In this document: piece after piece, positions 1 to 64,000 of the stretch
Layout of the letters: every line of letters begins with the position of its first letter
Numbering within the stretch: position 1 is the stretch's first letter
Assembly: GCA_035533095.1 (NCBI GenBank)
Contig: DATLUM010000050.1
Coordinates: 62,001-126,000, forward strand
Length of the DNA stretch: 64,000 nucleotides
Direction of reading: 5' to 3'
From: Acidimicrobiales bacterium
GTDB lineage: Bacteria; Actinomycetota; Acidimicrobiia; Acidimicrobiales; Palsa-688
Program-made: the position numbers and the translations under genes
The notes under the pieces: model-generated
Told to the model about the DNA's origin: nothing
What the model saw: the letters and a program-made list of their open reading frames with translations, nothing else
Databases searched by the model: none

Positions 1-113
1 CCGATGTTGGTGCCGGTGAGTCCCACCACGTCGCGCAGGTAGTGGACCAGCAGGGTCCGCGGCTCGACGTCATGGTCGCGTGCCTCTCCGTTGACACGAA
101 CTGAGATCTTCAT
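1..113 (-). CDS. CoxS-like [2Fe-2S] small subunit of a xanthine/CO dehydrogenase-family enzyme (5' end only)
   Basis: The first 37 residues are visible, starting MKISVRVNGEA and running through RTLLVHYLRD and LTGTNIG before the window ends. This is the N-terminal ferredoxin-fold start of the small Fe-S subunit of molybdenum hydroxylases (CoxS/CutS/XdhC type), which passes electrons from the Mo centre to FAD. In the family the next residues carry the first Fe-S cysteines, which lie off the window. The ATG at 113 has a good GGGGAGGG ribosome site just upstream. Whether the enzyme acts on CO, purines or aldehydes cannot be told from this fragment. Confidence 0.75.
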   Translation of the reverse strand, partial: MKISVRVNGEARDHDVEPRTLLVHYLRDVVGLTGTNI

Positions 114-175
114 ACCCTCCCCTTAACGGTGGTGAGAGGCCCCGTGACGCGGATGGCCGGGCCCGCGACCTGAAA

Positions 176-1812
<1,637 letters not shown>

Positions 1813-1836
1813 TTACTTCGGCGCGCGGCCGGAGCG

Positions 1837-3249
1837 TCACTCCCCGAGATCGGGCCCCTGCCAGGACTTGACCTCGTCCCAGAGCTCGTCGGTCACCGGC
1901 ACCCCGCGCCGCTCCGCCAGGGCCTCGACCGCTGTGAAACGCCGGCGGAATTTCGCCGACGCGTCCCTCAGCGCTGCCTCCGGGTCGATGCCGAGATGGC
2001 GGGCGACGTTGACAACCGAGAACAGCACATCGCCCAGCTCGTCGTTGACGTCGTGCCGGGACGAGGAGGAGGATGCGATCGCCTGCTCCAGCTCTGCGAG
2101 CTCCTCGCGGATCTTGGGCCACGCGCCGGCTGCGTCTTTCCAGTCGAAACCTACCGATGCGGCCTTCGACTGGAGCTTGAACGCGTACAGCAACGACGGA
2201 AGGTTCCCCGGAACCCCCTCCATCACGCTCGAGCGACCCTTCTGGGACTTCTTCATCTCCTCCCAGTTGGGCATCGGGGACCCCGCTGGGCCGAACACGT
2301 GCGGGTGGCGCTCGACCAGCTTGTCGTGCACTCCCCTGGCAACGTCCGCGAGCGTGAACTCGCCCTGCTCCGCTGCGAGAATCGCGTGGAACGCGATCTG
2401 GAACAGCAGGTCGCCCAGCTCCTCCTCCAGATGCGCGTACCCCGACGGGCTGCCGAGCTCGTCGATGGCCTCCAGCACCTCGTAGGTCTCCTCCAGCAGG
2501 TGCCGTGTCAGCGACTGGTGCGTCTGGCGCATGTCCCACGGGCAGCGGGCACGCAGCGTGCGCACCAGTTCCTCGAAGCGGACCAGCTCCGACGCCACGG
2601 GCTCGGCGAGGCCCGGCACCCACACGCAGGTCAGGTGGTCCGGCCGAACCTCTCGGTCGAGGTCGTCCCAGGAAACCTCGAACACGAGCTCGTCCGGCAG
2701 GCCCAAACGCTGCATCACCACTACCGGCGGACCGGCCTCGGTTGCGAGCTTGATATCCGACAGGACCGCGACGCTGTCGCACTGGCCGACCAGCATCGGG
2801 CCCGTCGCGCCCGCCGCCTCGGTGCGGAACCGGTGCCCGTCCACGAGGCGCACGCCGGCGTCCATCGGATCTACCCCGAGCCGTTCCCACGCCAGGTCCA
2901 CGAACGACAGGCTCGGTATGACCTCGACCTCCACCTCTCGCTGCGCCCGCAGCAGGACCACCGACTGCTCGGCGACCAGAGGAGACCCGGGGACCGCGTA
3001 CAGGACGTCGCCCGTCCGCGCTTCGCTGGTCAAGCGCTCGACGATCCCGCCGTAGACCTCTTCCATCGTCTGCGCGCTCTCGTAGAGGTCGTCGAATGTC
3101 TCCGCTGGCAGCGCAAGGTGCGCGCTGGGATGGCGCACAGTGCGAAGGAAGCGCTTCGGGATCGACGCGATGGCGGCCGTTGCGCCGGCACTCACGTGCC
3201 GGGGGTCACCCGGGCCGAGTCCTACGACGACGACCCGGCCCGCTTTCAC
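1837..3249 (-). CDS. mazG: MazG nucleoside triphosphate pyrophosphohydrolase fused to a tetrapyrrole-methylase-like domain
   Basis: A 470-residue two-part protein like Bacillus YabN. The N-terminal ~210 residues begin VVVVGLGPGDPRHVS, the glycine-rich start of the SAM-dependent tetrapyrrole methylase fold. The C-terminal part has two MazG repeats, the first with CPWDMRQTHQSL, LLEETYEVLEAI and EELGDLLFQI (the EExxE...ExxD Mg-binding set), the second with DELGDVLFSVVNVARHL. MazG hydrolyses NTPs/dNTPs to NMPs and pyrophosphate, cleaning nucleotide pools. The GTG start at 3249 overlaps the stop of the upstream lipoprotein gene (GTGA), which fixes the start and shows coupling. Confidence 0.88.
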   Translation of the reverse strand: MKAGRVVVVGLGPGDPRHVSAGATAAIASIPKRFLRTVRHPSAHLALPAETFDDLYESAQTMEEVYGGIVERLTSEARTGDVLYAVPGSPLVAEQSVVLLRAQREVEVEVIPSLSFVDLAWERLGVDPMDAGVRLVDGHRFRTEAAGATGPMLVGQCDSVAVLSDIKLATEAGPPVVVMQRLGLPDELVFEVSWDDLDREVRPDHLTCVWVPGLAEPVASELVRFEELVRTLRARCPWDMRQTHQSLTRHLLEETYEVLEAIDELGSPSGYAHLEEELGDLLFQIAFHAILAAEQGEFTLADVARGVHDKLVERHPHVFGPAGSPMPNWEEMKKSQKGRSSVMEGVPGNLPSLLYAFKLQSKAASVGFDWKDAAGAWPKIREELAELEQAIASSSSSRHDVNDELGDVLFSVVNVARHLGIDPEAALRDASAKFRRRFTAVEALAERRGVPVTDELWDEVKSWQGPDLGE

Positions 3250-4193
3250 GTCGAGGAGCCCGGTGTCCTTGGTGGCGCGACCTGCTTGCCCTTCCAGGTG
3301 CCGTAGGCCGGGTTCACCTTCACGCGGGCGTGTGCGAGAAGCGCGTCGACACTGCCGTTGGGGATGCCCTCGGCGTCGATGAATGCCACCGAGATCGTCC
3401 GCCGCAGTTCGGGGGTGAGGCCGATGATGTCGCGGCCGGTCACCTCTACGACCAGGTACCCGTACGGGGTCTTCACCGGCTGCGAGACGTGGCCCGTAGC
3501 CAACGCCATGATGGTGGATCTCAGGCCGGAGGGTTGCCTCTCGAGGTCCACCTGGCTGTAGCAGACCGGTGTCCCGCCGAGATGGTTTCCGGAGCTCAGC
3601 TTCTTCGCCGCGTCGAGGCTGAAGACGGCCGTCTGCAGCACACACACCCTCGAGAACCAGTACTGCTTGTACTGCTGGTAGATCTGGCTGATCGTCTGCG
3701 ACAGTTCCGCGAGCGGCGGCGTGATGAGAGCGTCCTCGGCAAGGCGGTTCACCAGCGTGTCCCGGAAGGACGGCAGGAAGCTGGTCCAGCCGATCTGGCT
3801 GATCTCGCTCACGGCGCGCGCCGCCTGGAGGCCGGCCCGGCTGACGTGACGGCCGGTCGCGTGGAGGCGCTGGTGCACCACGCTGGAGCTGATCATGTCG
3901 GTGAGGATGCTGGAGACCCACCCGCTGTTGTACGTGCCCGGAGCATCGCCGACAACGAACACGCAAGCGGGGGGATCTTGCTGACACTGGGCCGACTGCC
4001 GGCTACTGGCATCGAACGCGGACACGTACTGGCGGTTGCCGGCCCACGCCCGCAGTTCGGCGCTGACAGCGGTCTGCTTGATCACCTGGGAGTTGACGCT
4101 CGCCGCGTACGGAGAGACATCACAGGCGGACGCGGTCACGGAGATGGCCAGCAGAACTGCGGCCACGGGAATTAAACGGTTGGTGGCTTTCAC
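3246..4193 (-). CDS. Exported lipoprotein of the SurA/PrsA-like peptidyl-prolyl isomerase type
   Basis: A 315-residue protein with a short basic start (MKATNRL), a hydrophobic segment and a Cys at about residue 24 (TASAC), which fits a lipoprotein signal peptide. The mature part resembles SurA_N/PrsA chaperones: a helical region, then a C-terminal parvulin-like segment containing SQPVKTPYGYLVVEVTGR, where the family has the substrate-facing strand. It would act outside the membrane in folding exported proteins. Four extra Cys (QCQQDPPAC, RVCVLQ, PVCYSQ) may form disulfides. The GTG start at 4193 overlaps the mfd stop by 4 bases (GTGA). The isomerase domain looks weakly conserved, so activity is uncertain. 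Confidence 0.7.
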   Translation of the reverse strand: MKATNRLIPVAAVLLAISVTASACDVSPYAASVNSQVIKQTAVSAELRAWAGNRQYVSAFDASSRQSAQCQQDPPACVFVVGDAPGTYNSGWVSSILTDMISSSVVHQRLHATGRHVSRAGLQAARAVSEISQIGWTSFLPSFRDTLVNRLAEDALITPPLAELSQTISQIYQQYKQYWFSRVCVLQTAVFSLDAAKKLSSGNHLGGTPVCYSQVDLERQPSGLRSTIMALATGHVSQPVKTPYGYLVVEVTGRDIIGLTPELRRTISVAFIDAEGIPNGSVDALLAHARVKVNPAYGTWKGKQVAPPRTPGSST

Positions 4194-7100
4194 GGCGCCG
4201 CAGATGCTACCGGTGGCGCCAGCTGGGCTAGCAAGGCGGCGATGTCGCCGGCCGGGTCCGAACCACGCGGCAACGGCAGTACGAGCTGCCCCGAGTCCTC
4301 CTTGAAGACCGCCTTGGGCGCGATTCTCGACAGCCGGACCCGTTGGCTCGCCTTGAGCGAGAGCGGCGACAACCGCGCCGTGTACCCCCCGCCGGAGAGG
4401 CCCACTCCTCCGCTCACGACCGCGACCTCCTTGACCCCGAGCCGGGCGCACTCGGCCCTTAGGTGGCCTATCCGCATGAGCGCCTTGGCCGGCTCGGGAA
4501 GCGGGCCGTAGCGGTCCAGCCACTCCGATTCGATGTCGTCGACCTCTTCGTGGCTGCTCACCGTCGCGAGCCTCCGGTAGGCCTCGAGGCGGAGATCCTC
4601 ACGCGCCACGTAGTCGACCGGAAGGTTGGCCGTGACGGGAAGGTCGAGCTTGATCTCTGCCGGCTCTCGAGGCTCCTCGCCTTTCAGTTCGGCTACAGCC
4701 TCCTGGACCATCTGCACGTAGAGGTCGTAGCCGACCGCCGCTATGTGCCCCGACTGGTCGCCTCCGAGGAGATTGCCGGCGCCGCGGATCTCGAGGTCGC
4801 GCATCGCGATCTTGAAACCTGAACCGAGCTCCGTGTGCTCGCCGATGGTCCGCAGCCGCTCGTATGCCTCTTCGGACAGCACCTGGTCCGGGGGGAACAG
4901 CAGGTACGCGTAAGCCCGCTGCCCAGCGCGCCCTACCCGCCCGCGCAGCTGGTGGAGCTGGCCGAGGCCGAGGCGGTCCGCCCGGTCGACCACGAGCGTG
5001 TTGACCGTGGGCATGTCGATCCCCGACTCGATGATCGTCGTGCACACCAGCACGTCGTACTCGCCCTCCCAGAAGTCGAGCATGACCTTCTCCAGCGCAC
5101 CCTCGTCCATCTGCCCGTGGGCGACGACGACGCGGGCCTCGGGAACCAGCGCTCGGATCTCCGCGGCGACCTTCTCGATGTCCGCCACGCGGTTGTGAAC
5201 GTAGAAGACCTGGCCCTCCCTCAACAGCTCCCGGCGGATCGCCTCGGAGACAGCGCTGTCGTCGTACTCGCCTACGTAGGTCAGGATCGGCTGCCGGTCC
5301 GCCGGCGGCGTGTGCAACAAGGTCAGGTCGCGTATCCCGGTGAGGCTCATCTCGAGCGTCCTGGGGATGGGGGTAGCGGTGAGGGTGAGCACGTCGACGT
5401 CCGTGCGCAGCTTCTTGATCGCTTCCTTGTGGGACACCCCGAAGCGCTGCTCCTCGTCGACGACCAGCAATCCGAGGTCTTTGAACGACACCTCGGAGGA
5501 CAGGAGCTTGTGGGTCCCGATCACCACGTCGATGGATCCGTCGGCAAGCCCGTCCTCGACCTGTCTCGCCTGCGCGGGTGTGAGGAACCGCGACAGCATC
5601 TCCACCCGGACGGGGTATCCCGAGAACCGGTCGGAGAAGGTCTGGAAGTGCTGCGACGCGAGCAACGTGGTGGGCACCAGAACGGCCACCTGCTTGCCGT
5701 CCTGGACGGCCTTGAAGGCTGCCCGGATCGCAACCTCGGTCTTGCCGAACCCGACGTCCCCGCACACCAGCCGGTCCATCGGGGCCGGCACCTCCATGTC
5801 GGCCTTCACGTCGTCGATGGCCTTTTGCTGGTCGGGGGTTTCGTTGTAGGGGAATGCAGATTCCATCTCCGCCTGCCACGGCGTGTCGGGCGAGAAGGCG
5901 TGGCCGGGCTGGTTGACGCGCTTTTGGTAGAGCACGACCAACTCCTGCGCGATCTCGCGGACGGCGGAGCGGACGCGGGACTTGGCGCGCTGCCAGTCGG
6001 CACCGTTGAGACGGTTGAGCGCCGGCGACTCGCCTCCCGTGTAGGGGCGCAGGAGGTCCACCTGGTCCGACGGAACGTAGAGCTTGTCCCCCCCCTTGTA
6101 TTCGAGCAGCAGGTAGTCGCGCTCGACCCCCCCGATCGACCGGCGGACCATCCCGCCAAAACGACCCACGCCGTGCTGGTAGTGCACCACGTATGAACCC
6201 GCGTTGATGTCGTCGAAGTAGGTCTCCGCGTTGCGCGCCCGCGGCCGCGGCCTGCGGTGGGCGCGCCGCCGCCCGGTGAGGTCTCCCTCGGCAAGCACGG
6301 CCAGGCGCATCGCCGGGTACATGAAGCCCCTTTCGAGGGGTTGCACCACGACCCGCGCACCGGGCGACACCAGCGACTCCGCAAAACCAGTCGCGCCATT
6401 GGCCGTTTCGGCGACAGGGGCCGTGATGCCGTGGTCGGCCAGCAGAGCGGAAAGGCGCGAGGCGCTGCCCACTCCGTCGGCGCAGACAACGATCCGGTAG
6501 TCCGCGTCGCGCAGACCTCTCAGCTGCGACACCAGCCGGTCCCCCCCCATGGCTACCGGGTCCCAGCCGGTCGCCGCTACGACCTCGGTCCCGGGGTTCT
6601 CCGGGGCGGTCGTCAACGTCCAGACCGCCGCGTCGGTGCCGGTTAGCAGCCGGTCGAAGGCAAGGTGAAGCCGCGGGAACGCCTCGCCGTCAGCCCCCCA
6701 GGTCTGGGCGAGCGTCCCGGCCAGCGCCGCTTCCTCGTCGAGCAGCTCCGCGGCCCGGTCGCGCATTCTCCTGGGGTCAACCAGTACGACCAGCGACCCC
6801 CGCGGGAGCAGGTCGACGAGCAGGTGCTCGTCGGAGGCCAGCCACGGCAGCCACGATTCCATGCCGTCGAAGACGAGACCTTCCGCTATCCGCTCCCACT
6901 GCTGGCGCCCCCAAGGGGCTTCGCCGACCAGAGCGGCTGCACGCTCTCTGACCTCCTCGGTGGGGCGTAGTTCCCGGCATCCGAAGAACTCGGCGTGGCC
7001 GATCTCCGAGGTCGACCGCTGGTCCCCGACGGAGAACTCGCCCAGCCTGTCGACTTCGTCGCCCCACAGATCGACCCTCACGGGAACGTCGGCGGTGGAG

Positions 7101-7705
7101 CCGAACACGTCGACGATGGACCCCCTCACAGCCACCTCGCCTCGGTGCTCGACCTGGTACTCCCGGCGGTAGCCGATGGACACCAGACGTTCGACCAGGT
7201 CCTGCGGGTCGACCTGGTCCCCCTTCGAGACTGTTACCGGAGCCGAGTCCTCGACGTGGGGCCCGAGGCGCTGCAGGAGGGACCGCGCCGGCGCGATGAC
7301 CACCTTCGGCAAGAGCGTCGGGTCAGACCCACCCTGGTGCAGCCGCCACATGCAGCGCAGCCTCCGACCCATGGTCTCCACACTCGGGCTGACCCGTTCG
7401 AACGGCAGCGTTTCCCAAGCGGGGCAGAGGTCGACCTGTTCGGGCCCGAGGAAGGCTCCGAGGTCATGGGCAAGCCGCTCGGCCTCGGCGTTGGTCGCGA
7501 CCGCCACCAGGGTCGGGCGGCGGCCTGACGCCTCGGCGATGCCGGCCAGCGCGAACGCCCGGGCCGGTTCGGGTACTGCCACGACAGCGTTGCGCAGATC
7601 GCGCAGCCCCTGGAAGACAGGATCCGACCGCAGCAGCGGCAGCAGTGGTGAGAGGGTCGCCGTGTTCGTTTCGACCGCTGCGGGGGGAGCTTCCACCTCA
7701 GCCAT
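4190..7705 (-). CDS. mfd: Transcription-repair coupling factor Mfd
   Basis: A 1171-residue DNA translocase that removes RNA polymerase stalled at lesions and recruits UvrA. In order: UvrB-like N-terminal domains, a CarD-like RNA-polymerase interaction domain (around YVVHYQHGVGRFGG), a RecG-like SF2 helicase core with Walker A GDVGFGKTEVA, the DEEQ-box motif VVDEEQRFGV, motif III TLTATPIPRT, motifs V-VI (IIESGIDMP, QLRGRVGRAGQRAYAY) and the C-terminal TRCF domain. Length is typical. The ATG at 7705 lies 8 bases inside the end of pth, so the two are probably co-translated. Confidence 0.97.
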   Translation of the reverse strand: MAEVEAPPAAVETNTATLSPLLPLLRSDPVFQGLRDLRNAVVAVPEPARAFALAGIAEASGRRPTLVAVATNAEAERLAHDLGAFLGPEQVDLCPAWETLPFERVSPSVETMGRRLRCMWRLHQGGSDPTLLPKVVIAPARSLLQRLGPHVEDSAPVTVSKGDQVDPQDLVERLVSIGYRREYQVEHRGEVAVRGSIVDVFGSTADVPVRVDLWGDEVDRLGEFSVGDQRSTSEIGHAEFFGCRELRPTEEVRERAAALVGEAPWGRQQWERIAEGLVFDGMESWLPWLASDEHLLVDLLPRGSLVVLVDPRRMRDRAAELLDEEAALAGTLAQTWGADGEAFPRLHLAFDRLLTGTDAAVWTLTTAPENPGTEVVAATGWDPVAMGGDRLVSQLRGLRDADYRIVVCADGVGSASRLSALLADHGITAPVAETANGATGFAESLVSPGARVVVQPLERGFMYPAMRLAVLAEGDLTGRRRAHRRPRPRARNAETYFDDINAGSYVVHYQHGVGRFGGMVRRSIGGVERDYLLLEYKGGDKLYVPSDQVDLLRPYTGGESPALNRLNGADWQRAKSRVRSAVREIAQELVVLYQKRVNQPGHAFSPDTPWQAEMESAFPYNETPDQQKAIDDVKADMEVPAPMDRLVCGDVGFGKTEVAIRAAFKAVQDGKQVAVLVPTTLLASQHFQTFSDRFSGYPVRVEMLSRFLTPAQARQVEDGLADGSIDVVIGTHKLLSSEVSFKDLGLLVVDEEQRFGVSHKEAIKKLRTDVDVLTLTATPIPRTLEMSLTGIRDLTLLHTPPADRQPILTYVGEYDDSAVSEAIRRELLREGQVFYVHNRVADIEKVAAEIRALVPEARVVVAHGQMDEGALEKVMLDFWEGEYDVLVCTTIIESGIDMPTVNTLVVDRADRLGLGQLHQLRGRVGRAGQRAYAYLLFPPDQVLSEEAYERLRTIGEHTELGSGFKIAMRDLEIRGAGNLLGGDQSGHIAAVGYDLYVQMVQEAVAELKGEEPREPAEIKLDLPVTANLPVDYVAREDLRLEAYRRLATVSSHEEVDDIESEWLDRYGPLPEPAKALMRIGHLRAECARLGVKEVAVVSGGVGLSGGGYTARLSPLSLKASQRVRLSRIAPKAVFKEDSGQLVLPLPRGSDPAGDIAALLAQLAPPVASAAP

Positions 7706-8297
7706 TGAACCGGTTCTGGGCGGCGGAGACGCCGTGTTCGAGGATGCACTCCACGGCGTCCGCAGCGACCTCGATGCTCACGTCGAGCTCCGTCCTGTCC
7801 CGCCTCGAAGGCGCCTTGAGAACGTGCTCGGCACCCTGCTCCTTGCCGCCGGGCGGTTTGCCGATCCCGATTCGGACGCGCGTGAACTCGTCGGTGTGCA
7901 GGTGAGCCTTGATCGAACGCAGCCCGTTGTGGCCCGCCAGACCGCCACCCGCTTTGACCCGAACCGTTCCAAGCGGAAGGTCGAGCTCGTCGTGAATCAC
8001 GACCAGACGCGACATGTCCTCGATACCGAAGCGACGGACAAGGCGCACGACCGATCTGCCGGAGTCGTTCATGTACGTCTGCGGGAACGCCAGCGCGAGA
8101 CGCCGGCCGTCCACGCGCACCTCGGCGACGAGAGCTTGCTCCTTCGAGCGCTTCAGGTGCTCGCCGCAGCGGGACGCGAGCAGCTCCACTGCGTCGGCGC
8201 CTGCGTTGTGCCTCGTGCGCGAGTACTCCGCGCCGGGGTTGCCGAGGCCGACCGCGAGCAGGTCAGAAGGCGTGCCCGACCGGGAGCGGCCGAGCAG
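7698..8297 (-). CDS. pth: Peptidyl-tRNA hydrolase, apparently with a CTG start
   Basis: About 199 residues. Pth frees tRNA from peptidyl-tRNA dropped by ribosomes. The catalytic set is intact: GLGNPG (Asn), TRHNAG (catalytic His), TYMN, IHDELDLPLG (Asp) and GGLAGHNGLRSI. The start is unusual. In the reading frame between the in-frame rplY TAG stop (8300-8298) and the conserved LLAVGLGNPG there is no ATG, GTG or TTG. The first usable codon is a CTG at 8297, directly after the stop, preceded by a strong GGAGGAGGG ribosome site about 5 bases away. A GTG at 8189 would delete the catalytic His region and is rejected as the start. Confidence 0.93.
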   Translation of the reverse strand: MLGRSRSGTPSDLLAVGLGNPGAEYSRTRHNAGADAVELLASRCGEHLKRSKEQALVAEVRVDGRRLALAFPQTYMNDSGRSVVRLVRRFGIEDMSRLVVIHDELDLPLGTVRVKAGGGLAGHNGLRSIKAHLHTDEFTRVRIGIGKPPGGKEQGAEHVLKAPSRRDRTELDVSIEVAADAVECILEHGVSAAQNRFNG

Positions 8298-8975
8298 CTA
8301 TCCCTCCTCCGACTCTCGGCCGGCGGCACCCTCCGGCTCGGCACCGCCCTCGCCTGCAGCAGAGGCGGCCTCGGCTCCCTCGGCCTCGGCCTCGCCTTCC
8401 GGAGCCACTTCCTCCATGGCGCGCGTGACGATCCCCATGGCGACGACCTCGTCGGGGCCCACGTCGGTGCTCACACCGCGGGGGAGCGAGATGTCGCCCA
8501 CCCTGATGCCTTCGCCCACCGTCAGGCCGCTGATGTCCACCTCTATGTGACCCGGGATGAGGCCGGGGGTGGCACGCACGGTCAGTGCCGTCAGCTGCTG
8601 CTCGATGATGCCCTTTTCCTGCTCCACGGCTTTCGCCTCGCCGACGAGGACGATCGGCACGTCGGCCAAGATCACCTCATCCCTGCGAACCACCTGGAAG
8701 TCGATGTGGACGACGGTGTGGCGGACCGGGTGACGTTGGAGGGAACGGGCGACCGCTAGCTCCGTGTCGGATCCGATCTTCAACGACAGAAGCTGGTTGA
8801 GACCGGCCTCGCCCGACAGGGCATGGCGCAGTTCCCGGGCGTCGACCGACACCGACCTCGCCTCCAGCCCGTGCCCGTAGACGACGGCGGGTATGCGCCC
8901 GGAGGCTCTCAGCCGGCGTGACGCTGCGGAACCGGTGGTACGACCGGACTCGGCTACCAGGGTGTACTCAGCCAT
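8298..8975 (-). CDS. rplY: Ribosomal protein bL25 (Ctc/TL5 long form)
   Basis: A 225-residue long-form L25 that binds 5S rRNA. The N-terminal ~95 residues are the L25 domain (SGRIPAVVYGHGLEARSVSV); the rest is the TL5 C-terminal domain (HIEVDISGLTVGEGIRVGDI, GPDEVVAMGI). The last ~40 residues are a low-complexity Ala/Glu/Gly tail. L25-pth adjacency is classic; here the rplY stop TAG is followed at once by the CTG used by pth, so pth probably depends on rplY translation. A GC-rich repeat element lies upstream. Confidence 0.93.
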   Translation of the reverse strand: MAEYTLVAESGRTTGSAASRRLRASGRIPAVVYGHGLEARSVSVDARELRHALSGEAGLNQLLSLKIGSDTELAVARSLQRHPVRHTVVHIDFQVVRRDEVILADVPIVLVGEAKAVEQEKGIIEQQLTALTVRATPGLIPGHIEVDISGLTVGEGIRVGDISLPRGVSTDVGPDEVVAMGIVTRAMEEVAPEGEAEAEGAEAASAAGEGGAEPEGAAGRESEEG

Positions 8976-9042
8976 CGACTAGCGCTCCTGCCAGTGGTGT
9001 TTCAGGCCGACGGGCGTCGGACCGGGGGACCGGGAGATTCTA

Positions 9043-9132
9043 GCCGGGACCTGACGACACGGTCGGGCGTGGGGCAGGGGCCCCACGCTCCGAAGGAGAC
9101 CGGGGTTGGGGCCCCGGCCGGGACCTGACGAC
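9043..9132. repeat. Dispersed ~60-bp GC-rich repeat, copy A, bounded by a perfect 16-bp direct repeat
   Basis: Between prs and rplY, the 16-mer GCCGGGACCTGACGAC occurs at 9043-9058 and again at 9117-9132, the second copy ending in the prs stop codon. Between them lies a sequence (about 9064-9123) that matches, by eye about 80 percent with one gap, the reverse complement of 58352-58412 at the end of dxr. The longest shared block is CGGGGTTGGGGCCCCG. The element folds: a 9-bp stem with a 4-base loop at 9067-9088 (GCGTGGGGC / GCCCCACGC) and CCGGGG/CCCCGG next to it. It may also act as a terminator for prs, although no T-run follows. Confidence 0.7.
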
Positions 9133-10163
9133 TAGGTCTGGTTCTCGCCGCCGAAGATCTCCGACACCGACCCGTCGCCGAAGACCGCCGCGATGGCGTC
9201 GGCGAACACACCGGCTACGGAGACCACCTCGATCTTGTCTATCTGCTTCTCGGGCGGCAGCGGGAGCGTGTCGGTCACCACGACGCGGAAAATGTCGGAG
9301 TTCTTGAGACGATCGCTCGCCGGGTCCGACAGCACGGCGTGGGTGGCCATGGCCCACACCTCTGTCGCCCCCTTCTTGAGGAGGATCTCGGCGGCCGCGC
9401 AGATCGTGCCGGCGGTGTCGATCATGTCGTCGATGAGCACGCACATCCTCCCCTCGACGTCTCCCATAACGTCGAGGGCTTCCACCTGGTTGACAGTGTC
9501 TTTGGCGCGCCTCTTGTACACCGACGCAACGTCCACCTGCTCGCCGGCGTGGCGGGCCGCCTGCTCGGCGACCTTCGTCCTGCCGGTGTCGGGCGCGACC
9601 ATTACGAAGTCCCCGTTGGGGGCGTTGTGGCGGAGGTAGTCGGTGAGCAGCGGCACGGCGGTCAGGTGGTCGACCGGACCGTTGAAGAAACCCTGGATCT
9701 GGCCGGAGTGAAGGTCGACCGACATGATGCGGTCGGCGCCGGAGGTGATGAAGAAGTCGGTCACCATCCGCGCCGTGATCGGCTCACGTCCCTTGGACTT
9801 CCGGTCCTGGCGTGAGTAGCCATAGTAAGGGCACACGGCGGTGATCCGTTTGGCCGAAGCGCGCTTGGCTGCGTCGATCATGATCCACTGCTCGAGAAGC
9901 GAGTCGTTGACCGACCGTCCAGGGGTGCGCCCGTGCGACTGGATGATGAACACGTCGGCACCCCGGACCGACGCCTGGAAGCGCGGCCTGATCTCGCCGT
10001 TCGCGAAGTCGACCAGGTTGGGCTCTCCGAGCGACACGCCGAGGTTCGAGGCGATCTCCTCGGCCAGGGCGGGGTGGGTGCGGCCCGATAGGACGTGGAG
10101 CTTCCTCGTCGGCACCAACTCCATCGGCGCGGAGCCCTCTTCCGCCTGATCTGGTCCGGTCAT
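9132..10163 (-). CDS. prs: Ribose-phosphate pyrophosphokinase (PRPP synthetase)
   Basis: A 343-residue enzyme making PRPP from ribose-5-phosphate and ATP, feeding purine, pyrimidine, His and Trp synthesis. Present are the PRPP-loop MVAPDTGRTKVAEQAARH region, the class I signature MSVDLHSGQIQGFF with the regulatory/ATP His, the flexible loop YYGYSRQDRKSKGREPI, and CVLIDDMIDTAGTI (ribose-5-phosphate loop). Start chosen as ATG at 10163; an internal ATG 13 codons later is also possible. It follows glmU after 24 bases, the glmU-prs order common in Gram-positives. Confidence 0.96.
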   Translation of the reverse strand: MTGPDQAEEGSAPMELVPTRKLHVLSGRTHPALAEEIASNLGVSLGEPNLVDFANGEIRPRFQASVRGADVFIIQSHGRTPGRSVNDSLLEQWIMIDAAKRASAKRITAVCPYYGYSRQDRKSKGREPITARMVTDFFITSGADRIMSVDLHSGQIQGFFNGPVDHLTAVPLLTDYLRHNAPNGDFVMVAPDTGRTKVAEQAARHAGEQVDVASVYKRRAKDTVNQVEALDVMGDVEGRMCVLIDDMIDTAGTICAAAEILLKKGATEVWAMATHAVLSDPASDRLKNSDIFRVVVTDTLPLPPEKQIDKIEVVSVAGVFADAIAAVFGDGSVSEIFGGENQT

Positions 10164-10187
10164 CGTGTCACCGCTCTTGTTGTCCCT

Positions 10188-11297
10188 TCAGGTCGCATCT
10201 GGCGCCCCTCCAGTGAAGCACGGACCGGTGGAAGTGCCGGGGGCAATCGTCGTGCCCGGCGGCAGGTAGGCCCATGGGCCGACGTGCGCGTCGGCGCCGA
10301 TCTCGCAGTTGCGCCCGATGGTCGCGGTCACCACCGCCCGCTCGCCCACCGCGCAATCCGCCAGCTGGGTGTTAGGCCCGAGCTCCGCCCCGCCCGCGAC
10401 CTTTGTGCCGCCCTGAAGGTGGGTCCCCGGATACAGGACCACGTCTGCCGACAGCTCCACGGTCGTGTCGACGTAGGTGGCCTCCGGGTCGACCATCGTG
10501 ACGCCGCGGCGCATCCATCTCTCGTTGATCCGGTCCCGTAGCTCGGCCTCAGCGACCGCGAGCTGGTGGCGGTCGTTGACTCCGGCGGCCTCCATCGGGT
10601 CGTCGATGACCTCGGAGACGACCGGGTAGCCGGCGTCGTGAAGAACGGCGATCACGTCCGTCAGGTAGTACTCGCCCTGCGAGTTGTCAGGCGTCAGCCG
10701 GCGCAGCGCCGGCGCCAGGATGGACCGGCGGAAGACGTAGATCGAGGTGTTCACCTCGTCGACCTCGCGCTCTTCGTCGGACGCGTCGGCGTGCTCGACT
10801 ATCCGGGCGACCAGTCCGTTGCGATCTCTCACGACCCGCCCGTAACCGGCTGGATTCGCGAGCCTGGCGGTCAGCACTGTGGCCGCGGCCTCCTCGCGGC
10901 GGTGGGTGCGTACCAGGGAAGCGACCGTCGGCGGCCGCAGCAGCGGCGTGTCGCCCGGCAGGACGACGATGTCGCCCTCGTCGTCGTCCTCGGGGAACCC
11001 AGTCAGCGCGACCAGGACGGCGTCGCCCGTACCGCGCTGCACCTGCTGCTCCACGAAGTCGAGCTTCAGGTCGGGTGGCGCCTGGTCTCCGACGGATTTG
11101 GTGACCCAGTCCGCGCCGTGCCCGACGACCACGACGGCCCTGTCGAGGTCGAGTTCCGCGAGCGCGTAGAGCACGTGCAGGACCATCGGGCGGCCGCACA
11201 GACGGTGCAGGGGCTTCGGGCGCTCGGACCGCATCCTGGTCCCTTCCCCCGCCGCCAGCACCACCGCCGACAGGGTGGCTTCGCTCGGCATGGTCAT
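10188..11297 (-). CDS. glmU: GlmU-type UDP-GlcNAc pyrophosphorylase with truncated acetyltransferase domain
   Basis: A 369-residue protein. The N-terminal uridylyltransferase is complete: LAAGEGTRMRSERPKPLH nucleotide loop, QQVQRGTGDAV, LPGDTPLL (Mg Asp), GYGRVVRD, EVNTSIYVF and GVNDRHQLAVAE. The left-handed beta-helix begins (VDPEATYVDTTVELSADVVLYPGT) but stops after about six turns with a short unrelated tail (GTSTGPCFTGGAPDAT). Bifunctional GlmU is usually about 450-480 residues; here the acetyl-CoA site, the catalytic His and the conserved Arg of GPFxRLRPG (here GPWAYLPPG) are missing. Only 24 bases separate the stop from prs, so no downstream fragment exists. Start at ATG 11297 or 11291. 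Confidence 0.9.
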   Translation of the reverse strand: MTMPSEATLSAVVLAAGEGTRMRSERPKPLHRLCGRPMVLHVLYALAELDLDRAVVVVGHGADWVTKSVGDQAPPDLKLDFVEQQVQRGTGDAVLVALTGFPEDDDEGDIVVLPGDTPLLRPPTVASLVRTHRREEAAATVLTARLANPAGYGRVVRDRNGLVARIVEHADASDEEREVDEVNTSIYVFRRSILAPALRRLTPDNSQGEYYLTDVIAVLHDAGYPVVSEVIDDPMEAAGVNDRHQLAVAEAELRDRINERWMRRGVTMVDPEATYVDTTVELSADVVLYPGTHLQGGTKVAGGAELGPNTQLADCAVGERAVVTATIGRNCEIGADAHVGPWAYLPPGTTIAPGTSTGPCFTGGAPDAT

Positions 11298-11334
11298 GTT
11301 CTACCAACCCTGCGCCCCCGGCGCTGCGGGGTTC

Positions 11335-12156
11335 TCAGAGACCGAGAAGGGAATCGAGCCCAACGGTCAGGCCCGGACGGTTGGCCACCTCCCGCACGGC
11401 GAGCAGTACGCCGGGCATAAACGACTCCCGGTCATACGAATCGTGCCTGATACTCAGAGTCTGGCCGGTGGTGCCGAGCAGCACCTCCTGGTGGGCCACG
11501 AGTCCGCGCAGGCGAACCGAATGGATGCGGATGCCCGCCGGCCCGCTGCCCCCGCGCGCTTCGGGGAGGGTGTGGACCTTCGTCGGATCGGCAGCCCACT
11601 CGCTCGACACAGCGGCCATGCGCTCCGCCGTGCGCATGGCGGTCCCCGAGGGGGCGTCGATTTTCGAGTCGTGGTGCAATTCGATGATCTCGGCGGTCTC
11701 GAACCACGGGGCGGCGATCTCGGCGAAGCGCATCATCAGCACCGCACCGATCGCGAAGTTCGGTGCGACCACGCAACCCAACCCGTCTCCGGGGAATGCC
11801 GCGCGGAGCTCGCGAAGCTCAGCGTCTCCGATGCCTGTCGTACCGATCACGACGTGGAGGCCCATCTCCGCGCAACGCTTGGCGTTCGCGACTGCTGCAC
11901 CGGCCACCGTGAAGTCGACCGCGATCTCGGCCCGCGCATCCGCCAGCGCATCCAGGTCGGCCACGATCGTCGGCCCACCTGGGATCGCCGGCGTGCCGGC
12001 CGCCGCTGGGTCAACTGCAGCTACGAGCTCCATGTCGGAGGCATTGCTCACGGCAGCGCAGACGGTCGACCCCATCCGGCCGCCCGCGCCGATCACCCCG
12101 ACTCGCACGCCGGCAGAGACTAGCGACTCCCAGACGGGACCCCCGCCGGTAAACAT
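11335..12156 (-). CDS. dapB: 4-hydroxy-tetrahydrodipicolinate reductase
   Basis: Up to 273 residues. DapB reduces the DapA product with NAD(P)H in the diaminopimelate/lysine pathway. Visible are the dinucleotide loop VGVIGAGGRMGS, the DFTVAGAAV and VIGTTGI segments, the catalytic ELHHDSKIDAPSGTA signature (His-His and Lys) and VHTLPEARGGSGPAGIRIHSVRLRG split over the C-terminal domain. The ATG at 12156, 3 bases after the M16 peptidase stop, gives a 16-residue leader with no family match; a GTG at 12108, just before VGVIGAGG, fits family length better. Neither has a clear ribosome site. Confidence 0.93.
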   Translation of the reverse strand: MFTGGGPVWESLVSAGVRVGVIGAGGRMGSTVCAAVSNASDMELVAAVDPAAAGTPAIPGGPTIVADLDALADARAEIAVDFTVAGAAVANAKRCAEMGLHVVIGTTGIGDAELRELRAAFPGDGLGCVVAPNFAIGAVLMMRFAEIAAPWFETAEIIELHHDSKIDAPSGTAMRTAERMAAVSSEWAADPTKVHTLPEARGGSGPAGIRIHSVRLRGLVAHQEVLLGTTGQTLSIRHDSYDRESFMPGVLLAVREVANRPGLTVGLDSLLGL

Positions 12157-12159
12157 TCG

Positions 12160-13398
12160 CTAACGGATGTCAGGTTCGCTGAATGGACCCACGCAGGCCA
12201 CCGTCGGCTGACTGCTCAACCAGCGCGAGGCGACGTCGTTGATCTGATCGACGCTGAGAGCAGCGAGGCGTGCTTCGATTTCGTCGAGCGAGAGCACGCG
12301 TCCGTGAACGAGCTGGCTGTGCCCGATCCGGCTCATGCGCGCCCCCGAGTCCTCGAGCCCGAGTGCCATGGCGCCGCGGATGTGACTTCGCGCGCTGTCC
12401 AGCTCCGCGGCCGTGATGCCCTTGCGTGCAGTGCGCTCGATCTCTTCGAGGATGAGATCCCGGACCTGGCGGAGGTTCGCTGGTGAGGTGCCCGCGTACA
12501 CGGCGAGCGCACCCGCACCTTGAAAACCCAGCCGGTACGCGTAGACCGAGTACGCCAAGCCGCGTTCCTCGCGTATCGACTGGAACAGCCGGCTCGACAT
12601 CCCCCCGCCGAGAACGTGCTCCACGATGCTCATCGCGTGACGTTCTTCGTCGTCGCGGTCGGGCGCCGGCAGCCCTACCGCTATGTGAGCCTGCTCGGTG
12701 ATCCGGTTCATCACCTGCACGCGAGTGGACGGACGCTCGGGCTTGCGACGCTCGGGCGCCTTGCCCCCGGAGCGCCCGTCGACGCTGGACCGGATCCGGT
12801 CGACCAACTCGTCGTGATCGATCAATCCCGCAGCCGCGACGACGATGTTCGCCGGGCGGTAGTGCTCCCTGTGGAACGCCGCGATCTCCTCGCGCGACAT
12901 GACGCTGATGGTCGACTCATCCCCTATGACCTCGCGTCCCAATGGGTGGTCGGGGAATAGCGCTCCGGCGAGCACGTCGTGGACGAGGTCTGCCGGCTCG
13001 TCGGCGTGCATGAGTATCTCTTCGAGTATCACCTGGCGTTCCGACTCGACTTCGTCCGACCGGAACGCCGGCGACCACATGATGTCCGATAGCAGGTCTG
13101 CCCCCATGGCCGCGTCCTCCGCGAGAACGCGCACGTAGAAGGTCGTGTACTCCTTCGTCGTGAAAGCGTTCATGTCGCCGCCCACCCGGTCGACCGCCTC
13201 CGCGATGCTCCTGGCGCTTCGTTCCTCGGTCCCCTTGAAAAGAAGGTGCTCGAGGAAGTGGGAGGCCCCGGCCTGAGCCGGGGCCTCGTCGACTGATCCC
13301 GTTCCCACCCAGAACCCGATGCTCGCGGAACGGACGTCGGGCATCCGCTCCGTGACGATGGTCAGTCCCTCCGGAAGGGACGTGGTGCGAACGGTCAC
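12160..13398 (-). CDS. M16 family zinc metallopeptidase (processing-peptidase-like)
   Basis: A 412-residue pitrilysin-family peptidase. The inverted zinc motif HFLEH (HxxEH) sits near residue 50 in AGASHFLEHLLFKGT, with the third ligand Glu in the downstream helix region (AEAVDRVGGDMNAFTTKEYTTFY). The C-terminal half is the inactive second M16 domain (LAYSVYAYRLGFQGAGALAVYAGT). This family is routinely encoded between pnp and dapB in Gram-positives; substrates are unproven. The GTG at 13398 is 10 bases after the pnp stop, and its product starts at the family's normal N-terminus (VRTTSLPEGLTIVTERM). Confidence 0.93.
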   Translation of the reverse strand: MTVRTTSLPEGLTIVTERMPDVRSASIGFWVGTGSVDEAPAQAGASHFLEHLLFKGTEERSARSIAEAVDRVGGDMNAFTTKEYTTFYVRVLAEDAAMGADLLSDIMWSPAFRSDEVESERQVILEEILMHADEPADLVHDVLAGALFPDHPLGREVIGDESTISVMSREEIAAFHREHYRPANIVVAAAGLIDHDELVDRIRSSVDGRSGGKAPERRKPERPSTRVQVMNRITEQAHIAVGLPAPDRDDEERHAMSIVEHVLGGGMSSRLFQSIREERGLAYSVYAYRLGFQGAGALAVYAGTSPANLRQVRDLILEEIERTARKGITAAELDSARSHIRGAMALGLEDSGARMSRIGHSQLVHGRVLSLDEIEARLAALSVDQINDVASRWLSSQPTVACVGPFSEPDIR

Positions 13399-13408
13399 GC
13401 GTGGCCGG

Positions 13409-15772
13409 TCAGGGCCGGCGACGGCGGGGATTGCGGCGCGGGCCGCGGTCACCGCGCTCGGCGCGGTCCCCACCGTTGTCCGCCGGTCCGAGGTCGCCGA
13501 AGGCGGCCTGAGCTTCGGCCTCCCAGGTGTCCTCGAACGAGACCTCGCCCGCGGCACCGCCGTCCGCATCCGCCGGCGCACTGCGCGCCGGTGCTTCGGC
13601 CAGGGCCGACGCCAGGGAGAGCGACACCTTGCCCTGGGGGTCGATGTCGTCGACGCGGACCTCGATCTCGTCGCCCAGATCGACGACGTCTTCGACCCTG
13701 TCGACGCGCTTTCCCTGCCCGAGCTTCGAGATGTGGACGAGGCCGTCCCGACCCGGCAGGATGTTGACGAACGCGCCGAACTTGGTGATGTTCACGACCC
13801 TGCCCGTGTACACGGCTCCGACCTCGGCCTTGGGCGGGTCGAGGATCATCTCGATGCGCCGGCGGGCCTCGGCGACAGCTCCGCCGTCCCTGGCACCGAT
13901 GGTCACCGTCCCGACGATGCCGTCGTCGTCGACTGCGATGTCGGTGCCGGTCTCCTGCTGGATGGCGTTGATCACCTTGCCCTTGGGGCCGATGACCTCG
14001 CCGATCTTGTCGAGCGGGATCTCGAGGCTGATGATCTTCGGCGCCGTGTCGCGGACCTCTTCACGCGGCCCCGAGATCGCCTTGGCCATCACGTCGAGGA
14101 TCTTGAGGCGCGCCTCGCGCGCCTGGCGCAATGCATCCGCGAGTACCGAAGCGGGAAGGCCGTCGATCTTCGTGTCGAGCTGGAGAGCGGTGACGAAGTC
14201 CGCCGTGCCGGCGACCTTGAAGTCCATGTCACCGAACGCGTCCTCGGCACCGAGGATGTCGGTCAGGGTGACGTACTCTTCGTCGACCTTGACGAGGCCC
14301 ATGGCGATGCCGCCCACCGGAGCCTTGATGGGTACTCCGGCGTCCATCAACGACAGGCTCGACGCGCACACCGACGCCATCGAAGTGGATCCGTTGGACG
14401 AGAGAACCTCGGACACCAGTCTCAACGCGTAGGGGAACTCATCCACCGGTGGAACGACCGGCAGCAGCGCCCTCTCAGCCAGCAGCCCGTGACCGATCTC
14501 GCGCCGCTTCGGGCTTCCTACCCGGCCGGTCTCGCCGTTCGCGTACGGCGGCATGTTGTAGTGGTGCATGTACCTCTTCTTCTCGTCGACCCCGATGGTG
14601 TCGAGGAGCTGGTCCATGCGTGGCATGCCGAGAGTGGTGACGTTGAGGACCTGTGTCTCGCCGCGCTGGAAGAGGCCCGAACCGTGCGCCGTCGGAATGA
14701 TCCCCACTGCAGCCGAGACGGGACGGATGTCCGACGCGCCCCGGCCGTCGATACGGACTCCGCTGCTTGCGATCCGCTGTCGCACGAGCTTCTTCGTGAG
14801 CGAGCGGACAGCGGACTTGATCTCCTTCTCGCGACCTTCGAACTCGGTCGACAACTCGGAGACGATCTCGGCCGCGACCTCGTCGGTCGCAGCCTCCCGC
14901 TCTGCCTTCGCTGTGATGGTCGTGACCTTGTCGACCCGTTCGGTCCCTACCTCTGCGACGCGCGCTGCCACGTCGTCGCCGTAGTCGACCTGCGCCTCGT
15001 AGGCGATCGGAGGGCGCGCCCCGGCTTCTGCGACGAGCCGGCGCTGCAGGTCAATGCTTTCCCGTATCCAGGTCTTGGCGGACTCGAGCCCGTCAGCGAT
15101 CACCTCTTCGGTGACCTTGGGCGCCCCGGCCTGGTACATGCCCCAGGCCGCGTCGGTGCCACCGGCCTCGACCATCATGATCGCGATGTCACCGTCGGCG
15201 GCCTCGCGGCCGGCGACGACGAGCTCGAATGCCGAGGAGTCACCCTGCTGGTAGGTGGGGTGGGCGACCCACTCGCCTTCGGAGTTGTACGCGATGCGCA
15301 CCGCGCCGATGGGGCCGTCGAAGGGGATCCCCGACAGCATCAATGCCGCGCTGGCGGTGTTGATAGCGAGCACGTCGTGTGGGTTCTCGAGGTCGGCGCC
15401 GAGGACGGTGATGACGACCTGGGTTTCGTTGCGGTACCCGTCGGCGAAGCTCGGGCGAAGCGGCCGGTCGATGAGCCGGGCGGTGAGGATGGCCGTGTCA
15501 GTCGGGCGCCCCTCCCTCCGGAAGAAGGATCCGGGTATCTTCCCGGCTGCGTACATCCTCTCCTCGACATCGACCGTGAGAGGGAAGAAATCGATGCCCT
15601 CGCGCACCGACGTCGCAGCGTTCGCGGTCGCGAGGACGAGAGTGTCGCCGATGCGTCCGACGACGGCTCCCTGTGACTGGTGGGCCAGCAGCCCGGTCTC
15701 GAAGCCGAGAACCTTGCCGGTGCCGGTCAGCGGTGCTGAGACCTTCGTGGATGGTTCGGTGGTTGCGGCCAT
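13409..15772 (-). CDS. pnp: Polynucleotide phosphorylase
   Basis: A 787-residue 3'-5' phosphorolytic exoribonuclease of mRNA decay. In order: first RNase PH domain (IDFFPLTVDVEERMYAAGKIPGSF split region), helical linker, catalytic second RNase PH domain (RGETQVLNVTTLG; GSPKRREIGHGLLAERALL; SLSLMDAGVPI), KH domain (IGEVIGPKGKVINAIQQETG) and S1 domain (YTGRVVNITKFGAFVNILPG). The C-terminus is a charged, low-complexity tail ending in an Arg-rich run. Start ATG 15772 has an AAGGAG site. rpsO lies upstream with a hairpin between them, the classic rpsO-pnp arrangement. Confidence 0.97.
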   Translation of the reverse strand: MAATTEPSTKVSAPLTGTGKVLGFETGLLAHQSQGAVVGRIGDTLVLATANAATSVREGIDFFPLTVDVEERMYAAGKIPGSFFRREGRPTDTAILTARLIDRPLRPSFADGYRNETQVVITVLGADLENPHDVLAINTASAALMLSGIPFDGPIGAVRIAYNSEGEWVAHPTYQQGDSSAFELVVAGREAADGDIAIMMVEAGGTDAAWGMYQAGAPKVTEEVIADGLESAKTWIRESIDLQRRLVAEAGARPPIAYEAQVDYGDDVAARVAEVGTERVDKVTTITAKAEREAATDEVAAEIVSELSTEFEGREKEIKSAVRSLTKKLVRQRIASSGVRIDGRGASDIRPVSAAVGIIPTAHGSGLFQRGETQVLNVTTLGMPRMDQLLDTIGVDEKKRYMHHYNMPPYANGETGRVGSPKRREIGHGLLAERALLPVVPPVDEFPYALRLVSEVLSSNGSTSMASVCASSLSLMDAGVPIKAPVGGIAMGLVKVDEEYVTLTDILGAEDAFGDMDFKVAGTADFVTALQLDTKIDGLPASVLADALRQAREARLKILDVMAKAISGPREEVRDTAPKIISLEIPLDKIGEVIGPKGKVINAIQQETGTDIAVDDDGIVGTVTIGARDGGAVAEARRRIEMILDPPKAEVGAVYTGRVVNITKFGAFVNILPGRDGLVHISKLGQGKRVDRVEDVVDLGDEIEVRVDDIDPQGKVSLSLASALAEAPARSAPADADGGAAGEVSFEDTWEAEAQAAFGDLGPADNGGDRAERGDRGPRRNPRRRRP

Positions 15773-15947
15773 TTCGGCTCGCTCCTTTCGCTCCCCAAAT
15801 GGGGTTCTGGAGCGGCGGTCGGGCCAGTTCCCAGTGGGGAAGCTCCCAGGGTCCGGGAGGTTCTCGACTGGCAGCTGACCCCGTTGCCTAATTCTTGGCG
15901 TCGCCGCTCGGTGTTCTTGACGTGTCCACTCCTGCCCGGCGCGAACA

Positions 15948-15965
15948 AGCGGCCGCAAGGCCGCT
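15948..15965 (-). terminator. rpsO-pnp intergenic hairpin
   Basis: A perfect 7-bp stem with a 4-base loop (AGCGGCC-TTGC-GGCCGCT on the minus strand) lies 10 bases past the rpsO stop, followed by TTGTTC. In E. coli the rpsO-pnp gap holds a terminator and an RNase III site controlling pnp; this hairpin sits in the same place and may act as a leaky terminator or processing site. The rest of 15773-15974 shows nothing else I can name. Confidence 0.55.
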
Positions 15966-15974
15966 CGTGGGCGA

Positions 15975-16232
15975 CTACCGGCGGAGGCCGAGCCGGGCGA
16001 TGAGGTCGCGGTAGCGCTCGACGTCGTTGTCCCGGACGTAGTCCAAGAGGCGGCGCCGGCGCCCGATGAGCTTCATCAGGCCCCTCCGGGTGTGGTGGTC
16101 ACCCTTGTGGACCTTCAGGTGCTCCGTCAGGTGCGCTATCCGCTCGCTGAGGATGGCGACCTGGACCTCAGGAGAGCCAGTGTCGGTCTCGTGGGTACGG
16201 TAGGTCGCGATCGTTGCGGCTTTGTCTGGCAT
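15975..16232 (-). CDS. rpsO: Ribosomal protein uS15
   Basis: An 85-residue S15 protein, binding the central domain of 16S rRNA early in 30S assembly. The family signature is clear: [33 protein letters not shown] and [10 protein letters not shown], ending [12 protein letters not shown]. Length is close to the usual 88-89. In most bacteria ribF is the next gene upstream; here arfB and the catabolic island separate the two by about 28 kb. Confidence 0.97.
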
Positions 16233-16270
16233 GAAGCAGGGTTTCCCTCGGGATTGGACGGTGATGGCAC

Positions 16271-16325
16271 ATCAGGCTGTATCCACTCAGGCTTGGGGTT
16301 CACTCAGGCTTGGGCGTCTCAGGCT
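16271..16325. repeat. Four CTCAGGCT repeats in the rpsO/arfB divergent control region
   Basis: The octamer CTCAGGCT (first copy ATCAGGCT) occurs at 16271, 16286, 16303 and 16318, spaced 15, 17 and 15 bases, in the 160-base gap between divergent rpsO and arfB. The two central copies extend to CACTCAGGCTTGGG. The spacing, one and a half turns, is not typical of a single activator dimer array but is regular. The gap otherwise holds presumptive promoters for both genes that I cannot place with confidence. Confidence 0.6.
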
Positions 16326-16392
16326 GGCGGCGCATCCAGTGGGCGCCCGGTTACGCCGGACGCTCCTGACATGCTAGCACCCGGGACCGCTC

Positions 16393-16815
16393 GTGGCCGC
16401 TGAGCAGGAGCTACGTGTCGCTCCCGGCGTGGCAATCCCGTTGGACGAGTTGGGGTGGAGGTTCACCTCGGCTGGCGGCCCTGGTGGCCAGCACGTGAAC
16501 ACCTCCAACACGAGGGCCGAAGTTGTCTTTGACGCTGCCGGATCGCCGAGCCTGCCGGGCTGGGCAAGGGAGCGCATTGTCTCACGGCTGGGGCCGGTGG
16601 TCACGGCGGCGGCCGGCGAGCGCAGGTCGCAGGCGAGGAACAGAGAGCTCGCCTTGGAGCGCTTGGCCGAGCGCCTGGCTGCTTCGATGCGAGTGGAGAA
16701 GGCCAGACGGCCGACCCGCCCGTCGACGACCTCGCAGCGGCGCCGGGTCGAACAGAAACGCCGGCGGGGTGAGCTGAAGCGCCGGCGCGCCGGGTTCGAC
16801 CCGGGGGTCGACTGA
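16393..16815 (+). CDS. arfB: ArfB-type (YaeJ) alternative peptidyl-tRNA hydrolase / release factor-like ribosome rescue protein
   Basis: A 140-residue protein with the release-factor catalytic loop SAGGPGGQHVNTSNT (GGQ) in the N-terminal domain, no stop-codon-recognition domain, and a long Arg/Lys-rich C-terminal tail (RRRVEQKRRRGELKRRR). In ArfB that basic tail enters the empty mRNA channel of ribosomes stalled without a stop codon, letting GGQ hydrolyse the peptidyl-tRNA. Start is GTG 16393. It lies alone between rpsO (divergent) and the convergent ribokinase, with stops only 3 bases apart. Confidence 0.88.
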   Translation: MAAEQELRVAPGVAIPLDELGWRFTSAGGPGGQHVNTSNTRAEVVFDAAGSPSLPGWARERIVSRLGPVVTAAAGERRSQARNRELALERLAERLAASMRVEKARRPTRPSTTSQRRRVEQKRRRGELKRRRAGFDPGVD

Positions 16816-16818
16816 GCC

Positions 16819-17745
16819 TCAGGCGCCGGCCGCTGCGTCGATCTCCGCCGCGGTCGGCATACCGGTGCGCGCTCCCAAGGTCCGCACGGACAAAGACGCA
16901 GCGATGGCGGCTCGGCGCGCCGCCGTCGTGAGTGGCCGGCGGGCTGCGAGGCCGGCGGCCAGAACACCGTTGAACGTGTCTCCAGCGCCGGTCGAGTCGA
17001 TCGCCTCAACGGGGTGGGAGGCGATGTGCTCGGGAGGCCGCCCGACCTCGACGACGAGCGCACCGTCTTTGCCGAGCGTGACCACCACGGAAGAGCCGGT
17101 CACTCCTGCGATCGTCATGGCGTCCTCGACGACGCCGGCACCCGGCCGCCCGACCAGCGCCGCCAGCTGTGCGCACTCCGTGCGGTTGGGGACGACGATG
17201 GGTCCGTACTCGAGCAGGTTCTCCAGCCCGTCGCGCACCGGTGCAGGGTTCAGAACGAAGGGGATACGCGCGCGGCGCGACTCGTCAGCTGCGGCCCTCA
17301 CGGCTTCGAGAGGTACCTCCGTGCTCGCGAGAACGCACGCGATCGACGGGAGACTCCCGAGCGCCGCTCGCACGGCGGCACCGTCCAGAAACCCGTTCGC
17401 CCCCGGCGCGACGGCGATGATGTTCTCCCCGCCGGGCGCGACCAGGATGAGTGCGACACCGGTTGTCTCGTCTTGGGACACGGCGACGGTGCCGCAGTCG
17501 ACCTCCTCGACGGTCAGGTCCTGAAGCGCGAGCCGACCGTAATCATCGTCGCCGACGGCGCCGATCAGAGAGACGGGCGTACCCGCCCGCGCGGCCGCCA
17601 CCGCCGCGTTCGCCCCCTTGCCGCCGCCGAAGCGGGCCAAACGCCCTCCGAGGACCGTCTCACCCGGGGCCGGGATCTCGCCGACGGGCAGGACGAGGTC
17701 GACGTTGACCGCCCCAACGACGGCCAGTACCGGCGCGGGCGTCAA
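16819..17745 (-). CDS. rbsK: Ribokinase (PfkB family)
   Basis: A 308-residue PfkB sugar kinase: N-terminal AVVGAVNVDLVLPV, the substrate loop GGKGANAAVAAARAG with lid residues, and the ATP/anion-hole motif DSTGAGDTFNGVLAAGL with the catalytic Asp. Ribokinase makes ribose-5-phosphate from free ribose. It starts with TTG 17745 overlapping the iclR stop (TTGA), so it is in one operon with the regulator. This suggests, but does not prove, that ribose is released during use of the island's substrate, which would fit a nucleoside-like ligand. Other pentose or nucleoside substrates are possible. Confidence 0.87.
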   Translation of the reverse strand: MTPAPVLAVVGAVNVDLVLPVGEIPAPGETVLGGRLARFGGGKGANAAVAAARAGTPVSLIGAVGDDDYGRLALQDLTVEEVDCGTVAVSQDETTGVALILVAPGGENIIAVAPGANGFLDGAAVRAALGSLPSIACVLASTEVPLEAVRAAADESRRARIPFVLNPAPVRDGLENLLEYGPIVVPNRTECAQLAALVGRPGAGVVEDAMTIAGVTGSSVVVTLGKDGALVVEVGRPPEHIASHPVEAIDSTGAGDTFNGVLAAGLAARRPLTTAARRAAIAASLSVRTLGARTGMPTAAEIDAAAGA

Positions 17746-18587
17746 CCTCCCGCGGCGGGGGCGAGCTCTGCCGCGCCCACCGAGTGCTCGCCGAACTGCT
17801 CGCTCAGGCGAGCCGCCACTCTCTTGAGCGCCTTGGCCGGGCTGGAGCTGATGTCGTCGGGGACGGTCGCGGTGGTTCCTATCAGCGCCATCACCGCGAC
17901 GATGTTCCCGTCGCTGAACACCGGCGCTGCGAGGGTTCTCACACCGTGGATCTCGGGGGAGTTGATCGCGAGGCCGGACCCACGAACCGATTCGAGATCC
18001 TTGGCGAGCTGCGACGACGCGCGCAGATCCTCTTCGAGGTCCGGCACCGACGATGGGGGCAGGAACGCGCTGAACACTCGGCCTTGCGCAGAGTCGCGAG
18101 GCGACAGGCGCGCCCCGGCGCGGACACTGATGCGCACCAGGCGCTCAGTCCCGTCGTCGACCCGCACGACGACCGGCGCTTCACCGTCCCAGACGCTGAG
18201 GACCGCGGTCTCGTTGACCTCGCCGACCAGCTCCTCCATGAGCGGGCCGGCGACGGTGATGATCGGCAGGCCGGCTCTGGCGGCCGCTGCCAGGGTGAGC
18301 ACCTGCGGCCCGAGGGTGTACGAAGCGGTCGCGGAGTCGTAGCGAAGGAGGTTCACCCTCCTGAGCACCATCGCGTACCGGTGCGCGGTCGCCTTGCTGA
18401 CGCCGAGCCGGGCGGTGATCTCGGAGAGGGTGAGGCGGGGCCGGCCGACCGTGAAGAACCCGAGGAGCTTCGCTGCCCGCTCGACCGACTGTATGGTCGA
18501 ACCGGCCTCGTCCTCGCCGGCCGCCTGGTCGGGGGCCGCCCCGTCCGCGGCCGGGGGTCCCGATGCGGTCAGTGGACGCCGAGCCAC
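17742..18587 (-). CDS. IclR family transcriptional regulator
   Basis: About 281 residues. An N-terminal winged helix-turn-helix (TIQSVERAAKLLGFF, LSEITARLGVSKATAHRYAMVLRRVNLL) is followed by the IclR effector-binding domain (GPLMEELVGEVNETAVLSVWDG, SVRAGARLSPRDSAQGRVFSAF, LAAPVFSDGNIVAVMALIGT). IclR proteins usually control nearby catabolic genes and bind pathway intermediates. It is divergent from the dehydrogenase gene and coupled to rbsK. A GAGA/TCTC dyad 28 bases upstream resembles the palindrome found at several island promoters, so this is the best candidate for the island's regulator. Start GTG 18587 is chosen by homology; more upstream codons are open. Confidence 0.88.
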   Translation of the reverse strand: MARRPLTASGPPAADGAAPDQAAGEDEAGSTIQSVERAAKLLGFFTVGRPRLTLSEITARLGVSKATAHRYAMVLRRVNLLRYDSATASYTLGPQVLTLAAAARAGLPIITVAGPLMEELVGEVNETAVLSVWDGEAPVVVRVDDGTERLVRISVRAGARLSPRDSAQGRVFSAFLPPSSVPDLEEDLRASSQLAKDLESVRGSGLAINSPEIHGVRTLAAPVFSDGNIVAVMALIGTTATVPDDISSSPAKALKRVAARLSEQFGEHSVGAAELAPAAGG

Positions 18588-18614
18588 GGCTTCGAACCTA
18601 ATCCGTCTCGGATG

Positions 18615-18640
18615 GCGAGAGAGTGATCTCTCATCTCGCG
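18615..18640. promoter_or_regulatory. Probable IclR-type operator between iclR and the dehydrogenase gene
   Basis: The segment contains GCGAGAG then GTGATCTCTCA and CTCGCG, giving an inner dyad GAGAG-TGAT-CTCTC and partial match to the island palindrome TGCGAGA-N5-TCTCGCA (the right half reads TCTCTCA). It lies 28 bases upstream of the iclR GTG. On the plus strand a TTGACA at 18669-18674 followed 18 bases later by AAAGAT could serve the dehydrogenase gene; TCTCGCGA lies within that spacer. Confidence 0.5.
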
Positions 18641-18729
18641 CCGACGTGGTCCCGTCGAGCCCGGCTCGTTGACACCCGCGCGTCTCGCGATGAAAGATGA
18701 CATCTACCAAATCGTAACGGGGAGGGCAC

Positions 18730-19812
18730 TTGCGCGCCACTGCTGCAGTACTGCGGGAACACGGCGGACTGCCGCAGCTCGAGGCAGTGGAGATCGGCGA
18801 GTTGAGCCCTGACGAGGTCCTGGTCGAGGTGGAGGCCGTCGGCGTCTGCCGCACCGACACCGAGTTCGGCCATTTCTGGCCGCTCCCGGCGGTGCTCGGT
18901 CACGAGGGCGTCGGCTCGGTGGCCGCTGCAGGCGACCGGGTCTCCTACGTGCGTCCCGGCGATCGGGTCCTGATGACCTTCAATCACTGCGGGGCGTGCA
19001 GGCCCTGCCTGGAAGGATCACCCGCTTACTGCAGACACTTCGACGCGCTCAACTTCTCCGGCGCAAGGCCGGACGGGACCAGCGCGATCCACGCCGGCGG
19101 AGAGGCGCTGCACGCGCATTTCCTCGGGCAGTCGTCGTTCGCCAGCCATGCGGTCGCCACGGAACGTTCCGTAGTGAAGGTCCCCGAAGGCATCCCCGCC
19201 GAGATCCTCGCCCCGTTCGGGTGTGGGTTCCAGACAGGAGCCGGGGCGGTGCTCAACGTTCTTCGTGTCGCGCCCGGCGACTCCCTCGCGGTCTTCGGCG
19301 CCGGCGCGGTGGGCCTGGCCGCGGTCGCGGCAGCCGCTGCCGCGGGCTGCGGGAACATAACCGTGGTCGACCTCGACCCGGCGCGGCTCGCCAAGGCGCG
19401 CCTGCTCGGGGCGCTCCACACGGTGGAGGCATCGACGCAGGACCTCGTAGCGGCCGTCCGCGAGGCCTGCCCCGACGGTTACGACGCCGCCCTCGACACC
19501 ACCGGCGTCCAAGCCGTCCTCCGGTCCGCTACGGAGGTGCTCACGACCCGCGGCACCTGCGCTGTGGTGGGGGTGGGCCCGAGCACCGAGATCTCCCTCG
19601 ATTGGCGGACGATGCTCAACGGCCGGACCCTTACGGGGGTGATCGCCGGCGGAAGCTTGCCGCGGGTCTTCCTGCCGAAGCTCGTCGACATGTACCTCGC
19701 GGGCAAGTTCCCTGTGGACCGGTTGATCGACGTCCAGCCGTTCGACGAGCTGCCCAAGGCCTTCGAGGCGAGCCGCTCGGGAGAGGTCGTGAAGGCCGTC
19801 GTCAAGCTGTAG
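18730..19812 (+). CDS. Zinc-dependent aryl-alcohol-type dehydrogenase (MDR family)
   Basis: A 360-residue medium-chain dehydrogenase. Catalytic zinc residues are in VGVCRTD and LGHEGVG; the structural zinc cysteines are in HCGACRPCLEGSPAYC; the NAD fold is VFGAGAVGLAAVAAAAAAG with Asp (VVDLDPARL) favouring NAD. The segment FGCGFQTGAGAVLNVL is typical of benzyl/aryl-alcohol dehydrogenases such as XylB and AreB. It would oxidise an aryl or allyl alcohol to an aldehyde. TTG start at 18730 has a GGGGAGGG site 5 bases upstream. It stands alone between iclR (divergent) and the Rieske/P450 unit. Confidence 0.85.
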   Translation: MRATAAVLREHGGLPQLEAVEIGELSPDEVLVEVEAVGVCRTDTEFGHFWPLPAVLGHEGVGSVAAAGDRVSYVRPGDRVLMTFNHCGACRPCLEGSPAYCRHFDALNFSGARPDGTSAIHAGGEALHAHFLGQSSFASHAVATERSVVKVPEGIPAEILAPFGCGFQTGAGAVLNVLRVAPGDSLAVFGAGAVGLAAVAAAAAAGCGNITVVDLDPARLAKARLLGALHTVEASTQDLVAAVREACPDGYDAALDTTGVQAVLRSATEVLTTRGTCAVVGVGPSTEISLDWRTMLNGRTLTGVIAGGSLPRVFLPKLVDMYLAGKFPVDRLIDVQPFDELPKAFEASRSGEVVKAVVKL

Positions 19813-19821
19813 CACCCGCCG

Positions 19822-19866
19822 TTGACCCGCCAGGGGGTCAGAGGTATCGTGAGACGGCGTCCCACT
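19822..19866 (+). promoter_or_regulatory. Promoter and overlapping operator for the Rieske-P450 unit
   Basis: TTGACC (19822-19827), a 17-base spacer and TATCGT (19845-19850) form a good sigma-70-type promoter. The palindrome CGTGAGA-CGGCG-TCCCACT (19848-19866) overlaps the -10 box and start region; it has the same 7-5-7 layout as the operator at 40460-40478 and shares the core AGACGGCGTC with the site at 40362-40380. The position suits a repressor. Sequence seen directly; function inferred. Confidence 0.6.
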
Positions 19867-19897
19867 ATGAGGGACAGATCGAAGGTGGCAAGACCAA

Positions 19898-20893
19898 TTG
19901 AGCGAGCTGACTCGGACCTTCGCCTCTCACCCGGCGCTGCGACGTTACTGGTACCCGGTGGTACGGACCTTCGATCTGACCGAGACACCGCTCGCTGCGA
20001 CGCTGCTCACGGTCCCGATCGTCGTCTGGCGAGCTGACGGAGGCCGGGTGTGCGCCGCTCTCGACCGCTGCCCGCACCGGGAAGCTCCGCTATCGGACGG
20101 GCGCGTCGTGGCGGGCTGCTTGGAGTGCCCCTATCACGGCTGGAGCTATGACGGCGACGGCCGCTGCGTGCTGGTGCCATCGTCGGGGCCCGGTGCTGCG
20201 ATCCCGCCGCGGGCGCACCTGGAGACGGTCCGTGCGGTAGAGCGCTACGGGCACGTCTGGATCTGCTTGGAGGATCCGGTCTCCGGGATCCCCGAGATCG
20301 CCGAGGACTCCAACCCCGAGTTCCGCCTGGTCGCGTCGCCGGTCGAGCGCTGGCGGGCTTCCACTACACGCATGGTCGACAACTTCCTCGACATCTCGCA
20401 CTTCCCCTACGTCCACCAGGGAACGTTCGGCGCAGGTGCCGAGCGCGAGGTCGGCAAGGTGGAGATGGAGGACCTGGGGGACTTCTTCGGCTACCGGTAT
20501 TCCGTGGTTGCCGCCAACACGATGTCAGGGGCCGCTTCGAGTGGCCAGACCGCTGTGAGGATCGGCCGGAGCATGAGCACGGGCTTCAGCCTCCCCTTCG
20601 GAGTCCGCAGCACGATCGACTACGAGACTGGACTGCGCCACGTGATGCTCATGGTGTCCGTCCCCATCGACGACGACGAGTCCTATTTCGCGTTCATGTC
20701 CTGGCGCAACGACGACTTCAGCGTGCCGTCAGAGGAGGTGAACCGGTTCGACCGCCAGATCGGCGAGGAGGACCGCAGGATGCTGGAGAGCATCCACGGG
20801 AGCTTGCCGTTGGAGGCGACGGGTACCGTCAGCGTTCAGTCCGACAAGGCGTCGGTCGAGTGGCGCCGTCAACTGAGGGAACTCCTGAGCTGA
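19898..20893 (+). CDS. Rieske non-haem iron oxygenase of the vanillate O-demethylase/NdmA-like group
   Basis: A 331-residue oxygenase component. The Rieske centre is C58-P-H60 ... C77-P-Y-H80 (CPHREAPLSDGR; ECPYHGW). The mononuclear iron site is in MVDNFLDISHFPYVHQGTFG (His168, His173). The fold matches single-subunit Rieske oxygenases that remove O- or N-methyl groups or hydroxylate (vanillate demethylase VanA, caffeine demethylases NdmA/B, PobA type), rather than alpha-beta dioxygenases. It needs an external reductase; none is encoded in the window. Start TTG 19898 with GAAGGTGG upstream is inferred. It is followed 5 bases later by the P450 gene. Confidence 0.85.
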   Translation: MSELTRTFASHPALRRYWYPVVRTFDLTETPLAATLLTVPIVVWRADGGRVCAALDRCPHREAPLSDGRVVAGCLECPYHGWSYDGDGRCVLVPSSGPGAAIPPRAHLETVRAVERYGHVWICLEDPVSGIPEIAEDSNPEFRLVASPVERWRASTTRMVDNFLDISHFPYVHQGTFGAGAEREVGKVEMEDLGDFFGYRYSVVAANTMSGAASSGQTAVRIGRSMSTGFSLPFGVRSTIDYETGLRHVMLMVSVPIDDDESYFAFMSWRNDDFSVPSEEVNRFDRQIGEEDRRMLESIHGSLPLEATGTVSVQSDKASVEWRRQLRELLS

Positions 20894-20898
20894 CCAGC

Positions 20899-22158
20899 GT
20901 GGACAGCAGCGACGAGCCGCGGGCCGAGGGTCAAGAGAGGCATCCCCGCGTCGAGTTCGACCATCACTCTCCCGAGTTCGCGAAGGATCCCGTGGGGTCA
21001 TACCGTTCGATTGCCGGGCGGTGCCCCGTCGCATGGACCGAGGCCCACGGGGGTTACTGGGTCCCGGCCCGCTACACGGAGATCTGGTCGATAGCGCGCG
21101 ACGACCAGACGTTCTCATCGGCGAGGACGCCTTACGGCGGCGAGGGCACGGCGTTCATCATCCCGAAACGCCCCGGTGCGGTGCAGCTGCCCATCGAACT
21201 CGACCCTCCGGAATCGGTCCCCTACAGGCGACTGCTGAACCCGATCCTCACCAGGGCGGCCGTGGAGGAGCTGCAGCCCGTCATCCGAGACATCACCACC
21301 GCGACGGTCGACCGGTTCATCGAAACGGGCAGCTGCGATCTCGTGCTCGACCTGGCCAACCCGGTGCCGGCACAGGTGACCCTCGAATGGCTCGGGTTCG
21401 GCACCACCGACTGGGAGCGGTTCTCGCTCCCCCTGCACGACATCTTCGCTTCTCCGCCGGGAAGCGACCGTCTTCGGCGCGGTGAGGAAGGGCTGGGCTA
21501 TATCCACGAACGGATCCGCCGCCTGATCACCGAACGGAGGCGGCAGCCCGAGGCCGACATCGTCAGCTACCTCGTCACCGGCCTGATCGGCGACCGGCCG
21601 ATAACCGACGAGGAGCTCCAGTCGATGATCTTCCTCGTCATCCTCGGCGGCGTTGACACCACCACCTCGCTCACCGGACAAGTGCTGGTCTACCTGGCGC
21701 AGCACCCGGATGCTCGAGCTGCGCTTGCCGCCGACGCGTCGCTGCGGGAGACGGCGACAGAGGAGTTCTTGCGAGTGTTCGCGCCGTCGCAGTCGATGGC
21801 CAGGACGGTGATGGCCGACACCGAGCTCGGCGGCTGCCACCTCCGCCGAGGCGATCGCATCCTGCTTCCTTGGGTCGCGGCCAACTTCGATCCGGACGCC
21901 TTCCCCGAACCCGACCGGGTACAGCTCGATCGCATGCCCAACCGGCACACGTCCTTCGGCGTGGGGGTGCACCGCTGCGCCGGCTCGCACCTCGCCCGGG
22001 CGATGTTCTCCGAGATGCTGGACCAGGTGCTTCGCCGGCTCCCCGACTACCGCATCGACGATGCCGCCCTGACCGCCTACCCGTCGCGCGGCAATCAGAC
22101 CGGGTGGGATTCCGTCCCGGCCACCTTCACGCCCGGCCGGAGGTCGGTGGACGCCTGA
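20899..22158 (+). CDS. Cytochrome P450
   Basis: About 419 residues, a soluble bacterial P450. The I-helix oxygen motif is LGGVDTTTS, the ExxR motif is EEFLR, and the haem loop is FGVGVHRCAGSHLAR with the axial Cys. Start GTG 20899 lies 5 bases after the Rieske gene stop; an overlapping upstream start is possible but lacks family match. The pair with a Rieske oxygenase under one promoter suggests successive oxidation or demethylation of one substrate. No ferredoxin or ferredoxin reductase gene lies nearby. Substrate unknown. Confidence 0.92.
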   Translation: MDSSDEPRAEGQERHPRVEFDHHSPEFAKDPVGSYRSIAGRCPVAWTEAHGGYWVPARYTEIWSIARDDQTFSSARTPYGGEGTAFIIPKRPGAVQLPIELDPPESVPYRRLLNPILTRAAVEELQPVIRDITTATVDRFIETGSCDLVLDLANPVPAQVTLEWLGFGTTDWERFSLPLHDIFASPPGSDRLRRGEEGLGYIHERIRRLITERRRQPEADIVSYLVTGLIGDRPITDEELQSMIFLVILGGVDTTTSLTGQVLVYLAQHPDARAALAADASLRETATEEFLRVFAPSQSMARTVMADTELGGCHLRRGDRILLPWVAANFDPDAFPEPDRVQLDRMPNRHTSFGVGVHRCAGSHLARAMFSEMLDQVLRRLPDYRIDDAALTAYPSRGNQTGWDSVPATFTPGRRSVDA

Positions 22159-22188
22159 AGGAGTGCGTTGGGGTGGCCCGGCTCACAT

Positions 22189-22240
22189 CGAGAGATGCTG
22201 TCTCGCAAAGCTTGACACCCCTGGGGGCCACCGCTAGGGT
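22189..22240 (+). promoter_or_regulatory. Promoter and upstream operator of the BMP transporter operon
   Basis: TTGACA (22212-22217), exactly 17 bases, then TAGGGT (22235-22240): a near-consensus housekeeping promoter. Immediately upstream, 22189-22207 reads CGAGAGA-TGCTG-TCTCGCA, a 7-5-7 palindrome variant of the island operator with its right half identical to the perfect site at 40472-40478. It ends 4 bases before the -35 box, a position that would suit an activator or a repressor that blocks polymerase binding. Confidence 0.7.
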
Positions 22241-22251
22241 TTGATCCGTTT

Positions 22252-22290
22252 CCGAGGACTCATCTCCTCGGAGGAACCGGTCATCCGGTT
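22252..22290 (+). ncRNA. Candidate structured 5' leader: two tandem hairpins with similar loops
   Basis: In the roughly 70-base untranslated leader of the transporter operon, CCGAGGA-CTCATC-TCCTCGG (22252-22271) and AACCGG-TCAT-CCGGTT (22275-22290) form two perfect adjacent stems. Both loop regions contain TCATC. Tandem hairpins with repeated loop bases are the layout of some small riboswitches, but these loops do not match a class I know. It may be a ligand sensor, an mRNA stabiliser or chance. Confidence 0.4.
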
Positions 22291-22318
22291 GGAGTCGGTC
22301 GTCCAAGGGGGAGACAAA

Positions 22319-23527
22319 GTGAACGCACCGCCATCGGCCCGGCAGGGGGCCATCGACACGGCCAGTTCGAAGCCCTTCGGCTCACGAAGGACCAAGGCGA
22401 TGGGCGCCGCTCTCGCCGCCTGTGCCCTCGTAGCCGGAGCCTGCGGCAGCAGCACCAAGGCTGGAACCTCCTCGACGACGGCTAGCTCCACAACCGGCGC
22501 TTCGAGCAACGGTCCGTGGGGCTGGCCGGGCAACTCCACCCAGGGCTGGCTGGCCCCCGGGGAACCCGACGTCAACCACGACGGCAAGGTCGTCATCGGG
22601 GTGATCAGCCCCGGCGACACCCACGACCACGGGTACTACGAGAGCTTCGTCGACGAAGCAAACGCTTTCGCCAAGCAGCAGGGCTGGACGGTCATCACCG
22701 TCGACAAGGTGCCCGACTCCAACGCCGCACAGGCAGCGCGCAACATGTGCCAGCAGCACCCGGACATGGTGGCTATCGCGGCCAGCGAGCTCAAGGACGC
22801 GATACCTGTCGCTTCCGAGGCGGTGTGCAAGGACACTGTTTGGTACGTCGCCGGCGGCCAGGGAGTCAACCAGACGCCGTACTTCGTCCAGACCAATGAC
22901 ATCGAGAGCCAGGACGGCTACGCCGCCGGCGTCGCAGCGGGTCTGCTCATGAAGGCCAAGGGCACCACCAAGGCCGGATTCCTCACCGGCCCGCAGGCGA
23001 GCTTCACGACCGACTTCGAGAAGGCCTGGGAAGCCGGCATCAAGTCCCAGGTTCCCAACGAGACGACGGTCGTCACCTACACCGGCGACTTCAACGACTC
23101 GGCTAAGGCGGTCGAAGCCTTCCAGGCGATGAAGTCGCAGGGTGTCGGGATCGTCTACCCCTATTTGGGCGGCGCGACGTTCGCTGTAGCGGCGCAGGCC
23201 AACCAGGCGAACATCCCCGTGCTGACCCCTGGAACCGACAACTGCTCGGTTCCCAGCCCGAAGTTCGCCATCTCGGTGATCTTCAGCCCCGGTGACTACT
23301 TCGCCGCCGCCCTCACCCCGTTCAAGGATGGGAAGCTGAGGGTCGGAACCGCCCTGGTGTTCCACATGGGCGTCGACCCGGTCCCGACCGTGAAGATCTG
23401 CAGCCCGACCGGCGACCAGGCCCAGGTGCTGGCTCAGACGATCCATGAGATCGGCACGGGCCAGATCCGCACGGATCAGATCACCGGTCTCAACGATTAC
23501 AGCGGCTACGTGCCGTCCGGTTCCTAA
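22319..23527 (+). CDS. BMP/PnrA-family substrate-binding lipoprotein of an ABC importer
   Basis: About 402 residues. A basic start (GSRRTKAMG), hydrophobic segment and Cys in LVAGACGSS mark a lipoprotein signal, followed by a Ser/Thr linker. The rest is a periplasmic-binding fold of the BMP family (PF02608): VVIGVISPGDTHDHGYYESF, VTVDKVPDSNAAQAARNM-like region, GYAAGVAAGLLMKAKGTT, GFLTGPQ, GVGIVYPYLGGAT. Known members bind purine nucleosides (PnrA, BmpA), guanosine or riboflavin (RfuA); the ligand here is unknown but is likely nucleoside- or N-heterocycle-like. GTG 22319 has a GGGGGAG ribosome site. Confidence 0.9.
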   Translation: MNAPPSARQGAIDTASSKPFGSRRTKAMGAALAACALVAGACGSSTKAGTSSTTASSTTGASSNGPWGWPGNSTQGWLAPGEPDVNHDGKVVIGVISPGDTHDHGYYESFVDEANAFAKQQGWTVITVDKVPDSNAAQAARNMCQQHPDMVAIAASELKDAIPVASEAVCKDTVWYVAGGQGVNQTPYFVQTNDIESQDGYAAGVAAGLLMKAKGTTKAGFLTGPQASFTTDFEKAWEAGIKSQVPNETTVVTYTGDFNDSAKAVEAFQAMKSQGVGIVYPYLGGATFAVAAQANQANIPVLTPGTDNCSVPSPKFAISVIFSPGDYFAAALTPFKDGKLRVGTALVFHMGVDPVPTVKICSPTGDQAQVLAQTIHEIGTGQIRTDQITGLNDYSGYVPSGS

Positions 23528-23551
23528 ACAGATCCGGAGAGCCAGGAAGTA

Positions 23552-25183
23552 ATGGAAGCAGGACAGCGGCCGGAGGAGCCTCGCTCCTCGGCCGCTCCCG
23601 CGCTCGAAGCGCGCTCGCTCACCAAGCGATATGGCGCAGTCCTCGCCTGCGATTCGGTCGATCTGAGCGTCCGCCGGGGCGAGATCCACGCGATCCTCGG
23701 CCAGAACGGCGCCGGCAAGACGACGCTGATGAACATGTTCCTCGGCCTGGCGCGCCCGGACTCGGGAGAGATCTTCCTGCACGGCCGCGCGGTGTCGATC
23801 GCCGACCCCGCCCGGGCTGCGTCCCTCGGGCTCGCGATGGTCCACCAGCATTTCAGCCTCGTTGGCCCGCTGCCCGTGTGGGAGAACCTCACGCTCGGCG
23901 AGGCGGGCAGGATCGACAAGCGACGGACGGTCACGCGCATCCGCGAGGTCGCCAGCCGGTACACCCTGGACGTCGATCCCCTGGCCGTCGTCGACGATCT
24001 CACGACGGGCCAGCGGCAGAGGGTCGAGATCGTCAAGTGCCTCATGAAGGACCCCGAGGTGTTCATCCTCGACGAGCCGACGTCCGTCCTGACCGCGCGT
24101 GAGTCGATCGAGCTTTTCCGGGTGCTGCGCCAGGTTGTCCGGCAGGAGGAGCGGGCCGTCATATTGATCAGCCACAAGCTGGACGAGGTCTTGCATGCGA
24201 CCGACCGCGTGTCGATCATGCGCCAAGGTCGCCTTGTTGCCGAAAGACCCACCAGCGGGATGAGCGCGCAGGAACTGGCGAGACAGATGATCGGCCACGA
24301 TGTGTCTCTGCGTCAGGTGGCGACGGCCGTCGGTCATCTCCAGGTGCAGCCCACCGAGGACTCCGACGCCACGGGCCCGGGCGCGTCCGCGCCTGGTGGT
24401 ACCACAGAGCAGACCACCGCTGGACCGCCCGAGCGATCCGAGATCGCGCTATCGATCCGTGATGCGACGGCCCGAGGTCTCGACGGCCGCTTGCTGCTCG
24501 ACGGGTTGTCGCTCGAGGTCCGGCGGGGAGAGATCCTGGGGCTCGCCGGAGTCGAAGGCAACGGCCAGAAGGCGCTCGGGGACCTACTGTCCAGCGTCCT
24601 CACCTTGGACTCGGGCAGCGTCGAGGTTGGCGGCAAGAGTGTCGACCTGAAGCAGCCGGGATCCATGGGTCGCTCAGGTGTGGGGGTCATACCCGAGGAT
24701 CGCCGGCAGTCCGGTTGTGTCCTCGACATGTCCGTGGCGGAGAACCTCATGCTGTGCGACTTCGCCTCGGTGAGCTCACGAGGTTTCGTCAACCACCGCC
24801 GGATGCTCAAAGAAGCGGCCCGACTTGTGACCGACTTCGACATCGTCGCTCCGTTGCTGGACGCGCCCCTGCGATCGCTGTCGGGCGGAAACCAGCAGCG
24901 GGTCGTGCTCGCACGCGAATTGTCGCGCTCGCCCGACGTGCTCGTGGCGGCCCAACCCACCTTCGGCCTGGATGTGGCAGCCGTCGAGTACATGGGCAAG
25001 CGCTTGCGCGAAGCGGCGAGATCAGGCGTGGCAGTCCTTCTCATCTCGACCGAGTTGGAGGAGATCCTCGATCTCGCCGACCGGATCGCGGTCATCCACC
25101 GCGGGAAGATCGTCGGTGAGATGTCGAGGCGCGAGGCGGACCTGGAGAGAATCGGGATGATGATGGGCGGCCAGGCCGCATGA
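23552..25183 (+). CDS. ABC importer ATPase with two nucleotide-binding domains (nucleoside/sugar type)
   Basis: A 543-residue duplicated ATPase. Domain 1: Walker A LGQNGAGKTT, signature-like LTTGQRQRVEI, Walker B VFILDEPTSVLT, switch His in ISHKLDEV. Domain 2 (from about residue 290): degenerate Walker A GVEGNGQKAL, good signature LSGGNQQRVVLARE, and AAQPTFGLDVAA in place of Walker B. One competent and one degenerate site is usual for this YufO/NupA and RbsA class. A ~40-residue Gly/Thr-rich linker joins the domains. Starts 24 bases after the lipoprotein gene and overlaps the next gene by 4 bases (ATGA). Confidence 0.93.
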   Translation: MEAGQRPEEPRSSAAPALEARSLTKRYGAVLACDSVDLSVRRGEIHAILGQNGAGKTTLMNMFLGLARPDSGEIFLHGRAVSIADPARAASLGLAMVHQHFSLVGPLPVWENLTLGEAGRIDKRRTVTRIREVASRYTLDVDPLAVVDDLTTGQRQRVEIVKCLMKDPEVFILDEPTSVLTARESIELFRVLRQVVRQEERAVILISHKLDEVLHATDRVSIMRQGRLVAERPTSGMSAQELARQMIGHDVSLRQVATAVGHLQVQPTEDSDATGPGASAPGGTTEQTTAGPPERSEIALSIRDATARGLDGRLLLDGLSLEVRRGEILGLAGVEGNGQKALGDLLSSVLTLDSGSVEVGGKSVDLKQPGSMGRSGVGVIPEDRRQSGCVLDMSVAENLMLCDFASVSSRGFVNHRRMLKEAARLVTDFDIVAPLLDAPLRSLSGGNQQRVVLARELSRSPDVLVAAQPTFGLDVAAVEYMGKRLREAARSGVAVLLISTELEEILDLADRIAVIHRGKIVGEMSRREADLERIGMMMGGQAA

Positions 25184-26349
25184 GTACCGTGCTCCCCGCG
25201 CCAAGGGCGACCGCTCCAGCTGGAGCCGCCGGCGACGGCTCGGGCGTACAGCCGCGCGGGCAGTGGTGGACCTCCCCGCGATTCAAGACGATTCTTCTCT
25301 ACGTCGTGTCGATCGCGGTGGGCTTCGGTCTTTCCGCTGTGCTGGTGGCGGTCACGCACGGCTCGCCGTCCAAGGTCTTCACTGCGATGTTCGACGGCAG
25401 CGTCCGGAGTTGGGGCTCACTCGGGTACACGCTCGACAACATGGCCCCGTTGCTCATCGTGGCGGCGGGGACCATCGTGACGGTCAGGGCGGGCTTCTTC
25501 AACATCGGTCAGGAGGGCCAGCTCACCATCGGTGCCATGTGTGCCGCGTTCGTGGCGCTGAAGGTGCACCCGTCGGGACCATTGGTGCTGATCCTCGCCC
25601 TGCTGGCCGGAACCGCCGGCGGTGCGATCTGGGCGGGCATCGTCGCCTTGCTGAAGTTCTGGCGCGGGGTCGACGTGGTGATCAGCTCTTTGCTGCTCAT
25701 CTTCGTCGCGGGGCAGCTTCTGTCGTACGCGTTGAGCTCTCCGACGTTCCTTCAGGAGCACGGCTCGGGTGGAGCGACGCTGACCGAGTCGGACCAGCTC
25801 TCCTCCAAGGTGCAGCTACCCCACATCGGCCAGTACCCGAACTTCAACTTCGGCACCGGGCTGATCATCGCCGTGGCCGTCGCAGTGCTCCTCGGGACCA
25901 TCGCCACGCGCACGACCTGGGGCTACAGGCTGAAGGTGCTCGGCTTCAACCCGGTCGTCGCCCGCCGCATCGGGGTGAGCGCGGTCTTGTTCGGTGGTGC
26001 CGCGATCGTCATATCGGGAGCGTGCGCCGGTCTCGCCGGCTCGATCATGCTCACGGGGCAGGCGTACCGGATCACTCCTACCTTCTCGAACAACTTCGGG
26101 TGGAACGGCCTGCTCGTGGCTCTGGTCGCGAGGAACCGGCCGGCTGTGGCCGTCCCCGTCGCGTTCCTCTTCGGAGCCCTCCAGGCCGGCGGTGGGTTCC
26201 TCGAGACGACAGGGGTGCCGACCGACCTGGTGAACATCGTCGAGGCGCTGCTGGTGCTGGCGGCGGTGTTCCCTCCGGCGTTGATGGCTCTGAGGCGCTA
26301 CCGGCTCAAGCGCTCCGAGCAGGCGGTTGCTGCGGCGGAGGCGTCATGA
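25180..26349 (+). CDS. BMP-type ABC importer permease 1
   Basis: A 389-residue multi-spanning protein of the BPD_transp_2 family (YufP/NupB type). It has a hydrophilic start, then about 8-10 membrane segments (FKTILLYVVSIAVGFGLSAV; NMAPLLIVAAGTIVTVRAG; PLVLILALLAGTAGGAIWAG; VVISSLLLIFVAGQLLSYAL). The conserved FFNIGQEGQLTIGAM motif and the cytoplasmic GYRLKVLGFNPVVARRIGVS coupling loop are clear. It pairs with the next gene as a heterodimer. Overlaps both neighbours by 4 bases. Confidence 0.92.
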   Translation: MSTVLPAPRATAPAGAAGDGSGVQPRGQWWTSPRFKTILLYVVSIAVGFGLSAVLVAVTHGSPSKVFTAMFDGSVRSWGSLGYTLDNMAPLLIVAAGTIVTVRAGFFNIGQEGQLTIGAMCAAFVALKVHPSGPLVLILALLAGTAGGAIWAGIVALLKFWRGVDVVISSLLLIFVAGQLLSYALSSPTFLQEHGSGGATLTESDQLSSKVQLPHIGQYPNFNFGTGLIIAVAVAVLLGTIATRTTWGYRLKVLGFNPVVARRIGVSAVLFGGAAIVISGACAGLAGSIMLTGQAYRITPTFSNNFGWNGLLVALVARNRPAVAVPVAFLFGALQAGGGFLETTGVPTDLVNIVEALLVLAAVFPPALMALRRYRLKRSEQAVAAAEAS

Positions 26350-27254
26350 ACCACGACATCACCACCATCCTGGCGAGCGCGATGCGCCTCACCGCGCCGC
26401 TGCTGTTCGCCGGCCTCGGCGAGTACATAGCCGAGCGCGCCGGCACGCTGAACATTTCAGTGGAGGCGATGATGCTGTCAGGCGCCTACGGCGGCGCAGT
26501 CGGCTCTTCGGTGTGCCACAGCGCCGCGATCGGCCTCCTCTGGGGAATCGGCGCGGGCCTGCTGGTCGGAATAATCCACGGCCAGTTCAGTCACCGCCTG
26601 CAGGCCAACACCTTCGTCGTCGGCCTGACCCTCAACGTGCTGGCTCTCGGCATAACCAACTATCTGCTCGAGAAGATCCAGATGACTCCCCGGCAGGTGG
26701 GCATCCTCACCATCCCGGGGCTGTCTCGCATACCGATCATCGGCAAGCCGCTCTTCTCGGAACGCTGGCCGTTCTTCCTCCTGTACGGCCTGGTCCCGCT
26801 GGTCTGGTGGGTGGTGCAGCGCAGCAGGTGGGGACTCGAGATGAGGGTGGTGGGCGAAAATCCCAAGGCCGCGGACGTGACCGGGATCCACGTGAACCGC
26901 AGGCGCCGGCAGGGCCTCGTGATCTGCGGCCTGCTGGCCGGGCTCGGAGGCGCCTACCTCTCGGTGGGAGAAGTGGGCACGTTCAACAGCGACATGACCG
27001 CCGGGCGAGGCTTCATAGTCATAGCAGCGGTCATATTCGGAGGCTGGACCCTCCGCGGGTTGGCAGCAGGGTGCTTCATCTTCGGAGGTGTCGACGCGCT
27101 GCGACTCGCGCTGCCGGCGCTCGGCTACACGATCAACCCGCAGCTGCTCATCGCCTCGCCATACCTGCTCGCTCTCATCGCCATGTGCTTCTTCGCCAAG
27201 CGTCTCAGACAGCCGGCAGCACTCGGCCAGCCATTCGAGAGAGGAGCCGCGTGA
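26346..27254 (+). CDS. BMP-type ABC importer permease 2
   Basis: A 302-residue permease (YufQ/NupC type) with about 8 membrane segments. Typical motifs: ERAGTLNISVEAMMLSGA, HRLQANTFVVGLTLNVLALG, and the coupling loop GLEMRVVGENPKAADVTGIHV. Start ATG 26346 overlaps the previous stop (ATGA). With the two upstream genes it completes a full importer. The following gene overlaps it by 4 bases (GTGA), so import and the first metabolic enzymes are made together. Confidence 0.92.
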   Translation: MNHDITTILASAMRLTAPLLFAGLGEYIAERAGTLNISVEAMMLSGAYGGAVGSSVCHSAAIGLLWGIGAGLLVGIIHGQFSHRLQANTFVVGLTLNVLALGITNYLLEKIQMTPRQVGILTIPGLSRIPIIGKPLFSERWPFFLLYGLVPLVWWVVQRSRWGLEMRVVGENPKAADVTGIHVNRRRRQGLVICGLLAGLGGAYLSVGEVGTFNSDMTAGRGFIVIAAVIFGGWTLRGLAAGCFIFGGVDALRLALPALGYTINPQLLIASPYLLALIAMCFFAKRLRQPAALGQPFERGAA

Positions 27255-28282
27255 AAGCCGCCGTCCAGGTCGGCTTCGGCGGACTCGATCAACTCCAGGT
27301 CAAGGAAGTTCCCGATCCCCGGCCGGCCGCCGGTGAGGTGCTCGTCAGGGTTCGCGCGACCACGCTCAACCGCCTCGACGTGATTCAGCGCGAAGGGCCT
27401 GCGCTCCTGCCGCACTTCCAGCTTCCGCACATAGCCGGCATGGACGTCGTCGGAGAGGTGGCCGAGCTCGGGGACGGCGTCCGCTCGGTGAGCGAGGGCG
27501 ACCGTGTTCTCCTCAACCCGGCTCTCCATTGCGGGACCTGCGAATGGTGCGAGCGCGGCGAGGATCCGTTCTGCCCAGCGACGCGGGTGATCGGCGGCAA
27601 CCATCCGGGGGGCTACGCGGAGCTCTGTACCGTCCCCGCCAGCCACGTCCACCCGATCCCCGACCACGTGTCCTTCGAGGAAGCTGCGACAGTGCCGACG
27701 ATCTGGTCGACCGCCTGGCAGGCACTGGTGGTCCGCGGCCAGGTGCGCCCAGGCGAGTGGGTGTTGATACACGCCGCTGCGAGCGGGGTCAGCACAGCGG
27801 CGATCCAGCTTGCGAAGCGCGTCGGTGCCAAGGTGCTCGCGACCGCCGGGTCGGAGCGCAAGCTGGACCTGGCTCGCAAGCTCGGCGCAGACCTTGGTGT
27901 GAACAACCGCAGCGACGACTTCGTGAAGCACGCTCGTGAGGCCACCGGCGGGCGCGGCGTCGACGTGGTGTTCGACCATGTCGGCCCGGCGTTGTTCGGC
28001 CGGTCGCTGTTCGCCCTGAAACCAAGAGGGCGGCTGGTCTTCTGCGGGTCCACCACGGGCAGGGAGGCGGCGATCGATCTTCCCTACGCCTACCACTTCG
28101 GCATCAGCCTGCTCGGCGTGGAGCCTTATTCGTACACCGGATTTGCAGAGATGCTCGACTTCTACTGGGGAGAGAGGTTCGTAGCGGTGATAGACACCGA
28201 ATTCGGCCTCGACGAAGCAGCGCAGGCCCAGGCACGAATGGAATCCGGCGAGGCGATGGGCAAGATCCTCCTACGGCTGTGA
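27251..28282 (+). CDS. Zinc-containing quinone oxidoreductase/alcohol dehydrogenase-like MDR protein
   Basis: A 343-residue medium-chain oxidoreductase. N-terminal GroES-like fold with TTLNRLDVIQREG, GMDVVGEV and structural-zinc cysteines NPALHCGTCEWCERGEDPFC; cofactor fold VLIHAAASGVSTAAIQLAKR with a loop pattern suggesting NADP(H); family motif GGRGVDVVFDHVGPALF. It may reduce an enone/quinone or oxidise an alcohol. GTG 27251 overlaps the permease stop, and its own stop overlaps the methyltransferase start (GTGA), tying it to the imported compound. Confidence 0.85.
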   Translation: MKAAVQVGFGGLDQLQVKEVPDPRPAAGEVLVRVRATTLNRLDVIQREGPALLPHFQLPHIAGMDVVGEVAELGDGVRSVSEGDRVLLNPALHCGTCEWCERGEDPFCPATRVIGGNHPGGYAELCTVPASHVHPIPDHVSFEEAATVPTIWSTAWQALVVRGQVRPGEWVLIHAAASGVSTAAIQLAKRVGAKVLATAGSERKLDLARKLGADLGVNNRSDDFVKHAREATGGRGVDVVFDHVGPALFGRSLFALKPRGRLVFCGSTTGREAAIDLPYAYHFGISLLGVEPYSYTGFAEMLDFYWGERFVAVIDTEFGLDEAAQAQARMESGEAMGKILLRL

Positions 28283-29325
28283 AAGCGCCCCGGCCGGGAA
28301 CACCGGGCGAACCCGACACGGTCCTGACTCCCGCGCCGGTGTGGGCGACGATCGCCGGTTACCAGTTCTACTGGGCGGCTGTCGCCGGCGTCGAACTCGG
28401 CGTGTTCGACGCCCTGGCCGAGTCCCCTGCGACGGTGGCAGCGCTTGCATCCCGCGCCGGCTGCGCCGTGTCTCGACTTCGATCGCTCGCCGACGTGCTG
28501 GTCGCCTCCGGGCTGCTCGAGCGAGGCCCGGACGACCGATACCGCATCAGTGACACCGCCCGGGCGTTCCTGGTCTCGGGGGCCGAACGTTCGATGACCG
28601 ATCTGCTGCTTCGGTCGCCGGGACCTTGGCAGAACTGGCCGGCTCTCGCGTCAACCATGCGCGGAGCCGACCCGCCGGGTCCCGCGGACGCCGCCTTCTA
28701 CGCTGCGCTAGTCCAGGCGACGTTCCCGACCCAGTACGCGGCCGCAAAGGTCCTCGCCTCGCGTCTTCCCGCTGCGAGAGCGGTTCTCGACCTCGGTGCA
28801 GGAGCCGCCCCGTGGAGCATCGCGTTGCTCGAAGCCTTCCAGGCCGCGAGAGCCGTCGCCATCGACCTGCCTGCCGTCCTGCCCGCGGCTCGTGCCGAGG
28901 TAGCGGAGCACGCACTCGGCGATCGCTTCGAACTGATCGCCGGCGACTATTGGGAAGTTCCCGTAGATCCCGAAGGGTTCGACGTCGTGGTGCTGGGTCA
29001 CATCCTGCGCGCCGAAGGCGACCGTGCACCTGGTCTGGTCTCTCGAGCCGCCGCTGCACTGGCTCCCGGAGGAACGCTCGTCGTGGCGGACTACTTCGTC
29101 GACGACGATCGCAGCGGCCCCGTCAACTCCTTGCTCCTGGGCCTGACGATGATGGCGGCGACCACGGAGGGAAGGACGTCGACTCGCTCCGAGCACCGGG
29201 GCTGGTTCGAAGCGGCGGGCCTGGTCGGCGTCGAGGAACACCAGCTGATCCCCGGTCAGGAAGTCATGACCGCCCGTAAGGCACGCTCGGCGTCCGAGCC
29301 ATCCATTCCGGAGGAAGCGTCATGA
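28279..29325 (+). CDS. SAM-dependent O-/N-methyltransferase (Methyltransf_2 type)
   Basis: A 348-residue class I methyltransferase with an N-terminal winged-helix dimerisation domain (GYQFYWAAVAGVELGVFDALAE; SRLRSLADVLVASGLLER) and a Rossmann SAM domain: motif I VLDLGAGAAPWSIAL, acidic residue in AVAIDLPAV, FELIAGDYWEVPVDPEGFDVV, and VVADYFVDDD. Homologues methylate hydroxyls on polyketides or flavonoids, so its place in a degradative operon is odd; it could protect an intermediate or act as a corrinoid-free methyl-handling step. Overlaps both neighbours by 4 bases. Confidence 0.82.
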   Translation: MKAPRPGTPGEPDTVLTPAPVWATIAGYQFYWAAVAGVELGVFDALAESPATVAALASRAGCAVSRLRSLADVLVASGLLERGPDDRYRISDTARAFLVSGAERSMTDLLLRSPGPWQNWPALASTMRGADPPGPADAAFYAALVQATFPTQYAAAKVLASRLPAARAVLDLGAGAAPWSIALLEAFQAARAVAIDLPAVLPAARAEVAEHALGDRFELIAGDYWEVPVDPEGFDVVVLGHILRAEGDRAPGLVSRAAAALAPGGTLVVADYFVDDDRSGPVNSLLLGLTMMAATTEGRTSTRSEHRGWFEAAGLVGVEEHQLIPGQEVMTARKARSASEPSIPEEAS

Positions 29326-30710
29326 GCGAGGAAGTCGACTTCGTCATCGAGGCGTCCCACGTCGTCACGATGAACCCGACGAGGGACGTGCTCGTAGACG
29401 GCGCCGTCGCTGTGAGAGGACGTGACATCGTGGCGGTCGGAAAGAGAGCAGAGATAGCCGACCGCTACCAGGCGAGACAGACGATCGGTGGTCCTCGCTT
29501 CGTGTTGACCCCCGGGATGGTGAACACCCACATCCACGTAACCGGTGAGCCGATCACCCGCGGGTTCGTTCCAGACGACACACCTTTCGAGGAGAACGTG
29601 TTCGCGTGGCTTTGTCCTCTCTACGCCGCGCAGGACGAGGACGACGAGCGCGTTTCGGCGCAGCTGGCTTCGGCGGAGCTCTTGAAGTCTGGGTGCACCG
29701 CGTTCTTGGAAGCCGGCACGGTCCAGTACGTCGATGCGGTGGTCGACGCCCTTGTCGAGGTCGGCATCCGGGCGAGGGTGGGCAAGTGGATCTGGGATAT
29801 CCCCCCCGAGCCGGAGGTCTACCGGCAGACCACGCAGGAGGCGATCGCCAACGTCGAGTCGACCCTCCGACGCCACCGCCACGTCGCCGGCGGCCGCATC
29901 CAGGCGTGGTCGATGATCGTGGGGCACACGACGTGCAGCGACGAGCTGTGGCGCGCGGCCGCAGACGCGGCCCGGCGCCACGGCACCGGTCTCAACTTTC
30001 ACATGTCGCCCGCGGCGATGGACCCCGAGGGCTTCCTGGCGCAGTTCGGCCAGCGTCCGGTCGAGCACCTGTCCTCCATCGGTGTGCTCGGCGCCAACGC
30101 GGTGCTCGTGCATTGCGTGCACGTCGACGACTCGGAGATCTCCTTGCTCGCGCAGCACGGCTGTAGCGTCGCGCACTGCCCCACCACCGCGTTGAAGGTC
30201 TCCTACGGCGTCACCCAGATCGGGCGCATGCCCGAGATGAAGGCGGCCGGCATCAACCTCACCATCGGGACCGACGGAAACAACGCGTCCAATTACTCGG
30301 ACATGATGCGCGCCACCTATCTCGTCGCCGGGCTGTTCAAGGACGCCCGGCGGGACCCCACCATGTTCCCTGCCGAGGTCGCCTACGAGATGGCGACCCT
30401 CGGAGGCGCTAAGGCGCTGCTCGCCGAGGACGAGATCGGCTCGATCGAGCCGGGAAAGCGGGCGGACCTGGTGCTACACGACCGCAACCGGCCTGAGTGG
30501 ACACCGCTTCTCAACGTGGCGAACCAGCTCGTATGGGCGGCGGATGGGCGCGGCGTCCACACCGTGATGGTCGACGGCAAGGTGCTGGTCGAGGCATACC
30601 GTCTCACGACGATCGACGAGGATCGTCTCTACGACAGAGTTCAGGAGCGGGCCGAGGCGCTCGTGGCCCGCACCGGGCTGCCGGATCGCTCCAAGTGGCC
30701 GACGGTCTGA
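29322..30710 (+). CDS. TrzN/AtzA/SsnA-like metal-dependent amidohydrolase (deaminase/chlorohydrolase)
   Basis: A 462-residue amidohydrolase-superfamily enzyme. Metal ligands: H70 and H72 (MVNTHIHVTG), a His in LNFHMSPAA, a His in LVHCVHVDDSE, and the Asp in IGTDGNNASN. The C-terminal GSIEPGKRADLVLHD is the usual superfamily tail. Relatives remove amino, chloro or alkylamino groups from N-heterocycles (s-triazines, guanine, 8-oxoguanine, cytosine). It is the last gene of the importer operon, overlapping the methyltransferase by 4 bases, which hints that the imported compound is an amino-substituted heterocycle. A paralogue lies at 32772-34118. Confidence 0.88.
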   Translation: MSEEVDFVIEASHVVTMNPTRDVLVDGAVAVRGRDIVAVGKRAEIADRYQARQTIGGPRFVLTPGMVNTHIHVTGEPITRGFVPDDTPFEENVFAWLCPLYAAQDEDDERVSAQLASAELLKSGCTAFLEAGTVQYVDAVVDALVEVGIRARVGKWIWDIPPEPEVYRQTTQEAIANVESTLRRHRHVAGGRIQAWSMIVGHTTCSDELWRAAADAARRHGTGLNFHMSPAAMDPEGFLAQFGQRPVEHLSSIGVLGANAVLVHCVHVDDSEISLLAQHGCSVAHCPTTALKVSYGVTQIGRMPEMKAAGINLTIGTDGNNASNYSDMMRATYLVAGLFKDARRDPTMFPAEVAYEMATLGGAKALLAEDEIGSIEPGKRADLVLHDRNRPEWTPLLNVANQLVWAADGRGVHTVMVDGKVLVEAYRLTTIDEDRLYDRVQERAEALVARTGLPDRSKWPTV

Positions 30711-30713
30711 GCC

Positions 30714-31121
30714 TCAGCGGCCGGACCCGTTGACCTGGCGTTCGAATTCAGCGCTGTCCCAGTAGTCGACTCGTCTCGCGACGAGGCCTCCCGCGACCTC
30801 GAAACGGAACATGCCCCGGATCCGAACCGGAACCGGGTCGGTGCCCTCCCCCCGCCACCGGAAGGTCATCAGGTACGGGGCGGCCGCGCGTGAACCGTCG
30901 ACGATCAGGTCCTCCAGCTCGTAGTGGAGGTTCCGGAACTGCGCGAGGAAGGTTCGCAGCCGCTCCCGGTAGCTGTCGCGGCCGGTCAAGCTGTGGCCGA
31001 GCGACGACGTGTGCTCGTTGACAAAGTCCTCGGCCACCCATGCGGCGATGGCCTCGGGTTCGCCTCCGTTGAGCGCATCTATGTACCCCTCGACAACCTC
31101 CCTGGTGCTGAGGTCGGGCAT
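30714..31121 (-). CDS. SnoaL-like / NTF2-fold small protein
   Basis: A 135-residue single-domain protein of the NTF2/SnoaL fold: STREVVEGYIDALNGGEPEAI, FVNEHTSSLGHSLTGRDSYRERL, FRNLHYELEDLIVDGSRAAA and FEVAGGLVARRVDYWDSAEF. Members are isomerases, cyclases or binding proteins; no catalytic residues can be assigned. It is downstream of, and 10 bases from, the VOC gene on the minus strand, and converges on the amidohydrolase with only 3 bases between stops. Confidence 0.75.
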   Translation of the reverse strand: MPDLSTREVVEGYIDALNGGEPEAIAAWVAEDFVNEHTSSLGHSLTGRDSYRERLRTFLAQFRNLHYELEDLIVDGSRAAAPYLMTFRWRGEGTDPVPVRIRGMFRFEVAGGLVARRVDYWDSAEFERQVNGSGR

Positions 31122-31131
31122 CGAGCGGAGG

Positions 31132-31626
31132 TCAGCTGGCAGCGGCCGTCTCGGGCTCTCCCCAGAGCTCCTGGATCTTCGTGTAGACCTTCTGGTTCCA
31201 GGAGAACTCGATCACGTTGCCGTCGGGATCCCGTGCGGCGCAGATGTATCCGATGTGCTCCGGCATCTGGCGGGGCTCCCACATCAGGACGCCCATCTGC
31301 CTCGCACGATCGGCCATGTTGTCGACGTCTTCCTTATTCGGCAGCTCGATGCCGATGTGCGCGAACGGCGCCAGGGTGGGCACCTCCTGGCCCGGCTCTA
31401 TGCCGAACTGGCGCCCGACATCCGGGATGAGCTGTGAGAGCACCAGAACGAACGGCGTCTCGACCTGTTGGTCATTCGACAGCCAGGCGCCCTGCCCGTT
31501 CTCGTCTTTGTTTCTGGCGACGACCACCAGCGGCGTCAACGTCGTGTAGAACTCGATCGATCGCTCTAGATCGCTCACCGGTAGTGCCACGTGAGTCCAC
31601 CGTGGCGCTGTCAGCTGTTTGGCCAT
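31132..31626 (-). CDS. VOC family (glyoxalase/bleomycin-resistance/dioxygenase) protein, single domain pair
   Basis: A 164-residue vicinal-oxygen-chelate protein. Likely metal ligands: His in WTHVALPVSDLERSIEFY, a second His in PFAHIGIELPNKEDVD and the Glu in DPDGNVIEFSW. The overall form is like glyoxalase I or a small lyase or isomerase; the exact reaction is unknown. It is divergent from the aldo/keto reductase, with a CTCTGCGAGA half-operator in the 107-base gap. Confidence 0.8.
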   Translation of the reverse strand: MAKQLTAPRWTHVALPVSDLERSIEFYTTLTPLVVVARNKDENGQGAWLSNDQQVETPFVLVLSQLIPDVGRQFGIEPGQEVPTLAPFAHIGIELPNKEDVDNMADRARQMGVLMWEPRQMPEHIGYICAARDPDGNVIEFSWNQKVYTKIQELWGEPETAAAS

Positions 31627-31689
31627 GTCGTCCTCCCTGCTGGGTCGGCCTCATCAACCGTCGACCAGGCACCCTGGCGAGGTTGCCGG

Positions 31690-31702
31690 GTCTCTGCGAG
31701 AC
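31690..31702. promoter_or_regulatory. Possible half-operator between the VOC and aldo/keto reductase genes
   Basis: GTCTC-TGC-GAGAC is a short dyad; it contains CTCTGCGAGA, identical to the left arm of the perfect operator at 40456. No matching right arm at the standard N5 spacing is present, so this is weaker evidence than the other sites. No convincing promoter could be placed in 31627-31733. Confidence 0.4.
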
Positions 31703-31733
31703 TCCCCCATCATACGTCGGCTCGGAGGACGGG

Positions 31734-32786
31734 ATGCAATATCGCATTTTGGGACGGACCGGGATCAAGGTGAGCGTCTTGTGCCTGGGCACCATGATGT
31801 TCGGGGCTTGGGGGAAGACCACGCTCGAGGAGTGCCGCCGGATGCTCGACGCGGCCCTCGACGCGGGAGTCAACTTCGTCGATACCGCCGACGTCTACGC
31901 GTTCGGCGAGTCGGAACAGATCCTCGGGGAGATCCTGGGATCCCGCCGCGACGAAGTGGTCCTCGCGTCCAAGGTCAACAACGCCATGGGCCCGGGGCTC
32001 AACATGAGCGGTAACAGCCGGAGGTGGATCGTGCGGGAGGTCGAAGCGAGCTTGCGCCGGCTTCGGACCGACCATCTCGACCTCTACCAGCTTCACCGAC
32101 CCGATCCCGAGACGGACATATCCGAGTCGCTCGAGACCCTCGACGATCTCGTGCGGCAGGGCAAGGTGCTCGCTGTCGGGACTTCGACCTTCCCGGCGGA
32201 TCTCCTGGTCGAAGCGCAATGGGCCGCCGAGAAGAGACAGCTGGTGCGCCCCGCTACCGAGCAGCCGCCATATTCGATCTTCGCGAGAAGCATCGAGGCG
32301 GACGTGCTGCCCGCCTGCCAGCGGATGCAGCTCGGCGTGATGGTGTGGGCACCCCTCAACGGCGGCTGGCTCACAGGCAAGTACCGCCGCGGCGCCGAAC
32401 CCCCTCCCGGGTCGAGAGCGGCGAGGGAGCCCGATCACATCGACTACGGAAAGCCCGTCAGCGAACGCAAGCTCGAGCTCGCCGAGAGCCTTGCGAAGCT
32501 CGCGGAGCAGGCGGGTATGAGTCTTTCCCACATGGCCTTGGCGTTCACTCTGAACCATCCGGCTGTGACAGCTTCCATCATCGGCCCGCGCACGCTCGAC
32601 CAGCTCACCTCGCAGATCGCAGCCCCGGACATCACCCTCGATCCGGAGCTGCTCGATGCAATCGACGCGCTCGTACCCCCCGGCCACACGATCAACCCGG
32701 CGGACTCCGGCTGGCGACCGCCCGCCCTCGACGACGCTTCCCAGCGCCGCCGTCCGGGTGGCAGCGGGATGTCAGCGGGCGTCTAG
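31734..32786 (+). CDS. Aldo/keto reductase
   Basis: A 350-residue TIM-barrel NAD(P)H reductase. Tetrad residues: Asp and Tyr in FVDTADVYAFGESE, Lys in LASKVNN, His in DLYQLHRPDPETD. Cofactor phosphate region SIIGPRTLDQL near the C-terminus. It resembles the YajO/Tas-like or IolS-type group that reduces aldehydes and ketones. ATG 31734 was chosen because it begins the family N-terminus MQYRILGRTGIKVS; the ribosome site is CGGAGG. Its 3' end overlaps the convergent amidohydrolase gene by 15 bases. Confidence 0.9.
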   Translation: MQYRILGRTGIKVSVLCLGTMMFGAWGKTTLEECRRMLDAALDAGVNFVDTADVYAFGESEQILGEILGSRRDEVVLASKVNNAMGPGLNMSGNSRRWIVREVEASLRRLRTDHLDLYQLHRPDPETDISESLETLDDLVRQGKVLAVGTSTFPADLLVEAQWAAEKRQLVRPATEQPPYSIFARSIEADVLPACQRMQLGVMVWAPLNGGWLTGKYRRGAEPPPGSRAAREPDHIDYGKPVSERKLELAESLAKLAEQAGMSLSHMALAFTLNHPAVTASIIGPRTLDQLTSQIAAPDITLDPELLDAIDALVPPGHTINPADSGWRPPALDDASQRRRPGGSGMSAGV

Positions 32787-34118
32787 GTGGGGCCAGCGGT
32801 GCGGGATGGTGATGCCGGCCCTTTCGAGCAGGAACCGCCGCTGCTTCTCCGCTTCCACCAGAGCGGACTCCTCGTCCACCCCTAGACAGCGCCCGTGACG
32901 GACGATCATCTTGCCCGCGACCATCACGTCACGGACACAGCGCCCGTCGGCCGACCAGACGAGTTGTAAAGCGGTCTCGCCGCGGGGGCTGCAAGCCGCA
33001 CTGGTGGGTTCGAAGATGACGAGATCGGCCTGCTTGCCGGCCTCGAGGGAACCCACTATGTCGCCGAGCCCGACCGCCTCGGCCCCACGGCACGTGGCCA
33101 TCTCGAACCCGTCCGCCGCGCTGAACCAGGTCGGGTCCTCGCGTACGTCCTTCGCCAGTCCAACCGCAAGGGCGGCGGCTCTGAGGATGTCCGCCTGGTC
33201 ACCGGCATTGGAGGCGTCGCAGCCGAGAGCGATCCTGCCGCCTGACTTGAACAGCTCCGCGTGGCGCCCGTGCCCGGTCACGCCCTGCCCCAGCCGCAGG
33301 TAGGCCCACGGGCAGTAAGCGACCGCCGTCCCGGTCCGCAGGAGGGCCGCAACCTCTTCGTCGTCGATCCAGACGCCGTGTGCGATCAGTAGGTGCCGCC
33401 CGAGAACCCCGAGATGCTCCAGGTGCGTCACGGGCCGGCGCCCGTGCCGTTCGAGGTATATCTCAGGGTCCGACCGCGTCGGCGAGAGATGCATCGTCAT
33501 GTTCGTCTTGCGCTCTCTCGCGAGTTCCGCGGCTCCGGCAAGCAGTTCATCTGAAGCGAGGCTGTGCCCGACGAGCGTCACCCAACCGGCGACGGTCCCG
33601 CCAGGCGGAAACGCGTCGAGTACCTCCCTCTGCCGGGCGAGAACCTCTTCCACGGGCGCGCTGTAGGGAAGGCCGTCGACGTCCCACCCCCAGGTGCCAA
33701 TGGCACCGCGCACCCCGACCGCAGTCATCCCCGCCGCAGCGCGAACGGGGTGTGCGACGGTGCCGGCCTCGATCACGGTGGTGACGCCGTTTCGGGCACA
33801 TTCGGCTGCGACGAGGGTGGCCGAGAGCTCGTCGTCCTCGGGTCCGTGATGCCCGTGTATAGGGATCGACCACGAGAAGATCGACTCGCCCGGGGCGAGG
33901 TCGTCGGGGATGCAGCTGCGTAGCAGCGGGTCGCCCGTGTGGTGTTGATGGGCATTTATGAGCCCGGGAGTGACGACAGCCCCTCCAGCGTCGAGCTCGG
34001 CGACACCCGGCCACCGCCTTCGAAGCTCCGACGTGGAACCCACCTCGAGGATCGTCGACCCCGCGACGGCGACCGCACCGCCGCACAGAACGCGCCGGTC
34101 GCGGTCCATCGTCACCAC
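32772..34118 (-). CDS. Second TrzN/AtzA-like amidohydrolase
   Basis: A 448-residue homologue of the enzyme at 29322-30710 with the same plan: H57 and H59 (INAHQHHTGD), His in TMHLSPTRSD, His in LIAHGVWIDDEE, Asp in LGCDASNAGD, and GSLEAGKQADLVIF. The substrate pocket differs (GWDVDGLPYSAPVEEV against WIWDIPPEPEVY), suggesting a different leaving group or a later intermediate. GTG 34118 (or the adjacent GTG 34115) is the first normal start; homology begins about 8 codons earlier (PDLLVTGGD), where only CTG is available, so the true start is uncertain. Confidence 0.86.
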   Translation of the reverse strand: MVTMDRDRRVLCGGAVAVAGSTILEVGSTSELRRRWPGVAELDAGGAVVTPGLINAHQHHTGDPLLRSCIPDDLAPGESIFSWSIPIHGHHGPEDDELSATLVAAECARNGVTTVIEAGTVAHPVRAAAGMTAVGVRGAIGTWGWDVDGLPYSAPVEEVLARQREVLDAFPPGGTVAGWVTLVGHSLASDELLAGAAELARERKTNMTMHLSPTRSDPEIYLERHGRRPVTHLEHLGVLGRHLLIAHGVWIDDEEVAALLRTGTAVAYCPWAYLRLGQGVTGHGRHAELFKSGGRIALGCDASNAGDQADILRAAALAVGLAKDVREDPTWFSAADGFEMATCRGAEAVGLGDIVGSLEAGKQADLVIFEPTSAACSPRGETALQLVWSADGRCVRDVMVAGKMIVRHGRCLGVDEESALVEAEKQRRFLLERAGITIPHRWPHLDAR

Positions 34119-34163
34119 GTCGCCACCGGTGACGAGCAGGTCTGGGCTGCTGGGAAGGGCGTC

Positions 34164-34193
34164 TTGGATAGCGAGATGTTAGCTCGCTATGGT
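34164..34193. promoter_or_regulatory. Operator between promoter boxes of the ring-hydroxylating dioxygenase operon
   Basis: TTGGAT (34164-34169), an 18-base spacer and TATGGT (34188-34193) form a plus-strand promoter. Its whole spacer is the palindrome AGCGAGA-TGTTA-GCTCGCT (34170-34188); the perfect arms extend to ATAGCGAG ... CTCGCTAT with 7 bases between (34168-34190). This is the same GCGAG-N7-CTCGC core as at 40456-40482. A protein bound here would block polymerase. On the minus strand TAACAT (34183-34178) may be a -10 box for the amidohydrolase. Confidence 0.7.
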
Positions 34194-34256
34194 GGACCAA
34201 TCGGGTTTGCTGTAGCGTGACGCCATGAGCCGCGAGGTGGCGGCGGGGAGGCAGCC

Positions 34257-35594
34257 GTGACGATTGTGGACCGCGCGGGCGTGCGCGCGGGCGGACATTG
34301 GATCGAGGAGGACGCCGGCGAGCCGACCTTCCGGGTGCACCGCTCGGCGTTCCGATCGCAGGCCGTCTTCGACGCCGAGATGCAGCAGCTGTGGGGCCAC
34401 CAGTGGTTGTACCTGGCCCACCAGAGCGAGATCCCCGAGCGCGGGGACTACAAGACACGGATCGTCGGTGGTCGCGACCTCCTCGTCGTGCGCGACGAGC
34501 AGGGGGAGATCCGGGTGTACTTCAACAGCTGTCCTCATCGCGGAACGGTGCTGGCCCGCCAGTGCGAGGGCAACGCGCGGTATTTCAAGTGCTTCTACCA
34601 CGCCTGGTCGTTTTCGAACTCCGGGCAGCTGGTCTCCCTCCCCGACGAAGGGGCGTACCCACCGGGCGAGGCCTTCAAGGCACGGTCGGGGCTGCGGACC
34701 GTCCCCCTGGTCGAGAACTTCCGCGGCTTCATCTTCGTCTGCTTCGACCCGGCCGCCGCACCGCTCGCCGACCACCTCGGGGTAGCCGGCGACTACATCG
34801 CGATGGTCGCCGAGCACTGCGCCGAAGGGATGGAAGTGCTGCCGGGAACGCAGCGCTACAGCGTCCGGGGTAACTGGAAGCTGGCCGTCGAGAACGCGAT
34901 GGACGGGTACCACTTCGGCCCCACCCATGCGACGTTCGTCGCCTGGCTGCGCGAGACGGGCTTCACCACTACAGACGAAGGGGGCAAGGCTGTCGTCCTC
35001 GGCGGCGGCCACAGCGTTCTCGTGCAATCAGGTCACTCGGGCCGCGTCGGGCTCCAGTGGGAGCCGCGCTTCGGCGATGAGGAAAGGGCTCGAACTGATA
35101 CCAACCGCCAGGAGCTGTTCGCCCGTGTCGGCGAGGAGCGCGGACGGCGCATCGCAGAGACGAGCCGGATCCTCTACGTCTTTCCCAACCTGCTGCTGTT
35201 CGACATCGAGGCCCTATCGATACGGCAGCTCGAACCGGTGTCACCGGGGCGTACCGACGTGCGCGCCTGGGAGCTCGCGCCTGTCGGCGAACCGGCATCG
35301 GCCCGGGAGCTCAGGCTGAAGATGCTGGTGTCGTTCGTCGGCCCTGGCGGCCTCGCGACACCTGACGACATCGAGGCCTACGAAGCCATACAGCGGGGCG
35401 TCGAAGCAACCGCCGGCGACGAGCGGCCCGGCGTCGACTGGAACGACATCTCCCGGGGCCTCGCCGACGAGCTCGCCGGTCTCCCCCATGACGAGATCCT
35501 CGGAGGCACGGTGTCGCGCTCGATCGATGAATCGGCCATCCGCAGCTTCTGGCGGCAATGGCATACCGCAGTGGGATCGGCGGTGGCGCGATGA
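34257..35594 (+). CDS. Aromatic-ring-hydroxylating dioxygenase, alpha (Rieske) subunit
   Basis: A 445-residue catalytic subunit. Rieske ligands C92, H94, C112 and H115 (SCPHRG; CFYHAW). The catalytic iron motif NWKLAVENAMDGYHFGPTH gives Asp216, His219 and His224. With the beta subunit next door it would form an alpha3-beta3 dioxygenase adding O2 to an aromatic ring; family members include biphenyl, naphthalene, benzoate and anthranilate-type enzymes. GTG 34257 has GGGGAGG 5 bases upstream. No ferredoxin or reductase is encoded in the window, so these must come from elsewhere. Confidence 0.9.
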   Translation: MTIVDRAGVRAGGHWIEEDAGEPTFRVHRSAFRSQAVFDAEMQQLWGHQWLYLAHQSEIPERGDYKTRIVGGRDLLVVRDEQGEIRVYFNSCPHRGTVLARQCEGNARYFKCFYHAWSFSNSGQLVSLPDEGAYPPGEAFKARSGLRTVPLVENFRGFIFVCFDPAAAPLADHLGVAGDYIAMVAEHCAEGMEVLPGTQRYSVRGNWKLAVENAMDGYHFGPTHATFVAWLRETGFTTTDEGGKAVVLGGGHSVLVQSGHSGRVGLQWEPRFGDEERARTDTNRQELFARVGEERGRRIAETSRILYVFPNLLLFDIEALSIRQLEPVSPGRTDVRAWELAPVGEPASARELRLKMLVSFVGPGGLATPDDIEAYEAIQRGVEATAGDERPGVDWNDISRGLADELAGLPHDEILGGTVSRSIDESAIRSFWRQWHTAVGSAVAR

Positions 35595-36091
35595 GCGCAA
35601 CAGGCATTGAGACGGCCCTCTCGCGACAACAGGCGGAAGAGTTCCTCTACAGCGAAGCGCTGATGCTGGACCAGTGGCTGCTCGACGACTGGCTCGGTCT
35701 TTTCCTCCCGGAAGGAACCTACGAGATCCCGACCCCCGACGCCGGCGATCTGCCCGCCACCGAGGCGCAGTATTTCATCGCCGATGACCACGAGCTGCTG
35801 AAAGTGCGCGTCCAGCGGTTGCAGAGCCGCAACGCCCACTCCGAGCAGCCCCGTTCGGTCACGCACCGCCAGATCACCAACATCCTCGTGTTCCCCGCCG
35901 GCGAAGGCTTCGCCAGGGTTCGGGCCTCCTTCACCGTCCACCGGGTCCGCGACCGCCACGTCGACCCCTACCTTGGTTGGTACGACCACCTGCTCGCACA
36001 CACCCCAGAAGGTCTGCGCTTCCGCCGCCGCCGTTCGCTGATCGCCGGAGACCAGCTCAAGCCGGGCAGCCGGTTGAGCTTCATACTTTGA
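35591..36091 (+). CDS. Aromatic-ring-hydroxylating dioxygenase, beta subunit
   Basis: A 166-residue NTF2-fold structural subunit: QQAEEFLYSEALMLDQWLLD, WLGLFLPEGTYEIPTP, RSVTHRQITNILVF and FRRRRSLIAGD are family features, ending in a short SRLSFIL. It stabilises the alpha trimer. ATG 35591 overlaps the alpha stop (ATGA), as usual for these pairs. The extradiol dioxygenase starts 11 bases later. Confidence 0.9.
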   Translation: MSATGIETALSRQQAEEFLYSEALMLDQWLLDDWLGLFLPEGTYEIPTPDAGDLPATEAQYFIADDHELLKVRVQRLQSRNAHSEQPRSVTHRQITNILVFPAGEGFARVRASFTVHRVRDRHVDPYLGWYDHLLAHTPEGLRFRRRRSLIAGDQLKPGSRLSFIL

Positions 36092-36102
36092 AGGACGAAC
36101 CG

Positions 36103-37002
36103 ATGACGCCGAACATGCCCGATGCCACCCGGCCCAGAGGGCCTCACGGTCTTGCCTACGCCCGGATCCAGGTGCCCGACATCGACGCCTCGACCGCGTG
36201 GTACGAGTACCACGTGGGGCTCGCGCGGGCGGGCACCCACGGCGACAGCGTGTTCCTCCGCTTCGGGCGGCCGCACCACTGCCTCGAGCTCGTCCCGGCG
36301 CCCGGCAGGCACGAGGCATGGACGGCCGCCGCCGGCTTCACCGTCGAGAGCCCGGCTGTGCTTCATTCACTGCACGACCGGGTCACCGCCGCCGGCTGCC
36401 AGGTCGGGCCGATCGACGCATCGGTCAAAGGTCTGTGCAGCGAAGGCTTCGCCGTGACCGACCCCAACGGTTTCGTCGTCGAGCTGATGGTCGGGTTCGA
36501 GGAGTTCGCCGTTGCTCCCGACGTCGAGATGCCTCCCACCGATATCGTGCACCCGTTCCTCTCGACCGATCGCTTCGACGAGTCCCTGGAGTTCTACACG
36601 CGGGTGCTCGGGTTCCTCGCCTCCGATCACATCGTCGGATCGACGTCGTTTCTCCGGAGTGAGAATCGCTACCATCACAGCCTCGCCCTGCGTCGCGACA
36701 GCAAGTTCTTCGTTGCACACATCTGTTTCCTGATGGCCAACTTCGACGAGATGATGCGCCGGAGAGCGCGGGCGCTGTACAAGAAGGTCGATCTGCCCGC
36801 GGACATGATGAACCACTCAGCGTCGGGTTCGATTGCCACCTACCTCTTCGATCCCCGGCACGGCCCCCGCATCGAGTTGTGCGACGGGCACGTCGTGCTC
36901 GATCCCGTGCAGCACGAAACGCACGAGCCGCGCCGCATGACCCTCGACCCTCGCAACATCGACATCTGGCGGCCGGCGGCCGACGACTGGGCCGGCTTCT
37001 AG
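36103..37002 (+). CDS. Type I extradiol ring-cleavage dioxygenase (two-domain VOC, BphC-like)
   Basis: A 299-residue two-domain enzyme. The iron triad is placed as in BphC (His146, His210, Glu260): His150 (DIVHPFL), His206 (FVAHICF) and Glu258 (RIELCDGH), all in the C-terminal domain. The active-site His is in RYHHSLAL. This predicts Fe(II)-dependent meta cleavage of a catechol-like ring made after the upstream ring-hydroxylating dioxygenase. ATG 36103 has AAGGA 7 bases upstream. Interestingly no cis-diol dehydrogenase is obvious in this operon; the AKR or MDR proteins could fill in. Confidence 0.87.
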   Translation: MTPNMPDATRPRGPHGLAYARIQVPDIDASTAWYEYHVGLARAGTHGDSVFLRFGRPHHCLELVPAPGRHEAWTAAAGFTVESPAVLHSLHDRVTAAGCQVGPIDASVKGLCSEGFAVTDPNGFVVELMVGFEEFAVAPDVEMPPTDIVHPFLSTDRFDESLEFYTRVLGFLASDHIVGSTSFLRSENRYHHSLALRRDSKFFVAHICFLMANFDEMMRRRARALYKKVDLPADMMNHSASGSIATYLFDPRHGPRIELCDGHVVLDPVQHETHEPRRMTLDPRNIDIWRPAADDWAGF

Positions 37003-37006
37003 GCCC

Positions 37007-38230
37007 GTGCCCCCGGTCGACGTCGCCGGGGCTGTCGAGCTCGCGCTCGACCTGGCTCAGCGCACCGAGGCAGGCCAGCCAGAGATCCAGATCGCACAAG
37101 CGGTCTGCAACTGGGCCGTCGACCGCTCACTACCGGCTCGGGTGCAGCACGTCGGCCAGTTCGGTGCCAACGTGCTGATCGGGCCGGACGACGGGCCAGA
37201 GCTCGCGTTCTACGGCCACCTGGACACGTCCTTGAGGCTCGGTCCGTGGGACGACACCTTTCTCGTCTCCGAAGCTTCCCCCCCGCCAGGACCCTCCTCT
37301 GACGGTGACATCCTCTGGGGTGCCGGGATCGGTGTCGCCCTGGCGCCGAGCGCGGCGGGGCTCGCCGTGGTGGCGTCGTTGCGCGAGCTGGCCGGACCCG
37401 GACGCTTGGGCGCGCTGATCGCTTCGGGAGGCACCCACCGGGCTCCCCCGCCCTGGCCCGTCTCAGCACACGGCCCGATGCATCCCAAGATGGGCGCCGG
37501 TGTCAAGGCAGCGCTCGACTCGGGGTTCCGCCCTGGTGCGGTGCTTTCCCCCAAGGGCGGCGCCCCGGCTCCCCTGTGGGAGGAACCCGGCAGCCTCTAC
37601 ATCGCCGTATCGGTGCGCGAGGAGTTCGGGCCGGCGCTCGCGCGCCCCTCTGGAGGGCAGCTCGCGGGCGCGCCCGCGGCCGCAGCGACGGTGATCCGCA
37701 GCATCGAGAGCTGGAGGAACCTCTACCTCGCCGAGCGGCTCAGCCGGCAAGGCCAAGCCGGTGCCGAAGTGACACTCGGCGCGTTGCAGGCGGGCTCACC
37801 GTCCAAGCCGGACCTGCTGCCCGACACGGCGAGGCTCTACCTGTACGTCGTTACGGTTCCAGGCGACGATGACGCGGCCGTGACCGAATCGCTCGATGAA
37901 CACCTGCGCTCGGATGCGGAGCTGGGTTCGTTGACAGTCGGCGTCACTGCATACGGGTCGCTCCCGGCGGGCCGGACCGAACCGTCCCACCCCCTCGTCG
38001 AATCCGTCAACGCGGCCTGGCAACGCCGGCTACCCCTGCGCGAGGTGACGGGCTGGAGGGGCTCGACCGACGGGGCACTCCTCCGCTCACTGGGTGTGCC
38101 GACCGTCAGGGTCGGCCCCGAGATGCTCAGGCACCGCCGCGACCCCCGGCTCGAGGGAGTGCGGATAGCCGATCTGGGGCTCTTCTGCGAGATCTGGTCG
38201 GAGGCAGCCCGGTCGTATCTCGGCTGCTAG
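37007..38230 (+). CDS. M20-peptidase-like protein with degraded active site
   Basis: A 407-residue protein with the M20/ArgE-DapE outline: FYGHLDTS (H71, D73) at the usual first-metal position, a dimerisation-like middle and C-terminal GSTDGALLRSLGVPTVRVGPE. However, the expected bridging Asp region reads LWGAGIGVALAPSAAG, with no Asp, and the catalytic Glu-Glu site reads ASGGTHRAPPP. Normal two-zinc peptidase chemistry is therefore doubtful. It may bind an intermediate, or use a changed mechanism. GTG 37007 follows the dioxygenase stop by 4 bases. It converges on the Dabb gene, the two stop codons sharing CTAG at 38227-38230. Confidence 0.65.
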   Translation: MPPVDVAGAVELALDLAQRTEAGQPEIQIAQAVCNWAVDRSLPARVQHVGQFGANVLIGPDDGPELAFYGHLDTSLRLGPWDDTFLVSEASPPPGPSSDGDILWGAGIGVALAPSAAGLAVVASLRELAGPGRLGALIASGGTHRAPPPWPVSAHGPMHPKMGAGVKAALDSGFRPGAVLSPKGGAPAPLWEEPGSLYIAVSVREEFGPALARPSGGQLAGAPAAAATVIRSIESWRNLYLAERLSRQGQAGAEVTLGALQAGSPSKPDLLPDTARLYLYVVTVPGDDDAAVTESLDEHLRSDAELGSLTVGVTAYGSLPAGRTEPSHPLVESVNAAWQRRLPLREVTGWRGSTDGALLRSLGVPTVRVGPEMLRHRRDPRLEGVRIADLGLFCEIWSEAARSYLGC

Positions 38231-38538
38231 CCGGTCGGCGCAGAGCTGTCTTCGATGCTCGCGATGGCGCGCTCGTCGATCAGTGGCCTGAACTTCTCGG
38301 CGACGAACTGTTCGTGCTCCGCGCTCGACAGGTATGAGTCGAGCTCGGACCAGGTCTGGAACTCGACGGTCATTGCATGGGTGAACCGGTCGTCTCGTTT
38401 GCTTGCGTTGCGGCCCAACGCGAAGTTTCTCATCGCGTGGAAGCGCAGGGGGAAACCGGCAAGCTCCGAGAGCATCGCGTCGCACGACTCGGGATCCACG
38501 TCCGCCTTCAAGCGGAACATCAACATGTGCCGGATCAC
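38227..38538 (-). CDS. Dabb (stress-responsive alpha/beta barrel) domain protein
   Basis: A 103-residue ferredoxin-like barrel protein: IRHMLMFRLKADVDPE, RNFALGRNASKRDDRFTHAM, FQTWSELDSYLSSAEHEQFV and LIDERAIASIED. Dimeric Dabb proteins include decarboxylase- and cyclase-like enzymes and binding proteins. GTG 38538 overlaps the HD-protein stop by 4 bases (GTGA), so the two are functionally linked. Reaction unknown. Confidence 0.8.
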   Translation of the reverse strand: MIRHMLMFRLKADVDPESCDAMLSELAGFPLRFHAMRNFALGRNASKRDDRFTHAMTVEFQTWSELDSYLSSAEHEQFVAEKFRPLIDERAIASIEDSSAPTG

Positions 38539-39149
38539 GGAGCGGCGGGCTTCCAATGATCGGGGCGGCGAGGCGCGCGCGAGAACATGTCCCGTACCAG
38601 AGGCTCGAAGTGTTCGAGCGGTGGCGTGTCCATGTTCGGATCGAACGCGGCATTGTCCCACTCGTCGACGAACTGCTCCGCGAGACCGTAGGCAGGGTGG
38701 CCGACGTAGCGCCGCCGGATCATCGGGTCCACTCCCATGAGGGCGAAGTAGTGCGAACCCTGAAAGTCCTGGTGCACTTTCACGATCCAGTGAACGTCGT
38801 CGCTCACCCACGGCCTGATGATCTCGGCGGAGATGCTCGGATGATTGGAGTTGGACACGACCTTGCCGATGTCGTGCAGTAGCGCGGCCGCGACGAGCTC
38901 GTCACCAGCGCCGGAACGCTCCGCCAGTGCGGCGGTCTGCAAGGAATGCTGGAGTTGGTTGACTTCCATCCCCTCCCACTGCAACTCGAGCATGCGCAGC
39001 AATGTCAGTAGCCGCTCCGGCACGTAGGTGAGGTCGTCCTGGACCCAGCGGTCCAGGTATGCGAGGTACTCGGGGCTGAAGTCGGACATCCTCGCGCCCT
39101 TCGGGCCACTGAAGGGTTCGAACTTGGATCGGTCGGCTGCGGTCTGCAT
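38535..39149 (-). CDS. HD-domain protein resembling PhnZ/TmpB mixed-valent diiron oxygenases
   Basis: A 204-residue HD-domain protein. Likely metal ligands are H68 (QLQHSLQTAALAE), H92-D93 (AALLHDIGK), H103 (NHPS), H126 (VKVHQDF) and D165 (EWDNAAFD). The six-ligand diiron pattern, the HSLQTA helix, and the 24-residue spacing from first His to HD match PhnZ (H34, H58, D59), an oxygenase that cleaves C-P bonds; inositol oxygenase is a distant relative. It could equally be a phosphohydrolase. ATG 39149 has AGGAG 7 bases upstream. It lies between an enolase-superfamily gene and a Dabb gene in one operon. Confidence 0.72.
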   Translation of the reverse strand: MQTAADRSKFEPFSGPKGARMSDFSPEYLAYLDRWVQDDLTYVPERLLTLLRMLELQWEGMEVNQLQHSLQTAALAERSGAGDELVAAALLHDIGKVVSNSNHPSISAEIIRPWVSDDVHWIVKVHQDFQGSHYFALMGVDPMIRRRYVGHPAYGLAEQFVDEWDNAAFDPNMDTPPLEHFEPLVRDMFSRAPRRPDHWKPAAP

Positions 39150-39162
39150 TGCGATTCTCCTG

Positions 39163-40326
39163 TCAGACGTCTCCGGCGAAGCGGTCGGCGAGCCCCGAGC
39201 GGTGACCTGCGACGCGTTCACCGGGTTGCCGGAACGGGTGTGCTGCGGCGGCCTGCTCGTCGAGGACAACACCGATGCCGGGTAGGTCCGGGACTGGCAG
39301 CTTGCCGCCCTCGATCCTGTCGACGCCGAGCTTTGATCCGGGTGCCAGCATCTCCCAGAAGGGCGCCTGGTCGAACGGGTACTCGACGAGGCGAATCCTC
39401 GATGACGAAGCAGCCAGGTGTAGGTTGGCTGCCACGGCGAGCGGTCCGGCGCAGATGTGAGGCACGACCATGACCGCGAACTGGCCGGCCGCCGTGACCA
39501 TCGCCCGGGCCGCGATGATCCCGCAGGTCGTAGCGTCGGGCTGCAGGACCGATATGCGGCACCGTTGCAGCATCTCGAGAGCCTGACCCGCCGTGAACAG
39601 GTGCTCGCCGTACGCGAGCGGCACCGTGCACGCGGACGCCAGCCGCTCGATGCCCGCCGGCGCTTCCTGGACAAGCGGCTCCTCGAACCATCCCACGTCC
39701 AACTGCTTCAGATTGTGCGCTATTTGCACGGCTGTCGGTTCGGTGAAGGTCTCGCTGCCGTCGACCATGATCTCGACATCGGTTCCCAGTCGCCGGCGGA
39801 GTTCTCGGAGCTTCTCGAGGTCGTCGCGCCACGAAGGCCCTATGCGGACCTTTACCCGCGCCACGCCCCGGTCGAGTAGCGGGAGCAGGCGCTGGACCTG
39901 CGCTTGTGCGTCGCACTCCTCCAGAAAGCCGGTCGAAGCGTAAACCTCGACGCTGTCGCGAACCCTGCCGAGCAACCCGCTGAGCGGCCGGGCGGCTTCC
40001 TGGGCGGCCAGGTCCCACATGGCTGTCTCAACGGCCGAGCGCGCCAGGGCCGTGACGCCCCCCAAGCCGAGCCGGCGCCGGGTGTGCGACTCCATGCGCG
40101 CCACGATCCGCTCCACCGAGTCGAGTTCTTCGCCGAGCACCAGGGGCGCGAAGGCCTGGAGGATCGTCTCGGCCACGACCCCGGCGTAGGTGCACCCGTA
40201 GCTGTCGCATGCCTCACCCCAGCCGACCAGGCCGGAGTCGGATGAGACGCGCACGAAGCAGTACGAGATCGGGCCGCGCTCGTCGTCGACCGTGACGGTT
40301 ACCGGCGTGACGTCGGTCAGCTTCAT
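39163..40326 (-). CDS. Enolase-superfamily enzyme (mandelate racemase/muconate lactonizing type)
   Basis: A 387-residue TIM-barrel protein with capping domain. Features: catalytic-strand motif VKVRIG (K-x-R), Mg ligands Asp in IMVDGSETF, Glu in WFEEPLVQE and Glu in AYGEHLFTAG, and a possible general-base His in VVPHICAGP, as in the mandelate racemase subgroup. Such enzymes racemise, dehydrate or cycloisomerise carboxylates by abstracting an alpha proton. ATG 40326 is the first gene of a minus operon with the HD and Dabb genes; an operator-like site is 36 bases upstream. Confidence 0.88.
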   Translation of the reverse strand: MKLTDVTPVTVTVDDERGPISYCFVRVSSDSGLVGWGEACDSYGCTYAGVVAETILQAFAPLVLGEELDSVERIVARMESHTRRRLGLGGVTALARSAVETAMWDLAAQEAARPLSGLLGRVRDSVEVYASTGFLEECDAQAQVQRLLPLLDRGVARVKVRIGPSWRDDLEKLRELRRRLGTDVEIMVDGSETFTEPTAVQIAHNLKQLDVGWFEEPLVQEAPAGIERLASACTVPLAYGEHLFTAGQALEMLQRCRISVLQPDATTCGIIAARAMVTAAGQFAVMVVPHICAGPLAVAANLHLAASSSRIRLVEYPFDQAPFWEMLAPGSKLGVDRIEGGKLPVPDLPGIGVVLDEQAAAAHPFRQPGERVAGHRSGLADRFAGDV

Positions 40327-40361
40327 CTCACCCCCACAAGCCCGGGAAGGGCGTCCTGCTC

Positions 40362-40380
40362 TGCAAGACGGCGTCTAGTG
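40362..40380. promoter_or_regulatory. Operator-like site upstream of the enolase-superfamily operon
   Basis: TGCAAGA-CGGCG-TCTAGTG is a degraded 7-5-7 copy of the island operator and is preceded by CTC as in the perfect site (CTCTGCAAGA). It shares AGACGGCGTC with the site at 19848-19866. It lies 36 bases before the ATG at 40326. TACGTT about 20 bases farther upstream on the minus strand could be a -10 box, but no good -35 partner is seen. Confidence 0.5.
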
Positions 40381-40455
40381 AAGCGTAACGTATGGTGGAT
40401 CGTGTCAGGGGCTTCCCTTCATCCTTGACAGACCGCTGCTCAGAGGGGCAGACTC

Positions 40456-40482
40456 GCTCTGCGAGAAACGATCTCGCAGAGC
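40456..40482. promoter_or_regulatory. Perfect 11-bp-arm operator upstream of the cupin operon
   Basis: The arms GCTCTGCGAGA and TCTCGCAGAGC are perfectly inverted around AACGA, the best copy of the island palindrome. TTGACA lies at 40425-40430 with a weak CAGACT 18 bases later, so the site would sit just downstream of that promoter, covering the transcript start, as expected for a repressor. Confidence 0.75.
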
Positions 40483-40539
40483 AAGACAAGCTGCCGGCGA
40501 CGAGGTCATGCCGGCGGAGGATGGGCAAGGGGGGTTGCA

Positions 40540-40941
40540 GTGGGTGAGGGCGGCGAACGGCCCGTGGTGGCCAACTGGTCGGCCATCCCCTCGGAGACCG
40601 TGCGCCCCGGGGTGTCGCGCAAGGCCTTCGGGACCGACGAGGTGCTCCTCGTCATGAACGAGATCGAGCCGGTCATGCAGCCAGGGCCCCACAGCCACGA
40701 GGGATTCGACCAGATCGCATGCATCATCTCGGGCGAGGCGGTCTACCACGTGGGCGACGACGCCCACCGGGTCGGCCCGGGGTCACTGCTGCTCATACCG
40801 GCCGGAGTCACCCACTGGATCGAGCCGGTGGGCGACCAGACCGTCGAGAACCTCGATGTCTTCGCCCCAGCCAGGTCGGACCTGGCGCACCTCGTCGAGT
40901 GGATGGGGGCTGCATCCGACCAACCGGTTCCTGACTCATGA
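40540..40941 (+). CDS. Cupin-domain protein
   Basis: A 133-residue single cupin barrel. Motif 1 is GPHSHEGFDQIACIISGEAVYHVG (shortened here to its metal residues His-His-Glu-type HSHEGFDQ) and motif 2 is PAGVTHWIEPVG with the last His. Single cupins include isomerases, small dioxygenases and sensors; the reaction is unknown. GTG 40540 follows AAGGGGGG. It is first in a five-gene operon and its stop overlaps the FAH gene start (ATGA). Confidence 0.85.
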   Translation: MGEGGERPVVANWSAIPSETVRPGVSRKAFGTDEVLLVMNEIEPVMQPGPHSHEGFDQIACIISGEAVYHVGDDAHRVGPGSLLLIPAGVTHWIEPVGDQTVENLDVFAPARSDLAHLVEWMGAASDQPVPDS

Positions 40942-41807
40942 ACCTGGTCGCACTGGCGGGCGGGGTGGGCCGCCTCGAGCCGGACGGGTCCATAAGCGAG
41001 CTCGACCTGCCACAGCCTTCCGTCGCCGCGCTGTTGTCGGAGCACGGCCGCAGGGCAGGTATGGAGGCGCTCGAATCGTGTGCCGTACGCCGGAGGTTCC
41101 CGCCCGGCCAGGCAGCCGAGGATTCGATGCTGGCCGCTGGGGCGTCAGTGTGGGGCGTGGGTATGAACTACCGCTCCAAACAGCTCGCAACCGGGAGGCC
41201 CCAACCTGACGAACCGGTGTTGTTCGTCAAGGCGCCCTCGTCGTTTCGGGGAACCGGCTCTCCGATCGCGATACCCGCGGCCGCACCCGACTGTGTCGAC
41301 TACGAGGGCGAGATAGCCGTGATGATCGGCGCGTCCTTGCACGACGCCGGACTGGCTGAGGCAGGCGAGGGAATCGCCGGTTACCTCGCCGCCAACGACG
41401 TGACAGCCCGCGACGTGATGCGCCGATCCGGCAGCCCGTCGATCGCGAAGAGCTTCCCGGGGTTCGGTCAGCTCGGCAGCGCGATGGCGTGCGTCGACGA
41501 TCCGGGAGATGTGAACGGGATTCCCATCACCACTCACGTGGCAGGCGAGCTCCGCCAGGAGGACACCAGTGACGGCATGCTCATCCCGATAGCGGATCTC
41601 GTCTCGCTCCTGTCCCGCTATGTCCTGCTCCGCCCCGGAGACCTGGTGTTGACCGGCACGCCGGCTGGCACCGGTGACGAGACGGGACGATACCTGGCCG
41701 CGGGCGACACGATCGAAGTCCGGGTCGGCCATTTGCCGCCGCTCGTGAGCAACGTGATCGGCCCGCCCGCGAGACTCGCTGGCGTCGCCACTGGGGCGAT
41801 CGCATGA
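40938..41807 (+). CDS. Fumarylacetoacetate hydrolase-family protein
   Basis: A 289-residue FAH-fold enzyme. The Mg-binding core is clear: CVDYEGEIAVMIG (Glu-x-Glu type), then AANDVTARDVMRR, AKSFPGFGQLG and LTGTPAGTGDETGRYLAAGD. Members hydrolyse C-C bonds of diketo acids, decarboxylate, or hydrate dienoates formed after extradiol ring cleavage. It sits between a cupin and an aldolase with 4-base overlaps on both sides, consistent with a lower meta-cleavage pathway. Confidence 0.9.
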   Translation: MNLVALAGGVGRLEPDGSISELDLPQPSVAALLSEHGRRAGMEALESCAVRRRFPPGQAAEDSMLAAGASVWGVGMNYRSKQLATGRPQPDEPVLFVKAPSSFRGTGSPIAIPAAAPDCVDYEGEIAVMIGASLHDAGLAEAGEGIAGYLAANDVTARDVMRRSGSPSIAKSFPGFGQLGSAMACVDDPGDVNGIPITTHVAGELRQEDTSDGMLIPIADLVSLLSRYVLLRPGDLVLTGTPAGTGDETGRYLAAGDTIEVRVGHLPPLVSNVIGPPARLAGVATGAIA

Positions 41808-42592
41808 GCGAAACCCCTGCTGCGAGGCTCCGAGCGCTGCTCGCTTCGGGGGCCACGGTGCACAGCACGTTCGTCAAGCTCGCAGCGCTGGAAGTCATCG
41901 ACCTGCTCCGCGGCGCCGGAATCGACGCGGTGGTCGTCGACCTCGAACACAGCCAGCTGTCGGACGCCCAGGCGCGGGGTCTGGTACGCCATGCGGCCGC
42001 CCTCGGGTTGCCCGCTGTCGTGCGCCTGCCGTCGGTCGACTCCGGGCTGATAAACCGCTTGCTGGAAGCGGGTGCCGCCGGGATCCAGCTGTCCACGGTC
42101 ACCCGACGCGGGCAGGTGGAAGAGTTGCTGGCCGCCTGCCGGTTTCCGCCCGCGGGCAGGCGCAGCCTGAGCCTCTCCCACCCCGCTGCCGGCTATGGCA
42201 GCGAGAGCGTCTCCGAGCACCTGGCCAGGACGCAAGATGGGCCGCTCGTAGTCGTCCAGATCGAGACCGCCAAGACCGACGATCCCCTTTCCACGATCCT
42301 CGCAGGCACCGATGTCGCGTTCGCCGGCACGACCGACCTGGCGGTCGACCTCGGGGTCCGCGGTCCGGACGACCCGGCGGTCGACGAAGTTGTGGGACGC
42401 ATCGCCGGCGCCGTCGCGGCCGCCGGCCCCCCGACCGTGCTCGGCGGATGGGCATCCAACTCCATCGCGGCCGACCGACTGACGGCGCACGGCGCCCGGT
42501 ACATCACCATGAGCTCGGACCTGGCCCTCCTTGCCGGAGCGGTCCGCCGCGAGCTCTTCTCACCCGCTTACAAGGAGAACAAGCAGACATGA
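41804..42592 (+). CDS. HpcH/HpaI-family class II aldolase
   Basis: A 262-residue metal-dependent aldolase. Catalytic His in VVVDLEHSQLSD, Arg in VVRLPSVDS, metal ligands Glu in VVQIETAKTDD and Asp in FAGTTDLAVDLG. HpaI-type enzymes split 4-hydroxy-2-oxo acids into pyruvate and an aldehyde, the last step of many extradiol pathways. The loop residues differ from HpaI (LSTVTRRGQVEELL), so substrate may differ. It overlaps the FAH and amidohydrolase genes by 4 bases. Confidence 0.9.
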   Translation: MSETPAARLRALLASGATVHSTFVKLAALEVIDLLRGAGIDAVVVDLEHSQLSDAQARGLVRHAAALGLPAVVRLPSVDSGLINRLLEAGAAGIQLSTVTRRGQVEELLAACRFPPAGRRSLSLSHPAAGYGSESVSEHLARTQDGPLVVVQIETAKTDDPLSTILAGTDVAFAGTTDLAVDLGVRGPDDPAVDEVVGRIAGAVAAAGPPTVLGGWASNSIAADRLTAHGARYITMSSDLALLAGAVRRELFSPAYKENKQT

Positions 42593-43749
42593 CATCGCAC
42601 CACGACCTCCTGCTGCGGGGCGGGACGTTGATAGATCCCTCCGCCGGCGAGTCGCGCAAGGCCGACATCGCGGTCGACGGTTCCACCATCACCGCCATCG
42701 CTCCCGCCATGGACGCGACCGCGGCAAGGGTGCTGGACTGCGAGGGCGCGTTCGTCTCCCCCGGACTGATTGACAGCCACACGCACATCTTCTCGGAGGT
42801 GTCGAAGGTCGGCGCGCCGGTAGACGAAGCTCATCTCAGAAGAGGTGTGGTCGCCGCTTGCGACGCCGGTACGGCAGGTGCCTCTACGTTCGCCGCCTTC
42901 AAGCACCATGTTGCGGACGCATCGCGCACGAGGGTCTTGTCTTTTCTCAACGTCTCCGTACTGGGGCTCATCGACTTCCGGTTCGGGGAGCTGCTCAACC
43001 CGGCGACGCTCGTCGGCGAGGACGCAGTAGCCGTGGCGTCGGCGCATCCCGACATCGTCAGGGGACTGAAGATCCGCCTGTCGACCGACGTGGTCGGGCA
43101 GCAGTGCCTCGAGCTGCTGACGAAAGCCGTGGAGGTCGGGGAGGAGGCGAGACTGCCTCTCATGGTCCACATTGGCGAGACCGCAGCACCCCTCAAGGAC
43201 ATACTGACCCTTCTCCGTCCCGGCGACGTGGTGGCGCACTGCTACACCGGCAAGGAGAACAACATCCTCGAGGACGGCGAGGTGTCAGACGCCGTCTGGG
43301 ACGCCAGGGGCCGGGGGGTGCTGTTCGAGTGCGCCCACGGGAAGAGCAACTTCAGCTTCGAGGTCGCCCGCCCCGCGATCGAACAGGGCTTCCTGCCCGA
43401 CATCGTCTGCTCCGATACCAGCTACCGCAACTGGAACGGTCCCGTCTTCGATTTGCTGACAACCATGTCGAAGCTGGTGGCGCTCGGGGTCCCGCTCGAA
43501 GAGGTGGTCCGCCTGGCCACGGTTTCTCCGGCGCGGACACTCGGATTGTGGGACGAGGGCTTCGGTCGTGTCGAGGTCGGCGGTGCCGCCCACCTGAGCG
43601 TCTTCGAGCTGCTCGAGGATGAGGATCAGCTTCCAGACGCGGCCGGCCACTCGATCTCGGCGCGGCGACTCGACGCGCGCTGGACCGTCCTCGGCGGCGA
43701 CCCGATCGCGCCCCTTCCATGGCGCGGGACCGTTCCCTCGAGGAGCTGA
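42589..43749 (+). CDS. Amidohydrolase (dihydroorotase/deacetylase-like, EF0837 type)
   Basis: A 386-residue amidohydrolase. H64 and H66 in LIDSHTHIF, the bridging carboxylated-Lys candidate in GLKIRLS, His residues in LMVHIGETAA and VAHCYTGKENN, and Asp in IVCSDTS complete a two-metal site. It belongs to the dihydroorotase/cyclic-amide hydrolase side of the superfamily, unlike the two TrzN-like enzymes, and might open a cyclic imide or lactam or remove an acyl group. ATG 42589 overlaps the aldolase stop; a ribosome site AAGGAG lies 15 bases upstream. Confidence 0.86.
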   Translation: MTSHHDLLLRGGTLIDPSAGESRKADIAVDGSTITAIAPAMDATAARVLDCEGAFVSPGLIDSHTHIFSEVSKVGAPVDEAHLRRGVVAACDAGTAGASTFAAFKHHVADASRTRVLSFLNVSVLGLIDFRFGELLNPATLVGEDAVAVASAHPDIVRGLKIRLSTDVVGQQCLELLTKAVEVGEEARLPLMVHIGETAAPLKDILTLLRPGDVVAHCYTGKENNILEDGEVSDAVWDARGRGVLFECAHGKSNFSFEVARPAIEQGFLPDIVCSDTSYRNWNGPVFDLLTTMSKLVALGVPLEEVVRLATVSPARTLGLWDEGFGRVEVGGAAHLSVFELLEDEDQLPDAAGHSISARRLDARWTVLGGDPIAPLPWRGTVPSRS

Positions 43750-44741
43750 CAGCCGTGCGACTCGCCGGCGGCCCCTCCGCCTGGGATTCCGAGACAGTGA
43801 GATCGGACCGCTCGTGGGTTCACGAGTTCGACTCCGCACAGGTTCAGGAGCTGGTCGCAGCGACGAGGTCGGCGTTGGCTTCGGGCAAGGGAGTCGGCAA
43901 CCTGACGCGGGACGACTTCATGCTGCCGACGCTGTCGGAGCGGCTGCTAGGCGTCCTGGACGACGTCGTCGACGGCCACGGCTTTGCTCTCCTGCGCGGC
44001 ATGCCTGTCGGAGAGCTGACCAGGCAAGAGGCATGCGTCCTCTACTGGGGCATCGGGGAGCACCTCGGCATCCCCATCCGGCAGAATGAGGCCGGCGACC
44101 TCCTCGTCAGCGTCACAGACGAAGGCAAGAGCTTCTCCGACCCAACCGTCCGCGGCTACCAGACCCGCGACAGGCTCGATTTCCACTCCGACTCATCCGA
44201 CCTGGTCGGCCTCCTCTGCCTGCGCCCTGCGTGGCGCGGCGGAGCCAGCATGATCGTGAGCGGCGTCGCGATCCACGACGAGATCGCCCGCCGGCGACCC
44301 GACCTCGCCGAGGTGCTGCACCGCCCCTTCTGGTTCGATCGGCGCAAGGCAGACCAGTCGTCCAGCTTCTTCGCATGTCCGGTGTTCGGCTGGTCGAAAG
44401 GTGGGCAGCTCGCCGTGTACTACGGGCGCGCCCACATCGAATCAGCCCAGCGAGGGCGGGGGATCCCGGTGCTGACACCTCAGCAAGTCGAAGCCCTCGA
44501 TCTCTTCGACGAGCTGTCCTGCGACCCGAGGTTCGCCGTGTCGATGGACTTCCAACCCGGCGACATCCAGGTGCTCAACAACCACCTGATCCTCCACTCG
44601 CGCACCGCTTATGAAGACGGTCCCGACCCTGCCGAGCGGCGCGAGCTCCTGCGGCTGTGGCTCACGCTGCGACGCCCTCTGGCGCTCCCGCCGGAGTTCG
44701 AGGAAGCAGGGATAGTCGCCCGCGGCGAGGCCTTCCGCTAG
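43719..44741 (+). CDS. TauD/TfdA-family Fe(II)/2-oxoglutarate-dependent oxygenase
   Basis: Up to 340 residues. The facial triad is HxD in RLDFHSDSSD and His in LILHSRTAYED; the 2-oxoglutarate Arg is in LLRLWLTLRR. TauD-like enzymes hydroxylate an unactivated carbon, often releasing sulfite, amine or phenol. ATG 43719 would overlap the amidohydrolase by 31 bases; GTG 43755, 5 bases after that stop, is an equally good start. It is the last island gene and converges on ribF with 15 bases between stops. Confidence 0.88.
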   Translation: MARDRSLEELTAVRLAGGPSAWDSETVRSDRSWVHEFDSAQVQELVAATRSALASGKGVGNLTRDDFMLPTLSERLLGVLDDVVDGHGFALLRGMPVGELTRQEACVLYWGIGEHLGIPIRQNEAGDLLVSVTDEGKSFSDPTVRGYQTRDRLDFHSDSSDLVGLLCLRPAWRGGASMIVSGVAIHDEIARRRPDLAEVLHRPFWFDRRKADQSSSFFACPVFGWSKGGQLAVYYGRAHIESAQRGRGIPVLTPQQVEALDLFDELSCDPRFAVSMDFQPGDIQVLNNHLILHSRTAYEDGPDPAERRELLRLWLTLRRPLALPPEFEEAGIVARGEAFR

Positions 44742-44756
44742 CGCGACAGCCGGAGC

Positions 44757-45707
44757 TCAGTCGACCTCGGCGACTCCGAGCACGTGGCGGGTAGTAGCGA
44801 CGTCGCGCACCATCTGATCGATGAGCTCGTGGATCGACTCGAACTTGGCCTGCGGCCGGAGGTGAGCCACGAACTCGACCCGCGCTTCCTCACCGTACAG
44901 GTCCCCGTCGAAGTCGAGCAGGTGCGCCTCGAGCAGCGACAGCTCGGCGTTCTCGTAGAACGTCGGACGCCGGCCGAGGGACAGCGCGGCAGGCCGGCGG
45001 GCCCCGTCGGGGCGGTAGTACCAACCGGCGTACACACCATCGGATGGAAGGGCGATCTCGCTGGGAAGAGCGACGTTTGCGGTCGGGAAACCGAGCTCGC
45101 GTCCGCGGGCGTCGCCCACCGCCACGATGCCGCGCACCTGGTGGGGGCGCCCGAGCAGCGCCGCAGCCTCGCCGACGGAGCCGGCCGCAAGGAGGTTCCG
45201 GATTCTCGTGGACGAGACCGCGTCGCCGCCCGGCTCGTCCGGCAGGAGCCTGATCCCGGTCACGTCGAACCCGAGCTCGGCACCGAGGTCCTGGAGCATC
45301 GGCACGTTGCCCCGGCGCTTGTAACCGAAGTGGAAGTCGTGGCCGACGATGATCGCCCGCACCGACAGGCACCCGGCGAGGACCTCACGGACGAAATCCT
45401 CCGCTGACTCCTCGGAACGCTCCTGGTCGAAGTGGACCACCACCACGTAGTCGACCTTCGTCAACGCGAGAAGCTCGAGCTTCTGGGGTAGGTCCGTGAG
45501 AACCTTGGGAGCCGATTCGGGGCGCACCACTGCGGCCGGGTGCTGGTCGAACGTGACGACCGCAGAGGCCAGGCCCTGTTCGGCAGCGACTCTGCGGACC
45601 CGGTCGATGACGAGGCGGTGCCCGATATGAACCCCGTCGTACGCGCCGATCGTCACCGCGCACGCACGGCCCACGGAGCAGTCACCCGGGTGGTGGAGGA
45701 TCTCCAT
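44757..45707 (-). CDS. ribF: Bifunctional riboflavin kinase/FAD synthetase
   Basis: About 316 residues. The N-terminal FAD synthetase half has the nucleotidyltransferase motif VTIGAYDGVHIGHR and the VGHDFHFGYKRRGN loop with SSTRIRNLL; the C-terminal riboflavin kinase barrel has RELGFPTANVALP and DGVYAGWYYR, ending EAHLLDFDGDLYG and VEFVAHLRPQ. It makes FMN then FAD. ATG 45707 or TTG 45713 could start it. In most bacteria rpsO follows directly; here the island lies between. Confidence 0.95.
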   Translation of the reverse strand: MEILHHPGDCSVGRACAVTIGAYDGVHIGHRLVIDRVRRVAAEQGLASAVVTFDQHPAAVVRPESAPKVLTDLPQKLELLALTKVDYVVVVHFDQERSEESAEDFVREVLAGCLSVRAIIVGHDFHFGYKRRGNVPMLQDLGAELGFDVTGIRLLPDEPGGDAVSSTRIRNLLAAGSVGEAAALLGRPHQVRGIVAVGDARGRELGFPTANVALPSEIALPSDGVYAGWYYRPDGARRPAALSLGRRPTFYENAELSLLEAHLLDFDGDLYGEEARVEFVAHLRPQAKFESIHELIDQMVRDVATTRHVLGVAEVD

Positions 45708-45783
45708 CGGCAAACCAGGTTACGGTGCCCCCGCAGGATGCGTCGAATGTGTGCCCCGCCTGGCAGACCGCCGGGTCGGGTGG

Positions 45784-46653
45784 TCAGGCCGCGGAGGGCA
45801 GCACGACCGCAGGCTTGGCCGTGCCACCGGCGTGCGGTTGGTAGACGGCGAGAAGCTCCCCCTCCTCGTCGACAACGGTCCAGGGCCCCTCGCCGGATAC
45901 ACCTAGTTCGCCGCAGGCGAGCACCCGGCCGTTGGCCACCTGGGCGGCGACGTCGTCCGCTACTACGACCTGGTGCAGCCACGGAAGGCACAGCGCCGGC
46001 GGCTTCACCGACGACTCGTCGAGGGAGTCGAGAGGTGTCGCTTCGTCGGACGTCCACGGTCCGACGGCTGTCCGGCGAAGCGAGCCCACGTGCGCGCCGC
46101 CTCCGAGCATCTCACCGAGATCGGCGGCTAGCACCCTTACGTAGGTCCCCGAGGAGCACTCGATCGTCGCGCGTGCGATGCCCGCTCTCAGCGACTGGAC
46201 CTCGAACCGGTACACCGTGACCGGTCTCGGCTGGCGTTCCACCTCGATCCCCGCGCGCGCCAAGGTGTGCAGCCGCCGGCCCCCTACCTTGACCGCCGAG
46301 ACCATCGGTGGCAACTGCAAGATCCCGCCAGTCAGTCGGGCGGCGGCTTCACGCACCTGTTCCAATGTCACTCCCGACATATCCCACTCGCCGGTCACCT
46401 CGCCGGCAGCATCGAGGGTGGAGGTGGAGACGCCGAGGGATATCTCCGCCTCGTACGACTTGGCGAGACCGGTCATGAACTGCATCAGCCGCGTGGCACG
46501 CCCGAGGCCCACGAGGAGGACGCCGGTGGCATCGGGATCGAGTGTGCCGGCATGGCCCACCCGCTTCTGATCGAAGATCTTGCGGCAGCGCGCCACGACG
46601 TCGTGGCTCGTCATCCCCGCCGGCTTGTCGACGACCGCTAGACCGTCGATCAC
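45784..46653 (-). CDS. truB: tRNA pseudouridine-55 synthase
   Basis: A 289-residue enzyme that makes pseudouridine 55 in the T-loop of tRNAs. Motifs: VVDKPAGMTSHDVV, RVGHAGTLDPDATGVLLV with the catalytic Asp, KSYEAEISLGVSTSTLD, QLPPMVSAVKVGGRRLH and CSSGTYVRVLAADLGE. The GTG start overlaps the rbfA stop by 4 bases (GTGA). C-terminal PUA-like part is short, as in other actinobacteria. Confidence 0.96.
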   Translation of the reverse strand: MIDGLAVVDKPAGMTSHDVVARCRKIFDQKRVGHAGTLDPDATGVLLVGLGRATRLMQFMTGLAKSYEAEISLGVSTSTLDAAGEVTGEWDMSGVTLEQVREAAARLTGGILQLPPMVSAVKVGGRRLHTLARAGIEVERQPRPVTVYRFEVQSLRAGIARATIECSSGTYVRVLAADLGEMLGGGAHVGSLRRTAVGPWTSDEATPLDSLDESSVKPPALCLPWLHQVVVADDVAAQVANGRVLACGELGVSGEGPWTVVDEEGELLAVYQPHAGGTAKPAVVLPSAA

Positions 46654-47054
46654 CTCTCCTCCGTCGGATCCGGCTCAACAGTCGGAGGGGCGATCGATCT
46701 CAGGATGTCGTCCACGCGCTGGCCCGCCGACACCGCGGGGTCGGCCACGAAACGCAACTGGGGCGTCCGCTTCAACCTCACCTGAGAAGAGATCGCCGCC
46801 TGCAAGCGGACGCGCGCTTGGGAAAGAACCTCTGCCTCCTCGTCGTCCAAAGACGAGAGGTAGACCACTGCATGGCGCAGATCCGGTTCGCACTCGACCG
46901 CGGTGATCGTCAAGAGCCCCAGTCGATCGTCGACGTCTTCTATCCGCTCGAGGGCGTCCGCCAGGACCTCGCGAAGGCTTTCGTTGATCCTGGCGGTTCG
47001 CGGGTACTGGCGGGCGGTGTGCGGCGCGCCGGATCGGCGATTGCGGCCGGCCAT
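46650..47054 (-). CDS. rbfA: Ribosome-binding factor A
   Basis: A 134-residue KH-fold factor needed for 16S 5' end maturation and cold growth. Visible: YPRTARINESLREVLADALERIED, LLTITAVECEPDLRHAVVYLS, LQAAISSQVRLKRTPQLRFV and VDDILRSI. ATG 47054 lies 1 base after the DUF503 stop and fits family length; an upstream ATG 47072 would overlap. Coupled to truB by GTGA. Confidence 0.93.
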   Translation of the reverse strand: MAGRNRRSGAPHTARQYPRTARINESLREVLADALERIEDVDDRLGLLTITAVECEPDLRHAVVYLSSLDDEEAEVLSQARVRLQAAISSQVRLKRTPQLRFVADPAVSAGQRVDDILRSIAPPTVEPDPTEER

Positions 47055-47055
47055 G

Positions 47056-47352
47056 TCAGTCGTCCCCGTCACTCAGCCAGTTCCGGAGCGTCGAGGTCAC
47101 CTCCACCTCCGGAAACGACCACACGAACCTCTCCACCGCGTCCAGTACCTCTCCCGCGTGATACGCCGAACCCGAGACCGCCGCCATCCCTATCGTCGCG
47201 GACTGCCAGGCGTCCTGCGAACCGACCTCCGCGGCCGCCACCGCGAAGCGCCGGCGCGCGCCATCGAGGATCGGGCGGAGGACCGCCCTCTTCTCCTTCA
47301 AAGAGTGGACCGCCGGCAGCCGGAGGTCCATCGTGACCGAGGCGACGTGCAC
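47056..47352 (-). CDS. DUF503 family protein (YlxP-like)
   Basis: A 98-residue protein with the DUF503 pattern: VASVTMDLRLPAVHSLKEKR at the start, VAAAEVGSQDAWQSATIGMA and SGSAYHAGEVLDAVERFV. The family is commonly found between infB and rbfA, and Bacillus YlxP is thought to act in ribosome assembly, but its function is not proven. GTG start, 17 bases after infB. Confidence 0.85.
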   Translation of the reverse strand: MHVASVTMDLRLPAVHSLKEKRAVLRPILDGARRRFAVAAAEVGSQDAWQSATIGMAAVSGSAYHAGEVLDAVERFVWSFPEVEVTSTLRNWLSDGDD

Positions 47353-47369
47353 GCCCGTGCCCTACCCGC

Positions 47370-50300
47370 TCAGGTGCGGGGGATCTCCCGCTCCTCGAAT
47401 GTCTCGATGACGTCACCCTGCCGGAGGTCCTGGTTGTTGGAGAGCCCGATACCACACTCGAAGCCCTGCTGGACCTCGCGCACGTCGTCCTTGAACCGCT
47501 TGAGCGACGTGATCACGCCCTTCCAGATGATCACGCCGTCGCGCAGGAAGCGGACCTTCGAGCCTCGGGTGATCACACCGTCTCTCACGTAGCAGCCGGC
47601 GATGGCGCCGATGCGAGGAACCCGGAAGATCTCGCGTACCTCCGCCTCGCCGGTGATGACCTCCTCGAATTCGGGGGCCAGCATGCCCACCATCGCGCTC
47701 TCGATGTCCTCGATCAGCTTGTAGATGATCTCGTAGGTCCGGATCTCCACGTCGTGGGTTTCGGCGAGATCGCGCGCTCCCCTGTCGGGTCGCACGTTGA
47801 AGCCGATGATCGTGGCATTGGAGGCGGCGGCGAAGGTGACGTCGTTTTCCGTGATCCCCCCTACCGCGCGGTGGATGAAGGCCAGCTTCACCTCGTCGCG
47901 CTCGAGGCGGCGGAGACTCTCGGTCACCGCTTCGAGGGAACCCTGCGTGTCTGCTTTGAGGACGAGGTTGAGCGTGGCGGTCTCGCCGCGCTGGATCTGT
48001 TCGAAGATGTCCTCGAGCTTCGCTCCTGTGCCGGTCGCGGACGAGGTGCGCCTTTGGTCTGCCGCGCGGTAGCGCTGTTCTCGTTGCTCGGCGATGTCGC
48101 GCGCCGTCTTCGCTTTGTCCGTGACCCGGAATTCATCACCGGCCGAGGGAACGATGTCGAAACCGAGGATCTGGACCGGCGTGGAAGGCGTGGCCTCCTT
48201 GACGTTGTCGCCCGTGTCGTCGAGCAGCGCTTTGACGCGACCCCACGAGGCTCCCGCGACGACCGAGTCCGACACCCGGAGTGTTCCCGACTGCACGATG
48301 ACCGTAGCGACGGGACCCTTACCGGGATCGAGGTTGGCCTCGAGGACGATGCCGCGTGCGCGCCCTTCAGGGTTGGCATCCAGCTCTTCCACCTCGGCGA
48401 CGACGAGCACCTGCTCGAGCAGGTCGTCTATTCCCAGATTCTGCAGCGCGGAGATCTCGACCATGATCGTGTCGCCGCCCCAAGCCTCGGGGACCAGACC
48501 CTGATCGGACAGTTGCTGCATCACCCGGTTGGGGTCGGCGTTGTCACGGTCGATCTTGTTGATGGCGACGATGATCGGGACGTCGGCGCCCTTCGCGTGG
48601 TTGATCGCCTCGATGGTCTGTGGCATCACTCCGTCGTCGGCGGCCACGACGAGGATGACGATGTCGGTGACTTCTGCACCCCTCGCCCGCATCGCGGTGA
48701 ACGCCTCGTGACCCGGAGTGTCGATGAAGGTGATCGGCTGGCCGTCGCGGGTCACCTGGTAGGCGCCGATGTGCTGAGTGATGCCGCCCGCCTCGGCGGC
48801 GACGACGTTGGTCTCACGGATCCTGTCGAGCAACAGCGTCTTGCCATGGTCGACGTGGCCCATCACCGTGACGACGGGTGGGCGCGGGCGCAGCAGCGAC
48901 TCGTCCTCTTCTTCGTCGTCGAAGTACTTGGCCTGCAGCTCGGCTTCCTTCTCCTCGCCCGGGTCGACGAGCCGGATGTTGGCGCCGAGCTCAGCGGCGA
49001 ACAACTCGATCATGTCGTCGGACAACGACTGCGTCGTCGTGACCATCTCGCCCTGCTGGAACAGGAACCGCACGACATCCGCGCCCGAGCGGTTCAGCTT
49101 CGGCCCGAGCTCCTGGGCAGTGGACCCACGCTCGACGATGACCTCTCCCTCGGGGACGGGCGCGTTCGACGGGGTGTAGTGCGTGATCTCCTGAGCTTCG
49201 AGCTCCTCGATGTTGCGCCGGCGCCGGCGCGCCGGGCGGCGCCCACCGGGACGCCCACGGTTGCCGAAGGCACCCCCGCGGCCGCCCGCTCCACCACCGG
49301 CCGGGGCGCCACCGGGCCCACCTGCCGGAGACTGTCCACCGCGGAACCCGCCGGCACCGGCGCCGGCCGGGCCGCGAAACCCTCCGCCGGCCGGACCCTG
49401 GCGCGGCCCGCGGAAGCCTGCGCCGGCGGGCGGTCGCCCGCCACCGGGGGCGGATGGGCGGCCGGTGCCCGCACCTGCGCCCGCCGGGCGCGGCCCGCGA
49501 CCGGGAGGAGGCGGGATCGGCTTGCCCGACGCGGACATCGGCGGGCGGCGAACGCCCGGAGGTGGAGGGATCGGCTTGCCTGACGAGGAAAGCATGGGAC
49601 CCGCTTCGCCAGCCTGGGGCGGGCTTGGGGGCGCCGGCCGTCCAGGGCTCGCAGCAGGGGCTTGGGGCGTCGAAGGTGCCGGAGCCGGCCTTGCAGCGGG
49701 GGCTACGGGCGTCGAGGGTGTGGTGCCGCCACGGGATGCGGGCGACGGCGGGACTCGCCTGGCTGCTGGCTGGGCTGGCGCCACGGGCGGTGCCGGCGCG
49801 GCGGGTGCCGGCGCGGCGGCTGCCGGCGCGGGCGCGTGAGCCGGCTGTGGCTGAGTCCGGGCGGCGGCGGCGGGCTGCTGGCTGCGTGCCGCGGCAGGAG
49901 CTTCTGGTGCCGGTTCCGAAGTCCGGGGTGAGGCGGCCGGCCGCGATGGTGCGGGCCGGCTCTCGGCGGCGGGGGCATGCGGGGCGACGGGGGCATGCGG
50001 GGCGGCGGGGGCATGCGGAGCGGCGGGGGCATGCGGAGCGGCGGGGGCATGCGGAGCGGCGGGGGCATGCGGGGCGACGGGGGCGACGGGGGCGACGGGG
50101 GCGCCCGCGGGGGACGGCGCCTCGGCGGTGGCGGCAGCCTCTTTGCGAGTGGGTGCCTTCTTCGCAGCGACCTTGGTAGGCGGCTCCTCCGACAGGTCGG
50201 CTTCGGGCTGCACGGGCCGGCGCAGCCCCTCCTGATCCGCCTTACGACGAACGCGGTCGGCCTGCTGCTCCTCGATACTCGAGGAGTGGCTCTTGACTCC

Positions 50301-50390
50301 GATCCCGAGCTGGATGCAAAGATCGAGAGCTTCTTTGTTGGTGAGGCCGAGCTCGCGTCCTAGCTCGTAAACCCGGATCTTCTTCGGCAA
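47370..50390 (-). CDS. infB: Translation initiation factor IF-2
   Basis: A 1006-residue GTPase that delivers initiator tRNA. An N-terminal IF2_N domain ([18 protein letters not shown]) is followed by a ~330-residue Ala/Pro/Gly-rich region with tandem repeats, a second IF2_N segment, the G domain ([41 protein letters not shown]), and domains II-IV with fMet-tRNA-binding C2 ending [14 protein letters not shown]. The long low-complexity arm is usual for actinobacterial IF-2. TTG 50390 is the start with AGCAGGAAC before it. Confidence 0.96.
49973..50105. repeat. 18-bp tandem repeat inside infB
   Basis: Six units of about 18 bases (GGCATGCGGAGCGGCGGG and variants) followed by three 9-base GGGCGACGG units. 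On the coding strand they give repeats of HAPAAP then VAP in the flexible N-terminal arm of IF-2. Units are nearly identical at the DNA level, so this stretch probably changes length by slippage. Confidence 0.85.
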
Positions 50391-50444
50391 GTTCCTGCTT
50401 TAGTCCCTTCTGGCTCGTCTGTCACTCATGGTTCCTACCTGGAC

Positions 50445-50771
50445 CTACATGTTCGCACGTTCGGCCGCCTCACCCTGCGGCGGGAGTCCGGTCGCCCGCA
50501 ACGACGCCCACGCTCTCGAGCCGACCGGGGTCCGAAACGCTCTGGAGAAAGCGCTGCGGCGGGCGGCTGCATCGAGGCAGGAATCCCTTACCCCCCCGGT
50601 GGCAGCATCCCGGCACAGCCAGGCGCCGCGCCCGGGGGTGTCCCGAGAGGCCACTAGTGACCCGTCGGGGCGGCGGGCTACCCGGACCAGGGTACCGGCA
50701 GGCGCCTTGGAGCGGCACCCGACGCAGGTCCGTACCGGCTCGCGGGCCGCTCCTGCTCCGCCGGCGCCTAC
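50445..50771 (-). CDS. ylxR: YlxR-family (DUF448) RNA-binding protein with no ordinary start codon
   Basis: About 108 codons with the YlxR core: EPVRTCVGCRSKAPAGTLVRVAR, DGSLVASRDTPGRGAWLCRD and RRSAFSRAFRTPV. YlxR binds nucleic acid and is nearly always between nusA and infB; Bacillus YlxR affects RNase P and transcription. Between the nusA stop (TAG 50770-50768) and the conserved RTCVGC there is no ATG, GTG, TTG or CTG in frame. A GTA at 50771 sits 8 bases after a GGAGG, but that GGAGG also belongs to the nusA coding repeats. Real start, frameshift from nusA, or a sequence error cannot be separated by reading alone. Confidence 0.75.
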   Translation of the reverse strand, partial: VGAGGAGAAREPVRTCVGCRSKAPAGTLVRVARRPDGSLVASRDTPGRGAWLCRDAATGGVRDSCLDAAARRSAFSRAFRTPVGSRAWASLRATGLPPQGEAAERANM

Positions 50772-52030
50772 TGGCCAGCCTCCTCGGGTGTAGCGGCCTC
50801 CTCGGGTGTAGCGGCCTCCTCGGGCGTAGCGGCCTCCTCGGGCGTAGCGGCCTCCTCGGGTGTAGCGGCCTCCTCGGTTGCAGCAGGCGCCCCCGGCTCT
50901 TCGGTCTCCTCGGCGGTGACGGCCTCGGCCGACTGCGTCCACTCCTCCGCCGACACGGCCTCGCCACCTTCGGCGGGTTGCCATACCATCTCACCGGCTT
51001 CGTTGGTCACCCATTCACCCTCGGCCCATTCCTGCTCCGCGTAGGCCTGCTCCTCCTCGGCCATCTGGGTCTCGCTCTTGATGTCGATACGCCACCCGGT
51101 GAGTCGAGCGGCGAGCCGGGCGTTCTGGCCCTCCTTGCCGATCGCGAGCGACAGCTGGAAGTCGTGGACCACGACGGTGGCGGTGCCGCTCAGCTCGTCG
51201 AGGTGCACCTCCTTGACCTTCGCCGGCTGCAGCGCGCGCATGACGAACTCGCGCGGGTCGTCCGAGAACGGAACGATGTCGACCTTCTCGCCGCGCAGCT
51301 CGTTGGTCACCATCCGGACCCGCGCGCCGCGCGCACCGACACAGGCACCGACCGGATCGACGTTGGCGTCGTTGGACCACACGGCGATCTTGGTGCGGTG
51401 ACCCGGTTCGCGGGCCGCTGCCTTGATTTCGACGACACCGCTCGAGATCTCCGGGACTTCCAGCTCGAACAGCCGCTTGATCAGACCCGGGTGAGTACGG
51501 CTCACCACGATCTGCGGGCCCTTGGTGGTCTTGCGGACCTCGACGATGTACGCCTTGAGCCGGGCTCCGTGCTCGTAGCGCTCGTACGGCACCTGCTCCG
51601 CTTGCGGCAGGAGCGCCTCCACCTTGCCGAGGTCCAGCAACGTGTAGCGGTTGTCGCTCTGCTGGATGATGCCGGTGACGATGTCGCCCTCCCGGCCCGC
51701 GTACTCCTCGTACTTCATGTCGCGCTCCGCCTCGCGGATGCGCTGGGTCATCACCTGCTTGGCAGTCTGAGCGGCGATGCGGCCGAAGTCTTTCGGGGTG
51801 TCGTCCCACTCCCTGACCACGTAGCCGTCCTCGTCCAGTTCCTGCCCGTACACGCGGATGTCACCCGTCTCGGGATCGATGGTGACGACCGCTTCCTCGG
51901 CGGCATTGGGCAGCCTCTTGTACGCGGCGACAAGCGCGCCGGTGAGCGCGTCGAGCAGCGTGTCGGTGCTGATGCCCTTGTCCTTGGCGATCTGCTGGAG
52001 CGCGTCCAAGAAGGCGAAGGTGTCTTTCAT
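50768..52030 (-). CDS. nusA: Transcription termination/antitermination factor NusA
   Basis: A 420-residue protein. N-terminal RNA-polymerase-binding domain (FLDALQQIAKDKGISTDTLLDAL), S1 domain (GREGDIVTGIIQQ), KH1/KH2 (DPVGACVGARGARVRMVTNEL; LAIGKEGQNARLAARLTGW). NusA modulates pausing and termination. The C-terminal ~75 residues are acidic and end in five EEAATP-type repeats and EEAGQ. ATG 52030 overlaps the rimP stop (ATGA). Confidence 0.95.
   Translation of the reverse strand: MKDTFAFLDALQQIAKDKGISTDTLLDALTGALVAAYKRLPNAAEEAVVTIDPETGDIRVYGQELDEDGYVVREWDDTPKDFGRIAAQTAKQVMTQRIREAERDMKYEEYAGREGDIVTGIIQQSDNRYTLLDLGKVEALLPQAEQVPYERYEHGARLKAYIVEVRKTTKGPQIVVSRTHPGLIKRLFELEVPEISSGVVEIKAAAREPGHRTKIAVWSNDANVDPVGACVGARGARVRMVTNELRGEKVDIVPFSDDPREFVMRALQPAKVKEVHLDELSGTATVVVHDFQLSLAIGKEGQNARLAARLTGWRIDIKSETQMAEEEQAYAEQEWAEGEWVTNEAGEMVWQPAEGGEAVSAEEWTQSAEAVTAEETEEPGAPAATEEAATPEEAATPEEAATPEEAATPEEAATPEEAGQ
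50778..50873. repeat. 18-bp tandem repeat at the 3' end of nusA
   Basis: About five units of the 18-mer GCCTCCTCGGGTGTAGCG (T/C variation at two positions), coding EEAATP repeats on the minus strand. The last unit abuts the nusA stop and the start region of ylxR. The same 18-base period occurs in the infB repeats 0.7 kb away, although the sequences differ. Confidence 0.85.
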
Positions 52031-52581
52031 GATGCGTCCTTGGCGTCTAGGGCAGCGGGCGCGGCGGACGGCGTGGCGCTGGCCTTGCGGCCTCGACGTC
52101 GCGCAGCGGGCGCTGGGGTGGGTCCCCACACAAGCACGGTGTGGGCTCGTGAGATCTCACCGAAGGCGATGCGGATCGATTCTCCGTCCGGACGATCCCC
52201 CGGTTGGAGCTCGATACCTTCATCATCCACGGCGGCGAGGCGGCCGCGATGGCGGCGCGCTCCCGAGACCGCAACGGCGGTCTTTACGTTCACCTCTGCC
52301 CCCACGTAGCGGCGAAAGTGCTCCGGCGTCCTGAGCGTTCTCTCAACTCCGGGGCTCGACACCTCTAGCTGGTAGCTGCCCTCTGGGGCGAGTTCGGGGT
52401 GCTCGTCCACCAGGGCCGAAACGATCCCGCTCGCCCGCGTCAGCGCGTCCAGGTCGACGCCCCCGGGCGCGTCCACCAGGACCCGCAGCACGCCGCGGCC
52501 GATCTCGACATCCCAGGTCTCCAAGCCCGCCGCGGCAAGAGCGGGCTCTGCCAACAACCTGACTCCCTCTGACGAACCCAC
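52027..52581 (-). CDS. rimP: Ribosome maturation factor RimP
   Basis: A 184-residue 30S assembly factor: LAEPALAAAGLETWDVEIGR, VLVDAPGGVDLDALTRASG, YQLEVSSPGVERTLRTPEHF and the C-terminal SH3-like barrel GRLAAVDDEGIELQ, with an Ala/Arg-rich tail. GTG 52581 is chosen because it follows a strong AAGGAGGTGA site by 2-3 bases and begins the family N-terminus. First gene of the rimP-nusA-ylxR-infB-DUF503-rbfA-truB operon. Confidence 0.93.
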   Translation of the reverse strand: MGSSEGVRLLAEPALAAAGLETWDVEIGRGVLRVLVDAPGGVDLDALTRASGIVSALVDEHPELAPEGSYQLEVSSPGVERTLRTPEHFRRYVGAEVNVKTAVAVSGARRHRGRLAAVDDEGIELQPGDRPDGESIRIAFGEISRAHTVLVWGPTPAPAARRRGRKASATPSAAPAALDAKDAS

Positions 52582-52619
52582 TCTCACCTCCTTCGGTCTC
52601 TTTCCTAGGAAAAGTACAA

Positions 52620-52666
52620 ACGCGAACAAAAGCGTGGGCACCCTGCTACGCAGGTGCGGCCCACGC
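52620..52666 (-). terminator. Intrinsic terminator between proS and rimP
   Basis: On the minus strand GCGTGGGC ... GCCCACGC (52666-52659 with 52639-52632) closes a long stem with an inner CCTG/CAGG, followed at once by TTTTGTT. This is a textbook hairpin-plus-T-run. It would end proS transcription, or act as an attenuator if a promoter lies upstream of it. A second hairpin is at 52671-52692. Confidence 0.7.
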
Positions 52667-52670
52667 CAGC

Positions 52671-52692
52671 GAACCGCCCCTGCGGGCGGTTC
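52671..52692. terminator. Second hairpin in the proS-rimP gap
   Basis: GAACCGCCC-CTGC-GGGCGGTTC is a perfect 9-bp stem with a 4-base loop, no T-run. With the adjacent terminator it gives a strongly structured region of about 70 bases between proS and the nusA operon. Confidence 0.5.
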
Positions 52693-52735
52693 ACTCGAGT
52701 ATAGCCGCCGGCAGCCCGCCGGCCTCTGCCGAGGA

Positions 52736-54142
52736 TCAGTAAGCCCTGCCCACTACGGCCTGCAGGCCCACCTCGTCGTCGGACTCGGCCAGCCCCCCGT
52801 CAGCAAGCTGCAGGCAGCGGACCGTCAGGCTCGACGTCGCCAGCTCGAGCTCCCCCGCTTCACCTACCTCGCCCCAGGGGACCACCGCGAACCCCGAGCC
52901 CGCCGCCTCGACAGCCTCCCCGAGGGTGGCGACCGACTCGGTACGCGCCGCGCGCGCCGCCTCCGCCTCGGCGAACAACGCCTGCTGCGCCTGGGCCAGA
53001 GCTGCCCTCGCCGCTTCGGCCGCAGCCGTGACGGCCACCGGCTTCTTCTCCTGGGTATCGCGGCGCACGAGCGTCACCCGCCCCTCGGCGAGATCCCTCG
53101 GCCCGACCTCCACCCGCACCGGCACTCCCTTCAACTCCCAGTCCACCGACCTCCGGCCAAACGACATCCCCACCCGTTCGTCCACCCTCACCCTCACTCC
53201 CGCCTGCCGCAGCTCCGCCGCGATCGCTTCGGAGGCCGTGCGCACACCCTCGTCTTCGCGTACGACGAGCACAACCACCTCGACAGGCGCGAGCTTCGGT
53301 GGCAGGCGCAGGCCGGCGTCGTCGCCGTGGCACATGATCAGCGCGCCGACGAGCCGCGTCGACACGCCCCACGACGTCTGCCACGCGTATTCGAGCGAAC
53401 CCGACTCGGAGGAGAACTGGATGCCGAAAGCCTTGGCGAAGTTCTGGCCGAGCTCGTGGCTGGTGCCCATCTGCAGCGCCTTGCCGTCGCCCATCATCCC
53501 CTCGCAGGTCCAGGTGCGGATGGCGCCGGCGAAACGCTCCCGCGCGGTCTTGTGACCGGTCAGCACCGGTACGGCCAGCACTTCGTGCATGGTTGAGACG
53601 TAGACGTCGCGCAGGATCCGCAGGGCGTAGGCACGGGCGGCGTCGTAGGTGGCATGCGCGGTGTGCCCTTCCTGCCAGAGGAACTCGCTCGTTCGCAGAA
53701 ACAGACGCGGTCGCAGTTCCCAGCGGACCACGTTGGCCCACTGGTTTATGAGCAGTGGCAGGTCCCGATAACTCTGGATCCACTTGGCGAAGAAGCTGTT
53801 GATGACGGTCTCGCTCGTCGGTCGCACGACGACCGGCTCCTCCAGCTGCTTGCCGCCGCCATGGGTCACGACGGCGAGCTCGGGGCTGAAACCCTCGACG
53901 TGCTCCGCCTCGCGATGCAGGTACGACTCCGGGATGAACAGTGGGAAGTACGCGTTGTCGGCGCCGGCCTCCTTGATCCGGGCATCCAGCTCGGCCTGCA
54001 TCCGCTCCCAGATGGCGTAACCCCACGGGCGGATCACCATCGTGCCGCGGACGGGCCCGTTGTCGGCGAGCTCGGCCTGGGTGATGACGTCCTGGTACCA
54101 GCGGGGGAAGTCTTTGTCCCGGGGTGTCAGCGGGGATGCCAT
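52736..54142 (-). CDS. proS: Prolyl-tRNA synthetase, eukaryote/archaeal-like type
   Basis: A 468-residue class II synthetase without the bacterial editing insertion, of the archaeal/eukaryotic (ProS type 3) form, ending in the typical C-terminal Tyr (VGRAY). Motif 2 is VRWELRPRLFLRTSEFLWQEGH (listed by its RTSEFLWQEGHT core), motif 3 region WGVSTRLVGALIMCHGDDAGL; anticodon-binding domain follows (VRVEVGPRDLAEGRVTLVRR). ATG 54142 is preferred to TTG 54148. No trans-editing protein is visible nearby. Confidence 0.93.
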   Translation of the reverse strand: MASPLTPRDKDFPRWYQDVITQAELADNGPVRGTMVIRPWGYAIWERMQAELDARIKEAGADNAYFPLFIPESYLHREAEHVEGFSPELAVVTHGGGKQLEEPVVVRPTSETVINSFFAKWIQSYRDLPLLINQWANVVRWELRPRLFLRTSEFLWQEGHTAHATYDAARAYALRILRDVYVSTMHEVLAVPVLTGHKTARERFAGAIRTWTCEGMMGDGKALQMGTSHELGQNFAKAFGIQFSSESGSLEYAWQTSWGVSTRLVGALIMCHGDDAGLRLPPKLAPVEVVVLVVREDEGVRTASEAIAAELRQAGVRVRVDERVGMSFGRRSVDWELKGVPVRVEVGPRDLAEGRVTLVRRDTQEKKPVAVTAAAEAARAALAQAQQALFAEAEAARAARTESVATLGEAVEAAGSGFAVVPWGEVGEAGELELATSSLTVRCLQLADGGLAESDDEVGLQAVVGRAY

Positions 54143-54200
54143 GACCAAAGAAGCTACGAGAAAGCGAAGAAGCTACGGGAAAAGAGCGGCCGTGGGGCGT

Positions 54201-55457
54201 TCAGAAGCCAGTGACGGTCGAGGGGGCGGGAGCGGCTGCGAAGAGTCTGTTGGCCGTCGCGATGCTCCCGGGCGTCAACTCCTCCACGAGGCCGGCCGCT
54301 GCGAGCGTCGTCGCGCTTGCCCCGCCGAGGTAGAGCGATCCGAGCGTGGTCACGCTGAGGCAGATGTCCGCCGGTGCAGTCGCTTTGGCTCTCGCGCAAT
54401 GCGCTCCGTGCGGCCCGGCTTCTAGCGACCACGCCCCGATCGCCGGGTCTTCGCCGGCCGTGTCGTCGGGGAGCACATCGATCGTGAGCTGCGCCTCGGT
54501 GCTGTACCCGCGTGCTGTCAACGCACCAGGGACATCGAGGATCCGGAGATGGAGGCGGTCGTACACCGCCTTGGTCTGTAACTGCCGCGGGTCGGCAAGG
54601 CGCCAGCGGACCGGCTCGTCGAGCGGGCGCCGGCGGAAGGTCACGTGACCGATGAGATCGAGGTCGAGCACGAACCGCCAGAGCGCCGCCTGCACCCCGG
54701 GGTCGGCCGCCGCGACCTCCTCGACGACGACCTCGGCCCGCTCGCCCCTCAGAATGTCGGCGTCGCGCTTGGCCCGGTAGCCCACGTACCCGTCCTCGGT
54801 CGCGGCGAAGAAGAGGCCGCTCGCACCGTGCCGGTCTGTCGGCTTGTCGGCGAGCACCTCCTCCCAGAACTCGGGTGTCCGGTTCGGCTCGCCCGCGCGA
54901 GCGGTCCTTGCCGTGTCGAACAGCGTGGGCAGGATCTTGGCCGCCTCGAAGTGATCGATCAGCCGGATGTCTCGCGGGGCCGGGTTCGCCTTGAACGCGG
55001 AGCGAGACGAGTCGATCCGGTACTCCGCCGAATCGCTCGCGAGCCCGAACCCGAAGCGGCCGTAGATGATCGACTCGGACGCGATCAGGCCCGCGAGCGG
55101 CTCACCTCTTTCACGGCAGTCGTCGAGCATCCTCGACATCATCTGGGTCAGCAGGCCCCGCCGGCGGTGGGTCGGATGAATTCCGACGGCGGTGACGCCT
55201 CCCATCCGGACGATCGGGCAGGCTCGACCAGGCGACGCGGGAACGGTGAGGTCCATCGTGCGTACGCCGCCGTTACCAACGAACTGCCCGCGGTCCTCCG
55301 CCACCCACATGCGCTCGGTCTCGAGGCGTGCGGCCCTCGGCTGATCTGCGGCGTCGTCCTCAGCAGAGCCCGTGTTCGGATCCAGGAACGGCACCCGCAC
55401 CGATTTGAGGAACGCGGTCTCTTCCCCGGGTTGTAGGCGTCTCAGGGTCACTGGCAT
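54201..55457 (-). CDS. Eis-like GNAT N-acetyltransferase
   Basis: A 418-residue protein of the Eis plan: N-terminal GNAT domain with acetyl-CoA loop VGIHPTHRRRGLLTQMM, a second cryptic GNAT domain, and an SCP2-like C-terminal domain ending in Phe (VTGF), whose terminal carboxylate is catalytic in Eis. LIASESIIYGRFGFGLAS carries the conserved Tyr. Eis enzymes acetylate amines of aminoglycosides and peptides; the natural substrate here is unknown. ATG 55457. Confidence 0.88.
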   Translation of the reverse strand: MPVTLRRLQPGEETAFLKSVRVPFLDPNTGSAEDDAADQPRAARLETERMWVAEDRGQFVGNGGVRTMDLTVPASPGRACPIVRMGGVTAVGIHPTHRRRGLLTQMMSRMLDDCRERGEPLAGLIASESIIYGRFGFGLASDSAEYRIDSSRSAFKANPAPRDIRLIDHFEAAKILPTLFDTARTARAGEPNRTPEFWEEVLADKPTDRHGASGLFFAATEDGYVGYRAKRDADILRGERAEVVVEEVAAADPGVQAALWRFVLDLDLIGHVTFRRRPLDEPVRWRLADPRQLQTKAVYDRLHLRILDVPGALTARGYSTEAQLTIDVLPDDTAGEDPAIGAWSLEAGPHGAHCARAKATAPADICLSVTTLGSLYLGGASATTLAAAGLVEELTPGSIATANRLFAAAPAPSTVTGF

Positions 55458-55572
55458 ATGTCCAGTGTTGCGCCCCGCCGGGGGGCGCCGCAGCCGATTT
55501 CCTACTGCCGGCGTGCCGCCAGTCCCCCGCCGGCGTGCCGCCCCTATTCCCGCCGGCCGCCAGCGAGGAACT

Positions 55573-55611
55573 GGGTAGCTTTACTATCCCCGGAGGATAC
55601 TCAGGCTACCC
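55573..55611. terminator. Hairpin after ispG
   Basis: GGGTAGC (55573-55579) and GCTACCC (55605-55611), with inner TATCC/GGATA, form a long interrupted stem starting 3 bases past the ispG stop. No long T-run. It probably terminates ispG. The remainder of the 156-base gap has two direct copies of GCCGGCGTGCCGCC (around 55507 and 55530) and no clear promoter. Confidence 0.6.
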
Positions 55612-55613
55612 AC

Positions 55614-56879
55614 TCAGGCCTGCGGTGGGTCCGGCTGGTCGCGCAGCCGGCGGTCGATGAGCTCGACCCGCTCCTCGCTGTGGTTGGCGTCGGCACCCTT
55701 GGCGTCCAGGAGAGCGAGGCGGTCCGCTTCGGCTTCGGCAGCGGCGTTCGAGTCGGCAGCGGCGAGGCGTGCCGCGACGCCCTCCTTCACGAGCTTCTCC
55801 GCCTCGTCCACGAGGGCGGAGACCATCTCGTCCTCGGGTACCACCCGCACGATCTGTCCACGTATGAACAGGTGCCCGCGGTGGCGGCCAGCCGCGATCC
55901 CCAGGTCTGCGGATCGCGCCTCACCGGGGCCGTTGACCACGCAGCCCATCACCGCGACCTGCAACGGGATCTCGCGGTTCTCGAGGGCTGCCTGCGCTTC
56001 CTGAGCGACCTTGTACACGTCGATTTCGGCGCGCCCGCAGGCCGGGCATGCGATCAGGTCCACCGATGTGCGCTCGCGCAGGCCCAGTGCTTCGAGCAGC
56101 ACCCGCCCCGCACGCGCTTCCTCCACCGGATCGGCGGTGAGCGAGTAGCGGATGGTGTCGCCGATGCCCTCACACAGCAGGGTGGCTATGCCGGCGGTGG
56201 CTTTGATCGTCCCCGCCGGCGGTGGGCCGGCCTCGGTCACTCCGAGATGCAGCGGATGGTCAGTGACCTCCGAGAGCTGACGGTACGCCTCCACCATCAG
56301 CGGCACGTTCGAGGCCTTGACCGAGATCTTGACGTCGTCGAAGTCGACCTCGGCGAACAGCCCCAACTCGATCTGGGCGGACTCCACCAGTGCCTCGGGG
56401 GTGGCACCGCCGTACTTCTTGTAAAGACGGGGATCGAGCGAACCGGCATTCACGCCTATCCGGACGGGCACGCCGCGGTCCTTGCACTCGCGGGCGACGA
56501 GCTTGATCTCCTCGGGCTTGCGCAGATTGCCGGGGTTGAGCCGCAGGCAGTCGACGCCGGCCTCGAGAGCCGCAAGGGCCATCTCAACGTGGAAGTGGAT
56601 GTCGGCGACGATCGGCACGGGGCTGCGGGGGACGATCCGTGCCAGTCCCTCAGCGGCCTCGCGTTCGTTGCAGGTGCATCGGACGATGTCCGCGCCCGCC
56701 GCCTTGAGGGCGTAGATCTGCGCGAGGGTCCCCTCGACGTCGGCGGTCTTGGTGATCGTCATCGACTGCACGCTGATCGGCGTTCCGCCGCCCACCGCCA
56801 CCTGCCGGCGCGCGTCGGGGCCGACCAGGAGCCGGCGGGTCTGGCGCCTCGGGTAGCGCGACTCGGCGTCGGTCTTCAT
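55614..56879 (-). CDS. ispG: 4-hydroxy-3-methylbut-2-enyl-diphosphate synthase (flavodoxin)
   Basis: A 421-residue MEP-pathway enzyme. N-terminal barrel: VAVGGGTPISVQSMT, IVRCTCNEREAAEGL, VADIHFHVEMALAAL, LRLNPGNLR. C-terminal [4Fe-4S] part: Cys in IACPACGRAEID and GCVVNGPGEARSADLG. Catalyses reductive ring opening of MEcPP to HMBPP. Its C-terminus carries a longer charged helix. With dxr in the same block, two MEP steps are clustered. Confidence 0.96.
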   Translation of the reverse strand: MKTDAESRYPRRQTRRLLVGPDARRQVAVGGGTPISVQSMTITKTADVEGTLAQIYALKAAGADIVRCTCNEREAAEGLARIVPRSPVPIVADIHFHVEMALAALEAGVDCLRLNPGNLRKPEEIKLVARECKDRGVPVRIGVNAGSLDPRLYKKYGGATPEALVESAQIELGLFAEVDFDDVKISVKASNVPLMVEAYRQLSEVTDHPLHLGVTEAGPPPAGTIKATAGIATLLCEGIGDTIRYSLTADPVEEARAGRVLLEALGLRERTSVDLIACPACGRAEIDVYKVAQEAQAALENREIPLQVAVMGCVVNGPGEARSADLGIAAGRHRGHLFIRGQIVRVVPEDEMVSALVDEAEKLVKEGVAARLAAADSNAAAEAEADRLALLDAKGADANHSEERVELIDRRLRDQPDPPQA

Positions 56880-56968
56880 ACGGCCCCGAGCCTACCGGGC
56901 CCGCAGCGCCGAACCCGGGCCGCGACGGCCTCGGACGGTGTGCAGGCAGCGTCGGGCGCTCCCCTCAC

Positions 56969-58336
56969 TCAAGCGGCGAGGTCGCGGAGGTCGAGGAAGA
57001 GCGCCGTGAGCCCGAGGAAGAGGATCAGCCCGATGCCGAGGTAGAACAGCGGGAGCATCCGGGACACGTCGGCTCGGTAGCGCCGGCCGGGTCTACTGCG
57101 CACCCCTTCGTAGAGCGCGACGACCACGTGCCCGCCGTCGAGGGGGAACAGCGGGATGAGGTTGAAGATCCCGAGTGACAGGTTGATGACCGCCACCAGC
57201 CACAACACGATGGGCATGCCGCTCTGTCCGGCCTGGTGCAGCAACCGGACGACGCCGACGGGAGATTCGAAGCGGACGCCGGAGCTCCCGCTGTCAGCAG
57301 CCTTCTGGTTCGTGAGCATGTGCAGGTACGAGCTGATGCCATGGAAGCTGAACAAGTGACCGAAGGCGTCGACCGTCTTCGCCGACACTTGCACCCAAGC
57401 GCCGCCGGCACGGCTCACGGACTCGCCGAGGCTCGAGTGGATGACGACGCTCGGTGCGATGCCGAGGAATCCGACCGGCGCTGCGTTCTTGCCGGCGGGC
57501 GGGAGCGCGGGGGCGTTGGGGCCGGCGAGGGTGACGTCGTTGCGGTTGACCGGCACGGGATAGAGGTGGACGAAGGATCCGTGACGATCGACGGTCACGT
57601 CGAGACGGCGGCCGGCATGGCTCTGGATGTAGTCGGTGAGCTGCGTCCAGGAGGCGAAGTGGTGCCCGTCGACCGCGACGATCCTGTCTCCCAGGTGGAA
57701 CCCGGCTTTCTGCGCTGGACTGGCACCTGTGGTGAGACCGTCGATCTCGACGATGGGACTCGACGCGGGAAGTGCCGAGGGGGAAGCGAGGTAGTTGCCG
57801 GCGTCGCCGGTCCAGAAGAACATGGCGAACAGGACGGCAAACGCGATGAGGAAGTGCATGCTGGACCCTGCAAGCGCGACCGAAAGGCGGCGCCAGAGCC
57901 GCGCCTGCCTGTAGGTGCGCGGCTCGTCGGCCGGGTCGACCTCTTCGAGGTTGTTCATCCCGATGATCCGGCAGTAGCCCCCGATCGGCAGCGCCTTCAC
58001 GCCGTACTCAGTCTCGCCCTTCTGGACCGACCAGAGGCGCGGGCCGAAACCTACGAAGAACTGGGTGACCTTCATGCCCGCCGCCTTGGCGGTGATGAAG
58101 TGACCGAACTCGTGGGCGATGATGCAGGCCACGAGCCCGAGGACGAGCAGAACCGTCTCACCGGCGCCAGCAGCGAAGCCGAGCGCGATGACGATCGCGA
58201 CGGCGATCGCCAACCGCAGGAGCGCTCTGCTCTGGGAGGGCAACTCCGGCTCGGGCTCCTCGGGTTGCCGGCGTGTCGCCAGGCCCAGAGGGTCCGCTTC
58301 GAGGGCTTGGCGCCAGCCTCCTCGAACGTCGGTCAC
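56969..58336 (-). CDS. Site-2 intramembrane zinc metalloprotease (RseP/Rip1-like, M50)
   Basis: A 455-residue membrane protease. After a hydrophilic start, TM1 and TM2 carry HEFGH (ACIIAHEFGHFITAKAAG); the GFGPRLWSVQKGETEYGVKALPIGGY loop, a PDZ domain (SPAQKAGFHLGDRIVAVDG) and the third zinc ligand region NLIPLFPLDGGHVV are all present. It cleaves anti-sigma factors or signal peptides in the membrane. GTG 58336 start; dxr ends 12 bases upstream. Confidence 0.93.
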   Translation of the reverse strand: MTDVRGGWRQALEADPLGLATRRQPEEPEPELPSQSRALLRLAIAVAIVIALGFAAGAGETVLLVLGLVACIIAHEFGHFITAKAAGMKVTQFFVGFGPRLWSVQKGETEYGVKALPIGGYCRIIGMNNLEEVDPADEPRTYRQARLWRRLSVALAGSSMHFLIAFAVLFAMFFWTGDAGNYLASPSALPASSPIVEIDGLTTGASPAQKAGFHLGDRIVAVDGHHFASWTQLTDYIQSHAGRRLDVTVDRHGSFVHLYPVPVNRNDVTLAGPNAPALPPAGKNAAPVGFLGIAPSVVIHSSLGESVSRAGGAWVQVSAKTVDAFGHLFSFHGISSYLHMLTNQKAADSGSSGVRFESPVGVVRLLHQAGQSGMPIVLWLVAVINLSLGIFNLIPLFPLDGGHVVVALYEGVRSRPGRRYRADVSRMLPLFYLGIGLILFLGLTALFLDLRDLAA

Positions 58337-58347
58337 GGCTTCGCCAT

Positions 58348-59604
58348 TCAACCCGGGCGGGGCCCCAACCCCGCCCTCCTCCCCAGCGTTGGGGCTCCAA
58401 CCCCACGCCGGGCTGTCACAGCGGCGAGGCGCCCGATCGCCGCCTCGGCCATCTCGCGACCCCCCCGATCCGCGTCCAGTACGTCCTCGACCGTAAGGGG
58501 CTCGCGTCCGGGGCACTCGTCGAGCGCGGCCGCGATGACGTCCGGGATGTCAACCCACCGGATGCGCCGCTCCAAGAAAGCGGCGACAGCAACCTCGTTG
58601 GCGCCGTTGAGCCACGCCGGCGCGGTGGCTCCCGCGCGCCCCGCCCGGTACGCCAAGCCGAGGCAGGGAAACGCTTCCAGATCGGGGGTCTCGAACTCGA
58701 GCGCCGGGAGAGTCGCCCAGTCGATGCCCCCGAAGGGAACGGCGAGCCGGTCGGGATAGGCAAGCGCGTACCCGATGGGTAAGCGCATGTCCGGCAGAGA
58801 GAGCTGCGCGATCGTGGCGCCGTCGGTCGTTTCGATCATCGAGTGAACCACTGACTGAGGGTGGACGACGACGTCGATTCGGTCGTAACCCACGCCGAAC
58901 AGTTCGTGCGCCTCGATGACCTCCAGACCCTTGTTCATCAACGTCGACGAATCGATCGTGATCTTCGGGCCCATGCTCCACGTGGGGTGGGCGAGGGCGT
59001 CCTCGACGGTCACCTCTGCAAGTGATTGGCGGGTTCGCCCTCGAAACGGCCCCCCGCTGGCAGTGAGCACGATCCGCTTCAATGGCATCGAGGGCGTGTC
59101 AGGCAACGCGGCCATCTCTTTTTCCGACAACAACGACCGCAAGCACTGATGCACAGCGCAGTGCTCGGAATCGACCGGTACGATCTCCGCCCCTGCAGTC
59201 CGACGAGCCGCCTGCACCACGGGACCGCCGGCTATCAGCGACTCCTTGTTCGCCAGCGCGAGACGGCAGCCCGCGTTCAGCGCGGCGAGCGTCACCGGCA
59301 GGCCGGCGAATCCGACCACGCCGTTCACGACCACATCGGCGACGGATGCGATAGCCGCCAGCGAGTCGCGGCCCGCAAGAACCTCCGTGCCGGGGGGCAC
59401 AGAGCCTCTCAACTCTCCGGCCAACGACTCGTCGGCGATCGCAACCACCTTCGGCTTGAACTCGCGCGCCTGCTCTGCAAGCCGAGCAACCGACGATGCC
59501 GCGCCGATCGCGACCACCTCGTAGTCCCCGGGCTCCGCTCTGATCACATCGAGAGCCTGAGTGCCGATCGAACCCGTGGACCCCACGAGGCTCACAGAGC
59601 GCAT
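58348..59604 (-). CDS. dxr: 1-deoxy-D-xylulose 5-phosphate reductoisomerase
   Basis: A 418-residue enzyme converting DXP to MEP. NADPH loop LVGSTGSIGTQALDV, LANKESLIAGG, metal/substrate EIVPVDSEHCAVHQCL, LTASGGPFRG, WSMGPKITIDSSTLMNKGLE and HPQSVVHSMIE are all clear. The last ~20 residues (about RGVGAPTLGRRAGLGPRPG) lie past the family's normal end and are encoded by the dispersed repeat copy B. ATG 59604; 5 bases after cdsA. Confidence 0.95.
   Translation of the reverse strand: MRSVSLVGSTGSIGTQALDVIRAEPGDYEVVAIGAASSVARLAEQAREFKPKVVAIADESLAGELRGSVPPGTEVLAGRDSLAAIASVADVVVNGVVGFAGLPVTLAALNAGCRLALANKESLIAGGPVVQAARRTAGAEIVPVDSEHCAVHQCLRSLLSEKEMAALPDTPSMPLKRIVLTASGGPFRGRTRQSLAEVTVEDALAHPTWSMGPKITIDSSTLMNKGLEVIEAHELFGVGYDRIDVVVHPQSVVHSMIETTDGATIAQLSLPDMRLPIGYALAYPDRLAVPFGGIDWATLPALEFETPDLEAFPCLGLAYRAGRAGATAPAWLNGANEVAVAAFLERRIRWVDIPDVIAAALDECPGREPLTVEDVLDADRGGREMAEAAIGRLAAVTARRGVGAPTLGRRAGLGPRPG
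58352..58412 (-). repeat. Dispersed ~60-bp GC-rich repeat, copy B, forming the end of dxr
   Basis: Reverse complement aligns with 9064-9123 at about 49 of 60 positions by eye with one gap, sharing CGGGGTTGGGGCCCCG exactly. It can fold (GTTGGGGCTCCAACC and CGGGGTTGGGGCCCCG). It ends 4 bases before the dxr stop, so the element supplies the last ~20 Dxr residues. Copy A is intergenic and sits in the opposite orientation relative to its gene. Confidence 0.7.
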
Positions 59605-59609
59605 GCGAG

Positions 59610-61559
59610 CTATTTGACGATGCTGAACAGGGTGGCCACGTAGAACGCGGCCGGAAGCGCCAGCAATACAGAGTCGAACCGATCCAGCAGACCGCCATGG
59701 CCGGGCAGCACGGTGCCCGCGTCCTTGATTCCGATGTCACGCTTGACCATCGACTCGAAGAGGTCTCCGAGCGGTGCGGCGACCCCGACGACGATGCCGA
59801 GCACCAAACCGTGCTTCATGCCTCCCCAAGGCGCCAGCTCTTTGCCGATGATCGCGCCGGCGACGATCGCAGCGATCAACCCCCCCGTGAACCCCTCGAC
59901 GGTCTTGCCCGGGCTGACATTGGGGGCCATAGCTTTGCTTCCGACAGAGCGGCCGACCATGAAGGCCACGATGTCAGCCACCACGGCGACGATCACGGCG
60001 CCAAGGAACAGGCCCTTGCCCTGGTGGGCTCTCAACATCAGGGACGAGTACGAACCAAATACCGCGACCCACACGAAGGTCATTGTCGTGACCGCGGCGT
60101 TGCTCACAGGCCGCGCTTCTACGATGCCCATCAAGTACCACGTCATGGCCCCGGCGAATACCAGGATGACGCCGAGAGGAAGCGCTTCGATCCCCTTCCA
60201 GTACGCGCCGAGCACGACGCCAACCGTGGCCACGAGCCCGAGCAGCGTTGCGGGCTTGAACCCGGAACGTTGAAGCATCCCGTACGCCTCTGCGGCTGCT
60301 GCGGTTATCACGACAGCCGCTAGGACGATGAGCGCTTTCGAACCGATCGCGTATGCGATGGCGAGGAGGACGATCAATCCGATGCCGACGACGATGCGGC
60401 TGGGAAGGTCGTCGCGTCCACGTCCACCGTCGTTGCGGCCCGGCGCCGCCGGAATTCCGCGCTCGACGCCTCGACGGCTCGACGCGCTCCTCGAATGGCG
60501 GCCACGCGAAGAGGTGACGGCCGCCGCGCGCCCTCTCACCGGCTCGGGCTCGAATTCGTCGAAGTCGGCGAGCGGCACAGCACCTGTGCGTTCGGCCTCG
60601 ACGCGCTCGAAGTCCTCGTCAAACGAGTAGAGGTCCGAGTGCTCGGCCCTCGACTGGTCCAAAGCCCCGGTCGGCTCCACGTCAGAAGCAAGCTCCGACA
60701 GCTCACCCATGTCGTCCCAGTCGCCGGCGTCGTCGCGCCAGCGGGTCACGCGGGTGCCCAACGCCTGCCAGGCAGCGAGGTCGTCCTCCTCGCCGGCGTC
60801 GTCCTCCCCGATGAAAATCCGGGGAACCTCGCCCGTGGGCGGATCGGTCCAGTGCGGCAACTCGGTCCCACCGGTCACGGTCAGGCCCCCTTCTTGTTCA
60901 CGTTGTGCAGGCGTTTCGGGAGTCCCCGGCTCGGTCCGTCGTTCCCGGCCGGCCGGCGTGGAGTCCGGGGGTTCCCCCTCATCGGCTGCGGAGTACCGCG
61001 GCCGGGGCGGCTCAGGCGACGGAGCCGACGGGGCTGACCGGGGTGACGGGGCTGTCGGATCCGGCGACTGACCGGTCGACGCCTGCGGCGGGATGAGCAG
61101 TTCGGTCGTGCGCTCGCCGAGCTCCCAGCCCTGATCCTCGTCGCTGGGGCTCCACAGCGGGGCCTGGGACTGCCCGGCCCCCTCCGGCTCGTGCAACGGT
61201 GCACCCGCCTCGGACACCGGTGCGGTCCACCGGCTGTCTGGGCCTTCCGGCTCCTCCGCTCGCGTACGCGGTGTTATCCGGCGGCCGTGGTTGCGTTCCT
61301 CGGAATGGAGGGGAACTGCCACGGGCGGCCGCGGGACCGCAGACGCCGGGTCGATCGAGTCGGGCAGGGGGAAACGGTGCTGCGGCCTGGGGCCCGATGG
61401 CGCAGGCGGAACGTCGCCGAACCTGAGCTCGTCGTCCGGGCGCCGTCCCGCGGCCTCTCCCGCGTCCAGCGCGGCCTGCGCCTCGTCCGCCCGGATGATC
61501 CTCACACCCTCGGCCGGCCGGCGCTCTGACCAGTCCCTCTTGTCTTTGCGCTCGCTCAC
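59610..61559 (-). CDS. cdsA: Phosphatidate cytidylyltransferase (CdsA) with a ~385-residue disordered N-terminal extension
   Basis: 649 residues, more than double the usual ~270. The C-terminal third is a normal CdsA with about 8 membrane segments and the signature [26 protein letters not shown] (core KRDIGIKD). It makes CDP-diacylglycerol. The N-terminal ~385 residues are rich in P, E, D, S and R, with no hydrophobic stretch, and include acidic clusters ([23 protein letters not shown]). GTG 61559 with AGGAGG 7 bases upstream supports that the extension is really translated. Confidence 0.9.
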
Positions 61560-61600
61560 GGCATTCCTCCTCTTGAGATCGTCCGGACCCAACCCGCGGA

Positions 61601-62170
61601 TCAGACGACCAGAAGCTCTTCCTCTTTGTTGTGCAGCAGACGGTCGATCTCGGTCACGAACTCGTGGGTCACCCTGTCGAGATCCTTTTCCGCCCGTTCC
61701 AGCTCGTCGCTGGAGATGTCGCCGTCCTTTTCGAGTGATTCGAGGTCCTTTCGTGCGGACCTCCTGATGTTGCGGACCGACACCCGCCCCTCTTCCGCCT
61801 TGTGGTGCGCCGCCTTCACGTACTCCTTGCGCCGCTCCTCGGTGAGCGGGGGGAAGTTGAGACGGATCACCGTGCCGTCGTTGTTCGGGTTGACGCCGAG
61901 ATCGGAGTTCTGGATCGCCTTCTCGATCGCCTTCAGCGAACCTTTGTCGTAGGGGGTGATCACGAGCACCTTGGCCTCGGGGACCTGGATCCCGGCCAGC
62001 TGCTGGAGCGGGACTTCGGACCCGTAGTAATCGACCTTCAGCTTCTCGACAAGGGCCGGTGCAGCCCTGCCGGTGCGGATCGAGGAGAACTCGCTGCGGG
62101 TGTGCTCGACAGCCTTGACCATCTTGTCCCGAAGGTCCTCGAGCACGGCTGCGACGTAGTTGTCCTCCAT
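61601..62170 (-). CDS. frr: Ribosome recycling factor
   Basis: A 189-residue factor that, with EF-G, splits post-termination ribosomes. Family motifs: [64 protein letters not shown] and [15 protein letters not shown] 62170 overlaps the pyrH stop by one base (TGATG), so the genes are coupled. Slightly longer than usual at the N-terminus ([13 protein letters not shown]). Confidence 0.96.
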
Positions 62171-62928
62171 CAGCGGATCAGCGTACCGATCTGCTCCCCC
62201 CGAAGTGCGCGACGCAGGTTCCCCGGCTCCATGATGGAAAAGACCAGGATCGGGAGGCTGTTCTCCTTGCAGAGGGTTATGGCGGTGAGATCCATGGCCC
62301 GGAGGTCCCTGGCTATCACCTCGTCAAAGCTCACCGTGGTGAGTTTCTTGGCATCCGGATGTGTGCGGGGGTCCGCGTCGTAGACGCCGTCGGCGACGCC
62401 GTGCGTCCCCTTGAGCAGCACGCCCGCTTCGATCTCGACCGCACGCAGGGCGCCGGCCGTATCGGTCGTGAAGAAGGGGTTGCCGGTCCCGGCGGCGAAC
62501 ACGACGACTCTCCCCTTCTGGAGATGCCTGATGGCCCTCAGCCGGATGTAAGGCTCGGCCAGTTGCGACATCCCGATGGCGGTCTGGACCCTCGTGGGCT
62601 GGCCTTGGCGCTCGAGGGCGTCTTGGAGCGCGAGGGCGTTGATGACGGTCGCGAGCATGCCCATGTAGTCGGCGCTGGCGCGATCCATCCCCGTCGCCGA
62701 ACCGGTTGCGCCGCGCCAGATGTTCCCGCCACCGACCACGACGGCGATCTCGATGCCGGTGTCGTGGTGGACCTCGGCTATCTCCTTGGCGATCCGCTCG
62801 ACGACCGCCCCGTCGATCGTCTCGTCGGCCGCTTCGCTGGCGAAAGCCTCGCCTGACAGCTTGAGAACGACCCGCTTCCACGGGGCCGGCTGTTCCACAG
62901 GACTCCGAGCGTAGTTCGGCCCGGGCAC
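62170..62928 (-). CDS. pyrH: UMP kinase
   Basis: A 252-residue amino-acid-kinase-fold enzyme phosphorylating [69 protein letters not shown] and [19 protein letters not shown] are diagnostic. GTG 62928 or GTG 62898 (preceded by GGAG) may start it; the second removes a 10-residue non-conserved leader. Confidence 0.95.
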
Positions 62929-63003
62929 CGGCTGTGGCCGCTCGGGGCCGCCAGGTTCGCCGCCGGGGGTGGCCCTCTCCGGGCACGGCGGGCCTTCCCG
63001 GGT

Positions 63004-63807
63004 TCAGCCTCCGATAACCGCTTGGGCGAACCTCACGACCTTCGCGGCACCGAGAACCTGGGCGACCGTCTGCTTGTCGTCGCGTGCGTAGGGCTGCTCG
63101 ACGAGGACACCACCGGGGACGCGCTTGTACCAGCCGTCGAGGCGACCCTCGACGATCTTGGGCAGCGCCTGCTCGGGCTTGCCCTCGTTGCGGGTCTGGG
63201 CTTCCAAGGCAGCTCGCTCGGCGGCCACCTCGTCCGCCGGGACTTCGTCGCGGGTGAGGTGGCGGGGCTTGCCGAACGCGATGTGCACAGCGATGTCGTG
63301 GGCGAGCTCCGAGGAGCCAGCTTCGAGCTCGACGAGCACCGCGTTGACACCTCGGCCGTTCTGGACGTGCAGGTAGGTCTCGAGGGTGTTGCCCGGGGGA
63401 GCCTCGAAGCGCACGACCTGTCCGACGGCGATGTTCTCCTTCAGCGCGAGCTTCAGATCGTCGATCTCGTCGGAGTAGCCATCGACGGCGGATTCGCCGT
63501 TGGCCGCGACGTCTTCGGCCAGTTTCCTGGCCATGCTCACGAATTGGGGTGACTTCGCCACGAAGTCGGTCTCCGACTTCAACTCAACCAATGCCGCCGC
63601 GTTACCGGCAGTGGCGACCGCAACCGCGCCTTCGGCGTTCTCGCGGTCGGACCGCTCTGCGGCCTTGCCCAGGCCGCGCTCGCGGAGCCAGCGCGCGGCT
63701 TCCTCGAAGTCCCCGTTGCTCTCGGTCAAGGCTCTCTTGGCATCCATCATGCCGGCGCCGGTCGCGTCGCGAAGCGCCTTGACGTCCTTAGCTCCGAATT
63801 CAGCCAT
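63004..63807 (-). CDS. tsf: Elongation factor Ts
   Basis: A 267-residue EF-Tu nucleotide exchange factor. The UBA-like start FGAKDVKALRDATGAGMMDAKRAL contains the EF-Ts signature 1 region; ELKSETDFVAKSPQFVSMA is signature 2 with the TDFV motif that contacts EF-Tu. Dimerisation domain contains VLVELEAGSSELAHDIAVHIAF. ATG 63807, 6 bases after the rpsB stop. Confidence 0.97.
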   Translation of the reverse strand: MAEFGAKDVKALRDATGAGMMDAKRALTESNGDFEEAARWLRERGLGKAAERSDRENAEGAVAVATAGNAAALVELKSETDFVAKSPQFVSMARKLAEDVAANGESAVDGYSDEIDDLKLALKENIAVGQVVRFEAPPGNTLETYLHVQNGRGVNAVLVELEAGSSELAHDIAVHIAFGKPRHLTRDEVPADEVAAERAALEAQTRNEGKPEQALPKIVEGRLDGWYKRVPGGVLVEQPYARDDKQTVAQVLGAAKVVRFAQAVIGG

Positions 63808-63813
63808 TCGTTG

Positions 63814-64000
63814 TCATTGCTCCTGGTCGTTCGTCGTGCCCGCTGCGGGGGCGGCGGGTTCGGCCGGCGTTTCGGCCGATCCTGCGGCCGGGGCGGGTTC
63901 GGCCGGCGCTTCGGCCGATCCTGCGGCCGGGGCAGCCTCAGCCGCTGGCGCTTCAGCCGATCCTGCGGCCGGGGCAGCCTCAGCCGCTGGCGCTTCAGCC
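63814..64000 (-). CDS. rpsB: C-terminal tail of ribosomal protein uS2 (partial)
   Basis: Only the last 61 codons and stop are in the window, all low complexity: two 14-residue AEAPAAEAAPAAGS repeats, two diverged ones and the end GTTNDQEQ. No S2 core is visible; the identification rests on position just before tsf, an almost universal order, and on the fact that actinobacterial S2 proteins often carry such Ala/Pro/Glu tails. The body lies off the right end. Confidence 0.65.
   Translation of the reverse strand, partial: AEAPAAEAAPAAGSAEAPAAEAAPAAGSAEAPAEPAPAAGSAETPAEPAAPAAGTTNDQEQ
63859..63999. repeat. 42-bp tandem repeat in the rpsB tail
   Basis: Two identical 42-base units (each starting GCTGAAGCGCCAGCGGCT on the minus strand) run off the right edge, followed by two diverged 39-base-class copies. 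Exact DNA identity between units suggests recent duplication. Copy number beyond the edge is unknown. Confidence 0.85.

Follow-up and report, generated by a model that had tools for sequence, protein, structure and literature searches.

According to PMC8222616, an IclR-family regulator as a rule acts on its own gene and on one or two operons next to it. The available part of that study gives a group-1 consensus resembling GKTYCRYW3-4RYGRAMC, with tandem sites mainly 19-21 nt apart, and describes three-box sites and tandem palindromes; the phrase "four boxes" is absent from this text. NdgR/LtbR are members of the family that regulate amino acid biosynthesis in actinobacteria, and PcaR, PcaU and PobR (NCBIfam model TIGR02431) regulate aromatic catabolism. 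PheR of Sphingobium is, by the title of its report, a repressor through which the import and degradation of an aromatic compound are jointly controlled (PMC13273656, which uses the term IclR 35 times).

The window analyzed here (the whole stretch of 64,000 nucleotides) contains an island of genes (Table 1) whose palindromes are, judged from sequence, very probably the operators of one IclR-family regulator, the putative binder encoded at 17742-18587. The regulon is a new example of a kind of system that is already known. It resembles the group-1 tandem and three-box operators in box sequence, in the alternating direction of the boxes, in the 20-bp spacing of the palindromes and in its catabolic context, but it has four alternating boxes at seven places of one island, and its box letters are GTCTYGY as opposed to GKTYCRY in the published consensus (PMC8222616). 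The likeness to NdgR/LtbR comprises the IclR family, a recognition helix containing ATAHR and a similar operator in same-family genomes. NdgR/LtbR differs in that its gene lies beside leuC, and the island IclR shares ~30% identity with an ndgR-like protein from one same-family genome. PheR is likened by description only and differs in bacterium, substrate and gene set, as far as the available text of its report goes (PMC13273656). The literature search found nothing that directly described a regulon under an IclR protein in this group of bacteria; the present analysis assigns an operator and a list of targets to an IclR regulator for which that search found no study.

The island protein has an N-terminal HTH_IclR and a C-terminal IclR_C domain, which place it in the IclR family, and its recognition helix, S-K/R-ATAHRY, is kept in all eight aligned proteins. 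TIGR02431 is its best NCBIfam model, yet the protein is not a member of the PcaR/PcaU/PobR subfamily (92.3 bits against a cut-off of 284.75).

Table 1. Genes of the island and its seven operators, with the scores of the operators in the position weight matrix (PWM)
Feature	Position	Strand	Basis or location	PWM score
PfkB/ribokinase-like sugar kinase	16819-17745	-	Overlaps iclR end; Pfam and NCBIfam	
IclR-family regulator	17742-18587	-	Pfam HTH_IclR PF09339 (43.6 bits) and IclR_C PF01614 (50 bits), both above cut-off	
Operator 1	18683-18717		iclR/ADH divergent gap, 12 bp before ADH start	27.4
Zinc alcohol dehydrogenase (ADH1)	18730-19812	+	Pfam	
Operator 2 (weak)	19840-19874		Before VanA-type Rieske/P450 genes	11.3
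Rieske oxygenase, VanA_C type	19898-20893	+	Pfam	
Cytochrome P450	20860-22158	+	Pfam	
Operator 3	22181-22215		Before BMP-type ABC importer operon	30.1
ABC importer: BMP/PnrA-type binding protein, double ATPase, permease	22319-26349	+	Pfam	
651-aa ORF: permease-like N-terminal part and quinone-oxidoreductase-like ADH	26327-28282	+	Pfam (ADH part)	
O-methyltransferase-like protein and TRZ/ATZ-type amidohydrolase	28279-30710	+	Pfam	
Operator 4	31720-31754		Over start and codons 1-7 of aldo-keto reductase gene	27.6
Aldo-keto reductase	31734-32786	+	Pfam	
Amidohydrolase (deaminase-like)	32772-34118	-	Pfam and NCBIfam	
Operator 5	34162-34196		Gap of divergent amidohydrolase (-)/Rieske dioxygenase alpha-beta (+)	24.2
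Rieske dioxygenase alpha and beta, extradiol-type dioxygenase	34257-37002	+	Pfam; NCBIfam models below cut-offs	
Enolase-superfamily (MR/MLE) protein	39163-40326	-	Pfam	
Operator 6	40354-40388		Upstream of enolase-superfamily gene (- strand)	22.7
Operator 7	40452-40486		Before cupin-FAH-aldolase-amidohydrolase-TauD genes; most symmetrical	27.1
Cupin, FAH-type hydrolase, HpcH aldolase, amidohydrolase, TauD dioxygenase	40540-44741	+	Pfam	

The four-box operator

The initial annotation took a 7-5-7 palindrome, TGCGAGA-N5-TCTCGCA, as the motif shared across the island, and all of the sequences that it quoted are present where it placed them. The motif itself is not enriched. With up to three mismatches it has 6 matches in the window against 5.95 expected, and with up to two mismatches it has 22 places in the genome against 18 for a reversed-pattern control. 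As this is the frequency of chance, the bare motif was rejected as the operator, and a longer four-box model replaces it. The operator of this model, learned from the gaps of the relatives' loci, spans ~35 bp and reads TCTYG-N5-CRAGA-N5-TCTYG-N5-CRAGA, namely four half-sites of alternating direction at a 10-bp pitch and with dyad symmetry. Its consensus by eye is GTCTYGYAWTGCRAGAY-GNC-RTCTYGYAWTGCRAGAC.

The matrix for this operator (41 columns, symmetrized) was trained on relatives only and was rebuilt (A2) from 22 gap-free sites. These are the peaks scoring at least 25.7 among 37 in the relatives; the 15 lower ones (11.9-24.1) were omitted, and some of them reach at least 14 again in leave-one-taxon-out scans. 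With this matrix from other genomes, the seven island places rank at the top of the window, six of them at 22.7-30.1. The initial annotation had set that matches as common elsewhere as at island promoters would refute its claim of one regulator. The scan returned six peaks of at least 14 in the island, none in the remaining window and none in 400 kb of the own genome (highest background, 11.2), an outcome against refutation. The 300 column-permuted matrices gave a mean of 0.05 island peaks and a maximum of one. Each of seven taxa, when left out, had 3 to 7 peaks of at least 14, with 0 or 1 in a 400-kb background. When only the seven sites of the window were used to build the matrix, it found 22 such peaks in the relatives and none in the background. 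The centers of six of the seven sites are intergenic; on the gene list used, intergenic bases amount to 898 of the 27,923 of the island.

How the seven places listed in the initial annotation fared is best seen by score. Four are clear with the 35-bp matrix (operators 3, 5, 6 and 7), and only one of those listed, the 27-bp palindrome with 11-bp arms at 40456-40482, is striking on its own. The place at 19848 persists in weak form as operator 2, just above the best of the 400-kb background and below the 11.9 of a place elsewhere in the own genome, outside the island (L068); its score does not set it apart from this best place elsewhere. The remaining two were misplaced and are replaced here: the stretch 18615-18640 holds no site (best score 0.6), the true one being operator 1, and the half-site at 31692-31701 is not an operator, the true one being operator 4.

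The weaker outer box has 2.4-2.5 of 5 matches against 0.92 in the background; the fourth box is real on average and usually poor or degenerate. A strict four-box pattern, searched with up to three mismatches, occurs in the genome at 40452 and at one other place, the latter probably by chance, and 40452 is the sole place in the genome within one mismatch of the four-box pattern. The whole-genome search with the sequence model is lossy (three of the seven known places were returned, all in the island) and may miss sites elsewhere. For this reason we relied on the matrix scans, and the statement that the sites are confined to the island rests on the window, the 400 kb of own genome and the IclR neighborhoods. 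Six codons were checked under operator 4, of which five are minor (share of synonymous use: ATT 0.03, CAA 0.11, TTG 0.11, GGA 0.13 and TAT 0.15) and the sixth is not (CGC, 0.41). The minor codons suggest selection on the DNA at this place.

Operators and iclR orthologues in other genomes

The operator is conserved in other genomes. Orthologues of the island IclR, 63-69% identical, are present in four sets of genome contigs, those of Desertimonas flava and of three Acidimicrobiales/Acidimicrobiaceae MAGs. Order and phylum searches at E<=1e-60 added two genomes, G331 and G602 (one match each among 396 and 395 other genomes); G331 may not be independent of the MAGs. Many island genes have homologues in the relatives' loci, where their order is shuffled, and the motif recurs in the gaps of these loci. 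Sites co-occur with iclR orthologues in the loci of these genomes, at island promoters, as a regulon calls for (the whole-genome scan being lossy). Four of the five relatives' loci that have ADH1 carry a site before it (L009, L010, L018 and L021); no site stands directly before the ADH1 of D. flava.

When whole genomes were searched with the model, D. flava gave ten places, eight of them clustered in 39 kb; three of these eight fall outside the stretch used for training. G602 (7.0 Mb) gave seven, six of them clustered in 36 kb and all six inside stretches used for training. G331 gave four places, two of them outside trained stretches. One place in G602 and two in D. flava fall outside the cluster, at a distance from it, which counts against the reading preferred here. 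New stretches near the training loci (56 kb) contained eight further peaks of at least 14, of which five are the model matches that had led to these stretches and three are additional. Six of the eight stand directly before homologues of locus genes (TauD/ALDH, P450 in two cases, Glyox1, cupin-FAH-amidohydrolase and RHO alpha), the seventh is 162 bp before a weak SDR homologue, and the eighth is at no recognized start. As a negative control, three loci with a Rieske-alpha relative (L048-L050, ~4 kb each) were scanned in genomes that lack an IclR match. None of the three had a site of at least 14, the best scoring 5.6, but the control is a weak one, since identity was only 42-48%. A check of 20 of the 55 unassigned ORFs in the relatives' loci turned up one sigma-like protein (L021) and no further regulator.

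The probable binding protein and its likely mode of action

The operator fits the IclR-family consensus. Slid unfitted over 29 operators, the group-1 consensus has two maxima, at offsets 2 and 22 (11.4 and 12.0 of 17; background 6.6, sd 1.9), although the match is approximate, with a mismatch by eye at the third position and its mirror. The two peaks are two IclR palindromes 20 bp apart, as expected for two side-by-side dimers. The initial annotation had proposed that one regulator, most likely the adjacent IclR, controls import and breakdown together, and this proposal gains support from the confinement of the peaks to the island, from the fit to the consensus and from the co-occurrence of the sites with iclR orthologues. 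The own genome has eight HTH_IclR matches. No site of at least 14 was found in the stretches scanned around the other seven; only the island IclR has them.

Matches to the model also occur elsewhere. In 20 of 31 same-family genomes there is a match at E<=1, and in each of the five examined, those with the best E-values, the best place is in the divergent leuC-ndgR promoter. These five genomes, some incomplete, have no match to the island IclR at E<=1e-20, and a second place in one of them (G024) lies elsewhere than at this promoter. The position of the best matches indicates that the model recognizes IclR operators more widely. This bears on the alternative that the island operators are bound by a different IclR paralogue, for example the NdgR/LtbR-like protein encoded next to leuC, while the island IclR binds elsewhere. 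In addition, ATAHR in the recognition helix of the island IclR recurs in only one of the other seven proteins of the own genome, the ndgR-like one. Yet the leuC-ndgR gap of the own genome reaches no more than 4.7 with the island matrix, whereas the six strong island sites score 22.7-30.1, and most of the places in the relatives searched whole are inside islands that carry an iclR orthologue, so that binding by a paralogue is very unlikely. Still less credible, to the point of being negligible, is an origin of the sites as chance palindromes in GC-rich, promoter-like DNA. The chance frequency of the bare 7-5-7 motif would agree with it, but the 400-kb background never reaches 14 with the matrix from other genomes, and the permuted matrices fail; operator 2 is the exception.

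Returning to the island IclR as the binder, we infer that it binds the operators, represses the genes and is released by a pathway compound. Two IclR dimers would sit side by side on one helix face of each 35-bp operator. The seven operators, including the weak one, would serve ADH and the divergent iclR, the Rieske/P450 genes, the ABC importer operon, the aldo-keto reductase gene, the divergent amidohydrolase and Rieske dioxygenase genes, the enolase-superfamily gene and the cupin-to-TauD genes. Repression is the likely mode because several operators cover a candidate -10 box, start site or start codon, and it would probably be relieved by the imported compound or by an intermediate of its breakdown. 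Candidate promoters were called by loose criteria, without a shuffle control. By these, operator 1 overlaps the candidate -10 of ADH (TTGACA-N18-AAAGAT, 18669-18698) and operator 2, whose outer left box is poor, overlaps another (TTGACC-N17-TATCGT, 19822-19850). Operator 5 covers a whole candidate promoter (TGGATA-N17-TATGGT, 34165-34193), and operator 7 begins within a candidate -10 (TTGACA-N18-CAGACT, 40425-40454) and runs into the transcript. The loose criteria gave no candidate for iclR, the amidohydrolase or the enolase gene, and a stricter scan of the iclR-ADH gap (18560-18760) gave none. No operator was seen near the start of iclR on the iclR side of the gap (best score 0.6), and autoregulation would therefore need operator 1.

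Operator 3 touches the upstream (5') edge of a -35 box (TTGACA-N17-TAGGGT, 22212-22240), and activation of the importer could also occur. The same geometry is seen in D. flava, and the same arrangement is found at 14631 of locus L011, before an ABC ATPase gene. As a variant of the explanation preferred here, the island IclR might act mainly as an activator, like PcaU; the family includes activators and dual regulators (PMC8222616, available part). The overlap of operators 1, 2, 5 and 7 with candidate -10 boxes and of operator 4 with a start codon is better suited to blocking, and we consider a mainly activating role rather unlikely.

The putative target genes and their possible substrate

The putative target genes look like a set for taking up a compound, either aromatic or nitrogen-heterocyclic, and breaking down its ring, given that they encode an importer, a P450, two Rieske oxygenases, an extradiol-type dioxygenase, amidohydrolases, an FAH hydrolase, an aldolase and dehydrogenases. 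Joining the transport and breakdown genes in one functional unit narrows the search for the substrate. It is quite possible, and we put it forward tentatively, that the four-box operator joins both of the reported box arrangements (the outer convergent pairs and the inner pair) in one symmetric 35-bp site. With seven operators, one of which lies within a coding start, the regulon would be unusually large for a single island, and it may outline an undescribed actinobacterial pathway for importing and degrading a heterocyclic or aromatic compound. The set of four-box sites also supplies material on the pairing of IclR dimers on DNA, a point that PMC8222616, in its available part, leaves to experiment.

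A likeness to the lumichrome cluster (PMC12746152) was considered by description only, within the available part of its report. The P450, the alpha and beta components of the Rieske enzyme, the extradiol dioxygenase and several of the amidohydrolases are in keeping with it; no xanthine oxidase or thiamin-dependent enzyme was found among the island genes scanned (part of the ORFs). The N-terminal part of the 651-aa ORF aligns with positions 17608-18498 of locus L011.

Placement and gene content of the island

The island is surrounded by a translation-gene neighbourhood, with pnp and ribF-truB-infB at its two ends. This position suggests that it was inserted there. The lumichrome catabolic cluster of PMC12746152 is partly similar in gene content to the island (16819-44741), both having a P450, amidases, Rieske alpha/beta subunits and an extradiol dioxygenase. 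Among the island genes scanned, however, there was neither a xanthine oxidase nor a thiamin enzyme.

A joined reading frame

The permease-like part of the 651-aa ORF aligns with 17608-18498 of the Desertimonas flava locus L011, and the dehydrogenase part with a separate stretch, 11089-12117. Either two genes have fused in this genome, or the contig is misassembled here.

Regulator copies and operator-like sites in relatives

Relative G602 carries two neighbouring, non-identical IclR copies (51 and 52% identity to the window's IclR). Operator-like places distant from the relatives' own islands occur once in G602 (L064:7949, the same place as G602:C1:4391950) and twice in D. flava G777 (C23:307771, C33:37526). 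Five same-family genomes each have, in the divergent promoter between leuC and ndgR, a predicted four-box operator with the architecture of the island sites.

Features in the window and in related genomes
Feature	Coordinates	Strand	Remark
Island flanks	13409-15958; 44757-50390		pnp on one side, ribF-truB-infB on the other
651-aa ORF	26327-28282	+	permease-like part and quinone-oxidoreductase-like dehydrogenase in single frame
G602 IclR copies	L020:2125-2925; L020:3011-3742		adjacent
leuC-ndgR operators (predicted)	L061:4970; L062:5797; L063:9677; L053:372; L056:1498		one per genome

Follow-up and report, generated by a model that had tools for sequence, protein, structure and literature searches.

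The window analysed here, a 64,000-nucleotide stretch from an Acidimicrobiales bacterium (GCA_035533095.1, DATLUM010000050.1:62001-126000), contains seven genes that form a real operon, in which an ABC importer with a BMP/PnrA-type substrate-binding lipoprotein precedes three enzymes: an MDR-family oxidoreductase, a COMT-fold methyltransferase and an amidohydrolase, AH1 (Table 1). The Pfam matches agree with the gene families proposed in the initial annotation for all seven.

Table 1. Features in and around the operon, with positions counted from the first letter of the window; fractions give occurrence near AH1 among 80 loci.
Feature	Position	Strand	Basis
PfkB-family ribokinase-like kinase, flanking, outside conserved core	16819..17745	-	Pfam PfkB, 184 bits
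IclR-family regulator	17742..18860	-	Pfam HTH_IclR, IclR_C
Zinc alcohol dehydrogenase	18730..19812	+	Pfam ADH_N, ADH_zinc_N
VanA-type Rieske oxygenase, conserved partner	19898..20893	+	Pfam Rieske, VanA_C; 30/80
Cytochrome P450, mostly particular to this genome's version	20860..22158	+	Pfam p450; 1/80
Possible promoter, TTGACA-17-TAGGGT	22212..22240	+	Sequence pattern
BMP/PnrA-type substrate-binding lipoprotein	22319..23527	+	Pfam Bmp, 74 bits
ABC ATPase, two nucleotide-binding domains	23552..25183	+	Pfam ABC_tran, two stretches
ABC permease 1	25180..26349	+	Pfam BPD_transp_2
ABC permease 2	26346..27254	+	Pfam BPD_transp_2
MDR-family zinc/quinone-type oxidoreductase	27251..28282	+	Pfam ADH_N, ADH_zinc_N
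COMT-fold methyltransferase	28279..29325	+	Pfam Dimerisation, Methyltransf_2
AH1, AtzA/TrzN/MTA-deaminase-like amidohydrolase	29322..30710	+	Pfam Amidohydro_1
SnoaL-like protein, conserved partner	30714..31121	-	Pfam SnoaL_2; 25/80
VOC (glyoxalase-fold) protein, conserved partner	31132..31626	-	Pfam Glyoxalase; 35/80
Aldo/keto reductase, occasional partner	31737..32786	+	Pfam Aldo_ket_red; 14/80
AH2, AH1 paralogue (38% identity), same Glu-to-Pro change	32772..34118	-	Pfam Amidohydro_1, alignment
Rieske ring-hydroxylating oxygenase alpha subunit, benzoate-dioxygenase-like	34257..35594	+	Pfam Rieske, Ring_hydroxyl_A
Ring-hydroxylating oxygenase beta subunit	35558..36091	+	Pfam Ring_hydroxyl_B
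Two-domain VOC protein	36103..37002	+	Pfam Glyoxalase, two stretches
Mandelate racemase/sugar-acid dehydratase family enzyme, partner in some relatives	39163..40326	-	Pfam MR_MLE; 3/80; also noted in the G031, G113 and G188 clusters
TauD-family oxygenase, partner in some relatives	43719..44741	+	Pfam TauD; 3/80; also noted in the G113, G401 and G422 clusters

Operon layout and neighbouring genes

The best start of the lipoprotein gene is a GTG (position 22319) preceded by GGGGGAG, and its product carries the lipobox LVAGAC. The exact 4-base overlaps described initially hold at all five junctions from the ATPase to the amidohydrolase (ATGA or GTGA), but the lipoprotein and ATPase genes are separated by 24 bases. 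Such overlaps are frequent in bacterial operons and vary among relatives, where 18 of 58 methyltransferase/amidohydrolase junctions show one, and they were dropped as a special trait. The upstream promoter, initially called near-consensus, was overstated: its TTGACA matches at six of six positions and is followed by a 17-nucleotide spacer, but TAGGGT agrees with TATAAT at three of six. This putative promoter is one of two occurrences of the loose TTGACA-TANNNT form on both strands of the 64 kb, is not among the matches of a stricter scan, and is not kept in the two nearest relatives.

Upstream, the true start of the IclR regulator probably lies inside the annotated ORF. The best solved relatives of the VanA-type Rieske oxygenase are SxtDIOX/SxtT and the methylxanthine demethylases NdmA and NdmB (E about 1e-40 for NdmA), although likeness to NdmA, as to the GbcA type, is at the level of the family. 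Downstream, the Rieske alpha subunit scores 273 bits against TIGR03229, below the cut-off, and the two-domain VOC protein is possibly an extradiol ring-cleavage dioxygenase; the cluster also holds genes for an FAH-type hydrolase and an HpcH aldolase. In two genomes of the same family that carry the cluster, it lies elsewhere and ribF and rpsO are adjacent, so that the ribF/rpsO junction was filled or re-used in this lineage. Because the cluster also stands beside rpsO in five other loci, we do not claim recent acquisition, and a recent genomic island is not upheld.

Conservation of the cluster in Acidimicrobiia

Acidimicrobiia are widespread in soil, sea, lakes and sponges and are mostly uncultured, so that their diet is poorly known. 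We examined the gene neighbourhoods of 80 orthologues of AH1, seeking partners within 10 kb and counting presence by tblastn; almost all of the orthologues belong to Acidimicrobiia or to other members of the Actinomycetota. Most of the cluster recurs in dozens of bacteria of this one class, from soil, sea, lake and sponge. The methyltransferase is found near AH1 in 70 of the 80 loci, an MDR relative in 63, AH2 in 49 and the importer permeases in 42-43; Rieske oxygenases are represented by the VanA type (30/80) and by a second, carnitine monooxygenase/GbcA-like (CntA-like) type (33/80), and CoA ligases (17/80) and hydantoinase (7/80) also occur. In 58 of the 70 loci with both genes, the methyltransferase lies directly 5' of the amidohydrolase, on the same strand and within 600 bases, an arrangement that is beyond chance. 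One carrier, Pseudofrankia sp. BMG5.36, has the MDR, methyltransferase and AH1 genes. Sequence conservation is higher for AH1 (median 66%) than for the binding protein (32%).

The importer might serve ordinary nucleobase salvage and have nothing but a promoter in common with the catabolic genes, which would belong to an unrelated pathway. Its lipoprotein was the sole BMP protein found in a search of the genome, and some relatives, apparently including sponge-symbiont versions in the 80-locus survey, have the MDR-methyltransferase-AH1 part without an importer; in about half of the loci the 10-kb neighbourhood lacks a permease, and many of these contigs are truncated. Against this, about 40 of the 80 loci have the importer beside these enzymes, usually immediately upstream and in the same orientation, and we give salvage only a slim chance. 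The initial proposal of a BMP-type importer in one predicted transcription unit with catabolic-looking enzymes is borne out by a conserved arrangement, for which AtzT provides a known analogue, and there is good support for import through the BMP transporter with subsequent breakdown.

The binding protein

The lipoprotein belongs to the Bmp family (PF02608; 74.1 bits against a curated cut-off of 24.1). For all four importer subunits the best-scoring named family is the NCBIfam putative B6 ABC transporter (NF047927-NF047930), but B6 transport was rejected on scores far under the cut-offs (24.5 vs 400, 424 vs 670, 130 vs 400 and 177 vs 465 bits). The comparison of the predicted structure with PnrA and RfuA, suggested initially, confirmed the shared BMP fold (Z about 33 for PnrA, Lbp and BmpD, 31.4 for RfuA and 30.7 for AtzT) but did not discriminate ligand class: matches to nucleoside, riboflavin and nucleobase binders range from Z 33.3 to 30.4, are not separable, and cannot choose among these receptors.

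Of 25 binding proteins, 24 retain the N-lobe stacking aromatic, Tyr106 here, and 24 retain Asp103. The ribose-binding Asp of nucleoside receptors (Asp98 in BmpA; PMC13325309) corresponds in the sequence alignment to Gly180, again in 24 of 25. Nucleoside receptors of the PnrA/BmpA/BmpD type have two stacking aromatics (Phe27 and Phe176 in BmpA) and the C-lobe residues Asp225 and Lys242; Phe233 may align with the second aromatic here, at a position that is Ala in 20 of 25 orthologues, and the alignments end before the C-lobe region. AtzT, the BMP-type binding protein of the atrazine plasmid, binds guanine and 2-hydroxyatrazine (PMC6834077) through Tyr45, Trp194, Glu165, Asn218 and Asn220. Our best guess, by analogy, is that the transported compound is a planar N-heterocycle, which is plausible because Tyr106 is kept and because relatives add genes for NdmA/SxtT-like and GbcA/CntA-like Rieske oxygenases, hydantoinase and formamidase. 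These hints from relatives need not hold here, since this genome contains no hydantoinase B gene and nothing closely similar to the GbcA-like Rieske; hydantoinase is in any case not an obligatory component. The results weigh neither for nor against flavins, pterins or alkaloids.

Amidohydrolases without the proton-shuttling glutamate

The AH1 model (pLDDT 88) finds its top fold matches among adenosine/MTA deaminases and AtzA, and AH2 forms its sister clade. All 108 AH1/AH2 proteins retain five mononuclear metal ligands (His70, His72, His227, His264 and Asp318; HxH, H, H, D), and in all 108 the Glu position of the HxxE motif is Pro230. This residue is catalytic in AtzA (Glu246) and TrzN (Glu241), where Glu241 protonates amine leaving groups (PMC4356373). 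Since the amine-protonating Glu is replaced throughout, the earlier suggestion that the compound is deaminated inside the cell is unsupported.

These results also bear on the import of a nucleoside, flavin or ribosylated compound, with AH1 deaminating the base and a ribokinase using the freed ribose. The BMP family and fold, the top Z scores with nucleoside receptors, the deaminase-like fold of AH1 and a ribokinase-like gene close by would all fit, and that kinase gene does adjoin the IclR regulator as first described. The kinase scores 261 bits against the ribokinase family TIGR02152, below the cut-off of 299.65, and lies within 10 kb of AH1 in just 2 of the 80 loci, outside the conserved core; we rejected it as a module component. 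With the ribose Asp aligned to Gly180 as well, a ribosylated substrate is unsupported, and the loss of the catalytic Glu makes this explanation improbable.

The methyltransferase

The closest solved relative of the methyltransferase by profile is RedM, which has Ser253 at the position of the catalytic His of COMT-type O-methyltransferases, and Tyr140 (PMC10784701). Here the His is replaced by Arg244 in 48 of 49 proteins, at the RedM Ser253 position, and the capping-helix Tyr141 is present in 47 of 49. By sequence, the enzyme resembles the N-methyltransferase RedM, and its target may be an N, S or C nucleophile.

A proposed conserved catabolic module

We propose, with about even confidence in the explanation as a whole, that a catabolic module conserved in Acidimicrobiia has this operon as its import-and-processing core, which captures and then processes a planar, non-ribosylated N-heterocycle. 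A search of open-access papers for this gene combination gave no published description of the cluster. The lipoprotein would take a small planar nitrogen heterocycle lacking ribose, stacked on Tyr106, much as AtzT takes its ligands. In the cytoplasm, the predicted Rieske oxygenases may hydroxylate or N-demethylate the compound, and AH1 and AH2 may hydrolyse it at the mononuclear metal without a proton-shuttling Glu, by opening a ring C-N bond or releasing a non-amine group. In this genome, the downstream Rieske alpha and beta subunits, VOC dioxygenase, FAH-type hydrolase and HpcH aldolase would carry the degradation to its end; in some relatives, genes for a hydantoinase, a formamidase or a CoA ligase take the place of these aromatic-type enzymes.

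The same downstream genes could instead indicate an aromatic or quaternary-amine/betaine substrate with no N-heterocycle, the AtzA-like enzymes cutting an ester, lactone, carbamate or ether-like bond. The ring-hydroxylating dioxygenase, VOC dioxygenase, FAH-type hydrolase and aldolase of the cluster, together with the GbcA/CntA-like Rieske genes and CoA ligases of relatives, are in keeping with this, and in TrzN-type chemistry halides and other non-amine groups can depart without the Glu proton (PMC4356373). The compared BMP receptors of known specificity, however, bind nucleosides, nucleobases, triazines or riboflavin, and the formamidase and hydantoinase genes in the clusters of several relatives point to C-N chemistry; we regard such a substrate as somewhat unlikely. 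Within the heterocycle explanation, the combination of an AtzA-fold pair that would have exchanged its deaminase Glu for another reaction, a His-less N-type methyltransferase and N-demethylase-like Rieske enzymes tentatively suggests a class-wide Acidimicrobiia pathway, probably for an N-methylated planar heterocycle, a more specific version that we hold only as a possibility.

A cluster common to dozens of Acidimicrobiia suggests a widespread natural compound, for whose link to these bacteria we found no report in the open-access literature. With its metal site intact and Pro in place of Glu, the AH1/AH2 clade is a clear-cut case for testing which reactions the atrazine-hydrolase fold can catalyse once its proton shuttle is gone.

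Comparison with known systems

The lipoprotein shares Pfam family, fold and N-lobe stacking aromatic with the nucleoside receptors PnrA, BmpD and Lbp and the riboflavin receptor RfuA, but has Gly at the ribose Asp position and 16-19% identity to them in structural alignments. AH1 and AH2 have the fold and all five metal ligands of the AtzA/TrzN/MTA-SAH-deaminase branch, but differ from it in Pro for the HxxE Glu throughout the clade. The methyltransferase, like the His-less enzymes RedM, PhzM, RosA, DsyB and SibL, combines the COMT fold with a capping-helix Tyr and no catalytic His; it differs from the RedM/PhzM/RosA/DsyB type in having Arg at that position and catabolic rather than biosynthetic partners.

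The nearest parallel as a system is AtzT with the atzRSTUVW genes of the Pseudomonas sp. ADP plasmid, likewise a BMP-type ABC importer tied to N-heterocycle breakdown, with AtzA-family hydrolases in the pathway. The defining arrangement, a BMP importer adjoining an AtzA-family hydrolase, is seen here in operon anatomy and conservation, with co-transcription predicted. The two systems differ in that the binding proteins share just 16-18% identity in structural alignments, AtzA retains Glu246, unlike AH1 and AH2, and the atz operons are plasmid-borne and described with hydrolases (PMC6834077), without the Rieske, MDR and methyltransferase partners that accompany the importer in this cluster.

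Operon structure and genomic setting

The operon joins a BMP/PnrA-type importer (lipoprotein, ATPase and two permeases) to an MDR oxidoreductase, a COMT-fold methyltransferase and AH1, an AtzA/TrzN-like amidohydrolase; in the window sequence, each of the five junctions from the ATPase gene to AH1 is an overlap of exactly 4 bases. The genes and coordinates listed in the initial annotation were correct, and every family assignment is backed by Pfam. The promoter described there as near-consensus pairs a perfect TTGACA with TAGGGT, which matches TATAAT at only three of six positions; it was missing from a stricter promoter scan and is not kept in the two nearest relatives compared. The MDR oxidoreductase retains four cysteines of a structural zinc site, present in only ~6 of 48 relatives.

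In this genome (3.44 Mb, 142 contigs), the operon lies inside a run of catabolic genes bounded by rpsO/pnp and by ribF/truB/infB/nusA. The run encodes oxygenases (VanA-type Rieske, P450, two-subunit ring-hydroxylating oxygenase, TauD), AH2 (a paralogue of AH1), a third amidohydrolase, a FAH-type hydrolase, an HpcH aldolase, an alcohol dehydrogenase, VOC proteins and an MR/MLE enzyme. Close to the MR/MLE gene is a gene for an HD-domain protein, possibly a PhnZ/MIOX-like oxygenase; a similar protein is encoded next to MR/MLE in another sampled genome (G188). Codon usage is good in a 407-aa ORF that Pfam leaves unmatched at E values as high as 1; its sequence looks faintly M20 peptidase-like.

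The catabolic genes fill the exact rpsO–ribF interval, and these two genes are 0.6 kb apart in G401 and G422, genomes of the same family. At five other Acidimicrobiia loci the cluster end also adjoins rpsO, often within 200–300 bases, so the position may be ancestral, or insertion may have recurred at this site.

Features and their positions (in the window unless a numbered locus around an AH1 orthologue is named)
Feature	Position	Strand	Remark
Catabolic gene run	~16.8–44.7 kb
rpsO–ribF interval	16232–44757
BMP-type lipoprotein	22319–23527		GTG start; 24-base gap to ATPase
MDR oxidoreductase	27251–28282
AH1	29322–30710	+	last operon gene
AH2	32772–34118	-
407-aa ORF	37007–38230	+
HD-domain protein	~38535–39089	-
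HD-domain protein in G188	L035 17956–18534
GbcA-like Rieske gene and adjoining genes	L035 2906–8375
Cluster beside rpsO	L087 20526; L091 16181; L096 17706; L104 8801; L117 15961

Active sites and ligand pocket

AH1 and AH2 (38% identity) form one clade in a FastTree phylogeny (support 0.998; 70 AH1 members, 38 AH2 members plus one distant sequence). The residue assignments in this section derive from alignment and from published work on homologues. All 108 aligned AH1/AH2 proteins keep the five metal ligands and carry proline three residues after His227, the position of Glu246 in AtzA and Glu241 in TrzN; in TrzN this residue protonates amine leaving groups so that they can depart (PMC4356373). 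Outside the clade, more distant relatives have Ser, Val, Gly or Glu, so the position varies there. The reaction is probably a hydrolysis independent of the proton-shuttle glutamate, and deamination is disfavoured, not more, because another residue could replace Glu. The nearest folds to the AH1 model (pLDDT 88) are adenosine/MTA deaminases and AtzA; the predicted fold is that of a deaminase, but the chemistry need not be deamination.

The binding protein model (core pLDDT mostly >85) best matches PnrA, Lbp and BmpD (Z ~33), followed by RfuA (Z 31.4), Brucella 3s99 (31.0) and AtzT (30.7), all at 16–19% identity; these Z values do not decide the ligand. In profile alignments, the stacking Phe of PnrA (BmpA Phe27) corresponds to Tyr106, much as Tyr45 of AtzT stacks its ligand, and the ribose Asp (BmpA Asp98) to Gly180 (24 of 25 orthologues). 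Taken together, these alignments suggest a planar ligand that lacks ribose.

The best profile match of the methyltransferase is RedM, an N-methyltransferase (PMC10784701). The catalytic His of most family members is Ser253 in RedM and Arg244 here (48/49 sequences); RedM Tyr140 corresponds to Tyr141 (47/49). Since the His-less members named in PMC10784701 methylate N, S or C atoms, with one phenol case, DnrK, a plain phenol O-methyltransferase seems less likely.

Distribution and gene neighbourhoods

Among 396 genomes sampled across the phylum, AH1 matches with E < 1e-200 occurred in six others, each a member of the order to which this genome belongs. When 84,980 species genomes were scanned, 155 relatives emerged. 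By their titles, almost all of the top 80 (63–75% identity) belong to Acidimicrobiia or other Actinomycetota of soil, marine, lake or sponge origin; Pseudofrankia sp. BMG5.36 is also among them. Neighbours of these 80 were sought by tblastn within 10 kb of AH1, and as many contigs end early within these flanks, all counts are lower bounds. The methyltransferase was present at at least 70 loci, MDR at 63, AH2 at 49, the permeases at 42–43, the ATPase at 38 and the BMP protein at 33. At least 44 loci had a further VOC family and 35 the other VOC protein; for GbcA/CntA-like and VanA-type Rieske proteins the minima were 33 and 30. SnoaL (at least 25), CoA ligase (17), AKR (14), formamidase (9) and hydantoinase B (7) were rarer. 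The usual order is Rieske, BMP, ATPase, two permeases, MDR, methyltransferase, AH1.

In some relatives, the GbcA-like Rieske gene has hydantoinase A and B and acyl-CoA ligase genes as immediate neighbours, whereas hydantoinase B is absent from the genome that contains the window. Some sponge-symbiont-type versions (L060, L067, L051, L053, L063) appear to lack an importer nearby and comprise AH2, FGGY kinase, VOC proteins, MDR, M20 peptidase, methyltransferase and AH1; their enzymes may therefore act on a compound that enters by another route or is made inside the cell.

Substrate and known systems

The substrate is most likely a small planar N-heterocycle, possibly N-methylated given the NdmA/SxtT-like and GbcA-like Rieske partners; an aromatic or betaine compound is the less likely alternative. 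The general idea of the initial annotation, N-heterocycle uptake and use, holds up, whereas its internal deamination and ribosylated substrate run against the invariant proline and Gly180, respectively. On the atrazine plasmid, as here, a BMP importer is linked to AtzA-family hydrolases (PMC6834077), so this kind of system is already known; what is new, judged against open-access papers, is the set of genes brought together, how widely it occurs in Acidimicrobiia, and the changes in its active sites.
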